From positions 1-48,517 of IMG/VR virus record IMGVR_UViG_3300044956_001055: a stretch of 48,517 nt of DNA; one strand, written 5' to 3'. Below the pieces are notes generated by a model. It saw only the letters and a program-made list of their open reading frames with translations. It searched no databases and was not told where the DNA came from. How positions within the stretch are numbered: position 1 is the stretch's first letter; the number at the start of each line of letters is the position of its first letter. Origin of the DNA: a virus. This document shows, one piece after another, positions 1 through 48,517 of this stretch. Both the position numbers and the translations under genes were made by a program.

Positions 1-1
1 T

Positions 2-550
2 AATGGAACAAATGGAGTACCTCCTGTAATTTTGGGCACTGTTCCTGAGGGAGCAAAGCCAGAAGCTCAGACTTTAAAAAATGTATCAGAGGGAACAAAC
101 GCGAGCGCAGTAATCAGTGGTCTACCTAAGGCTGATACTGGGGAGAAAGCTTTAGATAATCCGGCAACTAACAATATGCTTGGTCAGCTTACTCCTAACG
201 CGAACGTAGGATATGTTTTTCAAACTAATGTTGTTACTCCTCCAGCCGCCGGTGTTACTACAACAGGTGGCAACATAATAGCAGACAGAGCCCCTATGCC
301 AACTAAATCAGAGCTTGGCGAAGGAAGAGAAATAAATCAAAACTTTAACCCTGCGTTCGGACTTGCTGGTCTTGGAGGAGGAGACCCACCAGCAAATGAA
401 AGTATTACTGGGGGCAGCAGCGGAAAAATAGAATTTATTTTTTCTCCACAAATTGATCCAAATAATTTAGGGACCATTGTTGTACCAGGTCAGCAAACTC
501 ATATACCAGAGGGCACTTTAATACTAATTTTCTCAGAAGAGGGCGGGTGA
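2..550 (+). CDS. Unknown low-complexity protein, C-terminal part (5' truncated)
   Basis: The reading frame is open to the left edge of the window, so the true start is outside; the TTG at 32 is only an internal codon. The visible part is rich in Gly, Pro, Asn, Thr and Ala, with no recognisable catalytic motif or membrane segment, which resembles the linker-rich ends of phage fibre or decoration proteins. It ends in a short beta-rich segment (GTLILIFSEE) that is repeated just downstream in another frame (546-599), so the natural C-terminus may lie at 599. Its place upstream of the glycan cassette does not reveal its role. Function not recognised. Confidence 0.6.
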   Translation, partial: NGTNGVPPVILGTVPEGAKPEAQTLKNVSEGTNASAVISGLPKADTGEKALDNPATNNMLGQLTPNANVGYVFQTNVVTPPAAGVTTTGGNIIADRAPMPTKSELGEGREINQNFNPAFGLAGLGGGDPPANESITGGSSGKIEFIFSPQIDPNNLGTIVVPGQQTHIPEGTLILIFSEEGG

Positions 551-596
551 AACTGATATATCAGACGGCGTTTTAATACTAATTTTTGAAGAAGAG
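509..596 (+). repeat. Near-direct 33-nt tandem repeat, second copy out of frame
   Basis: Copy 1 is at 509-541 and copy 2 at 564-596. They share an exact 14-nt core (tttaatactaattt) and encode GTLILIFSEE and GVLILIFEEE. Copy 2 is in the +1 frame relative to the upstream gene, past its TGA stop at 548-550, and ends at a TAA at 597-599. Confidence 0.75.
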
Positions 597-612
597 TAAG
601 TTTTCATATAAT
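586..612 (+). promoter_or_regulatory. Possible promoter for the glycan cassette
   Basis: A perfect TATAAT lies at 607-612, with a poor TTGAAG 15 nt upstream (586-591). The start codon of the next gene is at 625, so any transcript would have only a few leader bases. The -35 box and spacing are weaker than at the other promoters in this window. Confidence 0.35.
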
Positions 613-624
613 ATATTTATATAG

Positions 625-1590
625 ATGAATATTTTTTGGCCAGATATACATAAAAATCTTACTAGAAATATAGCCAAAGCCCTCTCTTTACTTGGGCATA
701 ATCTTATTTTACCTAGCGCCCAGTATTTACCATCAAATTTTCCACCAAAGCAATTCAATCAATGGATTTGGAATACTTCGTGGACCCAAGAAAAAGCAAA
801 TTTAGAATTTCAGACAAATAATATTAAAGTTTTAAGTAAAGAAGAAATTATTGATCTTAAACCAGATATAATATTTATTACCAGCTTTGAAACTCAATTT
901 GAAATACTTAATGGAATATGGCCATATGTTAAAGATAGCAGCAAACTAGCTTGCTATAGCGGTAATGATTATTGGGACGGAGCCTATCCTTTTTATATTA
1001 TTAAAAATTATCTTTGCGCAGATTATACAGGTTTTCTTTTAGCAAATAAATATAAAATAAATCACCTCTGCTATAAACCTTGGGTGGACTACGATAGATG
1101 CACTTTTAATGGGCCAACTGATGGTAATATAGTAGGTATTTATATTTCAGAATATGAAAAGAATTTTAATCAAGAATACAATATGAGTCGCGAGCTTCAA
1201 AAATTGACCCCATATATAGATTATCATTATCATACTAATAGTTCCCAAGAAGAATTAACCAAAACATTAAAATCAAGCATAGCTACTCAGCACATTAAAC
1301 ACCTTGAAGGTTACGGTATAGCAGTAATTGAAAGTATGGCTTGTGGCAAGCCAGTATTTATGCATCGTAGAATGGCTCAAAATAAAAGTCTTATGCAGTG
1401 GAGCATAGAAAATGTTACTGCGTTATTCTTTGAAAGCGAATATGAATATATAGCCAAACTAAAAGCATTATACGAAAGCAAAGATTATAGATATTTTCTT
1501 CAAAATACCACCGCAAATATTATAAGACAAATAATTGACAATCAAAGAGAAACAGAAAAACTTGGACATTTTCTTAATAATCTAGTATAA
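625..1590 (+). CDS. GT-B glycosyltransferase, GT4-like
   Basis: This 321-residue protein has the C-terminal hallmark of family GT4 retaining glycosyltransferases: an E-x7-E motif (E228 GYGIAVI E236) followed by SMACGKPVF, the part that binds the nucleotide of the sugar donor. The N-terminal half begins with the usual beta strand (NIFWPDIHKN) of a Rossmann-like acceptor domain. No membrane segment is evident, so it should act in the cytoplasm. It opens a run of glycan genes. Donor and acceptor cannot be told from sequence. The ATG at 625 lies shortly after a TATAAT box and has no clear Shine-Dalgarno sequence. Confidence 0.75.
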   Translation: MNIFWPDIHKNLTRNIAKALSLLGHNLILPSAQYLPSNFPPKQFNQWIWNTSWTQEKANLEFQTNNIKVLSKEEIIDLKPDIIFITSFETQFEILNGIWPYVKDSSKLACYSGNDYWDGAYPFYIIKNYLCADYTGFLLANKYKINHLCYKPWVDYDRCTFNGPTDGNIVGIYISEYEKNFNQEYNMSRELQKLTPYIDYHYHTNSSQEELTKTLKSSIATQHIKHLEGYGIAVIESMACGKPVFMHRRMAQNKSLMQWSIENVTALFFESEYEYIAKLKALYESKDYRYFLQNTTANIIRQIIDNQRETEKLGHFLNNLV

Positions 1591-1591
1591 T
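1563..1591 (+). promoter_or_regulatory. Sigma70-like promoter, leaderless arrangement
   Basis: TGGACA (1563-1568), 17-nt spacer, TATAAT (1586-1591), inside the end of the preceding gene. The GTG start codon at 1599 lies 7 nt after the -10 box, so transcription would start at or next to the start codon. Confidence 0.55.
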
Positions 1592-1598
1592 TTTTATA

Positions 1599-2432
1599 GT
1601 GAAAATTTGGCTCTGCGGAATTACTCAAAACGAAAAGCAGAATATTGATGATATGACAAAAGATATATATCAATATTTTGATGGCTTAATCTTTGTAGAC
1701 GGTGGATCAACAGATGGTACACTAGACATATTAAACGCAAGAAAAGGCCAAGGAAAGATCATAAACAGAGAATGGTCAAATGACCATGATCTCCAAATGA
1801 ATGGTTTTTTAAGGTCTAATATTATACAAAATGGAGATTGGTTTATAATAAGAGATAGTTGCGAAAGATTAAATATAGACTGGGTTAAGAATTTGCGTAA
1901 TTTTATAGAGAATTTCTTAGACAAAAATAAAATAAATAGTTGCGTTGATAGACAAAAAGCTTTTCTTGTTAAATATTTTGATGATATGATATTTCAAGGT
2001 AGCCCGCATTGGGGATTACAAGGTATGAGGCCAGGATACATTGATCTCTACGAATACTATGGAAAAAATCAACAACTATTTGCTTGGGAGGAGAGACCAT
2101 CTCAAAGAAAGCATTATATTGATAGTGATATGAAGTATTACTTTGTTTATGGAAGATCTAATCATTGCGTTCTTCATTATTATGATAATGGTAGAACTTC
2201 AGAAAGATATCAACAACAAGAAAGTATAAGACAGCAATTTAGAGCATATTGTGAAGGTCTTCGGATAGAATTCAAATTAGAATCATTGATTAATTACTGG
2301 AAAAATAACTCAATCAATCAAATTATGAAAGAATTTATTAATAACGAAAGATTAATAAGAAGATTTTATAGATTAAATATACTTAACGAAAGCGTAGAAT
2401 CTATAGATAAAAATGAAGAATGGAGAATATAA
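1599..2432 (+). CDS. GT-A glycosyltransferase, GT2-like
   Basis: The 277-residue protein starts like family 2 glycosyltransferases, with a first strand (KIWLCGITQNEKQNI) and then FVDGGSTDGT, the classic GT2 nucleotide-binding loop. The position of the metal-binding DxD motif holds RDSCERL instead, so the metal ligand is atypical. It is probably a cytoplasmic inverting transferase. The start is a GTG at 1599, 7 nt downstream of a TATAAT box and without a Shine-Dalgarno site. It overlaps or abuts the methyltransferase gene that follows. The sugar cannot be assigned. Confidence 0.7.
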   Translation: MKIWLCGITQNEKQNIDDMTKDIYQYFDGLIFVDGGSTDGTLDILNARKGQGKIINREWSNDHDLQMNGFLRSNIIQNGDWFIIRDSCERLNIDWVKNLRNFIENFLDKNKINSCVDRQKAFLVKYFDDMIFQGSPHWGLQGMRPGYIDLYEYYGKNQQLFAWEERPSQRKHYIDSDMKYYFVYGRSNHCVLHYYDNGRTSERYQQQESIRQQFRAYCEGLRIEFKLESLINYWKNNSINQIMKEFINNERLIRRFYRLNILNESVESIDKNEEWRI

Positions 2433-2434
2433 AA

Positions 2435-2803
2435 ATGCAGCATTTTTACGAAAATATACAAGGATGGTTTGATTATCCAGATTTATATAAATATTATATT
2501 AATAACGCCAAAGATAATTTTAAATCAATAGAAATTGGAGTTTATAAAGGCAGAAGTACAGCCTTTATGGGTGTAGAAATTATTAATAGTAATAAAAAAT
2601 TAACTCATTATGCCCTAGATCATTTTTATGGTAATAATGAACATAGAGAAGAAGGCAATCCTAACTATACTCCAGAAGCAATTGATGGTACATTATGTAA
2701 TCTTTTTTTAAAAAATATAGAACCAGTAAAAGATGTTATTGTACCGATAAACAAAGATTCAAGAGAAGCACATAAAGATTTTGAAAATAATTTTTTGATT
2801 TAA
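2435..2803 (+). CDS. SAM-dependent methyltransferase, N-terminal part (frameshifted)
   Basis: This encodes the first two thirds of a class I methyltransferase of the Methyltransf_24 type: the SAM-binding motif I is SIEIGVYKGRST. The frame stops at 2803, just where the next conserved strand is due. The rest (DLIFIDGHHGYEE onward) continues in another frame to 2994. The break lies at a run of six T (about 2792-2797); one extra T restores a single protein of about 187 residues. The ATG at 2435 is preferred over 2420 because GGAG at 2422-2425 lies 9 nt before it. Such enzymes often methylate sugars in glycan clusters. Either an assembly error or a genuine mutation. Confidence 0.65.
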   Translation: MQHFYENIQGWFDYPDLYKYYINNAKDNFKSIEIGVYKGRSTAFMGVEIINSNKKLTHYALDHFYGNNEHREEGNPNYTPEAIDGTLCNLFLKNIEPVKDVIVPINKDSREAHKDFENNFLI

Positions 2804-2994
2804 TATTCATAGATGGACATCATGGATACGAAGAATGTTTGACAGATATGAAATTATGGTATCCTAAATTAAAGAAGAATGGAATTTTTGCTGGACATGA
2901 TCTATGGACAGAATCTGTTCAAAGGGCAGTTTATGAATTTCTAAATCGAGATTTTACAAATTTTTCTGGATGCTGGTTTCATATTAAAAAATAA
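2804..2994 (+). pseudogene. Methyltransferase C-terminal part, displaced frame
   Basis: In the frame beginning near 2798 the sequence reads DLIFIDGHHGYEE, then an alternating helix/strand region with GIFAGHDLW, up to a TAA at 2992-2994. FIDGHHGYE is a recognised motif of Methyltransf_24 enzymes and has no start codon of its own. The next gene starts with ATG immediately after the stop, as expected if this is the true 3' end of the methyltransferase gene. Confidence 0.7.
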
Positions 2995-3894
2995 ATGAAA
3001 ATAGCAGATTGCTTTATGTATTTCAATGAAAAAGATATCGCATATCTTAGAATTAAAGAATTATATGATGCTGTAGATTACTTTATAATTAATGAAGCAA
3101 CAAAGACTCACCAAGGACAGAATAAAGAATTATTTTTTTGGAAAGACGAAAGACTTAAAGAATTTAAAAATAAAATAATTTATTCTCCAATAGAACTAGA
3201 TGGAAGATTTGACGCTTTAATGCCAAAATTTTTTCCAGATGCAAAAATTGGTGCAAAAGAGCACGAACAAAGAATAAGACTTTTAGAACAAATTGAACCT
3301 CTAAATTTAGATAATTTAGATACAGTAATGATTTCAGATTGTGATGAAATTCCCAATAAAAATATTTTTCAAGAAATGATAAAATATCCAATTGTTGCAT
3401 TAAATCAAATGTTTTTTGTTCATTATATTGATGTTTATACAAATAAGAATGTTACAGGAACTGTAGCTTGTAAATATGAAGGATTAAAATATTTAAATAC
3501 TTTATGTTTTGGCATGGGACTTCAACTACTAAGAAGAGATAAAGATTTTATGCCAAGAATAGAAAACGGTGGATGGCATTACTCTTATATGGGAGGACCT
3601 AAAACGATGAGCGAAAAAGTTGTTTCTATTTACGACGGTAATCCAGATTCTCAATGGAAAACAGAAGAAGCAGCTCAACAATTAATTGATGAAAGCATTA
3701 AAAATAGGCAAAGTCCATTTTCTCAAGAACCAATTGCTATATTAGATTTTAAATATGCAACATTTGCTGATTTAAACTTTATAACAGCAAAGCAAGGCGG
3801 CTGGCAAAAAGTATCCGCTAGATGTCAAATACATCCTAAAGTATTAGAATTAGATTTTAATGGAGATTTTGAAAATTTGAGGTATAAAAAATGA
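2995..3894 (+). CDS. Glycosyltransferase family 17-like protein
   Basis: The 299-residue protein matches the GT17 pattern (family of beta-1,4-mannosyl-glycoprotein GlcNAc transferases): N-terminal DCFMYFNEKD, then FIINEATKTHQG, the metal-site motif ISDCDEIP, and a late GGWHYSYMGG. The length is normal for bacterial and viral members. It is probably cytoplasmic and adds a hexosamine or related sugar to a growing glycan. The ATG directly follows the stop of the methyltransferase frame, and the gene overlaps the next one by 4 nt, so translation is probably coupled. Confidence 0.8.
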   Translation: MKIADCFMYFNEKDIAYLRIKELYDAVDYFIINEATKTHQGQNKELFFWKDERLKEFKNKIIYSPIELDGRFDALMPKFFPDAKIGAKEHEQRIRLLEQIEPLNLDNLDTVMISDCDEIPNKNIFQEMIKYPIVALNQMFFVHYIDVYTNKNVTGTVACKYEGLKYLNTLCFGMGLQLLRRDKDFMPRIENGGWHYSYMGGPKTMSEKVVSIYDGNPDSQWKTEEAAQQLIDESIKNRQSPFSQEPIAILDFKYATFADLNFITAKQGGWQKVSARCQIHPKVLELDFNGDFENLRYKK

Positions 3895-4769
3895 AAGATA
3901 CGGATTTTATATTAGCCTACGAACAAAATCCACAAATATATGATTATATTTATCAAAATGGAATTTTTTATAAAAATAATACAAATAAAAGACAATATCA
4001 TTTTCCAGAAATAGACTTAGCGAAAAATAAATTAAATGCAGTAAATGAAGATATAAATGATAATTCTATAATATATTTCTGCATGAATGAATTTGAAAAT
4101 TTATTAAATATTTTAGGGAAAAATTTAAATAAAAAGTATGTATTACTTGCAGATGGAGGAGATGGAAATGTTGAAAATTTAAAAGTATCAGATAATATTT
4201 TGCACGTATATTGTCCAAACCTACCATTTTATAACAACAAGTATAGTCCATTTCCAAGAGGAATTTTAAAAAATAATTATTTAAGAGGAACACAAAATAT
4301 TGAAAATTTTAATAGATCAAAAATTATATATTGTAATTTTACAATATATTCTTATTCTAATCACAGAATAAATGATTTTAATTATTGGTATAATTTATCA
4401 TTATCAAATAATTATATAACCATAAAAAAAACTAATCATTCAGATGATCAATCTTATTGGAAAGATCTATACGAACATAAATTTAATATCTGTTCTTCTC
4501 CAGCATCAGATACGGATAAAAATCAAAATAGAGATACTTATAGACTTTGGGAAACCTTAGTAGCTGGATGTATTCCAATAATCAAAAGAAGTAAAATGGC
4601 AGAATTTTTTTATAGTTTAAATTTACCAATATTAATTGTTGATAACTGGGAAGAAGCTTCATTAGATTATTTAAATAAAATTTTAGAAGCATTCTTTAAT
4701 AAATCTTTAGAAGCGACAAAAGAACAATATTGGATAAATAAATTAAGAGGACATTTCAAATATGAGTAA
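3891..4769 (+). CDS. Exostosin-like glycosyltransferase
   Basis: A 292-residue protein whose C-terminal half carries FNICSSPASDTDKN followed by RLWETLVAGCIPII, the arrangement of GT-B enzymes of the exostosin/GT47 group and related bacterial transferases (short conserved stretch, an Arg/Trp/Glu segment, then GCIP). The N-terminal half is diverged. ATGA overlap with the previous gene and 8-nt overlap with the next indicate one operon. Family assignment is tentative; a GT-B fold is the safer statement. Confidence 0.55.
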   Translation: MKDTDFILAYEQNPQIYDYIYQNGIFYKNNTNKRQYHFPEIDLAKNKLNAVNEDINDNSIIYFCMNEFENLLNILGKNLNKKYVLLADGGDGNVENLKVSDNILHVYCPNLPFYNNKYSPFPRGILKNNYLRGTQNIENFNRSKIIYCNFTIYSYSNHRINDFNYWYNLSLSNNYITIKKTNHSDDQSYWKDLYEHKFNICSSPASDTDKNQNRDTYRLWETLVAGCIPIIKRSKMAEFFYSLNLPILIVDNWEEASLDYLNKILEAFFNKSLEATKEQYWINKLRGHFKYE

Positions 4770-5466
4770 TCCATTTGATTTTTTTCAAGAAATTTATTGT
4801 ATAAATTTAGCTTATCGCACAGATAAGTGGAAGACGTGCTTAGAGCAATTTGAAAAAATAGGTATACATAATAGAGTAGAAAGGCTCGAAGCAATAAAAT
4901 TTGAAGGATCACATCCATATGTAAATATTCGTTCAGCTGGATGTTTTGCTTCTCATAGAGCAGCCATTAATTTAATCAAAAAACGCAACTTAAATAATGC
5001 TTTAATTTTTGAGGACGATGTTGAATTTATAAACGATGTAAATAAACATTTATCACTATCATTAGAAGAATTAAAAAAAGAAAATTCATGGGATATATTT
5101 TATTTAGGGATGCATGTTGGAGAAAAAATGGACAACAATAGGCCAAATCAAATTCCACTAGAAAGAGTTAATCAAAATTTATTAAAAGTAAATGTCGCTT
5201 TATGCGCTCACGCTCAAGCTTATAGTAAAGAAGCTGCCGAAATTATTAGTTCAAATATTCCAGCAGGACAAGAAATCATACCTTGGCTTCAAAGAAATGA
5301 AAGCGTAGATGGATGGTTAATGAGAAATATCCTACCAAGAGGAAAATCATTTTCTACAAATGAAATATTAGCTACTCAAGCAGAATCTTTTTCAGATAAT
5401 AATCTTGTAATGACTAGATTAGATAAATATTTTGTAGAAGCTTTTTATAAATATAGACCAATATGA
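4762..5466 (+). CDS. Glycosyltransferase family 25 (LOS/LPS-type)
   Basis: The 234-residue protein shows the GT25 signature in order: IYCINLAYRTDKW near the N-terminus, GCFASHRAAI near residue 60, and ALIFEDDVEF near residue 90, where the acidic residues bind the metal. GT25 enzymes are typically galactosyl- or glucosyltransferases of lipooligosaccharide or collagen-type acceptors. No membrane segment is seen. It overlaps both neighbours by a few nt within the glycan operon. The sugar is unknown. Confidence 0.85.
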   Translation: MSNPFDFFQEIYCINLAYRTDKWKTCLEQFEKIGIHNRVERLEAIKFEGSHPYVNIRSAGCFASHRAAINLIKKRNLNNALIFEDDVEFINDVNKHLSLSLEELKKENSWDIFYLGMHVGEKMDNNRPNQIPLERVNQNLLKVNVALCAHAQAYSKEAAEIISSNIPAGQEIIPWLQRNESVDGWLMRNILPRGKSFSTNEILATQAESFSDNNLVMTRLDKYFVEAFYKYRPI

Positions 5467-6275
5467 TTACTTTTTCTAAACTTGGTAATTTCGGCTCAAT
5501 TGGAAATCAACTTTTTCAATATTCCACATTATACTCTATTGGTAAATTAAATGGATATAGTATTAAAATTCCAAATACAGAAGAACATTTTTGTGAAGGC
5601 GCAAAAAGAATTCAGCATTATTTTTTAAATTGTTTCAAGAGTATATCTGCAGAAATTCTAAATGAACAAGATTTAAAATTAATAAAACATAAAGCTAATT
5701 GGAGATATCCAGCGCTCTTTAATCCAGAAGTATTAAAAATACCAGATTATACAGATTTAGAAGGTTATTTTCAATCATACAAATTTTTTGAAAATTGTAA
5801 AAATGACTTATTAGATCAATTTCAATTTAAAGATTCAATAATAGACGCAGTTTATAAAAAATATAACTTTGATTTTAGTAACCTTTCTTCAGTTCATTTA
5901 AGGTGTGGAGACTATATTGGCAGAGATAATCATCATCCAATAATGAATAAAAATTACTATCAAAAAGCTTTTGAACTAGTAAATGTTTCTAATTATTTAG
6001 TTTTTTCAGACACTATTGATTATGCAAAACAAATTTTTAATGAATTCAAAGATATTAACTTCACATATATAGAGAATAATCATGCATTTGAAGATATGTA
6101 TCTTATGTCTAGTTGTCAAAACAATATTTTGGCTAATAGTAGTTTCTCTTGGTGGTCAGCATATATAAATAAAAATAATAATAAAGTTGTTGCATCCTCC
6201 AATTGGTTTGGATCAGCTTATAATGGTCAATGGAAACTTGATGATCTTATACCTAAAGAATGGACTATCATATGA
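5463..6275 (+). CDS. Glycosyltransferase family 11 (alpha-1,2-fucosyltransferase type)
   Basis: The 270-residue protein carries GT11 motifs: GSIGNQLFQYS near the N-terminus (acceptor region), SVHLRCGDY in the middle (GDP-fucose binding HxRxGDY) and ANSSFSWWSAY near the C-terminus. The likely reaction is transfer of fucose from GDP-fucose in an alpha-1,2 linkage. A GDP-mannose 4,6-dehydratase gene 3 kb downstream provides the first step to this donor. The gene overlaps the previous one by ATGA and the next likewise. Confidence 0.85.
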   Translation: MITFSKLGNFGSIGNQLFQYSTLYSIGKLNGYSIKIPNTEEHFCEGAKRIQHYFLNCFKSISAEILNEQDLKLIKHKANWRYPALFNPEVLKIPDYTDLEGYFQSYKFFENCKNDLLDQFQFKDSIIDAVYKKYNFDFSNLSSVHLRCGDYIGRDNHHPIMNKNYYQKAFELVNVSNYLVFSDTIDYAKQIFNEFKDINFTYIENNHAFEDMYLMSSCQNNILANSSFSWWSAYINKNNNKVVASSNWFGSAYNGQWKLDDLIPKEWTII

Positions 6276-7114
6276 TCGAAGTTTCTCTAAGGGATACAAC
6301 CTTTTCCCATGTACCAGATGGCATAGGATTAGGAAATACAAAAATTAGTCAAATAAAATTTAATAGAAACTCAGAAGAATGGTTAGATATTTGTTTTTTT
6401 ACAGATGGAAATATAAAAAATAATGATATTTTAAAAAGCAAAAGTAAGATTAATATAGCTTGGATAATCGAACCGTTATCCATTAATCTAGAAACATACG
6501 AAAAAGCATATCAAAATATAGATAAATATGATTATATTTTAACTCATAATTTAAATTTAATAAATGTTGATAGTAAAAAATGTTTTTATTATCCGTTTGG
6601 AGGATGTTGGATCAAACCAGAAGATAGAAAAGTATATGATAAAACTAAAAATTTTTCTATTATTGCTTCTGCAAAAAACTGGACTGTAGGCCACAGATTA
6701 AGACATGAAATTATAAAAAGATTTAATCAAAAAATAGATCTAATATGTGGAGAAGGTTATAAACCAATTGATTCTAAATTAGAAGCATTAAAAGATTATC
6801 GTTATTCTTTTATAATTGAAAATGACGATAATGATACATATTTTTCAGAAAAACTTATTGATTCACTAACGACAGGAACAATACCAATATTTTGGGGTAG
6901 CAAAATTGATTCATTTTTTGATATGAACGGTATTATTCGTTTAGATAATTTAGATCAAATAGAAGATCTTTTTAAGAAATGTGATTCAATATTTTATCAA
7001 TCTAAAAAAGAAAGTATACTAAATAACTTTGAAATTGCAAATCAATTTGTATGTCCAGAAGATTGGATTTATCATAACTTTTTAACTATAATATCAAAAG
7101 GAAATGAAATATGA
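6272..7114 (+). CDS. Glycosyltransferase family 10-like (alpha-1,3-fucosyltransferase type)
   Basis: The C-terminal half holds the GT10 hallmark: LKDYRYSFIIEN, then YFSEKLIDSLTTGTIPIFWG, corresponding to the GDP-fucose binding region of alpha-1,3-fucosyltransferases. About 280 residues, slightly short for the family. I chose the ATG at 6272, which overlaps the upstream TGA as ATGA, over the in-frame ATG at 6260. With the GT11 gene just before and the dehydratase gene after, it fits a fucose-containing glycan. Acceptor unknown. Confidence 0.8.
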   Translation: MIEVSLRDTTFSHVPDGIGLGNTKISQIKFNRNSEEWLDICFFTDGNIKNNDILKSKSKINIAWIIEPLSINLETYEKAYQNIDKYDYILTHNLNLINVDSKKCFYYPFGGCWIKPEDRKVYDKTKNFSIIASAKNWTVGHRLRHEIIKRFNQKIDLICGEGYKPIDSKLEALKDYRYSFIIENDDNDTYFSEKLIDSLTTGTIPIFWGSKIDSFFDMNGIIRLDNLDQIEDLFKKCDSIFYQSKKESILNNFEIANQFVCPEDWIYHNFLTIISKGNEI

Positions 7115-7878
7115 ATCAAACAAGCATTAGTGATACTCAAAAGTATAAAAACGCATGCAAAATGGCAACGATAAGTGATTTTCATTTTGATTTTTTTAAA
7201 AAAGATCAAGCCTATACAGAGATATTAGAACACGTAAATCAAGAACAAGGTCAAATGTATAAAGAATATTTAGACATACATTTCTCTGATTATAAAACAA
7301 AGCTTGATAAATTTAAAGAAAATGATATATATGGTAGTCCAGCAGTTTTTAACTATGCTGATTTAGGATTAATATCCCCAACAACTTTAAGATATATTAA
7401 GGTATTATCAGATCTAAAAAATTTATATGGATCATTAGATAATTTTAATATTGTAGAAATTGGCGTTGGATATGGCGGTCAATGTAAAATTATAAATGAC
7501 TTCTTTAATATCAGTAAATATTATTTAATTGATTTAGATGAAGCTTCTAGTCTAGCAAATAAATACCTCAATAGATTGAATGTGAACAGCGCAGAGGTTA
7601 TACGTTTTCAAGATCTACCAAATATAAATCTTAATTTCGATTTGATAATTAGCAACTATGCATTTACAGAGATAGATAAAAATATACAAGACATATATAT
7701 TGAAAAAATATTAAGAAAATCTAAGCATGGTTATATAACATGTAATTTTATAAGTCATTTTTGTAATATAGATTCATATAGCCTCGAACAACTAGAATCA
7801 AAATTATTAGAATTTAATACAAAAAGAGCAGCAGAATATCCTTTGACTCATAAAGATAATTTAATTTTATATTGGTAA
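7111..7878 (+). CDS. Putative sugar O-methyltransferase
   Basis: The 255-residue protein has the pattern of the putative sugar O-methyltransferase family found in glycan clusters: SPTTLRYIKVLSDL, then the SAM-binding loop IVEIGVGYGGQCK at about residue 115-127, and a later LIISNYAFTEI strand. The likely role is capping or decorating a sugar hydroxyl with a methyl group from S-adenosylmethionine. It overlaps the previous gene by ATGA, and its stop codon directly touches the ATG of a broken glycosyltransferase. Confidence 0.75.
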   Translation: MNQTSISDTQKYKNACKMATISDFHFDFFKKDQAYTEILEHVNQEQGQMYKEYLDIHFSDYKTKLDKFKENDIYGSPAVFNYADLGLISPTTLRYIKVLSDLKNLYGSLDNFNIVEIGVGYGGQCKIINDFFNISKYYLIDLDEASSLANKYLNRLNVNSAEVIRFQDLPNINLNFDLIISNYAFTEIDKNIQDIYIEKILRKSKHGYITCNFISHFCNIDSYSLEQLESKLLEFNTKRAAEYPLTHKDNLILYW

Positions 7879-8147
7879 ATGATTCCAAAATTAATACATT
7901 TAATTTGGCTAGGAAATAATAAGCCAAAAATATTCGAAGAAACTTTAAAAATGTCGAGATTTACAGCGGCTCTACAATAGATACTTTAAAAAAGTTTATA
8001 TGTTTTAAAAGATTAATATTAAGTTTCGGGACATATAGCTGGTGGATGGGATTTTTAAGTAATGCCTCAAAAATATATATGAAAGATAAAATAGATAATG
8101 ATATAGATTTAGTGGTAAGAGATAACCCAAATTATATTATAATATAA
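7879..8147 (+). pseudogene. Chimeric remnant of two glycosyltransferases
   Basis: The first 33 codons (7879-7980) begin with IPKLIHLIWLGNNKPK, the standard N-terminus of GT32-type DXD sugar transferases, but stop early. In another frame, from about 7941 to the TAA at 8145-8147, the sequence reads VEIYSGSTIDTLKKF and LILSFGTYSWWMGFLSNAS, the C-terminal motif of a different transferase family. The middle and catalytic regions are absent, so this looks like a deletion junction between two former genes. It fills the gap before the dehydratase gene. Confidence 0.6.
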
Positions 8148-8149
8148 TA

Positions 8150-8178
8150 TTGATTTTTATTTAAATTAAGGATAATAT
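8150..8178 (+). promoter_or_regulatory. Sigma70-like promoter, leaderless arrangement
   Basis: TTGATT (8150-8155), 17-nt spacer, TAATAT (8173-8178); the ATG of the dehydratase gene is at 8185, 6 nt further on. An AAGGA at 8168-8172 is rather far from the ATG (12 nt) and would be outside such a transcript. Confidence 0.5.
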
Positions 8179-8184
8179 CATATT

Positions 8185-9330
8185 ATGAACTCAAATTTTC
8201 AAGAAACATATTATGGCAAAAAGATAGATACTTGCAATATTCTTAATATTGAAGATGCCAGCAGGATAATTAACGGAAGGAAAACGGTAGTAATAACTGG
8301 CGTTACTGGTCAAGATGGTAGTCATATGGTGGATTTTTTACTTAAAAATACAGACTATTTAATATTTGGCGGAGTCAGAAGATTAAGCGTTTATAATCAT
8401 GAAAACATTAGACATATTGATTCTGATCGATTTTATTTAATAAATTTCGATTTAACAGACTCTCATTCAATAGCAAGAACAATAGAAAAATTACAACCTG
8501 ATTATTTTATTAATTTTGCCGCTCAAAGCTTTGTTGCAAGTAGCTGGGATTTCGCAAGACAAACTTGGCAAACTAATTCTACAGCAGTTCTTGATATCTT
8601 AGAAGCTATAAGACTTTATAAACCATCTTGTAGGCTTTATCAAGCTGGTTCAAGTGAGGAATTTGGAAATGTTCAATATATACCTCAAGATGAAAATCAT
8701 CCACTAAGGCCAAGAAGTCCATATGGCGCAAGTAAAGCCGCTTCTAGACAATTAGTAAAAGTATATAGGGAATCTTATAATATTTACGCAATACAAGGAT
8801 GGCTGTTCAATCACGAAGGCATTAGAAGAAACGAACAGTTTGTGACAAGAAAAATTACAAAAAATGTAACAAGAATTTATAATGCTATAAAAAATAATGA
8901 AAATTTTAAACCACTAGAGCTTGGAAATATTGAAGCAAAAAGAGATTGGAGTGATGCAGAGGATTTTGTAGAAGGAGTATGGATGATGTTAAATCAAGAT
9001 AAGTATAATCCAAATTATAATGGTATTCCAAAAGAGTACATATTTTCTTCTAATGAAACTCATACAATTAAAGAATTCGCAGAGAAAGCTTTTAAATTTG
9101 CGGGTATCGAAGGCCAATGGATTGGAGAGGGAGAACATACGATTTTTATTGATAAAAACAAAAAAACTTTAATACAAATCAATCCAGCATTTTATAGGCC
9201 AGCAGAGGTTGAAATATTATTAGGAGACTCTACAAAAGCTAGAAAAGAATTAAATTGGAAACCTAGAATTTCATTTGACAATTTAGTAAAGAAAATGGTA
9301 GAATGGGATATTGAAAATATCAAATCATAA
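8185..9330 (+). CDS. gmd: GDP-mannose 4,6-dehydratase
   Basis: An extended short-chain dehydrogenase/reductase: NADP-binding glycine loop TGVTGQDGS (G39, G42, G45), GSSEEFG active-site segment (GSSEMFG in most Gmd enzymes) and the catalytic Y180-x3-K184 in SPYGASK, followed by NHEGIRR and FVTRKIT, which are characteristic of Gmd. It converts GDP-mannose to GDP-4-keto-6-deoxymannose, the precursor of GDP-fucose, rhamnose and perosamine. Length 381, with an N-terminal extension of about 33 residues. The final epimerase/reductase is not in the window, so the host or another locus must supply it. It serves the adjacent GT11 and GT10 genes. Confidence 0.92.
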   Translation: MNSNFQETYYGKKIDTCNILNIEDASRIINGRKTVVITGVTGQDGSHMVDFLLKNTDYLIFGGVRRLSVYNHENIRHIDSDRFYLINFDLTDSHSIARTIEKLQPDYFINFAAQSFVASSWDFARQTWQTNSTAVLDILEAIRLYKPSCRLYQAGSSEEFGNVQYIPQDENHPLRPRSPYGASKAASRQLVKVYRESYNIYAIQGWLFNHEGIRRNEQFVTRKITKNVTRIYNAIKNNENFKPLELGNIEAKRDWSDAEDFVEGVWMMLNQDKYNPNYNGIPKEYIFSSNETHTIKEFAEKAFKFAGIEGQWIGEGEHTIFIDKNKKTLIQINPAFYRPAEVEILLGDSTKARKELNWKPRISFDNLVKKMVEWDIENIKS

Positions 9331-9655
9331 GCTTTGTCAATTTATAGTAAAAAAATTTATTAAAGGTAATATTAATTGGCCAAGAGAGATTAAAATAGCG
9401 CAAAAATTAGTAAAAAGATTCAATTCTTTTGAGTTTTGGTATAATCTTAGAGAGCTAGGAAGTCCGCCTCCATCCTTAGCCTGGTTTCTTAAATCCGAAG
9501 GAAAAGCTTTCATATTAAAGGAATATGAAGAATTTAATTTAAATTTAAATCAAGAACTCATAAATTTAAATAAAAATAAAATAGGAGAAGATAAAAAAGT
9601 TTGCCAAAAACCAAAAACACTGGTAGAATTTATTAGATATGGGAAGAAAACTTAG
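9311..9655 (+). CDS. Unknown protein between gmd and the recombinase
   Basis: A 114-residue, Lys-rich protein of mixed helical character with no motif I recognise. Its only plausible start is a TTG at 9311, which overlaps the end of the dehydratase gene by 20 nt; no ATG occurs in the frame. It overlaps the recombinase gene by 17 nt, and the recombinase promoter lies inside its 3' end. The central part (WYNLRELGSPPPSLAWFL) looks like a small folded domain. Function unknown. Confidence 0.6.
   Translation: MKISNHKLCQFIVKKFIKGNINWPREIKIAQKLVKRFNSFEFWYNLRELGSPPPSLAWFLKSEGKAFILKEYEEFNLNLNQELINLNKNKIGEDKKVCQKPKTLVEFIRYGKKT
9601..9629 (+). promoter_or_regulatory. Sigma70-like promoter of the replication block, leaderless
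   Basis: TTGCCA (9601-9606), exactly 17 nt, TAGAAT (9624-9629). The ATG of the recombinase is at 9639, 9 nt after the -10 box, so the transcript would start about 2 nt before the start codon. Confidence 0.6.
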
Positions 9656-10781
9656 AGAAGAGGCGGTTGAATTATCTGGACCAAGCGCGTCAGATAGATT
9701 ATTATCTTTTTTAAAAGATAATAAAGAAGATCATTATAATTTTCAAGAAGAAACTTATTATAAAGTATCTACTGGTAGTCTTAATTTAGATATAGCTACA
9801 AGCGGTGGTTTATGTCCAGGTTTGCATAGATTTATTGGTATGAATGAAGGCGGTAAAACGTCGGAGGCTCTGGAGGTAGCTAAAAATTTTCTCAAAACAA
9901 TAGACCAGTCTAGGGCATTACTTTTTAAAGCGGAAGGTCGTCTTAGCAAAGAAGTCAAAGAAAGATCTGGAATTAAATTTGTAACTGACCCAAAAGAATG
10001 GGTGGATGGCACATGTTTTGTATTTGAATGCAATATTTTTGAAACTGTATCAGAATTAATGAAAGATTTGATTCAATCAAATGATGAAAATAAAAGATAT
10101 ATCTTTATTCTTGATTCGGTTGATGGTCTTGTTACAAAAAACGATAAAGAAAAAACGTTTAGTGAAGCAACTAAAGTGGCGGGTGGCGCAGTTATTTCAT
10201 CAATGCTTATGAAGAAGATTTCTCTTGCGTTATCTAAACGTGGACACATGGCTATTTTTATAAGTCAAGTTCGCTCAGATATTAAGCTTGATCCTTACGC
10301 CGCAAATAAAGAAGTAAGACAAACTAGCGCGACTGGCGGTAATGCTTTATTGCATTTTGCAAATTGGATTCTTGAATTTGAACCTCGCTATAACAAAGAC
10401 CTTATTCTTGAAAAACCAAATGAAAAATATGATCCAGTAAAAAATAAAATCATTGGACATAATGTAAAAATTGCTATTAAAAAATCCACAAACGAAACAA
10501 CTAACTCTAAAGTTCAATACCCAATTAAATATGGCAGGAAAGACGGCTCATCTGTTTGGAGAGAGTATGAGATAATAGATCAAATATTGTCTTGGGAATT
10601 TGCTACAGCTAAAGGCGCGTGGGTAACATTTTCGGATGAGATTATAGAAGAATTTAAAAAATCTAATATTGAACTTAAAAAACAACATCAAGGCATAGAT
10701 AATCTAAGGTCTTATTTAGAACAAAACAAAGAAATTACAAATTACTTTTATACTAAGTTTATTAACACGCTTGCATCATGA
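9639..10781 (+). CDS. RecA/UvsX-like recombinase
   Basis: A 380-residue RecA-fold ATPase. Walker A is G67-MNEGG-K73-T74; Walker B is YIFILDSVDGL; the stretch ISQVRSDI precedes the region matching DNA-binding loop L2, followed by TSATGGNALLHFA. An acidic residue equivalent to the RecA catalytic Glu lies in LFKAEGRL. It should form filaments on ssDNA and drive strand exchange in recombination-dependent replication and repair. The C-terminal part is specific to phage members. It opens the replication block with its own promoter and overlaps the next gene by ATGA, a nuclease that may work with it. Confidence 0.88.
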   Translation: MGRKLREEAVELSGPSASDRLLSFLKDNKEDHYNFQEETYYKVSTGSLNLDIATSGGLCPGLHRFIGMNEGGKTSEALEVAKNFLKTIDQSRALLFKAEGRLSKEVKERSGIKFVTDPKEWVDGTCFVFECNIFETVSELMKDLIQSNDENKRYIFILDSVDGLVTKNDKEKTFSEATKVAGGAVISSMLMKKISLALSKRGHMAIFISQVRSDIKLDPYAANKEVRQTSATGGNALLHFANWILEFEPRYNKDLILEKPNEKYDPVKNKIIGHNVKIAIKKSTNETTNSKVQYPIKYGRKDGSSVWREYEIIDQILSWEFATAKGAWVTFSDEIIEEFKKSNIELKKQHQGIDNLRSYLEQNKEITNYFYTKFINTLAS

Positions 10782-11197
10782 GGTTACTAAATATTAGCGG
10801 TAAATTCGTTAATAAAAATGTAAGAAATTATCTTATAGATTGGGAAGGTAAAAGTCGTAGTAAATTACAATTTAAATTTAAACAATTTTTTTATCCTTAT
10901 TGGAAAAATCATATTGTTTATGAAGAATTTCCCGTATATGGAAGTATGCTTAAAGTTGATATATTAAATGCAACAAAAAAGATAGCAGTTGAGATACAAG
11001 GCAATCAACACGAATCATTTAATGAATTTTTTCATGATCATTCTAGATTAAAATATCTTCAAGGTATAAAAAGAGATGTAAAAAAAGAAAAATGGTTAGA
11101 TATGAATGAATTTAAATTCCTTGAATTATATGAAAATGATTTAAAAAATTTATCACCACAATATATAGAAGAAAAAACTGGAATTTTAATTATTTAA
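10778..11197 (+). CDS. Small PD-(D/E)XK-type endonuclease
   Basis: This 139-residue protein has the layout of Vsr/DUF559-like and related single-domain nucleases: E50 in VYEEFPVYG, then D61 in KVDIL, and E72-x-Q74 in AVEIQGNQHE, a D-x(n)-E-x-Q/K active site, followed by a helix and a strand ending in FLELYENDL. It is ATGA-coupled to the recombinase, so a role in recombination (joint-molecule or end processing) is likely. A homing-type or very-short-patch-like nuclease is the alternative. Confidence 0.6.
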   Translation: MRLLNISGKFVNKNVRNYLIDWEGKSRSKLQFKFKQFFYPYWKNHIVYEEFPVYGSMLKVDILNATKKIAVEIQGNQHESFNEFFHDHSRLKYLQGIKRDVKKEKWLDMNEFKFLELYENDLKNLSPQYIEEKTGILII

Positions 11198-11212
11198 GTG
11201 TAAAAGTTTTTG

Positions 11213-11491
11213 GTGACAAATAAGAAAAAAACCTTTAAAATACCAGATTCTCTTCTTAAACAAATTGACGAATGCAGTTTTGGCGGATATATTCTTTTTA
11301 ATTTTTCAAGCAAAGGTGAGCCTCAAGTATTTACAAAATTTGATAACCAAATAAATGCTATGGCTCTTCTATATTACATTAATACATGGAGCCAGAGCAT
11401 AGATCAATTAAATTTAGAAGCAACCACAGACCAAATAGCAAAGACTAATCAAGATGACGATAATTTTGACGAACCAGAAAATAAAGATTAA
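11213..11491 (+). CDS. Unknown small acidic-tailed protein
   Basis: About 92 residues starting at GTG 11213 (a TTG lies one codon earlier). The protein has a short alpha/beta body (GGYILFNFSSKG and a helix with YYINTW) and a strongly acidic C-terminal tail (QDDDNFDEPENKD), which suggests contact with a DNA-binding partner or mimicry of nucleic acid. It sits between the nuclease and the helicase gene. No family recognised. Confidence 0.6.
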   Translation: MTNKKKTFKIPDSLLKQIDECSFGGYILFNFSSKGEPQVFTKFDNQINAMALLYYINTWSQSIDQLNLEATTDQIAKTNQDDDNFDEPENKD

Positions 11492-11494
11492 AAC

Positions 11495-11523
11495 TTGACT
11501 TTTAATTTTTGTTTTGGTATCAT
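11495..11523 (+). promoter_or_regulatory. Sigma70-like promoter of the helicase operon, leaderless
   Basis: TTGACT (11495-11500), 17-nt spacer, TATCAT (11518-11523), in the short gap before the helicase gene. The ATG at 11533 lies 9 nt beyond. This placement also rules out the earlier in-frame start at 11509, which lies inside the promoter. Confidence 0.7.
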
Positions 11524-11532
11524 ATATATTGG

Positions 11533-13017
11533 ATGATTTACTCTTTACAAGTAGAAAGACATGTACTAAGCGGGTTACTTAAACATCAAGACCTCTTTGC
11601 GGATATTGATGTGTTTTTAACTGAAAATGATTTTTATAATGATGTCCATTCTACTATATATACTGTATTTAAAAATATAAGACACAAAGGAGAAAATGTA
11701 GATAAAATATTATTAGCCGAGAAGATAAAGAATCTGGGGATTTCATTTAAAGACGAAATTAACATCTTTGATTATATTGATAATTTAAGTTTTTCCCAAA
11801 TCACGGAAGAAGCAACCATGACTGCTTGCAAAGAATTAATTAAGCTAAGAATAAGAAGAGAGATTTCTCAAACAGCAGATAAACTAAAAGAATATGTTAA
11901 TAAAAACTCAGAAGATTCGGTAGATCAGATTATTGGTAAAATAGATCAAATATACAATAAAAAAATATCATCATATTCTGAAAATGATGCGCCAATTAAT
12001 ATTTTTGAAGGAGTAGAAGATCTTATTGAGGATATTGGAAATACGCCAAAGGATGAAACAGGATTAATTACTCCATATTCAGAATTTAATAGGATGTATG
12101 GTGGTTTAAAGAATAATAATATTTATGCTATTGCGAGCAGGCCTGGTCAAGGGAAATCGACCTGGCTAAATGATATTTGTTTTAAAACTTCTATTAATGC
12201 AAAAAATAAAGCTAAAACATTAATTCTTGATACAGAAATGCAAACGATGGATATACAATTGCGCATGGTAGCATCTTTAACAGATGTTCCAGTTTGGTAT
12301 CTTGAAACTGGTAACTGGCGTAAGAATGAAGAGATGACAAAGAAAGTAAGAGCAGCTTGGGAAAAAGTAAAAACATACGAATATTTCCATTACCATGTAG
12401 GAAATAAAAATATAGATCAAGTATGCTCTATTATTCGCAGATGGTATCTTTCAAAAGTTGGTCGCGGAAATCAAGCGATGATTGCTTATGACTATATTAA
12501 ATTAACTGGCGAAAGGGTCGGAGCAAATTGGGCAGAGCATCAAGCCATCGGGGAAAAGATTGATAAACTCAAAAGAGTTTCAGAGGAAATACATTGCCCT
12601 ATTGTTACTGCTATGCAATTAAATAGGACTGGCGAAAGTTTTAATAGAAATTCTAATAATGTCGTAGATGATAGCTCTGTCATTTCTCTTTCGGATAGAC
12701 TGCAATGGTTTGCTTCATTTGTAGCTATTTTTAGAAGAAAGACTTTAGACGAAGTTACGCTAGATGGTCAAGCGTTTGGAACACATAAATTAATTTCAAC
12801 AAAAACTAGATTCCAAGGTAAAGACGCGGCTGGGCATCAAGATCTTGTCCGAAGACTAGATTCTTCTGGAAAAGAAATATGGGCGCAAAATTATCTTAAT
12901 TATCAAGTAACAAATTTTAATATAGAAGAACGCGGGTCTTTAAGAGATGTTGCCGAAAGTCAAAGAGAACAATATGAACTAAATGATTCTAATAGAAATG
13001 ATGGAGAACTATTATGA
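11533..13017 (+). CDS. dnaB: Replicative DNA helicase, DnaB family
   Basis: The N-terminal helical domain begins YSLQVERHVLSGLL, as in DnaB. The RecA-like motor has Walker A G205-QG-K208-S209-T210 preceded by IYAIASRPG, the strand LILDTEM (motif 1a), Walker B with MIAYDYIKL, and a motif 3 region IVTAMQLNR. The 494-residue length is close to that of bacterial DnaB. It unwinds DNA 5' to 3' at the fork and should pair with the primase encoded two genes downstream. The ATG at 11533 is chosen because the promoter ends at 11523. ATGA overlap with thyX. Confidence 0.9.
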   Translation: MIYSLQVERHVLSGLLKHQDLFADIDVFLTENDFYNDVHSTIYTVFKNIRHKGENVDKILLAEKIKNLGISFKDEINIFDYIDNLSFSQITEEATMTACKELIKLRIRREISQTADKLKEYVNKNSEDSVDQIIGKIDQIYNKKISSYSENDAPINIFEGVEDLIEDIGNTPKDETGLITPYSEFNRMYGGLKNNNIYAIASRPGQGKSTWLNDICFKTSINAKNKAKTLILDTEMQTMDIQLRMVASLTDVPVWYLETGNWRKNEEMTKKVRAAWEKVKTYEYFHYHVGNKNIDQVCSIIRRWYLSKVGRGNQAMIAYDYIKLTGERVGANWAEHQAIGEKIDKLKRVSEEIHCPIVTAMQLNRTGESFNRNSNNVVDDSSVISLSDRLQWFASFVAIFRRKTLDEVTLDGQAFGTHKLISTKTRFQGKDAAGHQDLVRRLDSSGKEIWAQNYLNYQVTNFNIEERGSLRDVAESQREQYELNDSNRNDGELL

Positions 13018-13670
13018 ATGTTGAATTAATATCTATAACAAAACCAGATATCAAAGATCTTAAAAAAGCAGAAGATTTAGTCGCTTATTGCGCTAGAGTA
13101 AGCAATCCTTCCAATCAATTAAATTTAGATACTGCGCCTAAATTATTAAAATTTTTAATAAACCATAAACATTGGTCGCCATTTGAGATGGTAGATATGT
13201 GCGTAGAGATTAAGACTAGTAGAGCTATTGCGGCTCAAATCTTAAGACATAGATCGTTTTTTTTTCAAGAGTATAGTTTAAGATATAGCACCGCCGTAGA
13301 TTACGAAGATATTGAATTAAGACTACAAGGAGATAAAAATAGGCAAGTTGGAGAAAAATTATTGCCAACAGGCACAGATGCCTATGATAAAATTAATGAA
13401 CTTTTAGTAGAATCTTTGTCATTATCACAGCATTGTTATGAAACTATGATAGAAAATGGAGTAGCAAAAGAAGTCGCTAGAATGATACTACCTCTAACTA
13501 CGCAAACAACCATGTATATGAAGGGCTCTTTAAGGAGCTGGATACATTATATAGAATTAAGAACAGAACAAAATACACAAAAAGAACATAGAGAAATTGC
13601 TAAAAAATGTAAAAAAATATTTATTAAAGAATTTCCAATAATTAGCGAGGCTTTAGAATGGAACAAATAA
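13014..13670 (+). CDS. thyX: Flavin-dependent thymidylate synthase
   Basis: The ThyX signature RHRx7S is present as R78-H79-R80 and S88 within RHRSFFFQEYSLRY. Other family features are HWSPFEM near residue 55 and the C-terminal KGSLRSWIHYIELRT with a conserved Arg region. At 218 residues it has the normal length. The enzyme methylates dUMP to dTMP with methylenetetrahydrofolate, NADPH and FAD, feeding DNA synthesis during infection, relevant for an AT-rich genome. It overlaps the helicase gene by 4 nt and the primase gene by 13 nt. Confidence 0.96.
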   Translation: MNVELISITKPDIKDLKKAEDLVAYCARVSNPSNQLNLDTAPKLLKFLINHKHWSPFEMVDMCVEIKTSRAIAAQILRHRSFFFQEYSLRYSTAVDYEDIELRLQGDKNRQVGEKLLPTGTDAYDKINELLVESLSLSQHCYETMIENGVAKEVARMILPLTTQTTMYMKGSLRSWIHYIELRTEQNTQKEHREIAKKCKKIFIKEFPIISEALEWNK

Positions 13671-14563
13671 GCATTTACGAGATCCTAACAGAGCTAGGAT
13701 ATCAATTAAAAGATTATGGTAAAGAATTCAGAACAAAACCTCTTTATAGAGACAGCGACAATGATACTGTGTTAAGAATCTATAAAGATACAGGAAAATG
13801 GTTTGACTTTAAACAAAATATTAGCGGAGATATAAATTCGCTAGTAAGATTAACTTTAAAAATTGATGATCCAGATAAAGCTCAAGAATGGTTAAAAAAT
13901 AAAAATTTTACCACAAACTATAGCATAGAATATACAAAGCCAATTCTTAAATCAACAAAAAAATTTGATATTAATTTATTAGATAATCTCGAGTATAATC
14001 ATTTGTATTGGAACAAAAGATCTATAACTAATGATACTTTAATCCAATTTAAAGGTGGAGTTGGAAAAGCTGGTAAAATGAAAAATAGATATGTTTTTCC
14101 AATTTTTGATATAAGAAATGATATAATTGGTTTTTCTGGTAGAGATATTACTAATTTATCTAAAATAAAATGGAAACACCTTGGAGAAAAAAATGATTTT
14201 TTATATCCTTTATTTTTAAATTCAAATATTATCGAAGAACAAAAAGAAATCATTCTTGTAGAAAGCATTGGGGATATGCTTAGTCTTTGGCAAAATAATA
14301 TTAAAAATGTACTAGTTATTTTTGGCACAAATCTTAGCCTTTCAATTCTAAATTATTGTTTAAAAATAGATATGAAGAAAATATATATAAGTTTAAATAA
14401 TGATATTGAAAAAAATAAAGCAGGAAATATTGCTTCAGAAAAAACCTATTTTAGACTTAAAAGATACTTTGATGATAAACAACTTAAAATAGCATTACCA
14501 ATAAAAAAAGATTTTGGTGAAATGACCTCTAAAGAAATATTACAATGGAAAAAGAATCTTTAA
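13658..14563 (+). CDS. DNA primase, DnaG/TOPRIM type without zinc finger
   Basis: A 301-residue protein. The N-terminal part lacks the Cys/His zinc-binding residues of DnaG but has the similar WFDFKQNISGD segment. The catalytic core shows NRYVFPIFDI and IIGFSGRDI, typical of the DnaG polymerase domain. The TOPRIM domain follows with ILVESIGDML (acidic residue in strand 1, near residue 200) and SLNNDIEKNKAG near 250, which corresponds to the DxD/DND metal site. It should make RNA primers with the DnaB-like helicase in the same operon. Overlaps both neighbours. Confidence 0.8.
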   Translation: MEQISIYEILTELGYQLKDYGKEFRTKPLYRDSDNDTVLRIYKDTGKWFDFKQNISGDINSLVRLTLKIDDPDKAQEWLKNKNFTTNYSIEYTKPILKSTKKFDINLLDNLEYNHLYWNKRSITNDTLIQFKGGVGKAGKMKNRYVFPIFDIRNDIIGFSGRDITNLSKIKWKHLGEKNDFLYPLFLNSNIIEEQKEIILVESIGDMLSLWQNNIKNVLVIFGTNLSLSILNYCLKIDMKKIYISLNNDIEKNKAGNIASEKTYFRLKRYFDDKQLKIALPIKKDFGEMTSKEILQWKKNL

Positions 14564-15519
14564 AAATATTATCTGCTTCAAGAATTAAAACTCTTGAAAC
14601 TTGTTCTTGGGTTTATTGGAATAATTATCATATTAAAGCTCCTCAGACTCAAAACGATGGTAGTTTGAGAGGCACGATTTGCCACATAATTTTTGAGCTT
14701 CTTTTAAATCCAAAGCATAAAAATCATTATAATAAAATACTAAAAGCAAATTCTATTACTGGAAGCAAAGCTATAACTAAATTAGTTAAAAAATTAAAAT
14801 CAAAAGTAAAGCTTGATGAGTCAAATTTTGAAATATTAGATCAGATGATTATGGTTGGATTAAAGCATGATTTTTTTGGAGAAAAAGATGGAAAGATTGT
14901 GTCTCCAGAATATGCTTTTGAAATTAAAAATGATAATCCTAAATATCATATTAAGGGTTTTATTGATAAGCCTATAAAATCAAAAAATAAAATGGTTATA
15001 ATTGACTATAAAAGCTCTAAAGCTAAATTTAGGGGAGATGACCTAGAAGCCAATATTCAAGCTATGATGTATAGTTTAGCAAGTAAAAAATTATGGCCAA
15101 AATTAAAACCTATCATAAGATTTCTATTTCTTAGGTTTCCCAAACAACCAATACAAGAGCTAGAGTTTACAGAGGACCAAATAAAAGGATTTGAGCATTA
15201 TTTAGAGCATATTAATGACTATATTAATAATTTTGATGAAAATTCGGCTAAAGTTAATTTTGCTATAGATAACGATAAAAGTAAATGGATGTGTGGTGTT
15301 GGTAATTGGAAATGTCCATACAAAGACCCTTATGATTATTATGTTAAATTAAATAATAAAAATGAAATAGTAGAATCTAATTTTGATGGTAATTTTAAAA
15401 ATATAGAGGGGTTTATAATAGAGAAAAGAAAATACCAAGGATGTCCTAGATTTAATACTCAAACGCCCAAAATGAAAGACGAATTTCTTGATCTAAATAA
15501 AGATGAGTTTTTAGATTGA
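14545..15519 (+). CDS. RecB/Cas4-like PD-(D/E)XK nuclease
   Basis: The 324-residue protein follows the PDDEXK_1 layout: SASRIKTLETCSWVYW at the N-terminus, an RGTICHIIFE helix with the conserved His, D141 in KGFIDKP, the catalytic D154-Y-K156 in IIDYKSSK, and a QAMMYSLA helix with Gln and Tyr. Cysteines at 20, 250, 257 and 300 could hold an iron-sulfur cluster as in Cas4/AddB, but the C-terminal spacing is not the usual one, so this is uncertain. It probably resects DNA ends in recombination with the RecA-like protein. No cas1, cas2 or repeats are present. Confidence 0.75.
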   Translation: MEKESLKILSASRIKTLETCSWVYWNNYHIKAPQTQNDGSLRGTICHIIFELLLNPKHKNHYNKILKANSITGSKAITKLVKKLKSKVKLDESNFEILDQMIMVGLKHDFFGEKDGKIVSPEYAFEIKNDNPKYHIKGFIDKPIKSKNKMVIIDYKSSKAKFRGDDLEANIQAMMYSLASKKLWPKLKPIIRFLFLRFPKQPIQELEFTEDQIKGFEHYLEHINDYINNFDENSAKVNFAIDNDKSKWMCGVGNWKCPYKDPYDYYVKLNNKNEIVESNFDGNFKNIEGFIIEKRKYQGCPRFNTQTPKMKDEFLDLNKDEFLD

Positions 15520-15544
15520 AATTAAACTAAATCTATAATATACT
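15516..15544 (+). promoter_or_regulatory. Sigma70-like promoter of the polymerase operon, leaderless
   Basis: TTGAAA (15516-15521, overlapping the upstream stop codon), 17-nt spacer, TATACT (15539-15544). The ATG at 15552 lies 7 nt after the -10 box, so the transcript would begin essentially at the start codon. Confidence 0.65.
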
Positions 15545-15551
15545 AAATAAA

Positions 15552-16298
15552 ATGATACCATTGTTTAAATCTCATTATTCATTAGGAAGATCTATATTAA
15601 CCTTAGAGGACAAGAACGAATCTGATGATTATCCAGATTCGATTATTCAAATAGCAAAAGAGCATAAATTAAAAGAAATATCTATTGTAGAAGATAATAT
15701 GTCGTCTTTTTTAGAGGCATATACTAATACAAAAAATAATAATATTAAATTAAATTATGGATTAAGAATTTCTATCACCGAATCAACAACAGATAAGAGC
15801 GAAGAATCAATACAAAAAACATCAAAAATAATACTATTTTTTAAGAACAAAAATGGCTATGAAAAATTAACTAAACTATTTAGTATTGCTGCAAAATCTG
15901 GTTTTTATTATGGCCCTAGACTTGATTACAAAATTTTACAAGAAAATTGGAATGAAGATTTAATTTTAGTTATACCATTTTATGATTCATTTATATTCAA
16001 TAATACTTTAAAAAATATGATTTGCATACCTCAATTTGAATTCACAAAACCAATTATGTTTATTGAAGATAATGATTTACCATTTGATGATATTATTAAA
16101 AATAAAGTTAAAAAATACGCAGAAGAAAACTCTTTAGAAGTTTATAAAGTAAAAAGTATATACTACAATAAAAAGAAAGACTTCAAATCTTACTTAACAT
16201 TTAGATGCATTAATAACAGAAGCATATTAAACAAGCCAGAACTAGAACATATGTCTAGTAATGATTTCTCTTTTGAGAGCTATATGAGGACAAGATAA
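15552..16298 (+). CDS. DNA polymerase III alpha, separate PHP domain
   Basis: A 248-residue stand-alone counterpart of the N-terminal PHP domain of DnaE. It starts PLFKSHYSLGRSIL, where DnaE has the L-x-V-H-S-x-Y-S segment, has IIQIAKEHKLKEISIVEDN where DnaE has its second strand (usually TDHGN), and ends CINNRSILNKPELEHMSSNDFSFESYM, aligned with the end of the PHP region. Metal ligands are degraded (K6-S7-H8 rather than H-x-H; E47-D48-N49 rather than TDH), so it is probably structural. The polymerase core is encoded separately from 17131. It overlaps the exonuclease gene by 1 nt (TAATG). Confidence 0.7.
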   Translation: MIPLFKSHYSLGRSILTLEDKNESDDYPDSIIQIAKEHKLKEISIVEDNMSSFLEAYTNTKNNNIKLNYGLRISITESTTDKSEESIQKTSKIILFFKNKNGYEKLTKLFSIAAKSGFYYGPRLDYKILQENWNEDLILVIPFYDSFIFNNTLKNMICIPQFEFTKPIMFIEDNDLPFDDIIKNKVKKYAEENSLEVYKVKSIYYNKKKDFKSYLTFRCINNRSILNKPELEHMSSNDFSFESYMRTR

Positions 16299-16936
16299 TG
16301 GACGAACACTTATTAAGATATGATAAGAAAAAGACTTTAGTTTTTATTGATTGTGAGACTTTTAACTTATGTTTAAATTTTTGCCATAATTTACCTTGGC
16401 AAATAGCAATGATTAAAGTAATAGGAGATAAAAAAGTTGATGAGAAAAATTTTTATCTTAAATGGCAAACAGACTTAAAAATTAGTCAAGACGCAGCAAG
16501 AATAACAAGATATGATCATAAAAAAGTTCAAAAAGGAGGTCACGATCCAAAAGAAATATTTCCTACTATAAAAGATTGGCTAGATCATGCTGATTATATT
16601 ATTGGGCATAACACATTAGGCTTTGATATTTATCTAATAAAAGAGTATTATAAATTCATGGGTTTAAAATCTAACCACCTAGTATCTAAATTTATTGATA
16701 CAAATGCAATAGCAAGAGGTATTAAATATGGAACTCCTTTTAATAAAAGTGATAATTTAATTGAATACCAATACAAAATATATCACACAAAAAAGAAAAA
16801 TGTAAAAAGTTCTTTGACTGTTTTAGGTAAAGAGAATGGTATAGATCATGATTATGAGAAACTGCATGACGCTATTAATGATCTTGACTTAAATTTAAAA
16901 GTATGGAATAAATTGAAATGGCAAATAGAGGTATAA
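16298..16936 (+). CDS. DnaQ-like 3'-5' exonuclease (proofreading)
   Basis: A 212-residue DEDDh exonuclease: D18 and E20 in VFIDCETF (motif Exo I), D110 in GHNTLGFD (Exo II), and H190 with D195 in HDAINDLD (Exo III). All five catalytic residues are present. Its position between the PHP-domain gene and the polymerase core gene points to a proofreading role in a multi-subunit polymerase. The order is reminiscent of PolC, where an exonuclease is inserted within the PHP domain. Overlap of 1 nt with the gene upstream and a 1-nt gap to the next. Confidence 0.85.
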   Translation: MDEHLLRYDKKKTLVFIDCETFNLCLNFCHNLPWQIAMIKVIGDKKVDEKNFYLKWQTDLKISQDAARITRYDHKKVQKGGHDPKEIFPTIKDWLDHADYIIGHNTLGFDIYLIKEYYKFMGLKSNHLVSKFIDTNAIARGIKYGTPFNKSDNLIEYQYKIYHTKKKNVKSSLTVLGKENGIDHDYEKLHDAINDLDLNLKVWNKLKWQIEV

Positions 16937-16937
16937 T

Positions 16938-17153
16938 ATGGCTTCGTTAGATGATATATATGATATGATTCAAAAATTAGATGATTCTAATATTGAATAT
17001 CTTCTTATTACTATTCAAAAAGGTAAGAAGAATGGCAAAGCGGACGTCTTTTATTCTTTAAAAGATAAAAATTCAATGAAAATATTAACTCAAGGATTAA
17101 AAGAATTTACAAAAGAAGTAGATAGGATAAATGATGAAGGCAAATTTGATTAA
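16938..17153 (+). CDS. Unknown small protein in the polymerase operon
   Basis: A 71-residue charged protein, mostly helical with a central strand pair (EYLLITIQKGKKNGKADVFYSL). It overlaps the polymerase core gene by 23 nt and has GAGG 7-8 nt before its ATG, one of the few Shine-Dalgarno sites in this block. It may be an accessory or linker subunit of the split polymerase, but no family is recognised. Confidence 0.6.
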   Translation: MASLDDIYDMIQKLDDSNIEYLLITIQKGKKNGKADVFYSLKDKNSMKILTQGLKEFTKEVDRINDEGKFD

Positions 17154-19731
17154 TTATTCAGAAGATAAGTCTTTCTTTTCTAAGTTTGAAGATATAAATC
17201 TAGATCTTCACGGCGTAAGATTGCCAGAATTTAATATTGATAGTTCAGCAAAAAGACATTTAAACTTAAGCGAAGATGTATCAAATTATGAGTTTTTAAG
17301 AGCTTTATCTTTAAATGGATTTAAAGAACTAAAAATAGACAAGAATCAACAAGAGTATAAAAAATATACAGATCGAGCAAAGCACGAACTAGAAACTTTA
17401 AAAGAGTTAGGATTTATAGATTATATATTATTGGTTTGGGACGTTATTAATTTTTGTAAAACGAACGATATCCCGGTCGGGTTAGGTAGAGGTTCTGCGG
17501 CTGGATCATTAATATTATATTTAATTGGAGTTACAAGGATAGACCCAGTTAAATATAACCTTTATTTTGAAAGATTTATATCTACAATTAGAGCCAAAAA
17601 GCAAGTTATTAACAAGATAACATATTTGGATGGCAGTTTAATGTGCGACGTAGATCTTGATATATGTTATTATAATAGACATAAAGTTCTTGAATATCTT
17701 GAAAACAAATTTAAAGGTAAAACTAGTAAAATACTAACTTTAAATACCCTTAGCGGAAAACTTCTTATAAAAGAATGTGGTAAAATTGTTGCAGAGAAAT
17801 CAGAAGAAGAAATGACAGCAACTTCATCATTAATCCCCAAGATATTCGGTCAAGTAAAAGACATTACGTCTGCATATGAAGAAATACCCAAATTCAAAGA
17901 ATGGTGCGATGATAATAAAGAAGCATACGAAATTGCTTTAAAGTTAAGAGATTTAATTAAGAATAAGGGGGTTCATCCTTCTGGAGTATTGCTATCTTAT
18001 GATGATCTAGAAAAAGTTTGCCCGACAGAATTATCTTCAGATAAAGAGGCAGTCTCAAGCTTTGATATGAATTGGGTTTCTTTATTTAATATTAAATTAG
18101 ATATCTTAGGATTAAGAAGCGTTTCTGTTGTTGATGATGTATGCAAAAGAATAAATATAAAAATATCAGATATTGATCTTAATGATCCATCTATATATAG
18201 AGCCCTACAAGACCTAAGAAGTCCTCATGGTTTATTTCAAATAGAAGCAGATACAAATTTTAAGGTTTGTCAAAAAGTAAAACCTAAAAATCTAGAAGAG
18301 CTAAGCGGAGTATTAGCTCTTGCAAGACCTGGCGCTTTACAGTTTGTTGATAAATATGCAGCACATACAAATCTTCAACAATCAGAAAGTATACACCCAT
18401 TCTTCGATGATATCCTAAAACAAACTGGCGGGGTAGCTCTTTATCAAGAGCAGCTTATGCAAATGGCAAACAAGATTGGCTTTACTTTGGATGAAGCAGA
18501 AATTTTAAGAAGGATTGTAGGTAAAAAGAAAACTGATGAGATTAAAACTTGGCAGAAAAAAATTGAAACAAAAGTAAAAGAAAATAAATTGGCAAAAGAA
18601 GTCGGAGATATCCTATGGAAAATTTTAGAAGATTCAGCAAATTATTCTTTCAATAAATCTCATTCCCTTGCTTATGCAGCTTTAGCGGCAGTTACAATTT
18701 ATCTTAAGTTTAATTATCCACAAGAATTTTTCTTATCCTTATTAAAAATGAGCAAAAATGAGCCAGATCCAATTGGCGAAATATCTAAAATACAAAAAGA
18801 AATGCAAGCGTTTGCGATTGAGCTATTACCTCCACACATTATTAAATCAGAAATGGATTTTTCGCTAGAAAATAGAGACATAAGATTTGGCTTGCTTTCA
18901 ATTAAAGGTATTAGCGATAAATCAATAGAAAAATTAAATAGTTTTAGAAATAAGTATTCTATCAAATTTGAAATATTCCAAGCCGCAGAAGAAGCAGATC
19001 TTAATATTGGAGTATTATCTGCCTTAATTCAAGCTGGCGCGCTAAGTGGATTTAATCAATCAAGAAGCAAAATAGTATTAGAAGCTCAACTATGGAACAT
19101 CTTAACCACTAAAGAAAAAAAGTATTGCGTTTCATTCGCTGAGCAGTTTGATTATGACTTAATTAAAATTATTAAACATTTAAATAAATTTACTGATGAA
19201 AAAAATCACGCTATTATCAAAGATAATAGACTTAAAACAATTAAAAATAAATACGAACCTTATCTTCAAATATATAATCAAAACAATAAAAGCGAAAGCT
19301 TTGCTAACTGGTATTATGAGAAAAAGCTACTAGGTTATACTTACGATAAAACTTTAAAAGATATATTTAATGAAAAAAGGCAAGACTTAATATATATTAA
19401 TAATATATATGACTATCCAATTAATTCTAAAACTATCTTTGTTGGACAAATAGAAGAAATATTTTCTGGCGTATCAAAAAGTGAAAAGAAAACTAGATAT
19501 GTAAGATTAAAAGTATCAGACGAAACAGGAACGATAAATTGTTTATTATTTAATGATAATATAGAAAACAATAAATTACTTAATAACTCCAAAAACTTTG
19601 AAGAAGGTAATATTGTTATTGTTAAAGGCATGATAAAGCAAGATTGCTTATTTGCTGATTTAGTTGCAATACAAGATCATCAAATTTATATGAAATTAAA
19701 TGATTTAAAAAAGATAGATAAAAATAATTGA
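17131..19731 (+). CDS. dnaE: DNA polymerase III alpha subunit, catalytic core without PHP
   Basis: An 866-residue C-family polymerase that lacks the PHP domain. The N-terminus resumes where DnaE continues after PHP (NINLDLHGVRLPEF-like segment, residues 20-40). The palm has G119-RGSAAGS; the catalytic aspartates correspond to D173 and D175 in CDVDLD and D324 in KLDILGLRS. The finger/HhH region includes YQEQLMQMANKIGF and NKSHSLAYA. An OB-fold domain lies at the C-terminus (TIFVGQIEEIF, DETGTINCLLF). No beta-clamp motif was identified with confidence. The ATG at 17131 or 17134 starts within the small upstream gene. Confidence 0.92.
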   Translation: MMKANLINYSEDKSFFSKFEDINLDLHGVRLPEFNIDSSAKRHLNLSEDVSNYEFLRALSLNGFKELKIDKNQQEYKKYTDRAKHELETLKELGFIDYILLVWDVINFCKTNDIPVGLGRGSAAGSLILYLIGVTRIDPVKYNLYFERFISTIRAKKQVINKITYLDGSLMCDVDLDICYYNRHKVLEYLENKFKGKTSKILTLNTLSGKLLIKECGKIVAEKSEEEMTATSSLIPKIFGQVKDITSAYEEIPKFKEWCDDNKEAYEIALKLRDLIKNKGVHPSGVLLSYDDLEKVCPTELSSDKEAVSSFDMNWVSLFNIKLDILGLRSVSVVDDVCKRINIKISDIDLNDPSIYRALQDLRSPHGLFQIEADTNFKVCQKVKPKNLEELSGVLALARPGALQFVDKYAAHTNLQQSESIHPFFDDILKQTGGVALYQEQLMQMANKIGFTLDEAEILRRIVGKKKTDEIKTWQKKIETKVKENKLAKEVGDILWKILEDSANYSFNKSHSLAYAALAAVTIYLKFNYPQEFFLSLLKMSKNEPDPIGEISKIQKEMQAFAIELLPPHIIKSEMDFSLENRDIRFGLLSIKGISDKSIEKLNSFRNKYSIKFEIFQAAEEADLNIGVLSALIQAGALSGFNQSRSKIVLEAQLWNILTTKEKKYCVSFAEQFDYDLIKIIKHLNKFTDEKNHAIIKDNRLKTIKNKYEPYLQIYNQNNKSESFANWYYEKKLLGYTYDKTLKDIFNEKRQDLIYINNIYDYPINSKTIFVGQIEEIFSGVSKSEKKTRYVRLKVSDETGTINCLLFNDNIENNKLLNNSKNFEEGNIVIVKGMIKQDCLFADLVAIQDHQIYMKLNDLKKIDKNN

Positions 19732-19756
19732 CATTTATATAGATAAATAGTAACAT
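19728..19756 (+). promoter_or_regulatory. Sigma70-like promoter, leaderless arrangement
   Basis: A perfect TTGACA (19728-19733) overlaps the polymerase stop codon, with 17 nt to TAACAT (19751-19756). The ATG at 19765 follows after 8 nt. Confidence 0.65.
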
Positions 19757-19764
19757 AAAGTAAT

Positions 19765-20298
19765 ATGATATCATTTTATAAACCTAATAGTAAAAATAGT
19801 GGCACTGCATGCAGTTTCAGCGTAAATCCTAGAGATGGGTCTATTTGGAGCTCTTTGATTAAGCAAAGCGGTTGGAATGAAAAAACAAAAACTGGATCTT
19901 TTATGGACAACAAAGATAATCCACAAAAAAGTGCAAAGATTAAATATTCAATAACAGAAGCAGCAGGATTACTAGAAGCTCTAGATAAAAATACAGAGTT
20001 CTCAGCTTATCACTCTTCAGAGCAACAAGTAATAAAGATTAAATTTGCGCCTTATATTAGAGATGAAAAACAAGTAGGATTTTCTTATAGCGTTCAAAAA
20101 GAAAGCAAAGAGAACATAGAAAACAAACAATCATATTTAATTGGATTTTATTTTAATGAATCAAGACTATTAAAAGAATTTTTACAATATTCGCTAAATT
20201 CTATATTTGAATCACAAAGAATAGAAACAATCAAAAAAATTAAAAATTCCTCCAAAGAAAAGCCCGCAGATAATCAAGAAGATAGCGAACTTTGGTAA
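19765..20298 (+). CDS. Candidate single-stranded DNA-binding protein
   Basis: A 177-residue protein with a beta-rich body (ACSFSVNPRDGSIWSSLIKQSGWN, AKIKYSITEAAGLLEAL, FSAYHSSEQQVIKIKFAPY, VGFSYSVQKE), a helix, and a short acidic C-terminal tail ending EDSELW. An acidic tail with aromatic ends is typical of SSBs that recruit partners. The strand/helix pattern resembles Whirly/PC4-like folds more than the classical OB fold. It is expressed from its own strong promoter directly after the polymerase gene. Assignment rests on context and tail only. Confidence 0.45.
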   Translation: MISFYKPNSKNSGTACSFSVNPRDGSIWSSLIKQSGWNEKTKTGSFMDNKDNPQKSAKIKYSITEAAGLLEALDKNTEFSAYHSSEQQVIKIKFAPYIRDEKQVGFSYSVQKESKENIENKQSYLIGFYFNESRLLKEFLQYSLNSIFESQRIETIKKIKNSSKEKPADNQEDSELW

Positions 20299-20300
20299 TC

Positions 20301-22214
20301 GTGAGAAGAAAAAAGGTTTTATTTCAAAGCGATTTTTCTTTAGCGAAAACTGGCTTTGGTAGAAACGCCAGAGCTTTGTTAAAGTATTTATATTCCACAA
20401 ATAAATATGATATTGTTCATTATTCATGCGGAATGACTTATAATCATTCAGATTTTAAAAAAACTCCATGGAAATCAGTGGGATCATTGCCAAACACCCA
20501 ACAGGAGATAGAGCAACTAAATCGAGATCCTAATCTTGCAAGATTAGCTAGTTATGGGGCATATTTTGTAGATAGAGTAATTAATGAAGAAAAACCAGAC
20601 GTTTATTTTGCTGTTCAAGATATATGGGGCGTAGATTTTGCTATAGAAAAACCATGGTTTAGTAAAATTAGTTCTGTTATATGGACAACTTTAGATTCGC
20701 TGCCTATTCTTGAGTCTGCTATTAAAAATGCTCCAAAGATAAAAAATTATTGGATTTGGAGTAGTTTTGCGACAAAAGCGCTCAATAAGTTAGGATATAG
20801 CCATATTAAAACTGTACATGGATGTTTAGAGGATAAAGATTTTTATCGTTTATCTGATTTTGATAGAAATCAACTTAGAAAAAAGAACAATATCCCACAA
20901 GATGCATTTATAATAGGATTTGTTTTTAGAAATCAATTAAGAAAAAGCGTTCCAAATTTACTTCAAGGATATGCGCTTTGGAAAAAACAAAATCCTGAAA
21001 TTAAAAATACATATTTATTATTTCATACTCATTGGGGAGAAGGATGGAATATTCATAAACTTGCTACAGAAATAGGCGTTAATCCTCAAGAAATTTTAAC
21101 AACTTATATATGCAAGAACTGTGGCGAATATGAAGTAAAACAATTTACCGGCCAAGATTTAAATTGTAAACATTGTGGGGCAGAAAAAAGTCAAATTACT
21201 ACAAATGTTGGATTGGGAATAACAGAGAATCAATTAAATAAAGTATATAACTTAATGGACGTGTATTGCCACCCTTTTACAAGCGGTGGCCAAGAGATAC
21301 CGATTCAAGAAGCCAAGCTAACAGAACTAATTACTCTTGTAACAAATTATAGCTGTGGAGAAGAAATGTGTACACCAGAAGCAAACTCATTACCCTTAGA
21401 ATGGTCAGAATATAGAGAACATGGAACAGAATTTATCAAAGCCTCGACTTCGCCAGAGTCAATAGCTAAACAATTAAATATTGTTTATAAAATGCCAATC
21501 CATAAAAGGATCGAAATTGGTAAAAAAGCAAGAGATTGGACAATTAAGAATTTTGGAGTAAAAAATGTAGCAAAAATTTTAGAAGATTTTATAGATTCTC
21601 AGCCATTCGTTGATTGGGATAAGATAAAAGAAAATCCAGAAGATAAAAAAGATCCATATTTTCGAATACCAAACATTATTGATGATTCTGAATGGCTAAC
21701 ATTTATGTATCATAATATATTAAAAATGAAAAATATTGATTCAAATGACTCTGGTCATCAATATTGGATGGGCGAATTAAGAAAGGGTGCAAAAAGACAA
21801 GATATTGAAAACTATTTTAGAAATGTAGCTTTACAAGAAAACAATAAATCTAAAGAAGTAAAATTCGAAGATCTTCTAGATCAAAATAATAAAAATAGAA
21901 TCTTATATGTTATGCCAGAAAGTGCTGGAGATGTATTTCTTAGCACAGCACTATTTAAATCTATAAAAAATAGATATCCGCAGCACGATTTGTATGTTGC
22001 CACAAAACCTCAATACAAAGAAATTCTAGAAGGCAATCCTTATATTCATAGATGGATTGAATATAATCCAATTATGGACAACTTAATTTGGCTAGAAGGC
22101 AACAATCAACACGATGGTCATTTTGATATTGCTTATTTACCATACACATGCACTCAAAGGAATTTAAATTATCTTCACAATGGTTTAGATAAGTTAGACT
22201 TTAGTTTAACTTAA
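20301..22214 (+). CDS. Bifunctional glycosyltransferase: GT4 with zinc ribbon, then N-half of GT9
   Basis: Residues 1-430 form a GT4-like GT-B enzyme (KVLFQSDFSLAKTGFGRNARA at the start; GGQEIPIQEAKL around the E-x7-E site). A Cys4 zinc ribbon (C271-x2-C274-x14-C289-x2-C292) is inserted before the donor domain. From about residue 533 the N-terminal half of a GT9 (heptosyltransferase-like) domain begins with ILYVMPESAGDVFLSTALF. The gene then stops, and the GT9 C-half follows in another frame from 22229. The GTG at 20301 is preferred; a TTG at 20292 overlaps the gene before. It is out of place in a replication block. Substrates unknown. Confidence 0.7.
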   Translation: MRRKKVLFQSDFSLAKTGFGRNARALLKYLYSTNKYDIVHYSCGMTYNHSDFKKTPWKSVGSLPNTQQEIEQLNRDPNLARLASYGAYFVDRVINEEKPDVYFAVQDIWGVDFAIEKPWFSKISSVIWTTLDSLPILESAIKNAPKIKNYWIWSSFATKALNKLGYSHIKTVHGCLEDKDFYRLSDFDRNQLRKKNNIPQDAFIIGFVFRNQLRKSVPNLLQGYALWKKQNPEIKNTYLLFHTHWGEGWNIHKLATEIGVNPQEILTTYICKNCGEYEVKQFTGQDLNCKHCGAEKSQITTNVGLGITENQLNKVYNLMDVYCHPFTSGGQEIPIQEAKLTELITLVTNYSCGEEMCTPEANSLPLEWSEYREHGTEFIKASTSPESIAKQLNIVYKMPIHKRIEIGKKARDWTIKNFGVKNVAKILEDFIDSQPFVDWDKIKENPEDKKDPYFRIPNIIDDSEWLTFMYHNILKMKNIDSNDSGHQYWMGELRKGAKRQDIENYFRNVALQENNKSKEVKFEDLLDQNNKNRILYVMPESAGDVFLSTALFKSIKNRYPQHDLYVATKPQYKEILEGNPYIHRWIEYNPIMDNLIWLEGNNQHDGHFDIAYLPYTCTQRNLNYLHNGLDKLDFSLT

Positions 22215-22228
22215 ATTATTATTTTAAA

Positions 22229-23380
22229 ATGAAACTTCTTGATACATACGCAACTAATACAGGATCAAAGATTGACCAACCTTTTATATACTCTAAGTTC
22301 TTTCCTTTGCCTTTGAAAAAATTTGTTACTTTTCAATCTCAAACTCCTTATGACTCAAGAAATTATTCTTATTGGCAAGAAGTCATTAATTTAATACATA
22401 CTTATTTAATAAAAAATGATATTCATATAATTCAATTAGGCGTAAAAGATGAGAAGCCTCTTAATGGAGTAGTTAATCTTTTGGGTCAAACCAATATTAA
22501 TCAACTAGCATATGTTATTGAAAATGGCATTTTACACTTTGGACCAGACAGCTTAAGCGTTCATTTAGCTTCATATTATAATAAACCAATCGTGGCACTC
22601 TATAGCATAAGTAATCCTAATGTTGCTGGGCCACATTTTGGAGATAAGAACAAGCATCTTTTATTGAAAGGATATGAAAGAGTAGGCAATAAAAAACCTT
22701 CATATTCTCAAATAGAAGACCCAAAATCAATAGACACTATTAAACCAGAAGAAGTCGCTATTGGAATATTAAATTTTCTTAATATAGAATATGCAAGATT
22801 GCCAGAAACAATATATTTTGGACCAGATTATAATGTTAAAACTTTTGAAGTGATTCCAGACGATAATTTAGATATAAATTCTATACCAATTGAAAATCCA
22901 ATTATTAGAATGGATTATCTCTTTAACGAACAAACTTTTGAAAAAATTGTTTCTTCTAAAAAATCAATAGTTTTTACTAATAAACCCATTAAAAAAGATC
23001 TTATACAAAAATATAAAAAAAATATAAATCAATTAATATATATTATAGATGAAAATAATGATGTTAATTTTGTTAAATTATTAAAAAATAATTCGATTAA
23101 TTATGTGCTTCTTTCTTTTCTAGAAGAAGATGTTCTAAATAAATATAAATTAGATTACATGGACTATAATCTAATAATTAATAGAAAATATAAAACAAAA
23201 GCAGATACAAATATAAAAGATATTAATAATTTGCATTATAACTCTTCAAAAGTAATACATTCTTCAAAAGGGCAGTTTATATCTAAATATGATTGGATTC
23301 ATGGAATAGGAGATAAAGTGGTAGAAGATCCTGACTTTTGGAAAGAGAGCGATAATTTTTATATTTTTAAGTTGACTTAA
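22229..23380 (+). CDS. GT9 C-terminal half plus unknown domain
   Basis: Residues 1-190 complete a GT9 enzyme: FVTFQSQTPYDSR strand, INLIHTYL helix, and VVNLLGQTNINQLAYVI followed by GPDSLSVHLASYYNKPIVALY, the nucleotide-sugar binding site of heptosyltransferases. The remaining 190 residues have no recognised family. An open -1 frame runs back from the ATG at 22229 through LNLNYYFK into the preceding gene, so the two genes probably encode one protein of about 1,028 residues. If really separate, this half would lack the GT9 acceptor domain. Confidence 0.65.
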   Translation: MKLLDTYATNTGSKIDQPFIYSKFFPLPLKKFVTFQSQTPYDSRNYSYWQEVINLIHTYLIKNDIHIIQLGVKDEKPLNGVVNLLGQTNINQLAYVIENGILHFGPDSLSVHLASYYNKPIVALYSISNPNVAGPHFGDKNKHLLLKGYERVGNKKPSYSQIEDPKSIDTIKPEEVAIGILNFLNIEYARLPETIYFGPDYNVKTFEVIPDDNLDINSIPIENPIIRMDYLFNEQTFEKIVSSKKSIVFTNKPIKKDLIQKYKKNINQLIYIIDENNDVNFVKLLKNNSINYVLLSFLEEDVLNKYKLDYMDYNLIINRKYKTKADTNIKDINNLHYNSSKVIHSSKGQFISKYDWIHGIGDKVVEDPDFWKESDNFYIFKLT

Positions 23381-23400
23381 TTTAATAATTAAAGTATACT
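23372..23400 (+). promoter_or_regulatory. Strong sigma70-like promoter, leaderless arrangement
   Basis: TTGACT (23372-23377), 17-nt spacer, TATACT (23395-23400). The ATG at 23407 lies 6 nt after the -10 box, at the expected transcription start. This is the cleanest member of the set. Confidence 0.75.
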
Positions 23401-23406
23401 CATAAA

Positions 23407-24216
23407 ATGAGCCCAAAAATTAAAGATGATCAGAATACAATTTCAATAGGCAGCTCGGAACTAAACCAAGCATTATCCAATAACCAAATAGCATCAGACA
23501 ATACGGCGACGCAAACCCCGCCAAATCTGATAACAAGAAATAAATATGGTCTTTTAGATAGCCCAAATATTAATTATATTTATCATGATGATGGATCAAT
23601 AAACTGGCGCAAAATGGTAAAAACAGAATATCTTGTGCCAAATCGTCAAAAGACTCAAGAAACCGATGTAACAAAATTAGAAGACAAAGATTTATTAATA
23701 TTACTAGGCGGAATAAAAGAGCTAGCTCAGATCCGAGGGTATTCAAAAGTAGAATATAGAGTCGTGGCCGCCTCGGAAAGTTATTTCGCTACAAGCTGTA
23801 GGATTACTTGGCTTCCAAATTTTGAAACAAATGATAAAGAAATAATTTTTGAAGCTCTTGCAGACGCAACTTCTAATAACACAAAATCTTTTGCTCGCTT
23901 TTTTTTAGCAGCAATAGCCGAAAATAGGGCATTTGTTCGTTGTGTTAGGAATTTCCTAAAAATTAATATTGTTTCACAAGAAGAACTTGGAGATGCAAAA
24001 CTAATTGATGATTCGATTTCTATTCAAGAAAATCCCACTTCTCCTCAGTCTCTTTTGGAAAAGACAATGAAAGATAAAAATATAACTTTTGACGCTCTTA
24101 AGAAAAGATTAATTAAAGAAAAATTTGAAGGCGCAGAAGATATTAATAATATAACTGATATACCTAAAGTTAAAATTTTTGAATTAATTGACAGAATTAA
24201 AAAAATTAAAGATTAA
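23407..24216 (+). CDS. Candidate Rad52-like single-strand annealing protein
   Basis: A 269-residue protein: disordered N-terminus, then INWRKMVKTEYLVPN, an EYRVVAASESYFATSCRITW strand pair, and a helix AARFFLAAIAENRAFVRCVRN-like region (residues about 160-180) that resembles the conserved AETRAIARAL helix of Rad52/Sak-type annealing proteins. The last 60 residues look like a small helical SAP/LEM-type domain. Context supports a recombination role: RecA-like, RecB-like and SSB-like genes are upstream, and it has its own promoter. The family match is by pattern, not by search. Confidence 0.4.
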   Translation: MSPKIKDDQNTISIGSSELNQALSNNQIASDNTATQTPPNLITRNKYGLLDSPNINYIYHDDGSINWRKMVKTEYLVPNRQKTQETDVTKLEDKDLLILLGGIKELAQIRGYSKVEYRVVAASESYFATSCRITWLPNFETNDKEIIFEALADATSNNTKSFARFFLAAIAENRAFVRCVRNFLKINIVSQEELGDAKLIDDSISIQENPTSPQSLLEKTMKDKNITFDALKKRLIKEKFEGAEDINNITDIPKVKIFELIDRIKKIKD

Positions 24217-24306
24217 TATTTTTATTCATATTCTATTTCAGTTATAACGAAGCAGGACTTTATAAGTTTACCTTCTCCTAAGCCAAGGATCTGTATATTA
24301 CACAGA

Positions 24307-24603
24307 TTAATAATCTTTATATTTAATTATATTATTCCGAACAAAATATAAATTAATAAAAAATCCACAAAATGCGCTAAAAACATTACTTAAAAATGGA
24401 TAAGTTAATCCAAAAAATGGATTAACAAAGAAGCTAATAGCTAAAGAAATCCAAAAGCTTGAACATTCATGACAAAGTAAAGGTTTATGAATATAAGGAA
24501 TCTTGGCTATAAAATTACGAAAGGGTCTAGCTACTTCAGTATCACTCCAAGCGTAAGTTACTCCGAGGCAAACAAAAAGATAAACTAAAAATTCGTAAAA
24601 CAT
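24307..24603 (-). CDS. Small membrane protein with CxxC, DUF1360-like
   Basis: A 98-residue protein with an N-terminal membrane segment (residues 5-19), a loop with C44-HE-C47 and W51, and two further hydrophobic segments (about 50-66 and 70-88). The pattern of transmembrane helix, CHEC and SFW is like the DUF1360 family found in phages. It should sit in the inner membrane. It lies immediately downstream of the next gene on the minus strand (stop and start adjacent). A role in exclusion or envelope modification is possible but unsupported. Confidence 0.55.
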   Translation of the reverse strand: MFYEFLVYLFVCLGVTYAWSDTEVARPFRNFIAKIPYIHKPLLCHECSSFWISLAISFFVNPFFGLTYPFLSNVFSAFCGFFINLYFVRNNIIKYKDY

Positions 24604-25074
24604 TTAAACAAAGTATACTACTAATTTAGTTTCTTTCTCTATTACGGAAAAAGATTTAAAGCTAATTTTTTCCATTTCAAGTCGTTTGCAAAGATTTTTC
24701 CAATCTTCCTCAGTTTTTCCAATCTCAAAAACCTTTCCTCCACTATTCCTGAACATACTTTCTCTCATAATTCTCATATGTTCTTCCATTGGGTCTTTAA
24801 ATTGAGTATTTTTAATCTCATTATTTTTTTCTTCTAGTATTTTTTTTATTTCTGGATTATTTAATAAATCATTAAAATAATTTTGATCCACAATAAGCTT
24901 GCTCAAAAGATGGCTACGGACCCTGTTTTTGCAAGAGCAATTAGGATTTGTTCTTGAACTTGTTAGGTCCGCAAGAATTTCTGGATATTTATCTTTTAAA
25001 GAATTAAAAAATGTATCATTTTTTAAAAAAGTGTCAAAAAACACTGGCGTATTTAATAGATCTTGAAACGTCAT
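24604..25074 (-). CDS. Unknown protein with CSC motif
   Basis: A 156-residue, mainly helical protein with no family recognised. It has NCSCKNRVRSHLLSKL near residue 45-60, a Glu/Lys-rich middle (residues 70-105) and a beta-rich C-terminal part ending ETKLVVYFV. It begins a two-gene minus-strand unit with the DUF1360-like gene. A TATAAT on the minus strand 8 nt before its start suggests an own promoter. Confidence 0.6.
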   Translation of the reverse strand: MTFQDLLNTPVFFDTFLKNDTFFNSLKDKYPEILADLTSSRTNPNCSCKNRVRSHLLSKLIVDQNYFNDLLNNPEIKKILEEKNNEIKNTQFKDPMEEHMRIMRESMFRNSGGKVFEIGKTEEDWKNLCKRLEMEKISFKSFSVIEKETKLVVYFV

Positions 25075-25082
25075 ATAATTAT

Positions 25083-25111
25083 ATTATATTAATATATAAA
25101 AGATATTCTAA
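25083..25111 (-). promoter_or_regulatory. Possible minus-strand promoter, leaderless arrangement
   Basis: On the minus strand TTAGAA (25111-25106) is followed after 17 nt by TATAAT (25088-25083), 8 nt before the start codon at 25074. The -35 box matches only 4 of 6 positions. Confidence 0.4.
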
Positions 25112-25113
25112 TT

Positions 25114-25920
25114 TTAATTTCCACTTAATATATAGGTATTTAGATTTAAATTTAATTTTGCATCATCGCTTATGCTATAATTTAACATAGTATCAGAGTT
25201 AATAAAATTAGATAAATTAAAATTTAATATATTTTTATTTGAAGCATATTCTTTTAAGGATAAATTTATACTCCTTTCAGTTATTCCGGTAAATAAATTA
25301 GTAATTTTTTGTTGGTCATACTCGCTCATAGAAAACTGAAGATTTAAGCTAATAGATATTGGGTATTTTATAATCACTTCATCAGGAAGATAGTTTCCTA
25401 TAGTATATACTGCTTCTCTCGGTACGTCTATATTTAAGCCGAAAGACTCTAGTCGATTAGAAAATAATTCACCTATATTCAAATCTGCGTAATGATTATC
25501 TAAAGGTACAAAACGATTCAAATTTCCTGGTCTATAAGAAAAAAGTCCAGAGCGATTTCCAAGTTCGCCTAATATTAAACCTCTTACGTTTGATCTTGGG
25601 TATGCTCCAAGGGCAAAATTAAGAGAATAATTAGTTAAATATCCACTAGAAAATTCAAAAAATTTATTAGCGTATTCGAGTTTTCCAAAGAAAAAATTAG
25701 CCCCAGTATAAAAGATAAATCTATCTGTATCCGCAGGGATATAATCTAAATTAAAATTTGCAATGATTGGTTTAGATATAAAATAATTTTGATTTGTTTC
25801 ATTAATAGATAAAGACGGTTCAATATTACTACTATAAGATAGATCTATAGCCTGAATTCCAGAAACAATTGAATTATTTAGATAAAAATTTTGATTTTCT
25901 ATAGAATAAACATTAAACAT
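25114..25920 (-). CDS. Second tail-tube-like protein
   Basis: A 268-residue beta-rich protein with no Cys and many Asn/Ser. Its C-terminal half has the same order of elements as the tail-tube protein at 44680-45834: ESFGLNIDVPREAVYTIG, a DEVIIKYPISISLNLQF segment, a loop with FTGITERSINLSL, and a final KLNLNLNTYI strand, matching INIQSYTLSFDLARTPIEKLG, FPLTVTLSIDAQV and TVTLSF in the other. It may be a tail terminator, distal tail protein or minor tube subunit. It is divergent from the M-like gene across a 52-nt control region. Confidence 0.5.
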   Translation of the reverse strand: MFNVYSIENQNFYLNNSIVSGIQAIDLSYSSNIEPSLSINETNQNYFISKPIIANFNLDYIPADTDRFIFYTGANFFFGKLEYANKFFEFSSGYLTNYSLNFALGAYPRSNVRGLILGELGNRSGLFSYRPGNLNRFVPLDNHYADLNIGELFSNRLESFGLNIDVPREAVYTIGNYLPDEVIIKYPISISLNLQFSMSEYDQQKITNLFTGITERSINLSLKEYASNKNILNFNLSNFINSDTMLNYSISDDAKLNLNLNTYILSGN

Positions 25921-25928
25921 TAATTATA

Positions 25929-25952
25929 ATTACACTTCTTTTTAAGTGTAAA
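25929..25952. promoter_or_regulatory. Divergent control region with inverted repeat
   Basis: TTACACTT (25930-25937) and AAGTGTAA (25944-25951) form a perfect 8-bp inverted repeat with a 6-nt centre. Each arm carries GTGTAA, the core of a motif that precedes several other structural units here. One arm faces each gene: the minus-strand start is at 25920 and the plus-strand start at 25973. It could be a pair of divergent promoters or an operator. Confidence 0.5.
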
Positions 25953-25972
25953 CTATGTGAGGTAAAAGGTAT

Positions 25973-26515
25973 ATGGCTAGTATTTATGATACAGTTACAA
26001 GCTGGTCTTCAGGATCAATTTACTATAAATATGATATTGTAAAAGGTAGTGATAATAGATTTTATTATTCCGTCATCAATTCAAATATTTCCAAAAACCC
26101 TGTTACGCCGTCGAACTTAGGAATATCTTGGGATGGATATATCTTGTTAAATGACAGCCTAATACCTGATTTTTGGTGGAAAGCTTCTTACGCTACAGAG
26201 GCTTCGTTTAAACCTAAATTAATCATCAACCAGTTTGGCAATGGATATCAACAAAGAATAAAGGACGGGTTAAATAATAATATGGCAGAATTTTCAGTAT
26301 CTTTTCAAAACAGGAGCGAAAAAGAAGCTGTTTCAATATTACATTTTTTAAACGAAAGAAACACGCAGGAAAGCTTTGTCTATAATATGCCCACAATTTA
26401 CAATAAGAACAACTCAAGCTTAAATACTAGATTTATATGTCCAGAATGGACATCAAATTATATATCATACAATAATTACTCTGTACAAGCAAAGTTTTTT
26501 GAAGTTCCAATATAA
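25973..26515 (+). CDS. Minor tail protein, lambda M-like
   Basis: The second half (residues 80-180) follows the phage minor tail protein M family: LIINQFGNGYQQRIKDGLN, then NMAEFSVSFQNRSE, SILHFLNERN, ESFVYNMP, and a final SVQAKFFEVPI. The first 75 residues look like a separate small beta domain (WSSGSIYYKYDIV, tyrosine- and tryptophan-rich), similar to carbohydrate-binding modules. It begins the tail-tip operon. GAGG at 25959-25962 and AAAGG at 25965-25969 precede the ATG. Confidence 0.75.
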   Translation: MASIYDTVTSWSSGSIYYKYDIVKGSDNRFYYSVINSNISKNPVTPSNLGISWDGYILLNDSLIPDFWWKASYATEASFKPKLIINQFGNGYQQRIKDGLNNNMAEFSVSFQNRSEKEAVSILHFLNERNTQESFVYNMPTIYNKNNSSLNTRFICPEWTSNYISYNNYSVQAKFFEVPI

Positions 26516-26523
26516 TATAAAGC

Positions 26524-28005
26524 ATGAATCTTGAAGGATTAAATTCAAATCAAATATATAATTATATAGTTAGCGGAAGTGCTTCTATTAATTCTGAGAT
26601 TTCTTCTCTACAGCCATCAACGCAAATAATATTCTATGAGATTGATCTTTCTGAAATTGCTCCAAAATTAGCAAGCTTTTCTTATTCAGAAGGAAATCCA
26701 ATTAACAACGCAATCTTAAGGATATATAATGACTACAACTTATTTAACATATCAAACAATCCTAATGGTAAAATAAAATGGCAAAATAATTTCTATTACC
26801 CATTTCCGATAAAAGCCGAAGGGTTTGAATACAATACGAATGGTACACTGCCGACTCCTAAATTGACCATTGCCAATTTTAGTCCTGATAAGTCTTTTAA
26901 TTCTTTCTACAAATATCTTAGAATGAACATAGAATCCCTTGGTGATATCATTGGATCAAAATTTACTAGGACAAAAACCTTCTTAAAATATTTAGACGGA
27001 TCAAATTTTTCGAATGGAATAAATCCATTTAATCCTCAGACAGGTTTGTATGAAATTGAATTACCTAAAGACATATATTATATTGATAGAAAATCTTATG
27101 AAGATAAAACTCGAATTGAATATCAATTAAGTTCTATACTAGATTTAGAAAATCTATACTTACCAGGAAGATCGATAATTGCTAAAAAATGTCCATTTCA
27201 ATATAGAGGGGAAGGATGCGTTTATGAATACAACTCAAGACTTACAGATCTCCATAGTGGAGTATACGCAAAAACAACGAATCCTCTTTACCAAGTCTTT
27301 GGCTTGCAAACCGCTCCTCCTGTAGCAACTGAAAATGATCAATTATTTATTTCAAATAACGGCGGATTTTTTTCTTCCAACAACCCAGCGGGTAATACAG
27401 CGATATTTAGATTAACGGGTTCGGCTGGGAATTCTGGCTTATGGATAGAAAATGCTAATTATGTTTCTGGTGATTTTATTTTTTTAGAAAAAGAAAAACT
27501 TAAATATTATTTTGTATGTATTCAAAATAATACATCTACAATTTTTAATGCACCACCAAATACTAATTTTTGGGCTGCAGATAATTGTGCAAAAAGTATA
27601 AAAAGCTGCAGATTAAGATGGTTAAAAAATCCAGCTTTTCGCCCAGTGATCTGGCCTACGAGTAGACGAGGACAAACTCACACTGAAATGGATTTACAAA
27701 TATTTGCCCAAAATTATACTAATGGATGGATTGCGCAAAATAATGCTGGCATTTATCCTTCAGGAAGGGGTAGGCAAAGTTTTACTGACGAAGTATTGGG
27801 AGAAGTTATATATACTATCCAAGAAGTACAGGATCAATTTGTAACTGGTTTAAATGGCATACCTATAAATTTTCCAAGAAGACCAGGATGCGAAAATCCT
27901 GCCGCAGAATACGCGCATGGAATACCAAAGGACAAAGATGGGAATTATCTTAATGGTTTCTTGCCCTACGGCGGATTCCCAGCTGTAAATAGACCAGAGG
28001 GTTAA
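26524..28005 (+). CDS. Minor tail protein, lambda L-like, probable Fe-S protein
   Basis: A 493-residue homologue of lambda gpL. The family's four cysteines are present: C223 and C232 in CPFQYRGEGC, C355 and C362 in NCAKSIKSC, and the closing FLPYGGFPAVNR matches the gpL C-terminal signature. In lambda gpL these bind a [4Fe-4S] cluster. The protein is longer than lambda gpL (232 residues) because of an extra domain in the centre and around 370-450. It should sit in the tail tip complex between M and the J-like hub. Second gene of the tip operon, 8 nt after M. Confidence 0.85.
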   Translation: MNLEGLNSNQIYNYIVSGSASINSEISSLQPSTQIIFYEIDLSEIAPKLASFSYSEGNPINNAILRIYNDYNLFNISNNPNGKIKWQNNFYYPFPIKAEGFEYNTNGTLPTPKLTIANFSPDKSFNSFYKYLRMNIESLGDIIGSKFTRTKTFLKYLDGSNFSNGINPFNPQTGLYEIELPKDIYYIDRKSYEDKTRIEYQLSSILDLENLYLPGRSIIAKKCPFQYRGEGCVYEYNSRLTDLHSGVYAKTTNPLYQVFGLQTAPPVATENDQLFISNNGGFFSSNNPAGNTAIFRLTGSAGNSGLWIENANYVSGDFIFLEKEKLKYYFVCIQNNTSTIFNAPPNTNFWAADNCAKSIKSCRLRWLKNPAFRPVIWPTSRRGQTHTEMDLQIFAQNYTNGWIAQNNAGIYPSGRGRQSFTDEVLGEVIYTIQEVQDQFVTGLNGIPINFPRRPGCENPAAEYAHGIPKDKDGNYLNGFLPYGGFPAVNRPEG

Positions 28006-28008
28006 TGT

Positions 28009-28731
28009 ATGATTTTAGATAATATAAAAGAATTAATTAAAAAACACGCAATAAAGGTTTTACCTCAAGAATGTTGCGGATTTGTTGTAAAAAACAATGA
28101 GAATATAAATATAATAGAATGTATGAATATCGCTATAAATCCAAATATAAATTTCCAGATATCAAGCTCTGAATTCCTAAAAGTAAAGAATAGATATCAA
28201 ATTCTATATGTCTATCATAGTCACCCCGTAAAGCAAGATCTATTTTCACCATCAGATATAATTACCGCAAACAATTTAAATATACCTATAATTCTATATT
28301 CTGTAATTAATAATATATTTAAAATATATGATCCAAGAAAAATCTCTAAATATTTAGGCTTAACTTTTAAATATAAAAAGAATGATTGCCTTACATTAAT
28401 TAAAAATTATTATCTAAATGAATTAAATCAAAACGTAAATATAGATAAAATATATGAAATATTTGAAGCAAGAGGACATCTATCAGATTTATATGATATA
28501 ACAAAAAATAACTTTGTCGATTTACAAAATTTTAAACTTATAAACGCAAAAGATATAAAAGAAAACGATATCCTTTTGTTAAAAAATGATAAAGGATATC
28601 CTTGTCATTATGGTATATATATGGACAACTACCATATTTTGCATCAAACTGTTGACCACAGCTCTGTAATAAATAATTATTATAATAAACAAGAAGAGAT
28701 TTTAATTGGCTTAAGGAGGAGCAATTTATGA
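28009..28731 (+). CDS. Tail tip assembly protein, lambda K-like (JAMM plus NlpC/P60)
   Basis: The N-terminal JAB/MPN domain has its zinc-binding set: E21, H70-S-H72 and S80-x2-D83 in YHSHPV and FSPSD. The C-terminal domain is NlpC/P60-like: D126-C127 in KKNDCLTLI is the nucleophile site, with CHYGIYMDN holding the catalytic His. This pairing is diagnostic for gpK of lambda-type tails, thought to process tip proteins or local peptidoglycan. At 240 residues the length is normal. It overlaps the I-like gene by 4 nt. Confidence 0.88.
   Translation: MILDNIKELIKKHAIKVLPQECCGFVVKNNENINIIECMNIAINPNINFQISSSEFLKVKNRYQILYVYHSHPVKQDLFSPSDIITANNLNIPIILYSVINNIFKIYDPRKISKYLGLTFKYKKNDCLTLIKNYYLNELNQNVNIDKIYEIFEARGHLSDLYDITKNNFVDLQNFKLINAKDIKENDILLLKNDKGYPCHYGIYMDNYHILHQTVDHSSVINNYYNKQEEILIGLRRSNL
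28713..28720 (+). promoter_or_regulatory. Strong Shine-Dalgarno site (AAGGAGGA)
   Basis: AAGGAGGA lies 7-8 nt before the ATG at 28728, inside the end of the K-like gene. It fixes the start of the I-like gene and contrasts with the leaderless starts of the replication genes. Confidence 0.85.
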
Positions 28732-29486
28732 AAATTAATTTACATGGTAAACTCGGCGAAGAGATAGGAGAGAGTTGGGATTTAGAAGTTTCTAGCGTTG
28801 CAGAAGCGCTAAGAGGAATTGAGGCCAATACAAAAAAATTAAGAAAATGGTTCTTGGATCATGTTGAAGATTATGAATACGACATCTTAGTAAATAAAAA
28901 AAGTTTTTTAACTAAAAATCTATCAGATAATCTATCTCAAGACGAAATCTATAATTCTGAGTTATTTTTGAATATAGAAAATCATGTAGAATACGTAGAT
29001 ATTGTTCCTGTAATTAAAGGATCAGCTTTTATGCTCGCACTCGGAGCGTTATTTTTCGCTGGAGGAATAGCAATGGCTACAATAACAACATTTGTTACCG
29101 TTGGTATGACCTTGGCTTTCGTAGGATTAGGACTTATGTCCATGGGGGTAAGCTCGCTATTATCAAAACCTCCTCCATCTGTTCCGTATACAGCTCAACA
29201 AGTAAATCCAATAGAAGGTGGAGGCGGAGAAAGCGGTGGGCCTGCGTCCTATCTTTTTAATGGACCCACAAACACCGTTGGAGAAGGTGGACCAGTGCCT
29301 ATAGGATATGGCGAATTAACTGTTGGTGGGCATACAATATTTAGTAATTACGAAATATTGTATAGAATATATAAGCAAGATTGGGTAGATGCAACCTTGC
29401 AAGCTTCAATATTCGGGACAGAAAGATACTTATTAAATAGTAGAGGATTCTTGGCTTCTCAAGAGCCTATCTTAGCAGAGCCATAA
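28728..29486 (+). CDS. Tail assembly protein, lambda I-like
   Basis: Residues 1-90 form a ubiquitin-like beta-grasp segment (KINLHGKLGEEIG, VSSVAEALRGIEANT), as in lambda gpI. Residues about 95-145 are strongly hydrophobic with Gly/Ala-rich stretches (LALGALFFAGGIAMA), followed by a Gly-rich loop (GGGGESGGPASYLFNGPTN) and NTVGEGGPVPIGYGELTVGG, a signature shared by I proteins. The last 50 residues are an extension. Like lambda gpI it is needed for tip assembly but may be absent from the virion. Confidence 0.8.
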   Translation: MKINLHGKLGEEIGESWDLEVSSVAEALRGIEANTKKLRKWFLDHVEDYEYDILVNKKSFLTKNLSDNLSQDEIYNSELFLNIENHVEYVDIVPVIKGSAFMLALGALFFAGGIAMATITTFVTVGMTLAFVGLGLMSMGVSSLLSKPPPSVPYTAQQVNPIEGGGGESGGPASYLFNGPTNTVGEGGPVPIGYGELTVGGHTIFSNYEILYRIYKQDWVDATLQASIFGTERYLLNSRGFLASQEPILAEP

Positions 29487-29487
29487 T

Positions 29488-32400
29488 ATGGGTAATTCAA
29501 ATAAATACGCAGAAGGTCTTAGAACAATATTATATCCATTTAATATTGGGGCAACATATTGCGGATATAACTTCCCAGAAAGTAGCGCGCAAGATTCGCC
29601 TGGATGCTTATCCTTTCATTTTTCTGGCGATCATATATCTAATGAGCTTGGAGATATTATAACTGGAGGAAATGGGGCAAATAAGATACCCTATAATCCG
29701 ACAAGTGCGACAAGAAGATACGGGTGGGGACCAAGCGGATTTTACCATTTTTCTACGACAATAAGAGGTTTAAATCTTGGTATTACCGATTTAGGAACAA
29801 ATAATGGGCGCGGAGGCCCAGCTATATTTCTCAACACCGATCTATTACATAAAAGATTCCCTAATCGACCATTTAGCTTCCGTAGTCAAGGAGGGCTAAA
29901 TCTTAATGCTCAAGTCATAAATGAAACAATTAATATTAGGAATATAAGTCCACGGCCCCCAAATCTAGACGAAATCTATAAAGGGACATCTAAGGTAAAT
30001 AACATGACTCAAAGAGCTTTAGACACCCGAGCACTTAACACGATTACAAATATTCAAGTTTTGGATTTAATATCAGAAGGTCCAATCGAAGGACTTGTAA
30101 GCGGTGCTTATATTTATAGTACTCAAGGAAAAACGACTGGAGATATAGGTTATGCTTCTGCGACTTTTCAACCATTTTCTACAAGTGAAAATAATACTCC
30201 AGCAGAAATAAGATCAATCTTTTGGAATGATATACCTTTAGCCGACTTACAAGGAAATAAAAATTTTCAACAAATAAATTATAAATATACTTATGGAGAA
30301 AAAGATAATGTTCATACGATATTTAACCCTTATGTAAATTTATACGAAGATAGAACTGATTATTACGGAAGAAGAACCGATATAAATAAAATACCTATAG
30401 AAACTTCAATAACTAAATCTATTGGCGAAAAACTTTATGGCGGATACTTAAAAGATCTTCCTGAATCTACTTCCGCGCAATACACGAAAGTTTTATATCC
30501 AAAAACATATTATATTTATAATAGGGAAATATCTTCTATAGATGTAAATATAGAAATTCAAGGATTATTTGAGCAAATGCTTACTGGATCGAACGCGGGA
30601 GACATAGAATGGAAAACGATGGAGTTTAAATTTGATGTATATAGATTAATGAATAACATGGACCTTGTAAGATTAGATACTTCAAAATATGCACCATACG
30701 AACCTAATTTTTATTCAAGTGATACAATACTAATTGAAGGCAGAATAACTAGCCCAACAATGTTCACGTATCACATTAATTTAAGACCGTATGCCGAAAA
30801 TTTTCCTAGATTTGAAATTTTAGATAATCAAATCGGTTGGGCTATAGATATTGTTCAAAACACGTTAGAAGGAACAAGTTCAGCCCTACAATCTTCCGCA
30901 AATATCCATTCAATTACAGAATTTTATTCTGATAGATTTTCTTATCCAGAGGTTGCTGGGGTCTTGTCTAGGTTTGATGCAAGGTATTTTAATGAAGTGC
31001 CATCAAGATCTTACAAAGTAAGGCTTTTAAAAGTTAAAATACCAGAGAATTACGATCCAATAACTAAAACTTATAGCGGCCCATGGAACGGTAAATTTAA
31101 AGTGGCATGGACAGATAATCCTGCGTGGTGTTTCTATGATTTGCTTTCAAATAAAAAATACGGTTTAGGTAAATATATTAACGCCAATTTAATTGATAAA
31201 TGGACTTTATATGAAATTTCTCAATATTGTGATCAGCTTGTGGCGGATGGTAATGGTGGTCTAGAACCCAGATTTAGATGCAATGTCTATATACAGAATA
31301 AAGAAGAAGCGCATAAAGTATTAAATGATATGGCGAGTATTTTTAGAGGGATATTATACTACTCAGCAGGACAAATTGTCGTTTCTCAAGATTCGCCAAA
31401 AGAACCGATTTATATGTTTAATAATAGTAATGTTATTGATGGAAATTTTATATACTCTGATGCATCTAAAAAATCTAGGAAAACAGTAGCTTATGTAAGG
31501 TTTAATGATGCTTTTGATAATTATAAACCTGCGATTGAGTATGTAGAGGATCGTGATTCTATATTAAAATATGGCATAAGAGAAACTGAGATCGCAGCAT
31601 TTGGATGTACGAGTCGTACACAAGCGAAAAGATTAGGAAAATGGATATTAGCTACGGAAAATCAAGAAACAGAAATTATAGATTTTAATGTTGGATTAGA
31701 AGGAAATTTTGTCCGACCAGGAGACGTTGTATGGGTCTATGATCAGAATAGAAGGCTTAATCTTTACGGCGGTAGAACGCTAGAATTAACTACAGGATAT
31801 GCAGTATTAGATATACCATATAACAATAACAATTTATATGCTTTAAGTGGAATAAATCAATCTTTTCAATTCCAAGTTCTTACCCCAACTTATAATTTAA
31901 AAGCTGGCACAGAACTTGGTGATTTATACATGACTGGTTTTACAAGCATTACGTCTTCTGGAATCACCGGCATAAACTCTTCGTTCACCAAAAGAAGTCA
32001 GGTGCAGTATGTAGATTATAATCAATCAATTGGCTCTTATTTAGGAAGCGGGACAGGAATATATTCAAACTATATAAGATTAAATTTCCCAAAAGCAATA
32101 AAAGGGATATCTAGCCCAATTAATAGCGGATATAATCTATATCAGAATACAGTATGGGCCATAGATATTTCTACTTCAAATTATGGGGGGGTAAGTGGTG
32201 GATTAAATATTAGATCATTAATTGATAATAGTTTAAATAAATCATACTTAGGCTACATTTATGAGCCATATCTAAATGAACCCAAGAAATACAGAGTTTT
32301 AAATGTTGTAGAAAAAGAAGATCATAGTTTCTCTGTTAACGCCTTAGAATATAAAGATAAAAAATATACCGATGTTGATAATATGAATCTTTTAGATAAT

Positions 32401-32883
32401 TTACCTACAAGAAAAGAAACGCCAAATACTCCAGGATTAAATCTTAGCGGGATATTTAGAAGTCCAAGCACGAACTCTTACTGCTCAACAAGCCCATGCA
32501 ATGGATTTCATTTTACCACAAATCAAAATGGGATTAATAGTGTTATGTACAATATTACGCCCCCAAATAATTCCTCGTCTGTCTATTTATATAAAGTTTA
32601 TTTAAAATCTGGAGCATTCGAGTCCACAACATCAACAAATAGACAATATCTTATCAATACAATTACCCCTGAAGACCTATCTAGGAGAGGACTGTCATCA
32701 TCAAATTGGATAAATGGAACAATCCCTTATTTTGCCACGCCAATTGGTACAGGAAGTTATTATGTAAGGGTATATGCGGAAAATTCTATAGGAGAATCTT
32801 CTAATTACATTCAATCTATATATCATTTAACTAATCAAACGTCGGTATTTAGCGTCCAAGTATCTGGAGTAAACGTTGTATAA
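29488..32883 (+). CDS. Tail tip hub / host specificity protein, lambda J-like
   Basis: A 1,131-residue protein. After an N-terminal section of about 180 residues that differs from lambda, the sequence ALNTITNIQVLDLISEGPIEGL matches the start of gpJ. Then come IRSIFWNDIPL, conserved beta-rich hub segments (VKIPENYDPITKTYSGPW, CFYDLLSNKKYGLG, RCNVYIQNKEEAHKVLNDM), and the RKTVAYVRFND and GCTSRTQAKRLGKW regions. The C-terminal part is Ser/Gly/Thr-rich with a fibronectin-like domain and probably contacts the host receptor. It is the last lambda-type gene of the operon. TAA-ATATG spacing is only 1 nt. Confidence 0.88.
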   Translation: MGNSNKYAEGLRTILYPFNIGATYCGYNFPESSAQDSPGCLSFHFSGDHISNELGDIITGGNGANKIPYNPTSATRRYGWGPSGFYHFSTTIRGLNLGITDLGTNNGRGGPAIFLNTDLLHKRFPNRPFSFRSQGGLNLNAQVINETINIRNISPRPPNLDEIYKGTSKVNNMTQRALDTRALNTITNIQVLDLISEGPIEGLVSGAYIYSTQGKTTGDIGYASATFQPFSTSENNTPAEIRSIFWNDIPLADLQGNKNFQQINYKYTYGEKDNVHTIFNPYVNLYEDRTDYYGRRTDINKIPIETSITKSIGEKLYGGYLKDLPESTSAQYTKVLYPKTYYIYNREISSIDVNIEIQGLFEQMLTGSNAGDIEWKTMEFKFDVYRLMNNMDLVRLDTSKYAPYEPNFYSSDTILIEGRITSPTMFTYHINLRPYAENFPRFEILDNQIGWAIDIVQNTLEGTSSALQSSANIHSITEFYSDRFSYPEVAGVLSRFDARYFNEVPSRSYKVRLLKVKIPENYDPITKTYSGPWNGKFKVAWTDNPAWCFYDLLSNKKYGLGKYINANLIDKWTLYEISQYCDQLVADGNGGLEPRFRCNVYIQNKEEAHKVLNDMASIFRGILYYSAGQIVVSQDSPKEPIYMFNNSNVIDGNFIYSDASKKSRKTVAYVRFNDAFDNYKPAIEYVEDRDSILKYGIRETEIAAFGCTSRTQAKRLGKWILATENQETEIIDFNVGLEGNFVRPGDVVWVYDQNRRLNLYGGRTLELTTGYAVLDIPYNNNNLYALSGINQSFQFQVLTPTYNLKAGTELGDLYMTGFTSITSSGITGINSSFTKRSQVQYVDYNQSIGSYLGSGTGIYSNYIRLNFPKAIKGISSPINSGYNLYQNTVWAIDISTSNYGGVSGGLNIRSLIDNSLNKSYLGYIYEPYLNEPKKYRVLNVVEKEDHSFSVNALEYKDKKYTDVDNMNLLDNLPTRKETPNTPGLNLSGIFRSPSTNSYCSTSPCNGFHFTTNQNGINSVMYNITPPNNSSSVYLYKVYLKSGAFESTTSTNRQYLINTITPEDLSRRGLSSSNWINGTIPYFATPIGTGSYYVRVYAENSIGESSNYIQSIYHLTNQTSVFSVQVSGVNVV

Positions 32884-32886
32884 GAT

Positions 32887-34290
32887 ATGAAAATTAAAGA
32901 TTTAAATACAACAGTAAAATGGGAGACAATAAGATCGAATTTTGAAGCCTTAAATATAAAGTTACCCTTTCCATCATATAATATATTGATTAAACACGAA
33001 GATACAATAATCGAGAAATTATCTGGATTAAGAGATTATACTTATACACAAGATCAATACTTTGCTAATTCTATAGAATATAAAAAACCAAAATATTTTT
33101 CGGAAGAAAGTAAAAATCGAATAGAAAGTCAGTACACTTTTCATTTTATAAAAAATTATAAAATTTATAAAGAAAAATTTAATAAATTAGGATTTTTTAA
33201 AAAGTTGAAATTTATTATTGATTATAATAACACAGATGAAGTAGATTACGAGTATGATTTAGAATATCCCGAGCTAGAAAATATTGATAATTCTTTATTA
33301 TTTAATAAAATCTACAGAAGTAATGATCATCTTTCGATAAAACTTTTAATAAATAAAAAATACTTTCAAGATCAAAATATTGATTCTTTATTAATTATTA
33401 GCGATCTCCCAGATGTAAATAAACAGCTAAAAAATATATTAGCTAAAGACATAAATCAACAATGGTTGGATGTCAATGAAGAAAATTCTCTTCTAACGGT
33501 ACCTTTTATAGAAAATACTATTGTAGAGATTACAGAAAATATTGATGTTAAAATATTACCCTTAAATTATGTCCAAACTCAAATATATAATTTTTTAAAA
33601 CAACAAGAAAAGGAAAAAGATATAAATTCTATGTTTTTAGAATTTTTTAGTAATCAATTATTTAATGTAGGTAAAATATATAAGCTCCCTGCAAATATGG
33701 AAACTCTAATAGTTTATCAGAATTATTTGTACCTATTTAATAAAGATAGTCTTAAATCAAATTCTTTATCAAATATAAATATCAATAAAGTTTTATTTAA
33801 TAAATATTATCCAATTTTAAATAAAGACGAATTATCGAAAGCAACAATATCTATCTCTTCTAATCCAGAAAATTTTGATAATACGTCTAATAGATTTAAT
33901 CTTCTTGAAGATAATATAGGTTTTTATAATAAAGAATTAACGGAGTATAAAGATATCGTAAAGAATCTTCAATATTTTCAATCCAAAGGGGTAAAAGAAT
34001 GTTCTATAATTAATCTATCCGAGAAAGAGATAGACTGCGATTTATATATTGAATTTGTTACAGATTTTTACGAGAATGAGAATTTTTATATAGAAAATAG
34101 TAATAATATTGAGCTATATCAAAAATATACAAAAAATATTTTAGGTAAGGAATATATAACGTTTTTATTTAAATATACTTATAATTTAAGTCCAGTAGAT
34201 CAATATTTACTAAATCATAATAAAACAAATAGATCTCAAATAATTCTTGGTAAAGATTTGATTAATTTTTCTGCAAAACTTATAATATAA
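32887..34290 (+). CDS. Unknown tail-operon protein after J
   Basis: A 467-residue Asn/Lys/Ile-rich protein, no family recognised. It has no signal peptide, membrane segment or Cys-rich motif. The first 60 residues look beta-rich (YNILIKHEDTIIEKLSGL), the middle mixed, the end beta-rich again. Placed 3 nt after J, it probably encodes a tail-tip accessory or fibre component; its stop codon lies only 1 nt from that of the convergent tape measure gene. Confidence 0.6.
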   Translation: MKIKDLNTTVKWETIRSNFEALNIKLPFPSYNILIKHEDTIIEKLSGLRDYTYTQDQYFANSIEYKKPKYFSEESKNRIESQYTFHFIKNYKIYKEKFNKLGFFKKLKFIIDYNNTDEVDYEYDLEYPELENIDNSLLFNKIYRSNDHLSIKLLINKKYFQDQNIDSLLIISDLPDVNKQLKNILAKDINQQWLDVNEENSLLTVPFIENTIVEITENIDVKILPLNYVQTQIYNFLKQQEKEKDINSMFLEFFSNQLFNVGKIYKLPANMETLIVYQNYLYLFNKDSLKSNSLSNININKVLFNKYYPILNKDELSKATISISSNPENFDNTSNRFNLLEDNIGFYNKELTEYKDIVKNLQYFQSKGVKECSIINLSEKEIDCDLYIEFVTDFYENENFYIENSNNIELYQKYTKNILGKEYITFLFKYTYNLSPVDQYLLNHNKTNRSQIILGKDLINFSAKLII

Positions 34291-34291
34291 G

Positions 34292-37200
34292 TTATTGTCT
34301 CTTCTTATACATTTGAGAACTTAGTAACCCGCCAGGTCTTTGTTGTTCTAAGATAGTTTGAATTACCTGACTTTTAATTCTTTGACCAAGCATATTCGCT
34401 TTGTCTTTTTCAGACATTTCGTTAAGTTCACTACCGCTTTTCTCTTGTTTACTCTCCATCATTGTTTGCCCTTGCGTGAGGTTGACTGTTACATTAACAT
34501 TATTAATAGGAGCATTTTGATTATTTGAGCTAAATCCTATTTGCCCACTCGCAGAACCACCTTCTGCAAATTTTTTTATTCTGCCGCTATTTAATTCATC
34601 AAAAAACTTTTTGCCATATAAATTAACTGCTTCTTTTCGCATTACAAATTCGCCGCCCATTAATAAGGCTGGAATATTATCTTTATAATTTTGCCCACCA
34701 TCAGCGAATTTTTTGATATATCCACCCATTGCTCTAGGCATCGGAGCCCTTGGGGTAGGCATGCTATAACGTAAAGGAGCAGAAGATAAATAGTTTGATC
34801 TTACCGCGCTAGAAGCTCCTAACTTAGCGGAAGGACCATATTTTGATTGACTACCAAATAAATTTCCAAATATTCCTCCTTCAGTTCCCGCTCCTGGCAA
34901 GAAAGATAGGCCTATTCCAGCCAGACCTATTCCAGCCTGTATAAGCCCTGCGGTAATTGCTTGTTTTTTCTGCCGATTATATTGATCTCGAATTTCTTTA
35001 TTAATTCTTTGATTTTCTTCATAAGATTTTTTATTAGCTTCTCTTACCCCATCAACATATTCTAAATAATCGTCAATTTTATTGATTCTATCTATATAGA
35101 TTTGTTCCATTTGTTTTCTTAACTCATTTTGGGGATTTGATGAATCTAAAAGGGCTCTTAAATTTAGATCTGATTCTGCGGATAATTTTCCATTTTTTGG
35201 TCGATATAAAGTTTGTCCAGTTTCTTCGATATATATTGGATCAAAATCTTTTACTTTAAACGTATTTTTGGCTACATAATTTAATTCACCACCGGTTGCA
35301 AATTTTTGAACTCTTCCTCCATTTTTAAAGTACATATTAGATAAAGATGTATCACTTTGATTATAAGATAATAAGCCTTGAGATTTAAGAACTGTACGAG
35401 ATAATCTTGCTACGTTTGATCCGAAGGCTCCCGCCGTACCATAATTTGTAGCCGTTGTTGGCGTTGTAGACGAATCAGTAGGGTTGCTAGTAGCCGCTGT
35501 CACCTTCCCCGCCGCGATCAGCCCCGCCATCGCCGTTTTGATAGGACCACCGATTAAAAATTTTTGAACTCTTCCGCCGTGCTTAAAGTATTGTTCGTCA
35601 TCTTTACGCCTTGGACTTAAAGCTGAATAACCAAATGTTGTAGATGTTGGTTGATTACTAGATTTAAATACAGGGGCAAAAGTGCTGGATCTATCTGCTA
35701 TAGCATTAAACATACCATCACCGAATGAACTTGTATGCAGAGAAGGAAATTTACTATTCTGCGCGTTAATCGCTTTTCTTTCTTTGTACATTCTGTACGC
35801 ATTTTCCCTCGATACTGCTCCGCTCGCAGCCATCATTCCATACGCCATTGCTGTTCCATGAGCAGCTGTTATTTGTTGAGTTATCCCTCCTAAGAATTTT
35901 TTTTCAACTCTACCTTGATTTAGCATTTGTAAATATTCTGGACCATATTTCTTTACAGCGCTTTTCCTTATTACATATTCTCCCGCGCTTAACATTGCTG
36001 GTACATCATCTTTTGTTCCAGATCCTCCCGTAACAGTGCCTCCAGATGAATAGCCTTTGATTATACCGCCTTTAGATTTACCGAATAAATTTCCAAAAAT
36101 ACCTGCGCCACCAAAAGCGCTAGTACTTCCGAATAATTGACCAAATGCTAAATTAGTAGTAAATTCAAGCGCAAGTTGTTGTATTTTATCACTAATATTT
36201 AAAGCCATTTTTCTAAATGCATCTGAGGCAGTCGCTGTCCCATTAGCAAAAGAAAGGAATGCATTATTAAATTCAGATTTAATTGTTCTAGCAGTATCAA
36301 TCGCCCCAAGCTGAACATCTCTAAATAATGTAGATGTATTGTAATCAAAAGTATCAGTAAAGGCTTCTAGAAAGTCCATAGGCTTAGTATTTCCAAGCTT
36401 TATATTTTTTTCTCTAATTGCTTGTCTTCCACTTAAAAATTCATCTGAAAATATTGCGCCTTCCGCGCTCTGAGCGAATAAACTTAAATTATCTGCAGCT
36501 GCCTGCGTAGCTAAATCTAATTTTACAAGATTATCTCCATATTTTTTTTCTAAATCTGTTCGAATAATTTCAAGTTTATTTGCCGCGCCTTGTCGTAATG
36601 TTGAATCTAAAATAGAAGTATTGAGTGTATCAAATCCATTTTTTAAAGAAGAATTGCTAGCAGTTAATGCTTTTAATTTTGATTCAAATTCTGATACCTG
36701 CCTTACGGATAAACTTCCTTGACTTTTTATTAAATTTAATTGCTCTTGTTCAAGAGCTTTTAATCTTTCTTTTGCTAAAGTTCTTGTTTGATCATCTAAG
36801 GTATTTTCATTTATTGAATTAATACCTTGTAAAGTTGAATCTGCAATTTCTTTTTGATAATCTGACGCTGACTTTCTTGTTAATTCTTCTATGTCTAAAC
36901 CTTCAAATCTATTAGATCTTATGGCATCAATGGAGTCTTTAATAAGTTGTGAATTTTTTTCTTCTAAAAATATCTCGCCACGTCTAGCTTGTTGAATAAT
37001 ACTTAAACTTTTTGCAGCGTTTGATAAGGCAGGGATTAATAAATTGACATTCCCATTTAGTTTTTGAGTCAAGTCTGCTTCTATAGCTTTATATTTATTA
37101 ATAGCCTCTTGTTTTAGAGTCGCGTCTGAAATACTTGCTTCTAAAAATTTAAGATTCTCGCCAGAAATAGAAGCTTTTTGACCGGCTTTATCTAAACCGA

Positions 37201-40200
37201 CGCTGAGCTTAGCGAGTTGTTCGTCTGTTAGTTTTCCTTCTTTAGCAAGCATATCTGATGCTATTTTAATTTCATTTGAAAATTCGGTCATTAAATTTAT
37301 TCGTTTTGAATCTTCTTGAGTTCCTTCTACAATTTTTGTTGTTGCAGATTTTGTTAAATTTTCAAGTATAGTTTTTGGACTATATTGTGTCACGAGTTCT
37401 GGATCTTTAAAAAGCTCAGCAAAGTTTGATTGTTTTAATATTTTTGCTCCAGCTAATCTTCGCGCTTTTGCTTTGGCATCACCTCCTTCTGTTCCATCTC
37501 CTTGAGCAAAAAGTTCAGTTAAGTTTACTGATAACTTTGCAAAAGAAAATATCCCTTTTGCAGCATTATCCATTGCTATACCTGCTAATTCTATACTGCC
37601 ACCTAATTCTTTAAATTTTTCTATTACTTTTGTTATTTTTTCTTTTGGATCTCCTTCGCCTTCTAGTATATTCTTAATAGACTTTTTTATGCTTTCACTA
37701 TTTTTTTCTGTTATTTCTCCAGTAGTGACTAAATCACCAACAAAATTATTTAATTCTGTATTAAAATTTTTTAAGCTTTCTGCCGCTAAATCTGATGATA
37801 GTTTTTGAATAGCAAAGTTTTCTTTTTCTTCTTGAGTTAATTTTGCATAATTTTTTGGTACTCCATATTTTTCGAAAACTCCTCCGAACCCTTGAGATGA
37901 TCGAGTAATAGCTTCTACATATGCAATATCCATTTGTTTTATTTTTTTATCTATTTGTTCTTGCGGAAACGGCGACATTCCTGTTTCCATAACGCTTTTT
38001 GGTCCATTCTGAATATTAGTTAAATTTGTAAAGCCAAATGGATCACGGACCTCGCCAAAAAGAGGTCTGTCTGTTAATGATTTTTCTAAATCTTTGATTC
38101 CTTTAGATGTAGTAAATGAAACTAATTCAACAGCATTAGCATATCCAGATAATGATCCAATTAATTTCTCGTTATTAGAAAATAATTCTGCGAAAGTCTC
38201 TCCAGATCTTGTTCGTAACATTCCAAAAGCGGTAATATTTTCATCAAATGTATCTTTTAAATTTCCATCTTTTTTAAGTTTAGCGATGTTACTTGCAAAT
38301 TCATCTATGCTTTTTGCAGACTCTTTGATCGTAGAAGCTCTCCCTAAAGCTTCTCTTAATCTTTCTTCATCTCCAGACTCTACAGCGTTTATAATTTGAT
38401 TTCTTAATTCAGGACCAACGTCATTAAGCACTCTTCCTAAACTTGCTCGAGACTCTCTCTCTGCTCTCTGTAAATCTTTATTTGTACCTTTTATTTCTCC
38501 AGTTTGTAGTCCTCGGATTTGATCTCTAAAAGTTAAAAATCCTTGAACATTTTCATTAAATCTAGATAAATTATTTAAGGATTGCGCTGCTTGTTTCGCA
38601 AACTCTGCAGTTTTATCATTAAGTATCTCTAAAGATTTTTTAAATCCTAATACTGCTCCTACTGTAGCTCCTATAGCAATGCCAAATGGTCCAAATAAGG
38701 CTCCTGCTCCAGCAAAGCTTGCAAATGTTCCAAGCCCTTCTGCAGCAGCTTGAGCTTTTTGATCTCCTGGTCTAGAGGCAGCAATTGTTTGTGCAATGAT
38801 TGGAGCGCCGATACTTAAACCAATTCCTGCGGTTTGAATTCTCTGCGCACCTACTTGTCTCGCTTGTTGAGCTCTACCTAAAGCTTCTGATGCCCTTTGC
38901 GCTCTTTCTCCAGTAGTAGTATCTCTAATTCTTTCTAACTCTCTTAATTGCCTACCTCCACCAATACCTAATCCTAAAAATCCTCCAGCAGATCTTTCTA
39001 AATTAGAAACATTTTTATTAAATGATCTTGTGGCATTTGCAACTTCTTGTAGGCTACGATTCATATTTGTAACGCTTTGATTTGATAAATTATATTTTAA
39101 TTTTAATTGATCAACTTCTTTATTTGCGCTTTTTAGACTTCTTTGTTGATTTCTTAATTCATTTATAATTTTATTAAATTCTGCTTTAGCTTTTTGTATT
39201 TCATCTCTTGCATATGCTCCAGCATCTGTTGAGCCAAGAACGTTAGTTAAATTTGTCATCGCTGCTGGATTTAAACCTATGAATGGTCCTTGGCCAGCAA
39301 AATTCGGAATAAATCCCTCAGAAAATGATCCAGCTTTTTTTGCAACATTAATATTTTTTTGCGCTGCAATTCCTTGCTTGATACCATTTGGTTCATCATC
39401 TGTATTGTAAACTCCAATCCCTAAAGGATTTTTTGGACTCATTAAACGATTATCTTGTCCTACTCTAATTTTTGAAACTGGAACACCAGCGGCTAGTTCT
39501 CTCTTAATTGAAGACCCAAGTGCAGAAAAATTAGGAATGAATCCTGCAGATTTTGTTTTCTTAGCTTTTGTTTTACCTTCTTTAGTTGCAATTTTATCTG
39601 CAAAACTATCTAAATTTGAATCTGATAAACTATTTTTAAAATCTCCAGCTGTAAAATCTTTTAGTGGGCCAGCAGATTTAAATCTTTTTGAGATAGCTAA
39701 TAATTCTCCTCTGTCTAAGTCAAAATTAGAGATTTCGCTAGTTGTTACTCTTTTAATAGCAGCTTTGACAGAAGCTTCAAATACTTGTCCTGTGGCGGCT
39801 TCTACAGCACTCCTACTAAGATTTGATTTAATATATTGTTCAAATATTTTTTGATCTACTAATTGAGGACGTGTACTAACTTGACTTATATAATCTTTTG
39901 CATTTTGAACTAATGAATTAGATATATTATTATATAATTCATCTGGTATTTTTTCCCCTCCACCAGGAAATGGAAAAGCTGTAAATTTATAAGATTCACC
40001 AGTTTTACTTGTACCTCCAACAAAAAATGGAGGAGCTCCTCCAGCTGCATCTGGATAAACATATACTAATTTACTTCTAATTTTGGCTGCTTCTCTTGCT
40101 CCTTTGCCTTGAGCAGTTGCCAATTCTTTTTCTCTTAATTGTTTTACAATAATAGATTTTTTATTACTTTTTACTAATATTTGTCCCGCAGCTCGAATTA

Positions 40201-42238
40201 AACTTTTATCATTATAAAGGGTAGCGTTTGAGGCAAGATTTGCTCTTTCATAAAGTTCACCACCAAGTACTTCATATCCTTGTCGTAAATATTTTCTAAA
40301 CATCATTTGCTCTTTGATAGAATTCATTGGTAGTTCAGATCTAATAGCGGTAAGATTAAAATTAGGTATAAACCCTTGGCTTGCATAAGGGTCAAAACTA
40401 TTTTGAGCTATAAAGTTTTTTCTATATTCTTTTCCAGCTTTGCTTTTTGATGGTGGCATAATTGCTGGCTGAGACATTCCAGGAAACTTCTTAACTTTTT
40501 CAGCAGAATTATATATGATTTTACCTTCTCCAGAAAGATTCATTTCTCTTATCTTTCCTGGTTTATATCCACCTGCTAAAGCTCCATATATCTCCGACAT
40601 AGCATAATTTGGTATAAATCCAGAAGACTTAGTAGTTATTTGACCACTTTTAACAGCTACGCCTCTTGCGACTAACGAAGAACTAATTGTAGAAGATAAT
40701 GCCGCAGCTTGTGATCTCAACGCATTTTGCTCTTTTAATATTTTTAGTATTTGATTTTCTACAGATAAGACCGTAACTTGTTTAGCATTAATTGCGGCAA
40801 GTAATTGAGGCTCTTGACTTAGAACTTGATTAATTTTTGTTTGTAATTGGGCTCTTGCTTGAGCTTGTTGGTTTATACCCAATAAGTCTTTAAATCCAGA
40901 GGCTGCAAATTTAGATAAATTTAGAGCAAGCTTTCCGATAACAGCAGTAATTAAAACTATACCAGGGCCAGATACAAAAGTTGAAAGGCCTTTTAATATA
41001 CCCTCCCCTAGTCTACCCCCAATACTTTCACCGTCTTGACTATTTACAAAATCTAAAACTTTATTAACGCTTTTTAAAACATTTTCTATAGCTGGTTGAA
41101 AAGCGCCAGAACCTATTGTAGTACTAAGTTGTGCGGTATTCGCTATGGTTCTGTTAAATAAAGCGGCGATAGTTTCGTTTAAAGCTTCATTTCTTCTTAT
41201 AGCTTCATCTGTAGAAGACATAGAAGTTTTTAGAGCTCTATCATATATAGAATATTCTTTACCTAAATCTCCTAAAGCAGCCTTTAGGACGTTAATTTGA
41301 AAAACTCCTCCAACGCTTTCAGCGACTTGCGCTCTTTGAGAATCTCTAAGGGTATCAAATGTTGCGCCTAATTCTTTTAATATTTGTAATGCCGGTAAAG
41401 TATTTCCTTCTAAGTCCCTTACAGTTATTCCTAAAGATTGAAGTTGATCTAAGACTTCTGGTCTTTGTATTCTTGTAAAAATAGTTTTTAAAGAATTTCC
41501 AATAACTGCACCACCTCTAGCGGTAGTTTGTTGTACGCTTGTAACAATAGCTAATAATTGATCAAAATCAACATTAACATCTTGAGCTGAACTTCCTACT
41601 CGTTTAATTGCTTCTGCAAGATCTGCAGAACTTACAGCAAATGCAGCGTCGACATTAGCTAATTTATTAATAATAGCAGTTGAATCTAAAGCTGATTTAC
41701 TAAAGCTATTTATTGTTGCAGTCAAAGCTTCTACCGCGTTTACAGTATCTAAACCGCTAAGACGAGTTAATATGAGGGCGTCTCTGGTTCTCTTTAATGT
41801 TTCCTCTGCACCAAGACCTTGACGAGCAAGTTCTGTCGCGGCTTCTGCTACAGAGCGAAATGATTGACCAGTATCTTTAGCTATATTAAATACTTCTGCG
41901 CCAAATCTAGCTAGACCTTGAGTAGTCGTATTTAATATAACATTAATATCTGTAAGTGATTTTTGAACATCTACAGTTGTTCTGATTAAATCTGTAAAAG
42001 CTTTCTGTACTGCATAAATTAAACCTGCGCTTGCTCCGAACGCAATAACACGCGCATTTGATGCATCTAACGATTTTTGAAACTCATCTGCAGCGCCAGT
42101 AATTCTACCTAAAGGCTGAGTAAAATTCTTTTCGTTTAGTCCTTTAAATTTAAAATCACGAGATAGCGCGTTTTGTATATCTCTTTCGAGTTGTCTCGTA
42201 TCTGCACCTATTGAGATTGTAGCCGAAGTCCTAGCCAT
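34292..42238 (-). CDS. Tail tape measure protein
   Basis: This 2,648-residue protein is the longest in the window. Residues about 50-330 match the tape measure core domain (ARVIAFGASAGLIYAVQKAF, AATELARQGLGAEETLK, GNSLKTIFTRIQRPE). GFIPN(F/Y) tags occur at G540, G622, G899 and G975. Between the second and third tags a domain has E821, D840 and D866-x-K868, a PD-(D/E)XK-like layout. Helical coiled coil (about 990-1120) and hydrophobic helices (about 1130-1200, 2423-2449) follow. Near the C-terminus two copies of a module (PAML-type, GEYVIRK, LNQGR) lie at about 2070-2115 and 2510-2552. Expected tail length is about 0.4 micrometre. Confidence 0.92.
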   Translation of the reverse strand: MARTSATISIGADTRQLERDIQNALSRDFKFKGLNEKNFTQPLGRITGAADEFQKSLDASNARVIAFGASAGLIYAVQKAFTDLIRTTVDVQKSLTDINVILNTTTQGLARFGAEVFNIAKDTGQSFRSVAEAATELARQGLGAEETLKRTRDALILTRLSGLDTVNAVEALTATINSFSKSALDSTAIINKLANVDAAFAVSSADLAEAIKRVGSSAQDVNVDFDQLLAIVTSVQQTTARGGAVIGNSLKTIFTRIQRPEVLDQLQSLGITVRDLEGNTLPALQILKELGATFDTLRDSQRAQVAESVGGVFQINVLKAALGDLGKEYSIYDRALKTSMSSTDEAIRRNEALNETIAALFNRTIANTAQLSTTIGSGAFQPAIENVLKSVNKVLDFVNSQDGESIGGRLGEGILKGLSTFVSGPGIVLITAVIGKLALNLSKFAASGFKDLLGINQQAQARAQLQTKINQVLSQEPQLLAAINAKQVTVLSVENQILKILKEQNALRSQAAALSSTISSSLVARGVAVKSGQITTKSSGFIPNYAMSEIYGALAGGYKPGKIREMNLSGEGKIIYNSAEKVKKFPGMSQPAIMPPSKSKAGKEYRKNFIAQNSFDPYASQGFIPNFNLTAIRSELPMNSIKEQMMFRKYLRQGYEVLGGELYERANLASNATLYNDKSLIRAAGQILVKSNKKSIIVKQLREKELATAQGKGAREAAKIRSKLVYVYPDAAGGAPPFFVGGTSKTGESYKFTAFPFPGGGEKIPDELYNNISNSLVQNAKDYISQVSTRPQLVDQKIFEQYIKSNLSRSAVEAATGQVFEASVKAAIKRVTTSEISNFDLDRGELLAISKRFKSAGPLKDFTAGDFKNSLSDSNLDSFADKIATKEGKTKAKKTKSAGFIPNFSALGSSIKRELAAGVPVSKIRVGQDNRLMSPKNPLGIGVYNTDDEPNGIKQGIAAQKNINVAKKAGSFSEGFIPNFAGQGPFIGLNPAAMTNLTNVLGSTDAGAYARDEIQKAKAEFNKIINELRNQQRSLKSANKEVDQLKLKYNLSNQSVTNMNRSLQEVANATRSFNKNVSNLERSAGGFLGLGIGGGRQLRELERIRDTTTGERAQRASEALGRAQQARQVGAQRIQTAGIGLSIGAPIIAQTIAASRPGDQKAQAAAEGLGTFASFAGAGALFGPFGIAIGATVGAVLGFKKSLEILNDKTAEFAKQAAQSLNNLSRFNENVQGFLTFRDQIRGLQTGEIKGTNKDLQRAERESRASLGRVLNDVGPELRNQIINAVESGDEERLREALGRASTIKESAKSIDEFASNIAKLKKDGNLKDTFDENITAFGMLRTRSGETFAELFSNNEKLIGSLSGYANAVELVSFTTSKGIKDLEKSLTDRPLFGEVRDPFGFTNLTNIQNGPKSVMETGMSPFPQEQIDKKIKQMDIAYVEAITRSSQGFGGVFEKYGVPKNYAKLTQEEKENFAIQKLSSDLAAESLKNFNTELNNFVGDLVTTGEITEKNSESIKKSIKNILEGEGDPKEKITKVIEKFKELGGSIELAGIAMDNAAKGIFSFAKLSVNLTELFAQGDGTEGGDAKAKARRLAGAKILKQSNFAELFKDPELVTQYSPKTILENLTKSATTKIVEGTQEDSKRINLMTEFSNEIKIASDMLAKEGKLTDEQLAKLSVGLDKAGQKASISGENLKFLEASISDATLKQEAINKYKAIEADLTQKLNGNVNLLIPALSNAAKSLSIIQQARRGEIFLEEKNSQLIKDSIDAIRSNRFEGLDIEELTRKSASDYQKEIADSTLQGINSINENTLDDQTRTLAKERLKALEQEQLNLIKSQGSLSVRQVSEFESKLKALTASNSSLKNGFDTLNTSILDSTLRQGAANKLEIIRTDLEKKYGDNLVKLDLATQAAADNLSLFAQSAEGAIFSDEFLSGRQAIREKNIKLGNTKPMDFLEAFTDTFDYNTSTLFRDVQLGAIDTARTIKSEFNNAFLSFANGTATASDAFRKMALNISDKIQQLALEFTTNLAFGQLFGSTSAFGGAGIFGNLFGKSKGGIIKGYSSGGTVTGGSGTKDDVPAMLSAGEYVIRKSAVKKYGPEYLQMLNQGRVEKKFLGGITQQITAAHGTAMAYGMMAASGAVSRENAYRMYKERKAINAQNSKFPSLHTSSFGDGMFNAIADRSSTFAPVFKSSNQPTSTTFGYSALSPRRKDDEQYFKHGGRVQKFLIGGPIKTAMAGLIAAGKVTAATSNPTDSSTTPTTATNYGTAGAFGSNVARLSRTVLKSQGLLSYNQSDTSLSNMYFKNGGRVQKFATGGELNYVAKNTFKVKDFDPIYIEETGQTLYRPKNGKLSAESDLNLRALLDSSNPQNELRKQMEQIYIDRINKIDDYLEYVDGVREANKKSYEENQRINKEIRDQYNRQKKQAITAGLIQAGIGLAGIGLSFLPGAGTEGGIFGNLFGSQSKYGPSAKLGASSAVRSNYLSSAPLRYSMPTPRAPMPRAMGGYIKKFADGGQNYKDNIPALLMGGEFVMRKEAVNLYGKKFFDELNSGRIKKFAEGGSASGQIGFSSNNQNAPINNVNVTVNLTQGQTMMESKQEKSGSELNEMSEKDKANMLGQRIKSQVIQTILEQQRPGGLLSSQMYKKRQ

Positions 42239-42261
42239 GCCTTATTCCTTTGCTACTATAA

Positions 42262-42268
42262 ATTACAC
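42262..42268 (-). promoter_or_regulatory. GTGTAAT motif upstream of the tape measure gene
   Basis: The minus strand reads TTTTGTGTAATTTATAG, 23 nt before the tape measure start codon. The same core occurs before other structural units (44618, 45857, 48293, 25929). A Shine-Dalgarno AAAGGA precedes the start. It is a candidate late promoter element, with the tape measure gene having its own promoter. Confidence 0.45.
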
Positions 42269-42297
42269 AAAATATACTTAATTATGATAGTTTTAAC

Positions 42298-43311
42298 TTA
42301 TTTAATTCCATGTAGTTTCATTAAATCTTCCATGTTTAAAACTCCGCTTTTCTTTAGAGCTTCTTCATGCAAATTCACGCCTTTTTGACCTTTATTTATT
42401 TTTTCAAGATCTTCTTTGCTTGCGCCAATAATAGAAGTACCTACGGCGCCTTCGCTCTTTTTATTTTCTTTTGAGCCGTTTTTGTCTAAAACTTCTTCTA
42501 AATTTCTTGAACTTTCTAACCAGTCAATTAATTTATCTGGATCTTCGTATAAGTCGTCAGAAGGTTTATTCTTTGCCTCAGTTATAATACTCTTAAAATA
42601 TCTTGCATATCCAAATACCTCAACTTGATAAAAAGTAAGATGCATAATTGGTTTACCATAAAAATAATAAGGATTATCTTCGCTAATATTAAAAAGATTT
42701 AAATAAAAAGGAGACAACGCTATCTTCTTAAGGTTTTTATCAAAAAAATCTTCGTTAAATTCATTGTATATTTTTAATATATTTAAAATATCTTGATCTT
42801 CTAATTCGTCAAATTCGTTTTCAGAAAAATATTTATTTTTTAAATCTTCATCTTTATATAATGAATTTTTCATATAATATTCATTTATTTTCTTATTAGA
42901 ATAGTCCTCTGCCGTAAATCCAATTAGCTCTTTCTTTTCTGATTTTAATTTATTTAATTTTAAATTTTCTTCATTAATTTGAATATTTATGGATTTAATT
43001 TCTTCGCTTCTGAACAATTTTGATTTTGTAGTTTTTAAATTAGATATATAAAAACCTATTTTATCTATTTCTTTATTTTTTTCTTCTGACCATAGTTTTT
43101 CTTTAATGATATATTTATCTTGATCCTCTAGAGTTGGAAGTCCTCTTTGGATTGCTTTATTCTTAAATTCTTCTTTTCTATGATCAGCTTCGCCAGAATC
43201 AAAACTTGTTTGATGTTTTATGAATATTTTATCTTTACGAAACGCCCTAATAGAATATCCTCTAAGGATATCTATAAAAATTAACTTCAACTTATTCTTG
43301 TCATGAATCAA
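42298..43311 (-). CDS. Unknown protein in tail-assembly-chaperone position
   Basis: A 337-residue, Lys/Glu-rich, helical protein with a central coiled coil (about 90-130) and no recognised motif. It lies between the tail tube and tape measure genes, where lambda has its G/GT chaperones. Its only start is a TTG at 43311 that overlaps the TGA of the previous gene in the -1 frame, and the frame is open for 6 codons further upstream. So it could be translated by frameshifting as a fusion, or by re-initiation at TTG. No classical slippery heptamer was found. Confidence 0.55.
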   Translation of the reverse strand: MIHDKNKLKLIFIDILRGYSIRAFRKDKIFIKHQTSFDSGEADHRKEEFKNKAIQRGLPTLEDQDKYIIKEKLWSEEKNKEIDKIGFYISNLKTTKSKLFRSEEIKSINIQINEENLKLNKLKSEKKELIGFTAEDYSNKKINEYYMKNSLYKDEDLKNKYFSENEFDELEDQDILNILKIYNEFNEDFFDKNLKKIALSPFYLNLFNISEDNPYYFYGKPIMHLTFYQVEVFGYARYFKSIITEAKNKPSDDLYEDPDKLIDWLESSRNLEEVLDKNGSKENKKSEGAVGTSIIGASKEDLEKINKGQKGVNLHEEALKKSGVLNMEDLMKLHGIK

Positions 43312-44087
43312 GTTGTGGCTTTCGCTTTATCATTTTTATATTCATCAGAATCAATTAGTTTAACTAATTTTTCAAATTCTTCTTGAGAAGAAGCTCTTCC
43401 TGTATACCAAAAACTTATTAAGTATACAAATTTTGATAGAGCTCTTCTTTCCCAAGAATCTTCGCTCTTTTCTTCTACTAAATCATATGCTTCTAATTTT
43501 TCTTCATAAGATGATCCTTTGAATAAATCTTGAAATTTTCCTTCATCATCTTGTAACTGGCTTAATTGCAAAACCCACCACATAATAGTTTTATTTCTGG
43601 CTCTATTTTCCGCAGTTTGCTCAAATAGACTTGCTTGAGCAAATTCATAGTCTTGCAATTTTTCTCTTGTTTCCGCGATTTCTTTTATAATTCTTTTGTA
43701 TTCATTTTTTTCAGTTTCGCTTCTATTCTTTTCTTCTTTTAAAGAAACTTTTTGAAATTCTGTTTGTAGTTCAAAAAGTTTAATGTATAATTTTGTGTAT
43801 TCTTCTTTATCAGAATCACTAAATACTCCGCCATCATTGCTAAATCTTTTAGCTAAGAGCGCCCTTGTTAAAAGACCAGCTTTAATACCTTCTGAAAGAC
43901 GAACTCCGAAAAATAGCTCTGCTTCATCAAAAAGACCTCTACTAGGTTTCTTAATTGATAGCTTTATTGGAACATTAACTTTTGCTTTAGAAGTAACTTT
44001 GACTTCTTCGCCTTTTTCGTTTGTAGAAACATCTACTTTTTCGACTTCTTTTTCTTGATTAATAGTAAATTCATACATTGTTTTCAT
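43308..44087 (-). CDS. Candidate tail assembly chaperone
   Basis: About 259 residues from the ATG at 44087, which has GGAG 6 nt upstream; earlier in-frame ATGs at 44108 and 44099 lack one. The N-terminus is beta-like (YEFTINQEKEVEKVDVSTN), the rest helical, with PSRGLFDEAELFFGVRLSEGI near residue 50 and a Trp-containing helix (IMWWVLQLSQLQ) near 170. The place between tail tube and tape measure, and its overlap with a longer downstream frame, fit a lambda gpG-type chaperone. Family not recognised directly. Confidence 0.5.
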   Translation of the reverse strand: MKTMYEFTINQEKEVEKVDVSTNEKGEEVKVTSKAKVNVPIKLSIKKPSRGLFDEAELFFGVRLSEGIKAGLLTRALLAKRFSNDGGVFSDSDKEEYTKLYIKLFELQTEFQKVSLKEEKNRSETEKNEYKRIIKEIAETREKLQDYEFAQASLFEQTAENRARNKTIMWWVLQLSQLQDDEGKFQDLFKGSSYEEKLEAYDLVEEKSEDSWERRALSKFVYLISFWYTGRASSQEEFEKLVKLIDSDEYKNDKAKATT

Positions 44088-44358
44088 ATTTTTCTCCATT
44101 GTTTTCAACTATTTGATTAAGGTATTTTTTTATTTTACCATAATAGACTACGCCACCAATTGTTTTGATAAATTGGCGTTTTTTATTTTCATCCCAGTTT
44201 TTATAATTTTTAATAAAATTAGGATTTTTAAATATCATTAAGCTGGGTTTTAAAATACCAAAATTGTCTTTCAAACTTTTCTGTATACTTTGCATAGAAA
44301 GATTTCCTTCTATTATCTTATCTATCGGAAAATTATAATTTATTTTTTTATGTCTCAT
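44071..44358 (-). CDS. Unknown small basic protein
   Basis: A 95-residue basic protein (YNFPIDKIIEGNLSMQSI and KKRQFIKTIGGVVYYGKIK) without recognised family. It overlaps the next gene downstream by 17 nt or more, and the one upstream by 4 nt (ATGA), so it is translationally coupled in the tail operon. Confidence 0.6.
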   Translation of the reverse strand: MRHKKINYNFPIDKIIEGNLSMQSIQKSLKDNFGILKPSLMIFKNPNFIKNYKNWDENKKRQFIKTIGGVVYYGKIKKYLNQIVENNGEKYENNV

Positions 44359-44579
44359 TTTATTGATATATTTAATTTGCTGAAACTTTCTTCTATCTCT
44401 CTGATAGCGTCATTTGCATTATCGAGAATTCTTTTGCGTATTTTTTGATAAGTTTCATCATTTATATTATAACCTGAATTACCTAGATCTTCAAGTATAA
44501 AAAAGAAATTTTTATATATATTTGTAATTTTTCTCTTTATCTGAAAAAGAGTAATATCTTTTATAGGATCATTTTCCAT
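44355..44579 (-). CDS. Unknown small helical protein
   Basis: A 74-residue helical, acidic/basic mixed protein (DPIKDITLFQIKRKITNIY; DNANDAIREIEESFSKL). First gene of a unit that starts after the terminator at about 44640 and the GTGTAAT motif at 44618. No family recognised. Confidence 0.6.
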   Translation of the reverse strand: MENDPIKDITLFQIKRKITNIYKNFFFILEDLGNSGYNINDETYQKIRKRILDNANDAIREIEESFSKLNISIK

Positions 44580-44617
44580 AATCTTTTACCTTTATTTTAA
44601 CCTTTAACCTAAACTAA

Positions 44618-44624
44618 ATTACAC
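44618..44624 (-). promoter_or_regulatory. GTGTAAT motif downstream of a terminator
   Basis: The minus strand reads TTTTTTGTGTAATTTAG, directly after the terminator T-tract and 38 nt before the start at 44579. A promoter is expected exactly here, since the terminator should end the upstream unit. This is the strongest argument that the motif is a promoter. Confidence 0.5.
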
Positions 44625-44656
44625 AAAAAATAACCCCGCGAGAAGCGAGGGTTATT
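44625..44656 (-). terminator. Rho-independent terminator after the tail tube gene
   Basis: On the minus strand AATAACCC, T, CGC, loop TTCTC, GCG, GGGTTATT and then six T. The stem is 11 bp with one bulged T, GC-rich at its core, in an otherwise AT-rich region. It lies 24 nt after the stop codon of the tail tube gene and would end or weaken its highly expressed transcript. Confidence 0.85.
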
Positions 44657-44679
44657 TTATAATTTTATTTAATTATTTA

Positions 44680-45834
44680 TTAGAACTGACCGTTAATAAA
44701 TAATCCATTATCCGTATCTTGAGGACCACCAACTTGAGTACTAAACGTTAACGTTACAGTCTTGTTGGCTCCGATATCAGAGCTAAATTCTTGACTATCT
44801 AATTTAGCGCCTTTAAGTTTGAATTTAGCCATAGTCAAATTAGCGTCTGTTGGGCTTTTGATTGTTATTGATGGACTGTAAGTTGTAGAATCGTCTGCAA
44901 CTAGACTTGCAAGATTTCCAATTTGCATATCTGTTACTTGAGCGTCTATGCTTAATGTAACAGTTAATGGGAAATCAATTTCTTTTGCAAAAGCGAACTT
45001 ATTTCCAAGTTTTTCAATTGGAGTACGAGCAAGGTCAAAGCTTAATGTATAACTTTGAATGTTGATTTTATCTACTTCTGCTCCACCAGCAGAAGTATTA
45101 CTTAAACTTAATGTAATATCTCCTGGGCGAAGAGCACTGATTGCATTTCCACTTCCAATTCCAACATTTTCTACAGCTTCTGGAAGTTGATAAAAGTGAA
45201 GAAGAGTTTTGCCGTCAGCTGGGTTTACAGCTGGTACATAATTACCACTAATACCATTTTGGAAATTCATATTTAAACCTTCTACATTAATAGTGGTTGT
45301 TGGGAAATTACCAACAGAAGCTTCTGTTGAATAGGAAGTTATGAATCCATTACCAATTCCAATGACTCCGTTAACATTGCCAGTATTAGAAAATCCTACT
45401 GCGTCATTGCCTTCTGGAGTTGTGCGGATAAAGTAATTTCTTTCATCAGTTGTTTTATTTAAGAATCCAGAGATTGCAGAAACATTAGAATCTGCATTGC
45501 CAGAAACAACTGTGAATCCAAGAATATTTTCATTTGCAAGATTAGCATTAATATAACTAAAATCTAGGGCAACAGTTGGGTTTGTTAAAATTACGCGATC
45601 AATTGCTGCGAGTTGACCAAATTGATTTACGTCTGTGCGATCAACATTAAAACTATAATTTGCAGTTTGAATCCTTTGAAGTTGTTTGACTAGGTTAAGG
45701 CTTGAATTTGGTGAATTTGAATCGCCACCAATTCCAAGGCGGACCAGGCCCGAAGTTCCATAATGAAATCCCGTGGCTGGCGCGGGTCCAGCATAAAGCG
45801 CTTCAGATTGATAAATTATTCTATTTCTAGGCAT
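44680..45834 (-). CDS. Major tail (tube) protein
   Basis: A 384-residue, Cys-free protein, beta-rich, Ser/Asn/Thr/Gly-rich with few charged residues, as virion tube proteins often are. It sits upstream of chaperone-position genes and the tape measure, the standard place of the tail tube gene. The second half (INIQSYTLSFDLARTPIEKLG onward to LTFSTQVGG) is the likely tube domain. Own GTGTAAT motif, a GGAG Shine-Dalgarno site 8 nt before the ATG and a strong terminator afterwards suggest high expression. A related, shorter protein is encoded at 25114-25920. Confidence 0.75.
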   Translation of the reverse strand: MPRNRIIYQSEALYAGPAPATGFHYGTSGLVRLGIGGDSNSPNSSLNLVKQLQRIQTANYSFNVDRTDVNQFGQLAAIDRVILTNPTVALDFSYINANLANENILGFTVVSGNADSNVSAISGFLNKTTDERNYFIRTTPEGNDAVGFSNTGNVNGVIGIGNGFITSYSTEASVGNFPTTTINVEGLNMNFQNGISGNYVPAVNPADGKTLLHFYQLPEAVENVGIGSGNAISALRPGDITLSLSNTSAGGAEVDKINIQSYTLSFDLARTPIEKLGNKFAFAKEIDFPLTVTLSIDAQVTDMQIGNLASLVADDSTTYSPSITIKSPTDANLTMAKFKLKGAKLDSQEFSSDIGANKTVTLTFSTQVGGPQDTDNGLFINGQF

Positions 45835-45856
45835 ATTAAATTCTCCATTTATCTTT

Positions 45857-45863
45857 ATTACAC
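45857..45863 (-). promoter_or_regulatory. GTGTAAT motif upstream of the tail tube gene
   Basis: The minus strand reads AAGGTGTAATAAAG, 22 nt before the ATG at 45834, in the 55-nt gap after the preceding gene. The flanking bases differ from the other copies, but the core is exact. Confidence 0.45.
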
Positions 45864-45889
45864 CTTATTTTTATATTTTTCCATCTTTT

Positions 45890-46753
45890 TTATTGGTTTG
45901 GATATCTATTTTGACTTAATTCAAAATCTATAAATGCAGTAAATAAGTTAGGGTTTAATTTATTGTAATTATTACTTAATCTGTTATCTATTTTAGATAT
46001 GCTAACGTTATCTATATATAAATACTCATAATCTGGCTGTTTACTAGAAATTAATTCTTGATAATTAAAACAATGACCCGTACAGCTGCCAAGCATATTA
46101 AACGGCATTTCATTATCATATATTAAGGGTATTAGGCTTCTAGAAGCATCTCTAAATATGCTAGTCACAGCATCTAATTTAAATATATTATCAGATAATA
46201 CTATTGCTCTTACATTAATATTCGTTTTATCTAAACCGCCAAAAGCTAAGGGTTCGTTTGCTCCACCTTGATATTTTAAATATACAACGGGATAAGTCTC
46301 GACATTTGGAGCTAAACCAGTAGGATTTTGATATGTCTGAGGTTTTAGTTGAAACTGGGTTTCGAATAATAAATCTTCTTCTGTTTCGCTGGTTAGATAT
46401 ACATTAAAATCTTTTACTGCATAATTACCGCTAATAGAATTTGGTGCATCAGCTATTGGCTGACTAAAATATAATTGACCTTGACTCGCATTAATTCCAC
46501 TTAAATAATTTTGTCCTACTTCAGTAAAAATATTATTAATATATACTCCACTAATAATATTTGCATTTGGCACAGACTCATCAATTACCATCTGTTTAAA
46601 TGGTGCGCCATATGTATAATAACCATAGTATCTTGTTTCTATTGGCCAAAAATTACTTGAATGATTTGTGAAAGCTTCTCCTTTAGTAAGTAATTTATTA
46701 TCAAACCAAAACAGCATACTGGTCATTGCAATATTATTAAATTGGGCTTTCAT
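45890..46753 (-). CDS. Structural protein, possible tail terminator or completion protein
   Basis: A 287-residue protein with mixed beta content, rich in Asn, Tyr and Phe, and with no recognised motif. A single C-x3-C pair (LGSCTGHCFNY) lies around residue 220. It is encoded between a neck-type protein and the tail tube gene, where many siphoviruses have the tail terminator, but it is longer than usual for one. It begins 1 nt after the gene upstream. Confidence 0.5.
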   Translation of the reverse strand: MKAQFNNIAMTSMLFWFDNKLLTKGEAFTNHSSNFWPIETRYYGYYTYGAPFKQMVIDESVPNANIISGVYINNIFTEVGQNYLSGINASQGQLYFSQPIADAPNSISGNYAVKDFNVYLTSETEEDLLFETQFQLKPQTYQNPTGLAPNVETYPVVYLKYQGGANEPLAFGGLDKTNINVRAIVLSDNIFKLDAVTSIFRDASRSLIPLIYDNEMPFNMLGSCTGHCFNYQELISSKQPDYEYLYIDNVSISKIDNRLSNNYNKLNPNLFTAFIDFELSQNRYPNQ

Positions 46754-46754
46754 T

Positions 46755-47336
46755 TTATTTAAAACTCCCTATAAAATTTTTGTATAACAAACTAAAGTAT
46801 TTTACTGGTTTATAAGATGCTCTCCTAACTTTATTCTGACTTTGTATGCCTCTTCCAGACCTACTCGAAGAAAACATAAGTCCATATAAATAATTACTAA
46901 ATCCAGATATACCTTTTTCTATACTCTTTAACCAGCTATTACCGCCCTCAAAGGGCATTGGTGTATAAGTTTGAAGTTCTTCTAAAGAAGGCGAAGAGAC
47001 TTTAAAATTGAATACTCCATCTTTAAATTCGCCTTTTTCTATTCTTGTGTTTTTATCTATTAGATCTGTAAGATCTTCTATGGGTTTTTCGCCTTGATTA
47101 AATCCTATAAAAGTATATAAATTTCCTTCTCCATTTAAAGTTCTTGAAATATTTTCAGAATCTGGTCCACCCATTAATTCTTGAGAAATTGGATGATTAT
47201 TTATGTTATTTAAATATTCTTTTTTTTGATCTTCTAGTATTTTATTAGCAATAATACTAGCTCCTTTTTCTAAAAATTTTGCTTTAGTTTTAGATATTTC
47301 ATTTTTAAGAATTGATCTGTTGATTTTACCAGCCAT
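46755..47336 (-). CDS. Neck / tail completion-like protein
   Basis: A 193-residue protein with a basic helical N-terminus (INRSILKNEISKTKAKFLEKGASIIANKILEDQKKEYL), as seen in HK97 gp10-like tail completion proteins, followed by Gly/Ser-rich regions and a basic C-terminus. Overlaps its upstream neighbour by 1 nt. Order of genes (adaptor, stopper, completion, terminator, tube) supports the role; sequence alone does not prove it. Confidence 0.45.
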   Translation of the reverse strand: MAGKINRSILKNEISKTKAKFLEKGASIIANKILEDQKKEYLNNINNHPISQELMGGPDSENISRTLNGEGNLYTFIGFNQGEKPIEDLTDLIDKNTRIEKGEFKDGVFNFKVSSPSLEELQTYTPMPFEGGNSWLKSIEKGISGFSNYLYGLMFSSSRSGRGIQSQNKVRRASYKPVKYFSLLYKNFIGSFK

Positions 47337-47773
47337 TATTTTGTTTCCTCTAAATAATATTGATAGTAAGTATTATTCAAATATTTTCTTACTCCTGCTG
47401 TAGTAATTTTATTAAAAGTTTTACCGTCGAATTGAATATTTACTACTTTGCCTTGATCTATGTAATCTCTTGCATCTTGTTTAACTACTAAAGTGACGAT
47501 ACCACGAGTGATTGATAATCTAACATCTGTTAATATATCTTCACTTTGTTTTTTGTTATAAGATATTCTACCTTTAAAAGTAGCTTGAACAGGAATATAA
47601 TCATAGGCTTCTGGAACGGATTGAATATCATAACCAAACAATGGAGTCGTCGCGGGAGAGACGATAACTTTAATTGGTTCTTTATTAACCGTAAACTCTC
47701 TAGAAAAGTAGTCGAAAAATTTATCGAATTCTTTAGAAAATTTATCTGCAACGTTAGGGTCTATAAAGCTCAT
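47336..47773 (-). CDS. Head closure (stopper)-like protein
   Basis: A 145-residue protein with a helical start (DKFSKEFDKFFDYFSREF) and beta-rich remainder (KVIVSPATTPLFGYD, IPVQATFKGRISYN, GIVTLVVKQDARDYI), a small beta-barrel pattern as in head closure proteins. It follows the presumed adaptor gene with a 2-nt gap. Identification by position and fold impression only. Confidence 0.45.
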   Translation of the reverse strand: MSFIDPNVADKFSKEFDKFFDYFSREFTVNKEPIKVIVSPATTPLFGYDIQSVPEAYDYIPVQATFKGRISYNKKQSEDILTDVRLSITRGIVTLVVKQDARDYIDQGKVVNIQFDGKTFNKITTAGVRKYLNNTYYQYYLEETK

Positions 47774-47775
47774 TT

Positions 47776-48285
47776 TTAGCTAGCATTATATGTTGTGCGA
47801 ATATTATATAACGCACCTCTTTCTGAGTTGTAAGATCCTGGAACCGTATCATCTCCAGCAACCTGTAGTGGAAAAATCTCATTTATATTATATTTATCAA
47901 CCAAAGACTTTAATTCTTCATATTCTTGCTTGCGGATCTGATAAAAATTTTTTAAAACTTCATTAGAGTTTAGTTTTTGCACACTGCCAAAATCATCTTT
48001 AATTGAAGTATAATCACTAGAAGCGAGACTTCCTGCGCTTTTAATTTTAATATCAAAAAAATAAATTGAATACATTTTTTTAAATATATATTTTTGTATA
48101 TCATTTAAACTTGGGGTGATCTCTAGTGTAGCGCTATCAATAAAATATTCAATATTTAATAAATTTCCAAGACCACCAATATTTCTTCTTACCCATGCAG
48201 CGATTGCGGCTATGCTAAAATCACTTGGCTCGCCCATTTCTTCATATATTTCTTGGGCAATAGATGTAACAGTATTAATAATCAT
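47776..48285 (-). CDS. Head-tail adaptor (connector)-like protein
   Basis: A 169-residue helical protein. It has the features of gp6/adaptor-like proteins: the N-terminal IAQEIYEEMGEPSDFSIAAIAAWVRRNIGGLGNLL, with aromatic and Arg residues at the helix end, then DIQKYIFKKMYSIYFFD and a C-terminal extended tail (GALYNIRTTYNAS). The first gene in the minus-strand structural operon, starting with an ATG that overlaps the preceding reading frame. Position at the head-tail junction of gene order fits. Confidence 0.5.
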   Translation of the reverse strand: MIINTVTSIAQEIYEEMGEPSDFSIAAIAAWVRRNIGGLGNLLNIEYFIDSATLEITPSLNDIQKYIFKKMYSIYFFDIKIKSAGSLASSDYTSIKDDFGSVQKLNSNEVLKNFYQIRKQEYEELKSLVDKYNINEIFPLQVAGDDTVPGSYNSERGALYNIRTTYNAS

Positions 48286-48517
48286 ACCTTAAATTACACT
48301 TAATTCTTCCGCCTCCATCAGGAACCATTTCATCTCCTTCATCTAATATTTCCGTACATTATGTATCTATTATTCCTTTTGCATTTTAGTATAGTTATTG
48401 AGTCCTTAAATTCAAATTTAATTATTGGATTTTGACTAGTAACTATATCAAATCCACTATTCATCAATTTATCTGTTATTTCATTGATATTTCCAAAATA
48501 ATTATGCACTTCTATGA
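48275..48517 (-). pseudogene. Unknown protein, 3' part, with apparent frameshift (runs off right edge)
   Basis: From the right edge the minus strand encodes about 59 residues (VHNYFGNINEITDKLM to NRYIMYGNIR), stopping at 48339-48341. In another frame, starting near 48352, the sequence continues as EILDEGDEMVPDGGGRIKC and ends at a TAA at 48275-48277, overlapping the ATG of the adaptor gene. The two parts look like one protein split by one base. No family recognised; given the gene order, it may be another connector or capsid accessory protein. Confidence 0.45.
48293..48299 (-). promoter_or_regulatory. GTGTAAT motif before the adaptor-like gene
   Basis: The minus strand reads AAGTGTAATTTAAGG only 7 nt before the ATG at 48285, within the 3' end of the preceding frame. 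Its first eleven bases of the motif region (GTGTAATTTA) match the copies at 42262 and 44618. The short distance makes a chance hit possible. Confidence 0.35.

Follow-up and report, generated by a model that had tools for sequence, protein, structure and literature searches.

We identified two promoter classes in the window (the whole stretch of viral DNA analysed, 48,517 nucleotides) and in related phages. With considerable confidence, we propose that host-polymerase sigma70-type promoters are placed for leaderless or near-leaderless early mRNAs, and that later phage-sigma GTGTAAT promoters produce leaderless or Shine-Dalgarno (SD)-led mRNAs depending on the gene. This proposal is built on sequence comparison, which revealed the position and conservation of the motifs, the lack of SD sites, purifying selection at the N-terminus (strong in four of five groups) and a promoter class that is consistent among orthologues. 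Gene function suggests that the two classes are early and late, respectively.

The initial annotation listed seven -35/-10 pairs on the + strand of the window, each with a 17-nt spacer and a -10 box ending 6-9 nt from a start codon. All seven are present, but only six are strong (scored 9.6-11.4 by a generic matrix for E. coli sigma70), whereas the one before 8185 is weak. The -10 end lies 7, 6, 9, 9, 7, 8 and 6 nt from the start codons at 1599, 8185, 9639, 11533, 15552, 19765 and 23407, respectively. ATG is the start codon downstream of TTGCCA-N17-TAGAAT (9601..9639, UvsX/RecA gene 9639-10781), TTGACT-N17-TATCAT (11495..11533, DnaB-like helicase gene 11533-13017), TTGAAA-N17-TATACT (15516..15552, Pol III alpha PHP-part gene 15552-16298), TTGACA-N17-TAACAT (19728..19765, gene 19765-20298) and TTGACT-N17-TATACT (23372..23407, gene 23407-24216), the last two genes having no assigned function. 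TGGACA-N17-TATAAT (1563..1599, score 10.8) precedes the GTG of a glycosyltransferase-like gene (1599-2432). This site lacks conservation support because the gene has no homologue among the fetched loci and, with its GTG start, is the least certain of the strong sites. The weak site, TTGATT-N17-TAATAT (8150..8185), precedes the ATG of a nucleotide-sugar epimerase/dehydratase gene (8185-9330); its score of 5.0 is within noise, and a good site was found in 4 of 9 dereplicated upstreams of its orthologue group. The list was also incomplete, as it overlooked the strong TTGACA-N18-TAGAAT (9275..9311, + strand, score 11.0), which lies within the preceding CDS, 6 nt from the TTG start of gene 9311-9655.

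Strong sites, defined by a sigma70 matrix score of at least 8.5 and a -10 end 4-10 nt from the start, were found before 7 of the 45 gene starts in the window. The shuffled-sequence check put forward with the original list gave on average 0.11 such starts and never more than 1 across 500 shuffles, demonstrating that the placement is not matched by chance. The placement is conserved in five orthologue groups, where it occurs in 80-100% of dereplicated upstreams versus 1-5% of shuffled ones: 82% of 22 for uvsX (9639; 0.9% shuffled), 95% of 37 for the DnaB-like helicase (11533; 3.5%), 80% of 45 for the Pol III alpha PHP part (15552; 2.9%), 88% of 41 for the 19765 group (5.1%) and 29 of 29 for the 23407 group (4.5%). 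For most operon-internal and tail gene groups, the corresponding value is 0-10%. AT-rich DNA of 30% GC is full of -10-like hexamers, and the 8185 site resembles one of these. However, the excess over shuffles and the orthologue conservation refute chance for the strong sites, and we consider it a negligible explanation overall.

A scan of 1,830 upstreams from related genomes, another check suggested with the list, found that the hexamer pair almost always has a spacer of 16-17 nt and lies 6-10 nt from the ATG. The spacer-by-distance matrix has its maxima at 17 x 6-10 and 16 x 6, holds one match for spacer 17 at 2-5 nt, and is nearly empty for decoy (reversed) hexamers. The -10-to-ATG distance has a sharp lower edge at 6 nt, at which the A of ATG would be +1. 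Across 80 loci there are 206 distinct leaderless-placed sites, with an SD in 3.4%; the gene families divide into 38 sigma70-type and 70 GTGTAA-type, and only one is mixed. Some sites fall within upstream coding sequence (9311, 9639), as might be expected if the hexamers were not promoters but operator sites, or some other DNA or RNA signal close to start codons. This is very improbable, since the boxes match TTGACA/TATAAT with a 16-17 nt spacer that stays fixed while the sequence between and around them varies and the ATG distance shifts by a few nucleotides. At uvsX, relatives with unrelated upstream sequence (L003, L007, L028) still carry TTGCAT...TATAAT, and at 9311, relatives with other upstream sequence (L005, L009, L028, L040) have nevertheless kept a TTGAC promoter near an ATG.

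The starts downstream of these promoters lack SD sites: the SD core is found in 3-6% of leaderless-placed genes, compared with 9.7% at randomly chosen positions and 26% for genes overall. ATG accounts for 76 of the 87 sigma70-type leaderless-placed starts. A few leaderless-placed genes, however, start with GTG or TTG, codons that work poorly on leaderless mRNA in E. coli (PMC9031893). Codons 2-10 of the 11533, 15552, 19765 and 23407 genes have pN/pS values of 0.02, 0.02, 0.07 and 0.14, respectively, indicating strong selection in four of the five groups; the value for uvsX is 0.46, and selection there appears weak. Start misannotation was weighed as an explanation and rejected.

As a control, the same pipeline was applied to T4, which has eight sites within 80 nt: one falls at 4-10 nt, and the four at 25-31 nt all have an SD; in pelagiphage HTVC008M it found no site at 4-10 nt. 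Position, conservation, the missing SD, N-terminal selection and the T4 control thus strongly support the original suggestion that the sigma70-type promoters are placed for leaderless mRNAs. We suggest that host RNA polymerase with sigma70 would read the early promoters, and that in each early operon the transcript would begin on the start codon of the leading gene or 1-4 nt ahead of it. Ribosomes would then load at the 5'-terminal AUG of these leaderless or near-leaderless mRNAs. Both the actual 5' ends and translation by leaderless initiation are predicted from promoter placement. The 9-10 nt spacings of uvsX and dnaB would give 1-4 nt leaders. Such short leaders may be translated by some ribosomes differently from a 5'-terminal AUG, a point against this reading.

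Alternatively, the promoters may be real and their placement a by-product of genome compaction, with the first gene translated only poorly from these mRNAs and mainly from longer transcripts reading through from operons upstream. Coding density is 91-98%, and several -35 boxes in the window touch or overlap the stop codon of the preceding gene (e.g. 15516). However, the distances are not just short but restricted to 6-10 nt, with an abrupt lower limit, T4 and HTVC008M are also compact and do not have such placement, and late-type genes of the same genomes retain 20-40 nt leaders with an SD when they use one. We regard compaction as unlikely and favor placement for leaderless initiation.

Late-type genes are preceded by a distinct element, [A/T]GTGTAAT, which has no -35 and no upstream information except A/T richness. 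GTGTAA shows no genome-wide excess, and the signal is its position rather than its number: 149 of its 259 copies have a gene ATG less than 80 nt downstream, compared with 4-9% for six control hexamers. The distance is bimodal, with 80 sites at 6-12 nt (SD in 2%) and 47 at 18-45 nt (SD in 74%), so that 80 of these 127 sites are placed for leaderless mRNA. Because the element occurs in both near and far placements, the late class is mixed, and the mode is usually constant within a gene family.

In the window, GTGTAA(T) lies at leaderless distance before two genes. At 25930..25935 (-) it is 9 nt from the ATG of gene 25114-25920(-), whose family has four members at 9, 9, 9 and 19 nt, the window's own included; at 48294..48299 (-) it is 8 nt from ATG 48285 of a 169-aa gene, and nine members of the 48285(-) family have it at 8-11 nt. 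The former makes a divergent pair with GTGTAA at 25946..25951 (+), 21 nt before ATG 25973 of a minor tail protein, whose leader contains the SD GAGG/AAGG. Three further GTGTAA(T) elements on the - strand are also SD-led: 42263..42268, 24 nt from ATG 42238 of a 2648-aa tape-measure-like gene (SD-like AAGGAATAAGG; mostly 19-27 nt in homologues); 44619..44624, 39 nt from ATG 44579 of a 74-aa gene (SD AAGG; conserved at 24-40 nt); and 45858..45863, 23 nt from ATG 45834 of a major-tail-like protein (SD GGAG; conserved at 22-26 nt). Within the replication block, a GTGTAA element (11198..11213, +) precedes a start at 11210 (TTG) or 11213 (GTG), and it is kept in orthologue upstreams, including L013, L047 and L050, which differ in upstream sequence.

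The initial annotation had contrasted leaderless early genes with SD-led tail genes, and the SD site that it gave in the tail gene region, AAGGAGGA at 28713, is real. SD-led starts do belong mainly to the late class, but most late-type promoters are leaderless-placed as well. The ratio of leaderless to SD-led sites is 76:7 for the sigma70 class and 79:36 for the GTGTAA class (Fisher p = 1e-4, with sites that are phylogenetically non-independent). Later in infection, a phage-encoded sigma would probably redirect the polymerase to the -10-like [A/T]GTGTAAT without a -35, placed by gene either for leaderless mRNA or ~20-40 nt ahead of a start whose leader carries an SD. Sigma r2/r4-like proteins of ~200 aa are encoded by most relatives but not by the window fragment; such a phage sigma is the presumed reader of the GTGTAAT motif.

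T4-type late promoters (TATAAATA) lack a -35 and are read by the phage sigma gp55. The late-type element similarly comprises a -10-like sequence without a -35 before late genes, and related phage genomes encode a putative sigma-70-family protein. However, its consensus [A/T]GTGTAAT departs from the TATAAATA core, more than half of its placed sites are leaderless-placed, and its link to a sigma is presumptive. Leaderless mRNAs were previously known from single phage genes and Thermus phages. The middle and late transcripts of Thermus phage phiYS40 are leaderless, and host IF2/IF3 levels shift (PMC3594737), with IF2 rising and IF3 falling as infection proceeds. Both systems would have a temporal class of leaderless phage mRNAs beside ordinary ones, but in phiYS40 this class is middle/late, whereas in our phages nearly every sigma70-type promoter sits at leaderless distance and late-type ones come in both arrangements. 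We saw no kinship with Thermus phages. Lambda cI and PY54 cI/cro mRNAs are leaderless, with transcripts that begin with AUG (PMC4488713), as predicted here; there the feature is limited to individual regulators of temperate phages, whereas here the placement is genome-wide (38 sigma70-type families) and includes the replication machinery. Actinobacteria and Deinococcus-Thermus have TA-led or -10-adjacent leaderless genes, whose dependence on a -35 is often weak (PMC3160421, PMC12340547). These cellular genes share a -10 box a few nucleotides from the start codon and no SD, but here a phage of 30% GC keeps a strong TTGACA and strict 17-nt spacing.

We lean slightly towards the view that this widespread lineage infects mainly via leaderless mRNAs: almost every transcript made with host sigma70, and over half of those made with the phage sigma, would start at or next to the AUG, with leaderless versus SD-led being a conserved gene-specific setting of promoter distance. 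The host, or a phage-modified ribosome, would therefore have efficient 70S-type initiation, and the placement hints at a host ribosome permissive for 5'-AUG initiation. We found no phage translation factor favoring leaderless mRNA; bS21 is absent and thus ruled out as the cause of the preference. Rfam gave no match above gathering scores on the window. The host search in genome contigs returned only Pol III relatives at 45-49%, on binned MAG contigs of doubtful origin, and no host.

Neither megablast nor the major-tail-like protein found a close relative in the phage collection (RecA and Pol III matches were remote), and therefore the clade appears uncultured. If our reading is true, this widely sampled clade amounts to a large experiment on leaderless translation set up by nature, offering ~100 gene families with a conserved initiation mode, SD-led genes of these genomes as an internal control and a late promoter that is likely specific to the phage. 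Conservation far beyond chance makes a whole-virus leaderless strategy testable, and the placement rule may aid the prediction of promoters and gene starts in such phages, which form a large uncultured group in freshwater and marine environments.

The window is a 48.5-kb piece of an uncultured tailed phage from IMG/VR (GC 29.8%). On the + strand, within 625-24216, it encodes glycosyltransferase-like genes, a nucleotide-sugar epimerase, a UvsX-like recombinase, a DnaB-like helicase, a primase, an exonuclease and DNA polymerase III alpha. From 24307 onward, the window encodes late-type genes, including minor tail proteins and a tape-measure-like protein (2648 aa). Judged by gene function, replication genes are presumably early and virion genes late. 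Pol III alpha is encoded by two genes, a PHP part and a main part; the arrangement at 15552-19731 (PHP-like part, separate exonuclease, main part) is kept across relatives. Megablast with window 1-24000 and tblastn with the major-tail-like protein found no cultured relatives. Relatives are numerous in IMG/VR, and 80 loci (Pol III identity 61-100%) were retained, with genes called by a simple ORF caller. Several relatives (L114, L123, L132, L138 and L143) have a tmRNA gene (Rfam RF00023) whose predicted tag is unusually long.

The initial annotation proposed sigma70 promoters for leaderless mRNAs at 1599, 8185, 9639, 11533, 15552, 19765 and 23407, and all seven hexamer pairs were found in the window. 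Scoring used a generic E. coli sigma70 matrix trained on other data. Six of the proposed sites proved strong but 8185 was weak (5.0), and a further strong site, missing from that list, lies at 9311. The seven best starts (9639, 23407, 9311, 1599, 11533, 19765 and 15552) score 9.6-11.4 and the next 5.4; shuffled upstream regions gave 0.11 such starts per window, with a maximum of 1 in 500 trials.

The placement is conserved. Orthologues from the 80 loci were anchored at the start codon and their upstream regions dereplicated at 90%, and conservation was taken as the share in which the top-scoring sigma70 site had its end 4-10 nt 5' of the start. This share was 82% of 22 upstreams for uvsX (9639), 95% of 37 for dnaB (11533), 80% of 45 for the PHP part (15552), and 88% of 41 and 100% of 29 for the genes of unknown function at 19765 and 23407, against 0.9-5.1% in the shuffle control; for most groups of operon-internal and tail genes it was 0-10%. 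The boxes are kept, with the intervening sequence altered, in orthologues down to ~40% protein identity. The uvsX box is also present in relatives with unrelated upstream sequence, as is the box at 9311, so an overlapping coding sequence does not account for either. In L153, a more distant locus (Pol III identity ~49%), AAAGGAGTA lies 5' of the PHP-part ATG, a single case suggesting that the leaderless arrangement is a clade trait.

We scanned 1,830 distinct upstream regions for TTGAC[A/T] plus TA...T, which was nearly confined to a 17-nt spacer at 6-10 nt from the ATG (73, 31, 39, 25 and 15 sites at 6, 7, 8, 9 and 10 nt) or a 16-nt spacer at 6 nt (25 sites). One site had a 17-nt spacer at 2-5 nt, and decoy hexamers gave almost none in the same upstreams. 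Some further spacer-by-distance combinations (14 x 9, 20 x 3-4) probably reflect these TA-rich boxes read in a shifted position. By E. coli numbering, +1 falls on the base 6 nt beyond the end of the -10 hexamer. Given the sharp edge at 6 nt, the start codon hardly ever lies upstream of the predicted +1, and the tail reaching 10 nt corresponds to leaders of ~4 nt at most. L125-L126 (G014:119473-127887) is a row of mainly small genes, of which many share a TTGAC[A/T]-N16-TATATT-like promoter exactly 6 nt from the ATG.

Shine-Dalgarno (SD) cores precede 3-6% of leaderless-placed genes; random positions give 9.7%, and the gene set as a whole 26%. For codons 2-10 after the ATG, pN/pS was 0.02-0.14 in four groups and 0.46 in uvsX, whereas in-frame reading of the 27 nt 5' of the ATG gave 0.5-1.5 with frequent stops; thus, the ATG is the true N-terminus. 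T4 early regions, put through the same pipeline, had eight sites within 80 nt; one fell at 4-10 nt, and each of the four located at 25-31 nt had an SD. In Pelagibacter phage HTVC008M, no site lay at 4-10 nt in the 50 kb scanned.

Tail-type genes carry a different element, [A/T]GTGTAAT, without a -35 box. Across the window and eight related genomes, GTGTAA occurs 259 times, and 149 of these sites are <80 nt 5' of a gene ATG, compared with 4-9% for six control hexamers. The distance is bimodal: 80 sites lie at 6-12 nt (SD in 2%) and 47 at 18-45 nt (SD in 74%). This serves as an internal control: an SD usually accompanies elements spaced widely enough for a leader and is absent from the others. 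Since long leaders carry an SD, the host evidently also uses SD initiation. The proposed early/late contrast in translation start thus holds in direction, the GTGTAA class having more than its share of SD-led starts (Fisher p = 1e-4, with phylogenetically non-independent sites), but not as a rule, given the short-distance sites. As site counts share this non-independence, family counts are safer: 38 families have the sigma70 type only, 70 GTGTAA only, and 1 is mixed. Distance mode is usually constant within GTGTAA families (short in every member of 40 families, long in every member of 22, mixed in 8; many single-member). GTGTAA lies at 8-11 nt in nine members of the 169-aa gene family (window 48285) and at 22-26 nt in five of the major-tail-like protein family. 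Window sites are short-distance at 25930 and 48294, and long-distance at 25946, 42263, 44619 and 45858.

The likely mechanism is that host sigma70 polymerase transcribes early operons starting from the AUG and that a phage sigma then steers polymerase to GTGTAAT; ribosomes would begin at the 5'-terminal or near-terminal AUG of these mRNAs. Two different sigma-70-family-like proteins occur in the clade (L115:4125-4751, equal to G012:64125-64751, and G010:70236-70919), and may act at GTGTAAT. One candidate (~200 aa) resembles sigma regions 2 and 4 (phrog_351, E 3e-12), and the other (~227 aa) resembles region 2 and has a cysteine-rich insert; both are present in most relatives and neither in the window fragment. 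We detected no phage factor that would promote leaderless initiation; bS21 is absent. Leaderless phage mRNAs include lambda cI and PY54 cI/cro (PMC4488713), and those of middle and late genes in the Thermus phage phiYS40 (PMC3594737). In Actinobacteria and Deinococcus-Thermus, TA-led genes are frequent (PMC3160421; PMC12340547), and UTRs of 26-491 nt are reported for AR9 (PMC5312081). The open-access papers searched contained no report of any group of phages in which almost every sigma70 promoter lies at leaderless distance.

Several GTGTAA sites have additional features. At 25930-25951, two elements point apart (TTACACTTCTTTTTAAGTGTAA) between divergent tail genes, forming a compact bidirectional late-type promoter kept in relatives. 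At 44619-44650 (- strand), a terminator-like G+C-rich stretch and T run join directly to GTGTAAT 5' of a 74-aa tail gene, and the equivalent position in the related genomes G005, G014, G021 and others has a clear hairpin. Within the replication block, GTGTAA at 11198-11213 precedes a TTG/GTG-start gene and is kept even with a different upstream gene; nrdB also carries GTGTAA.
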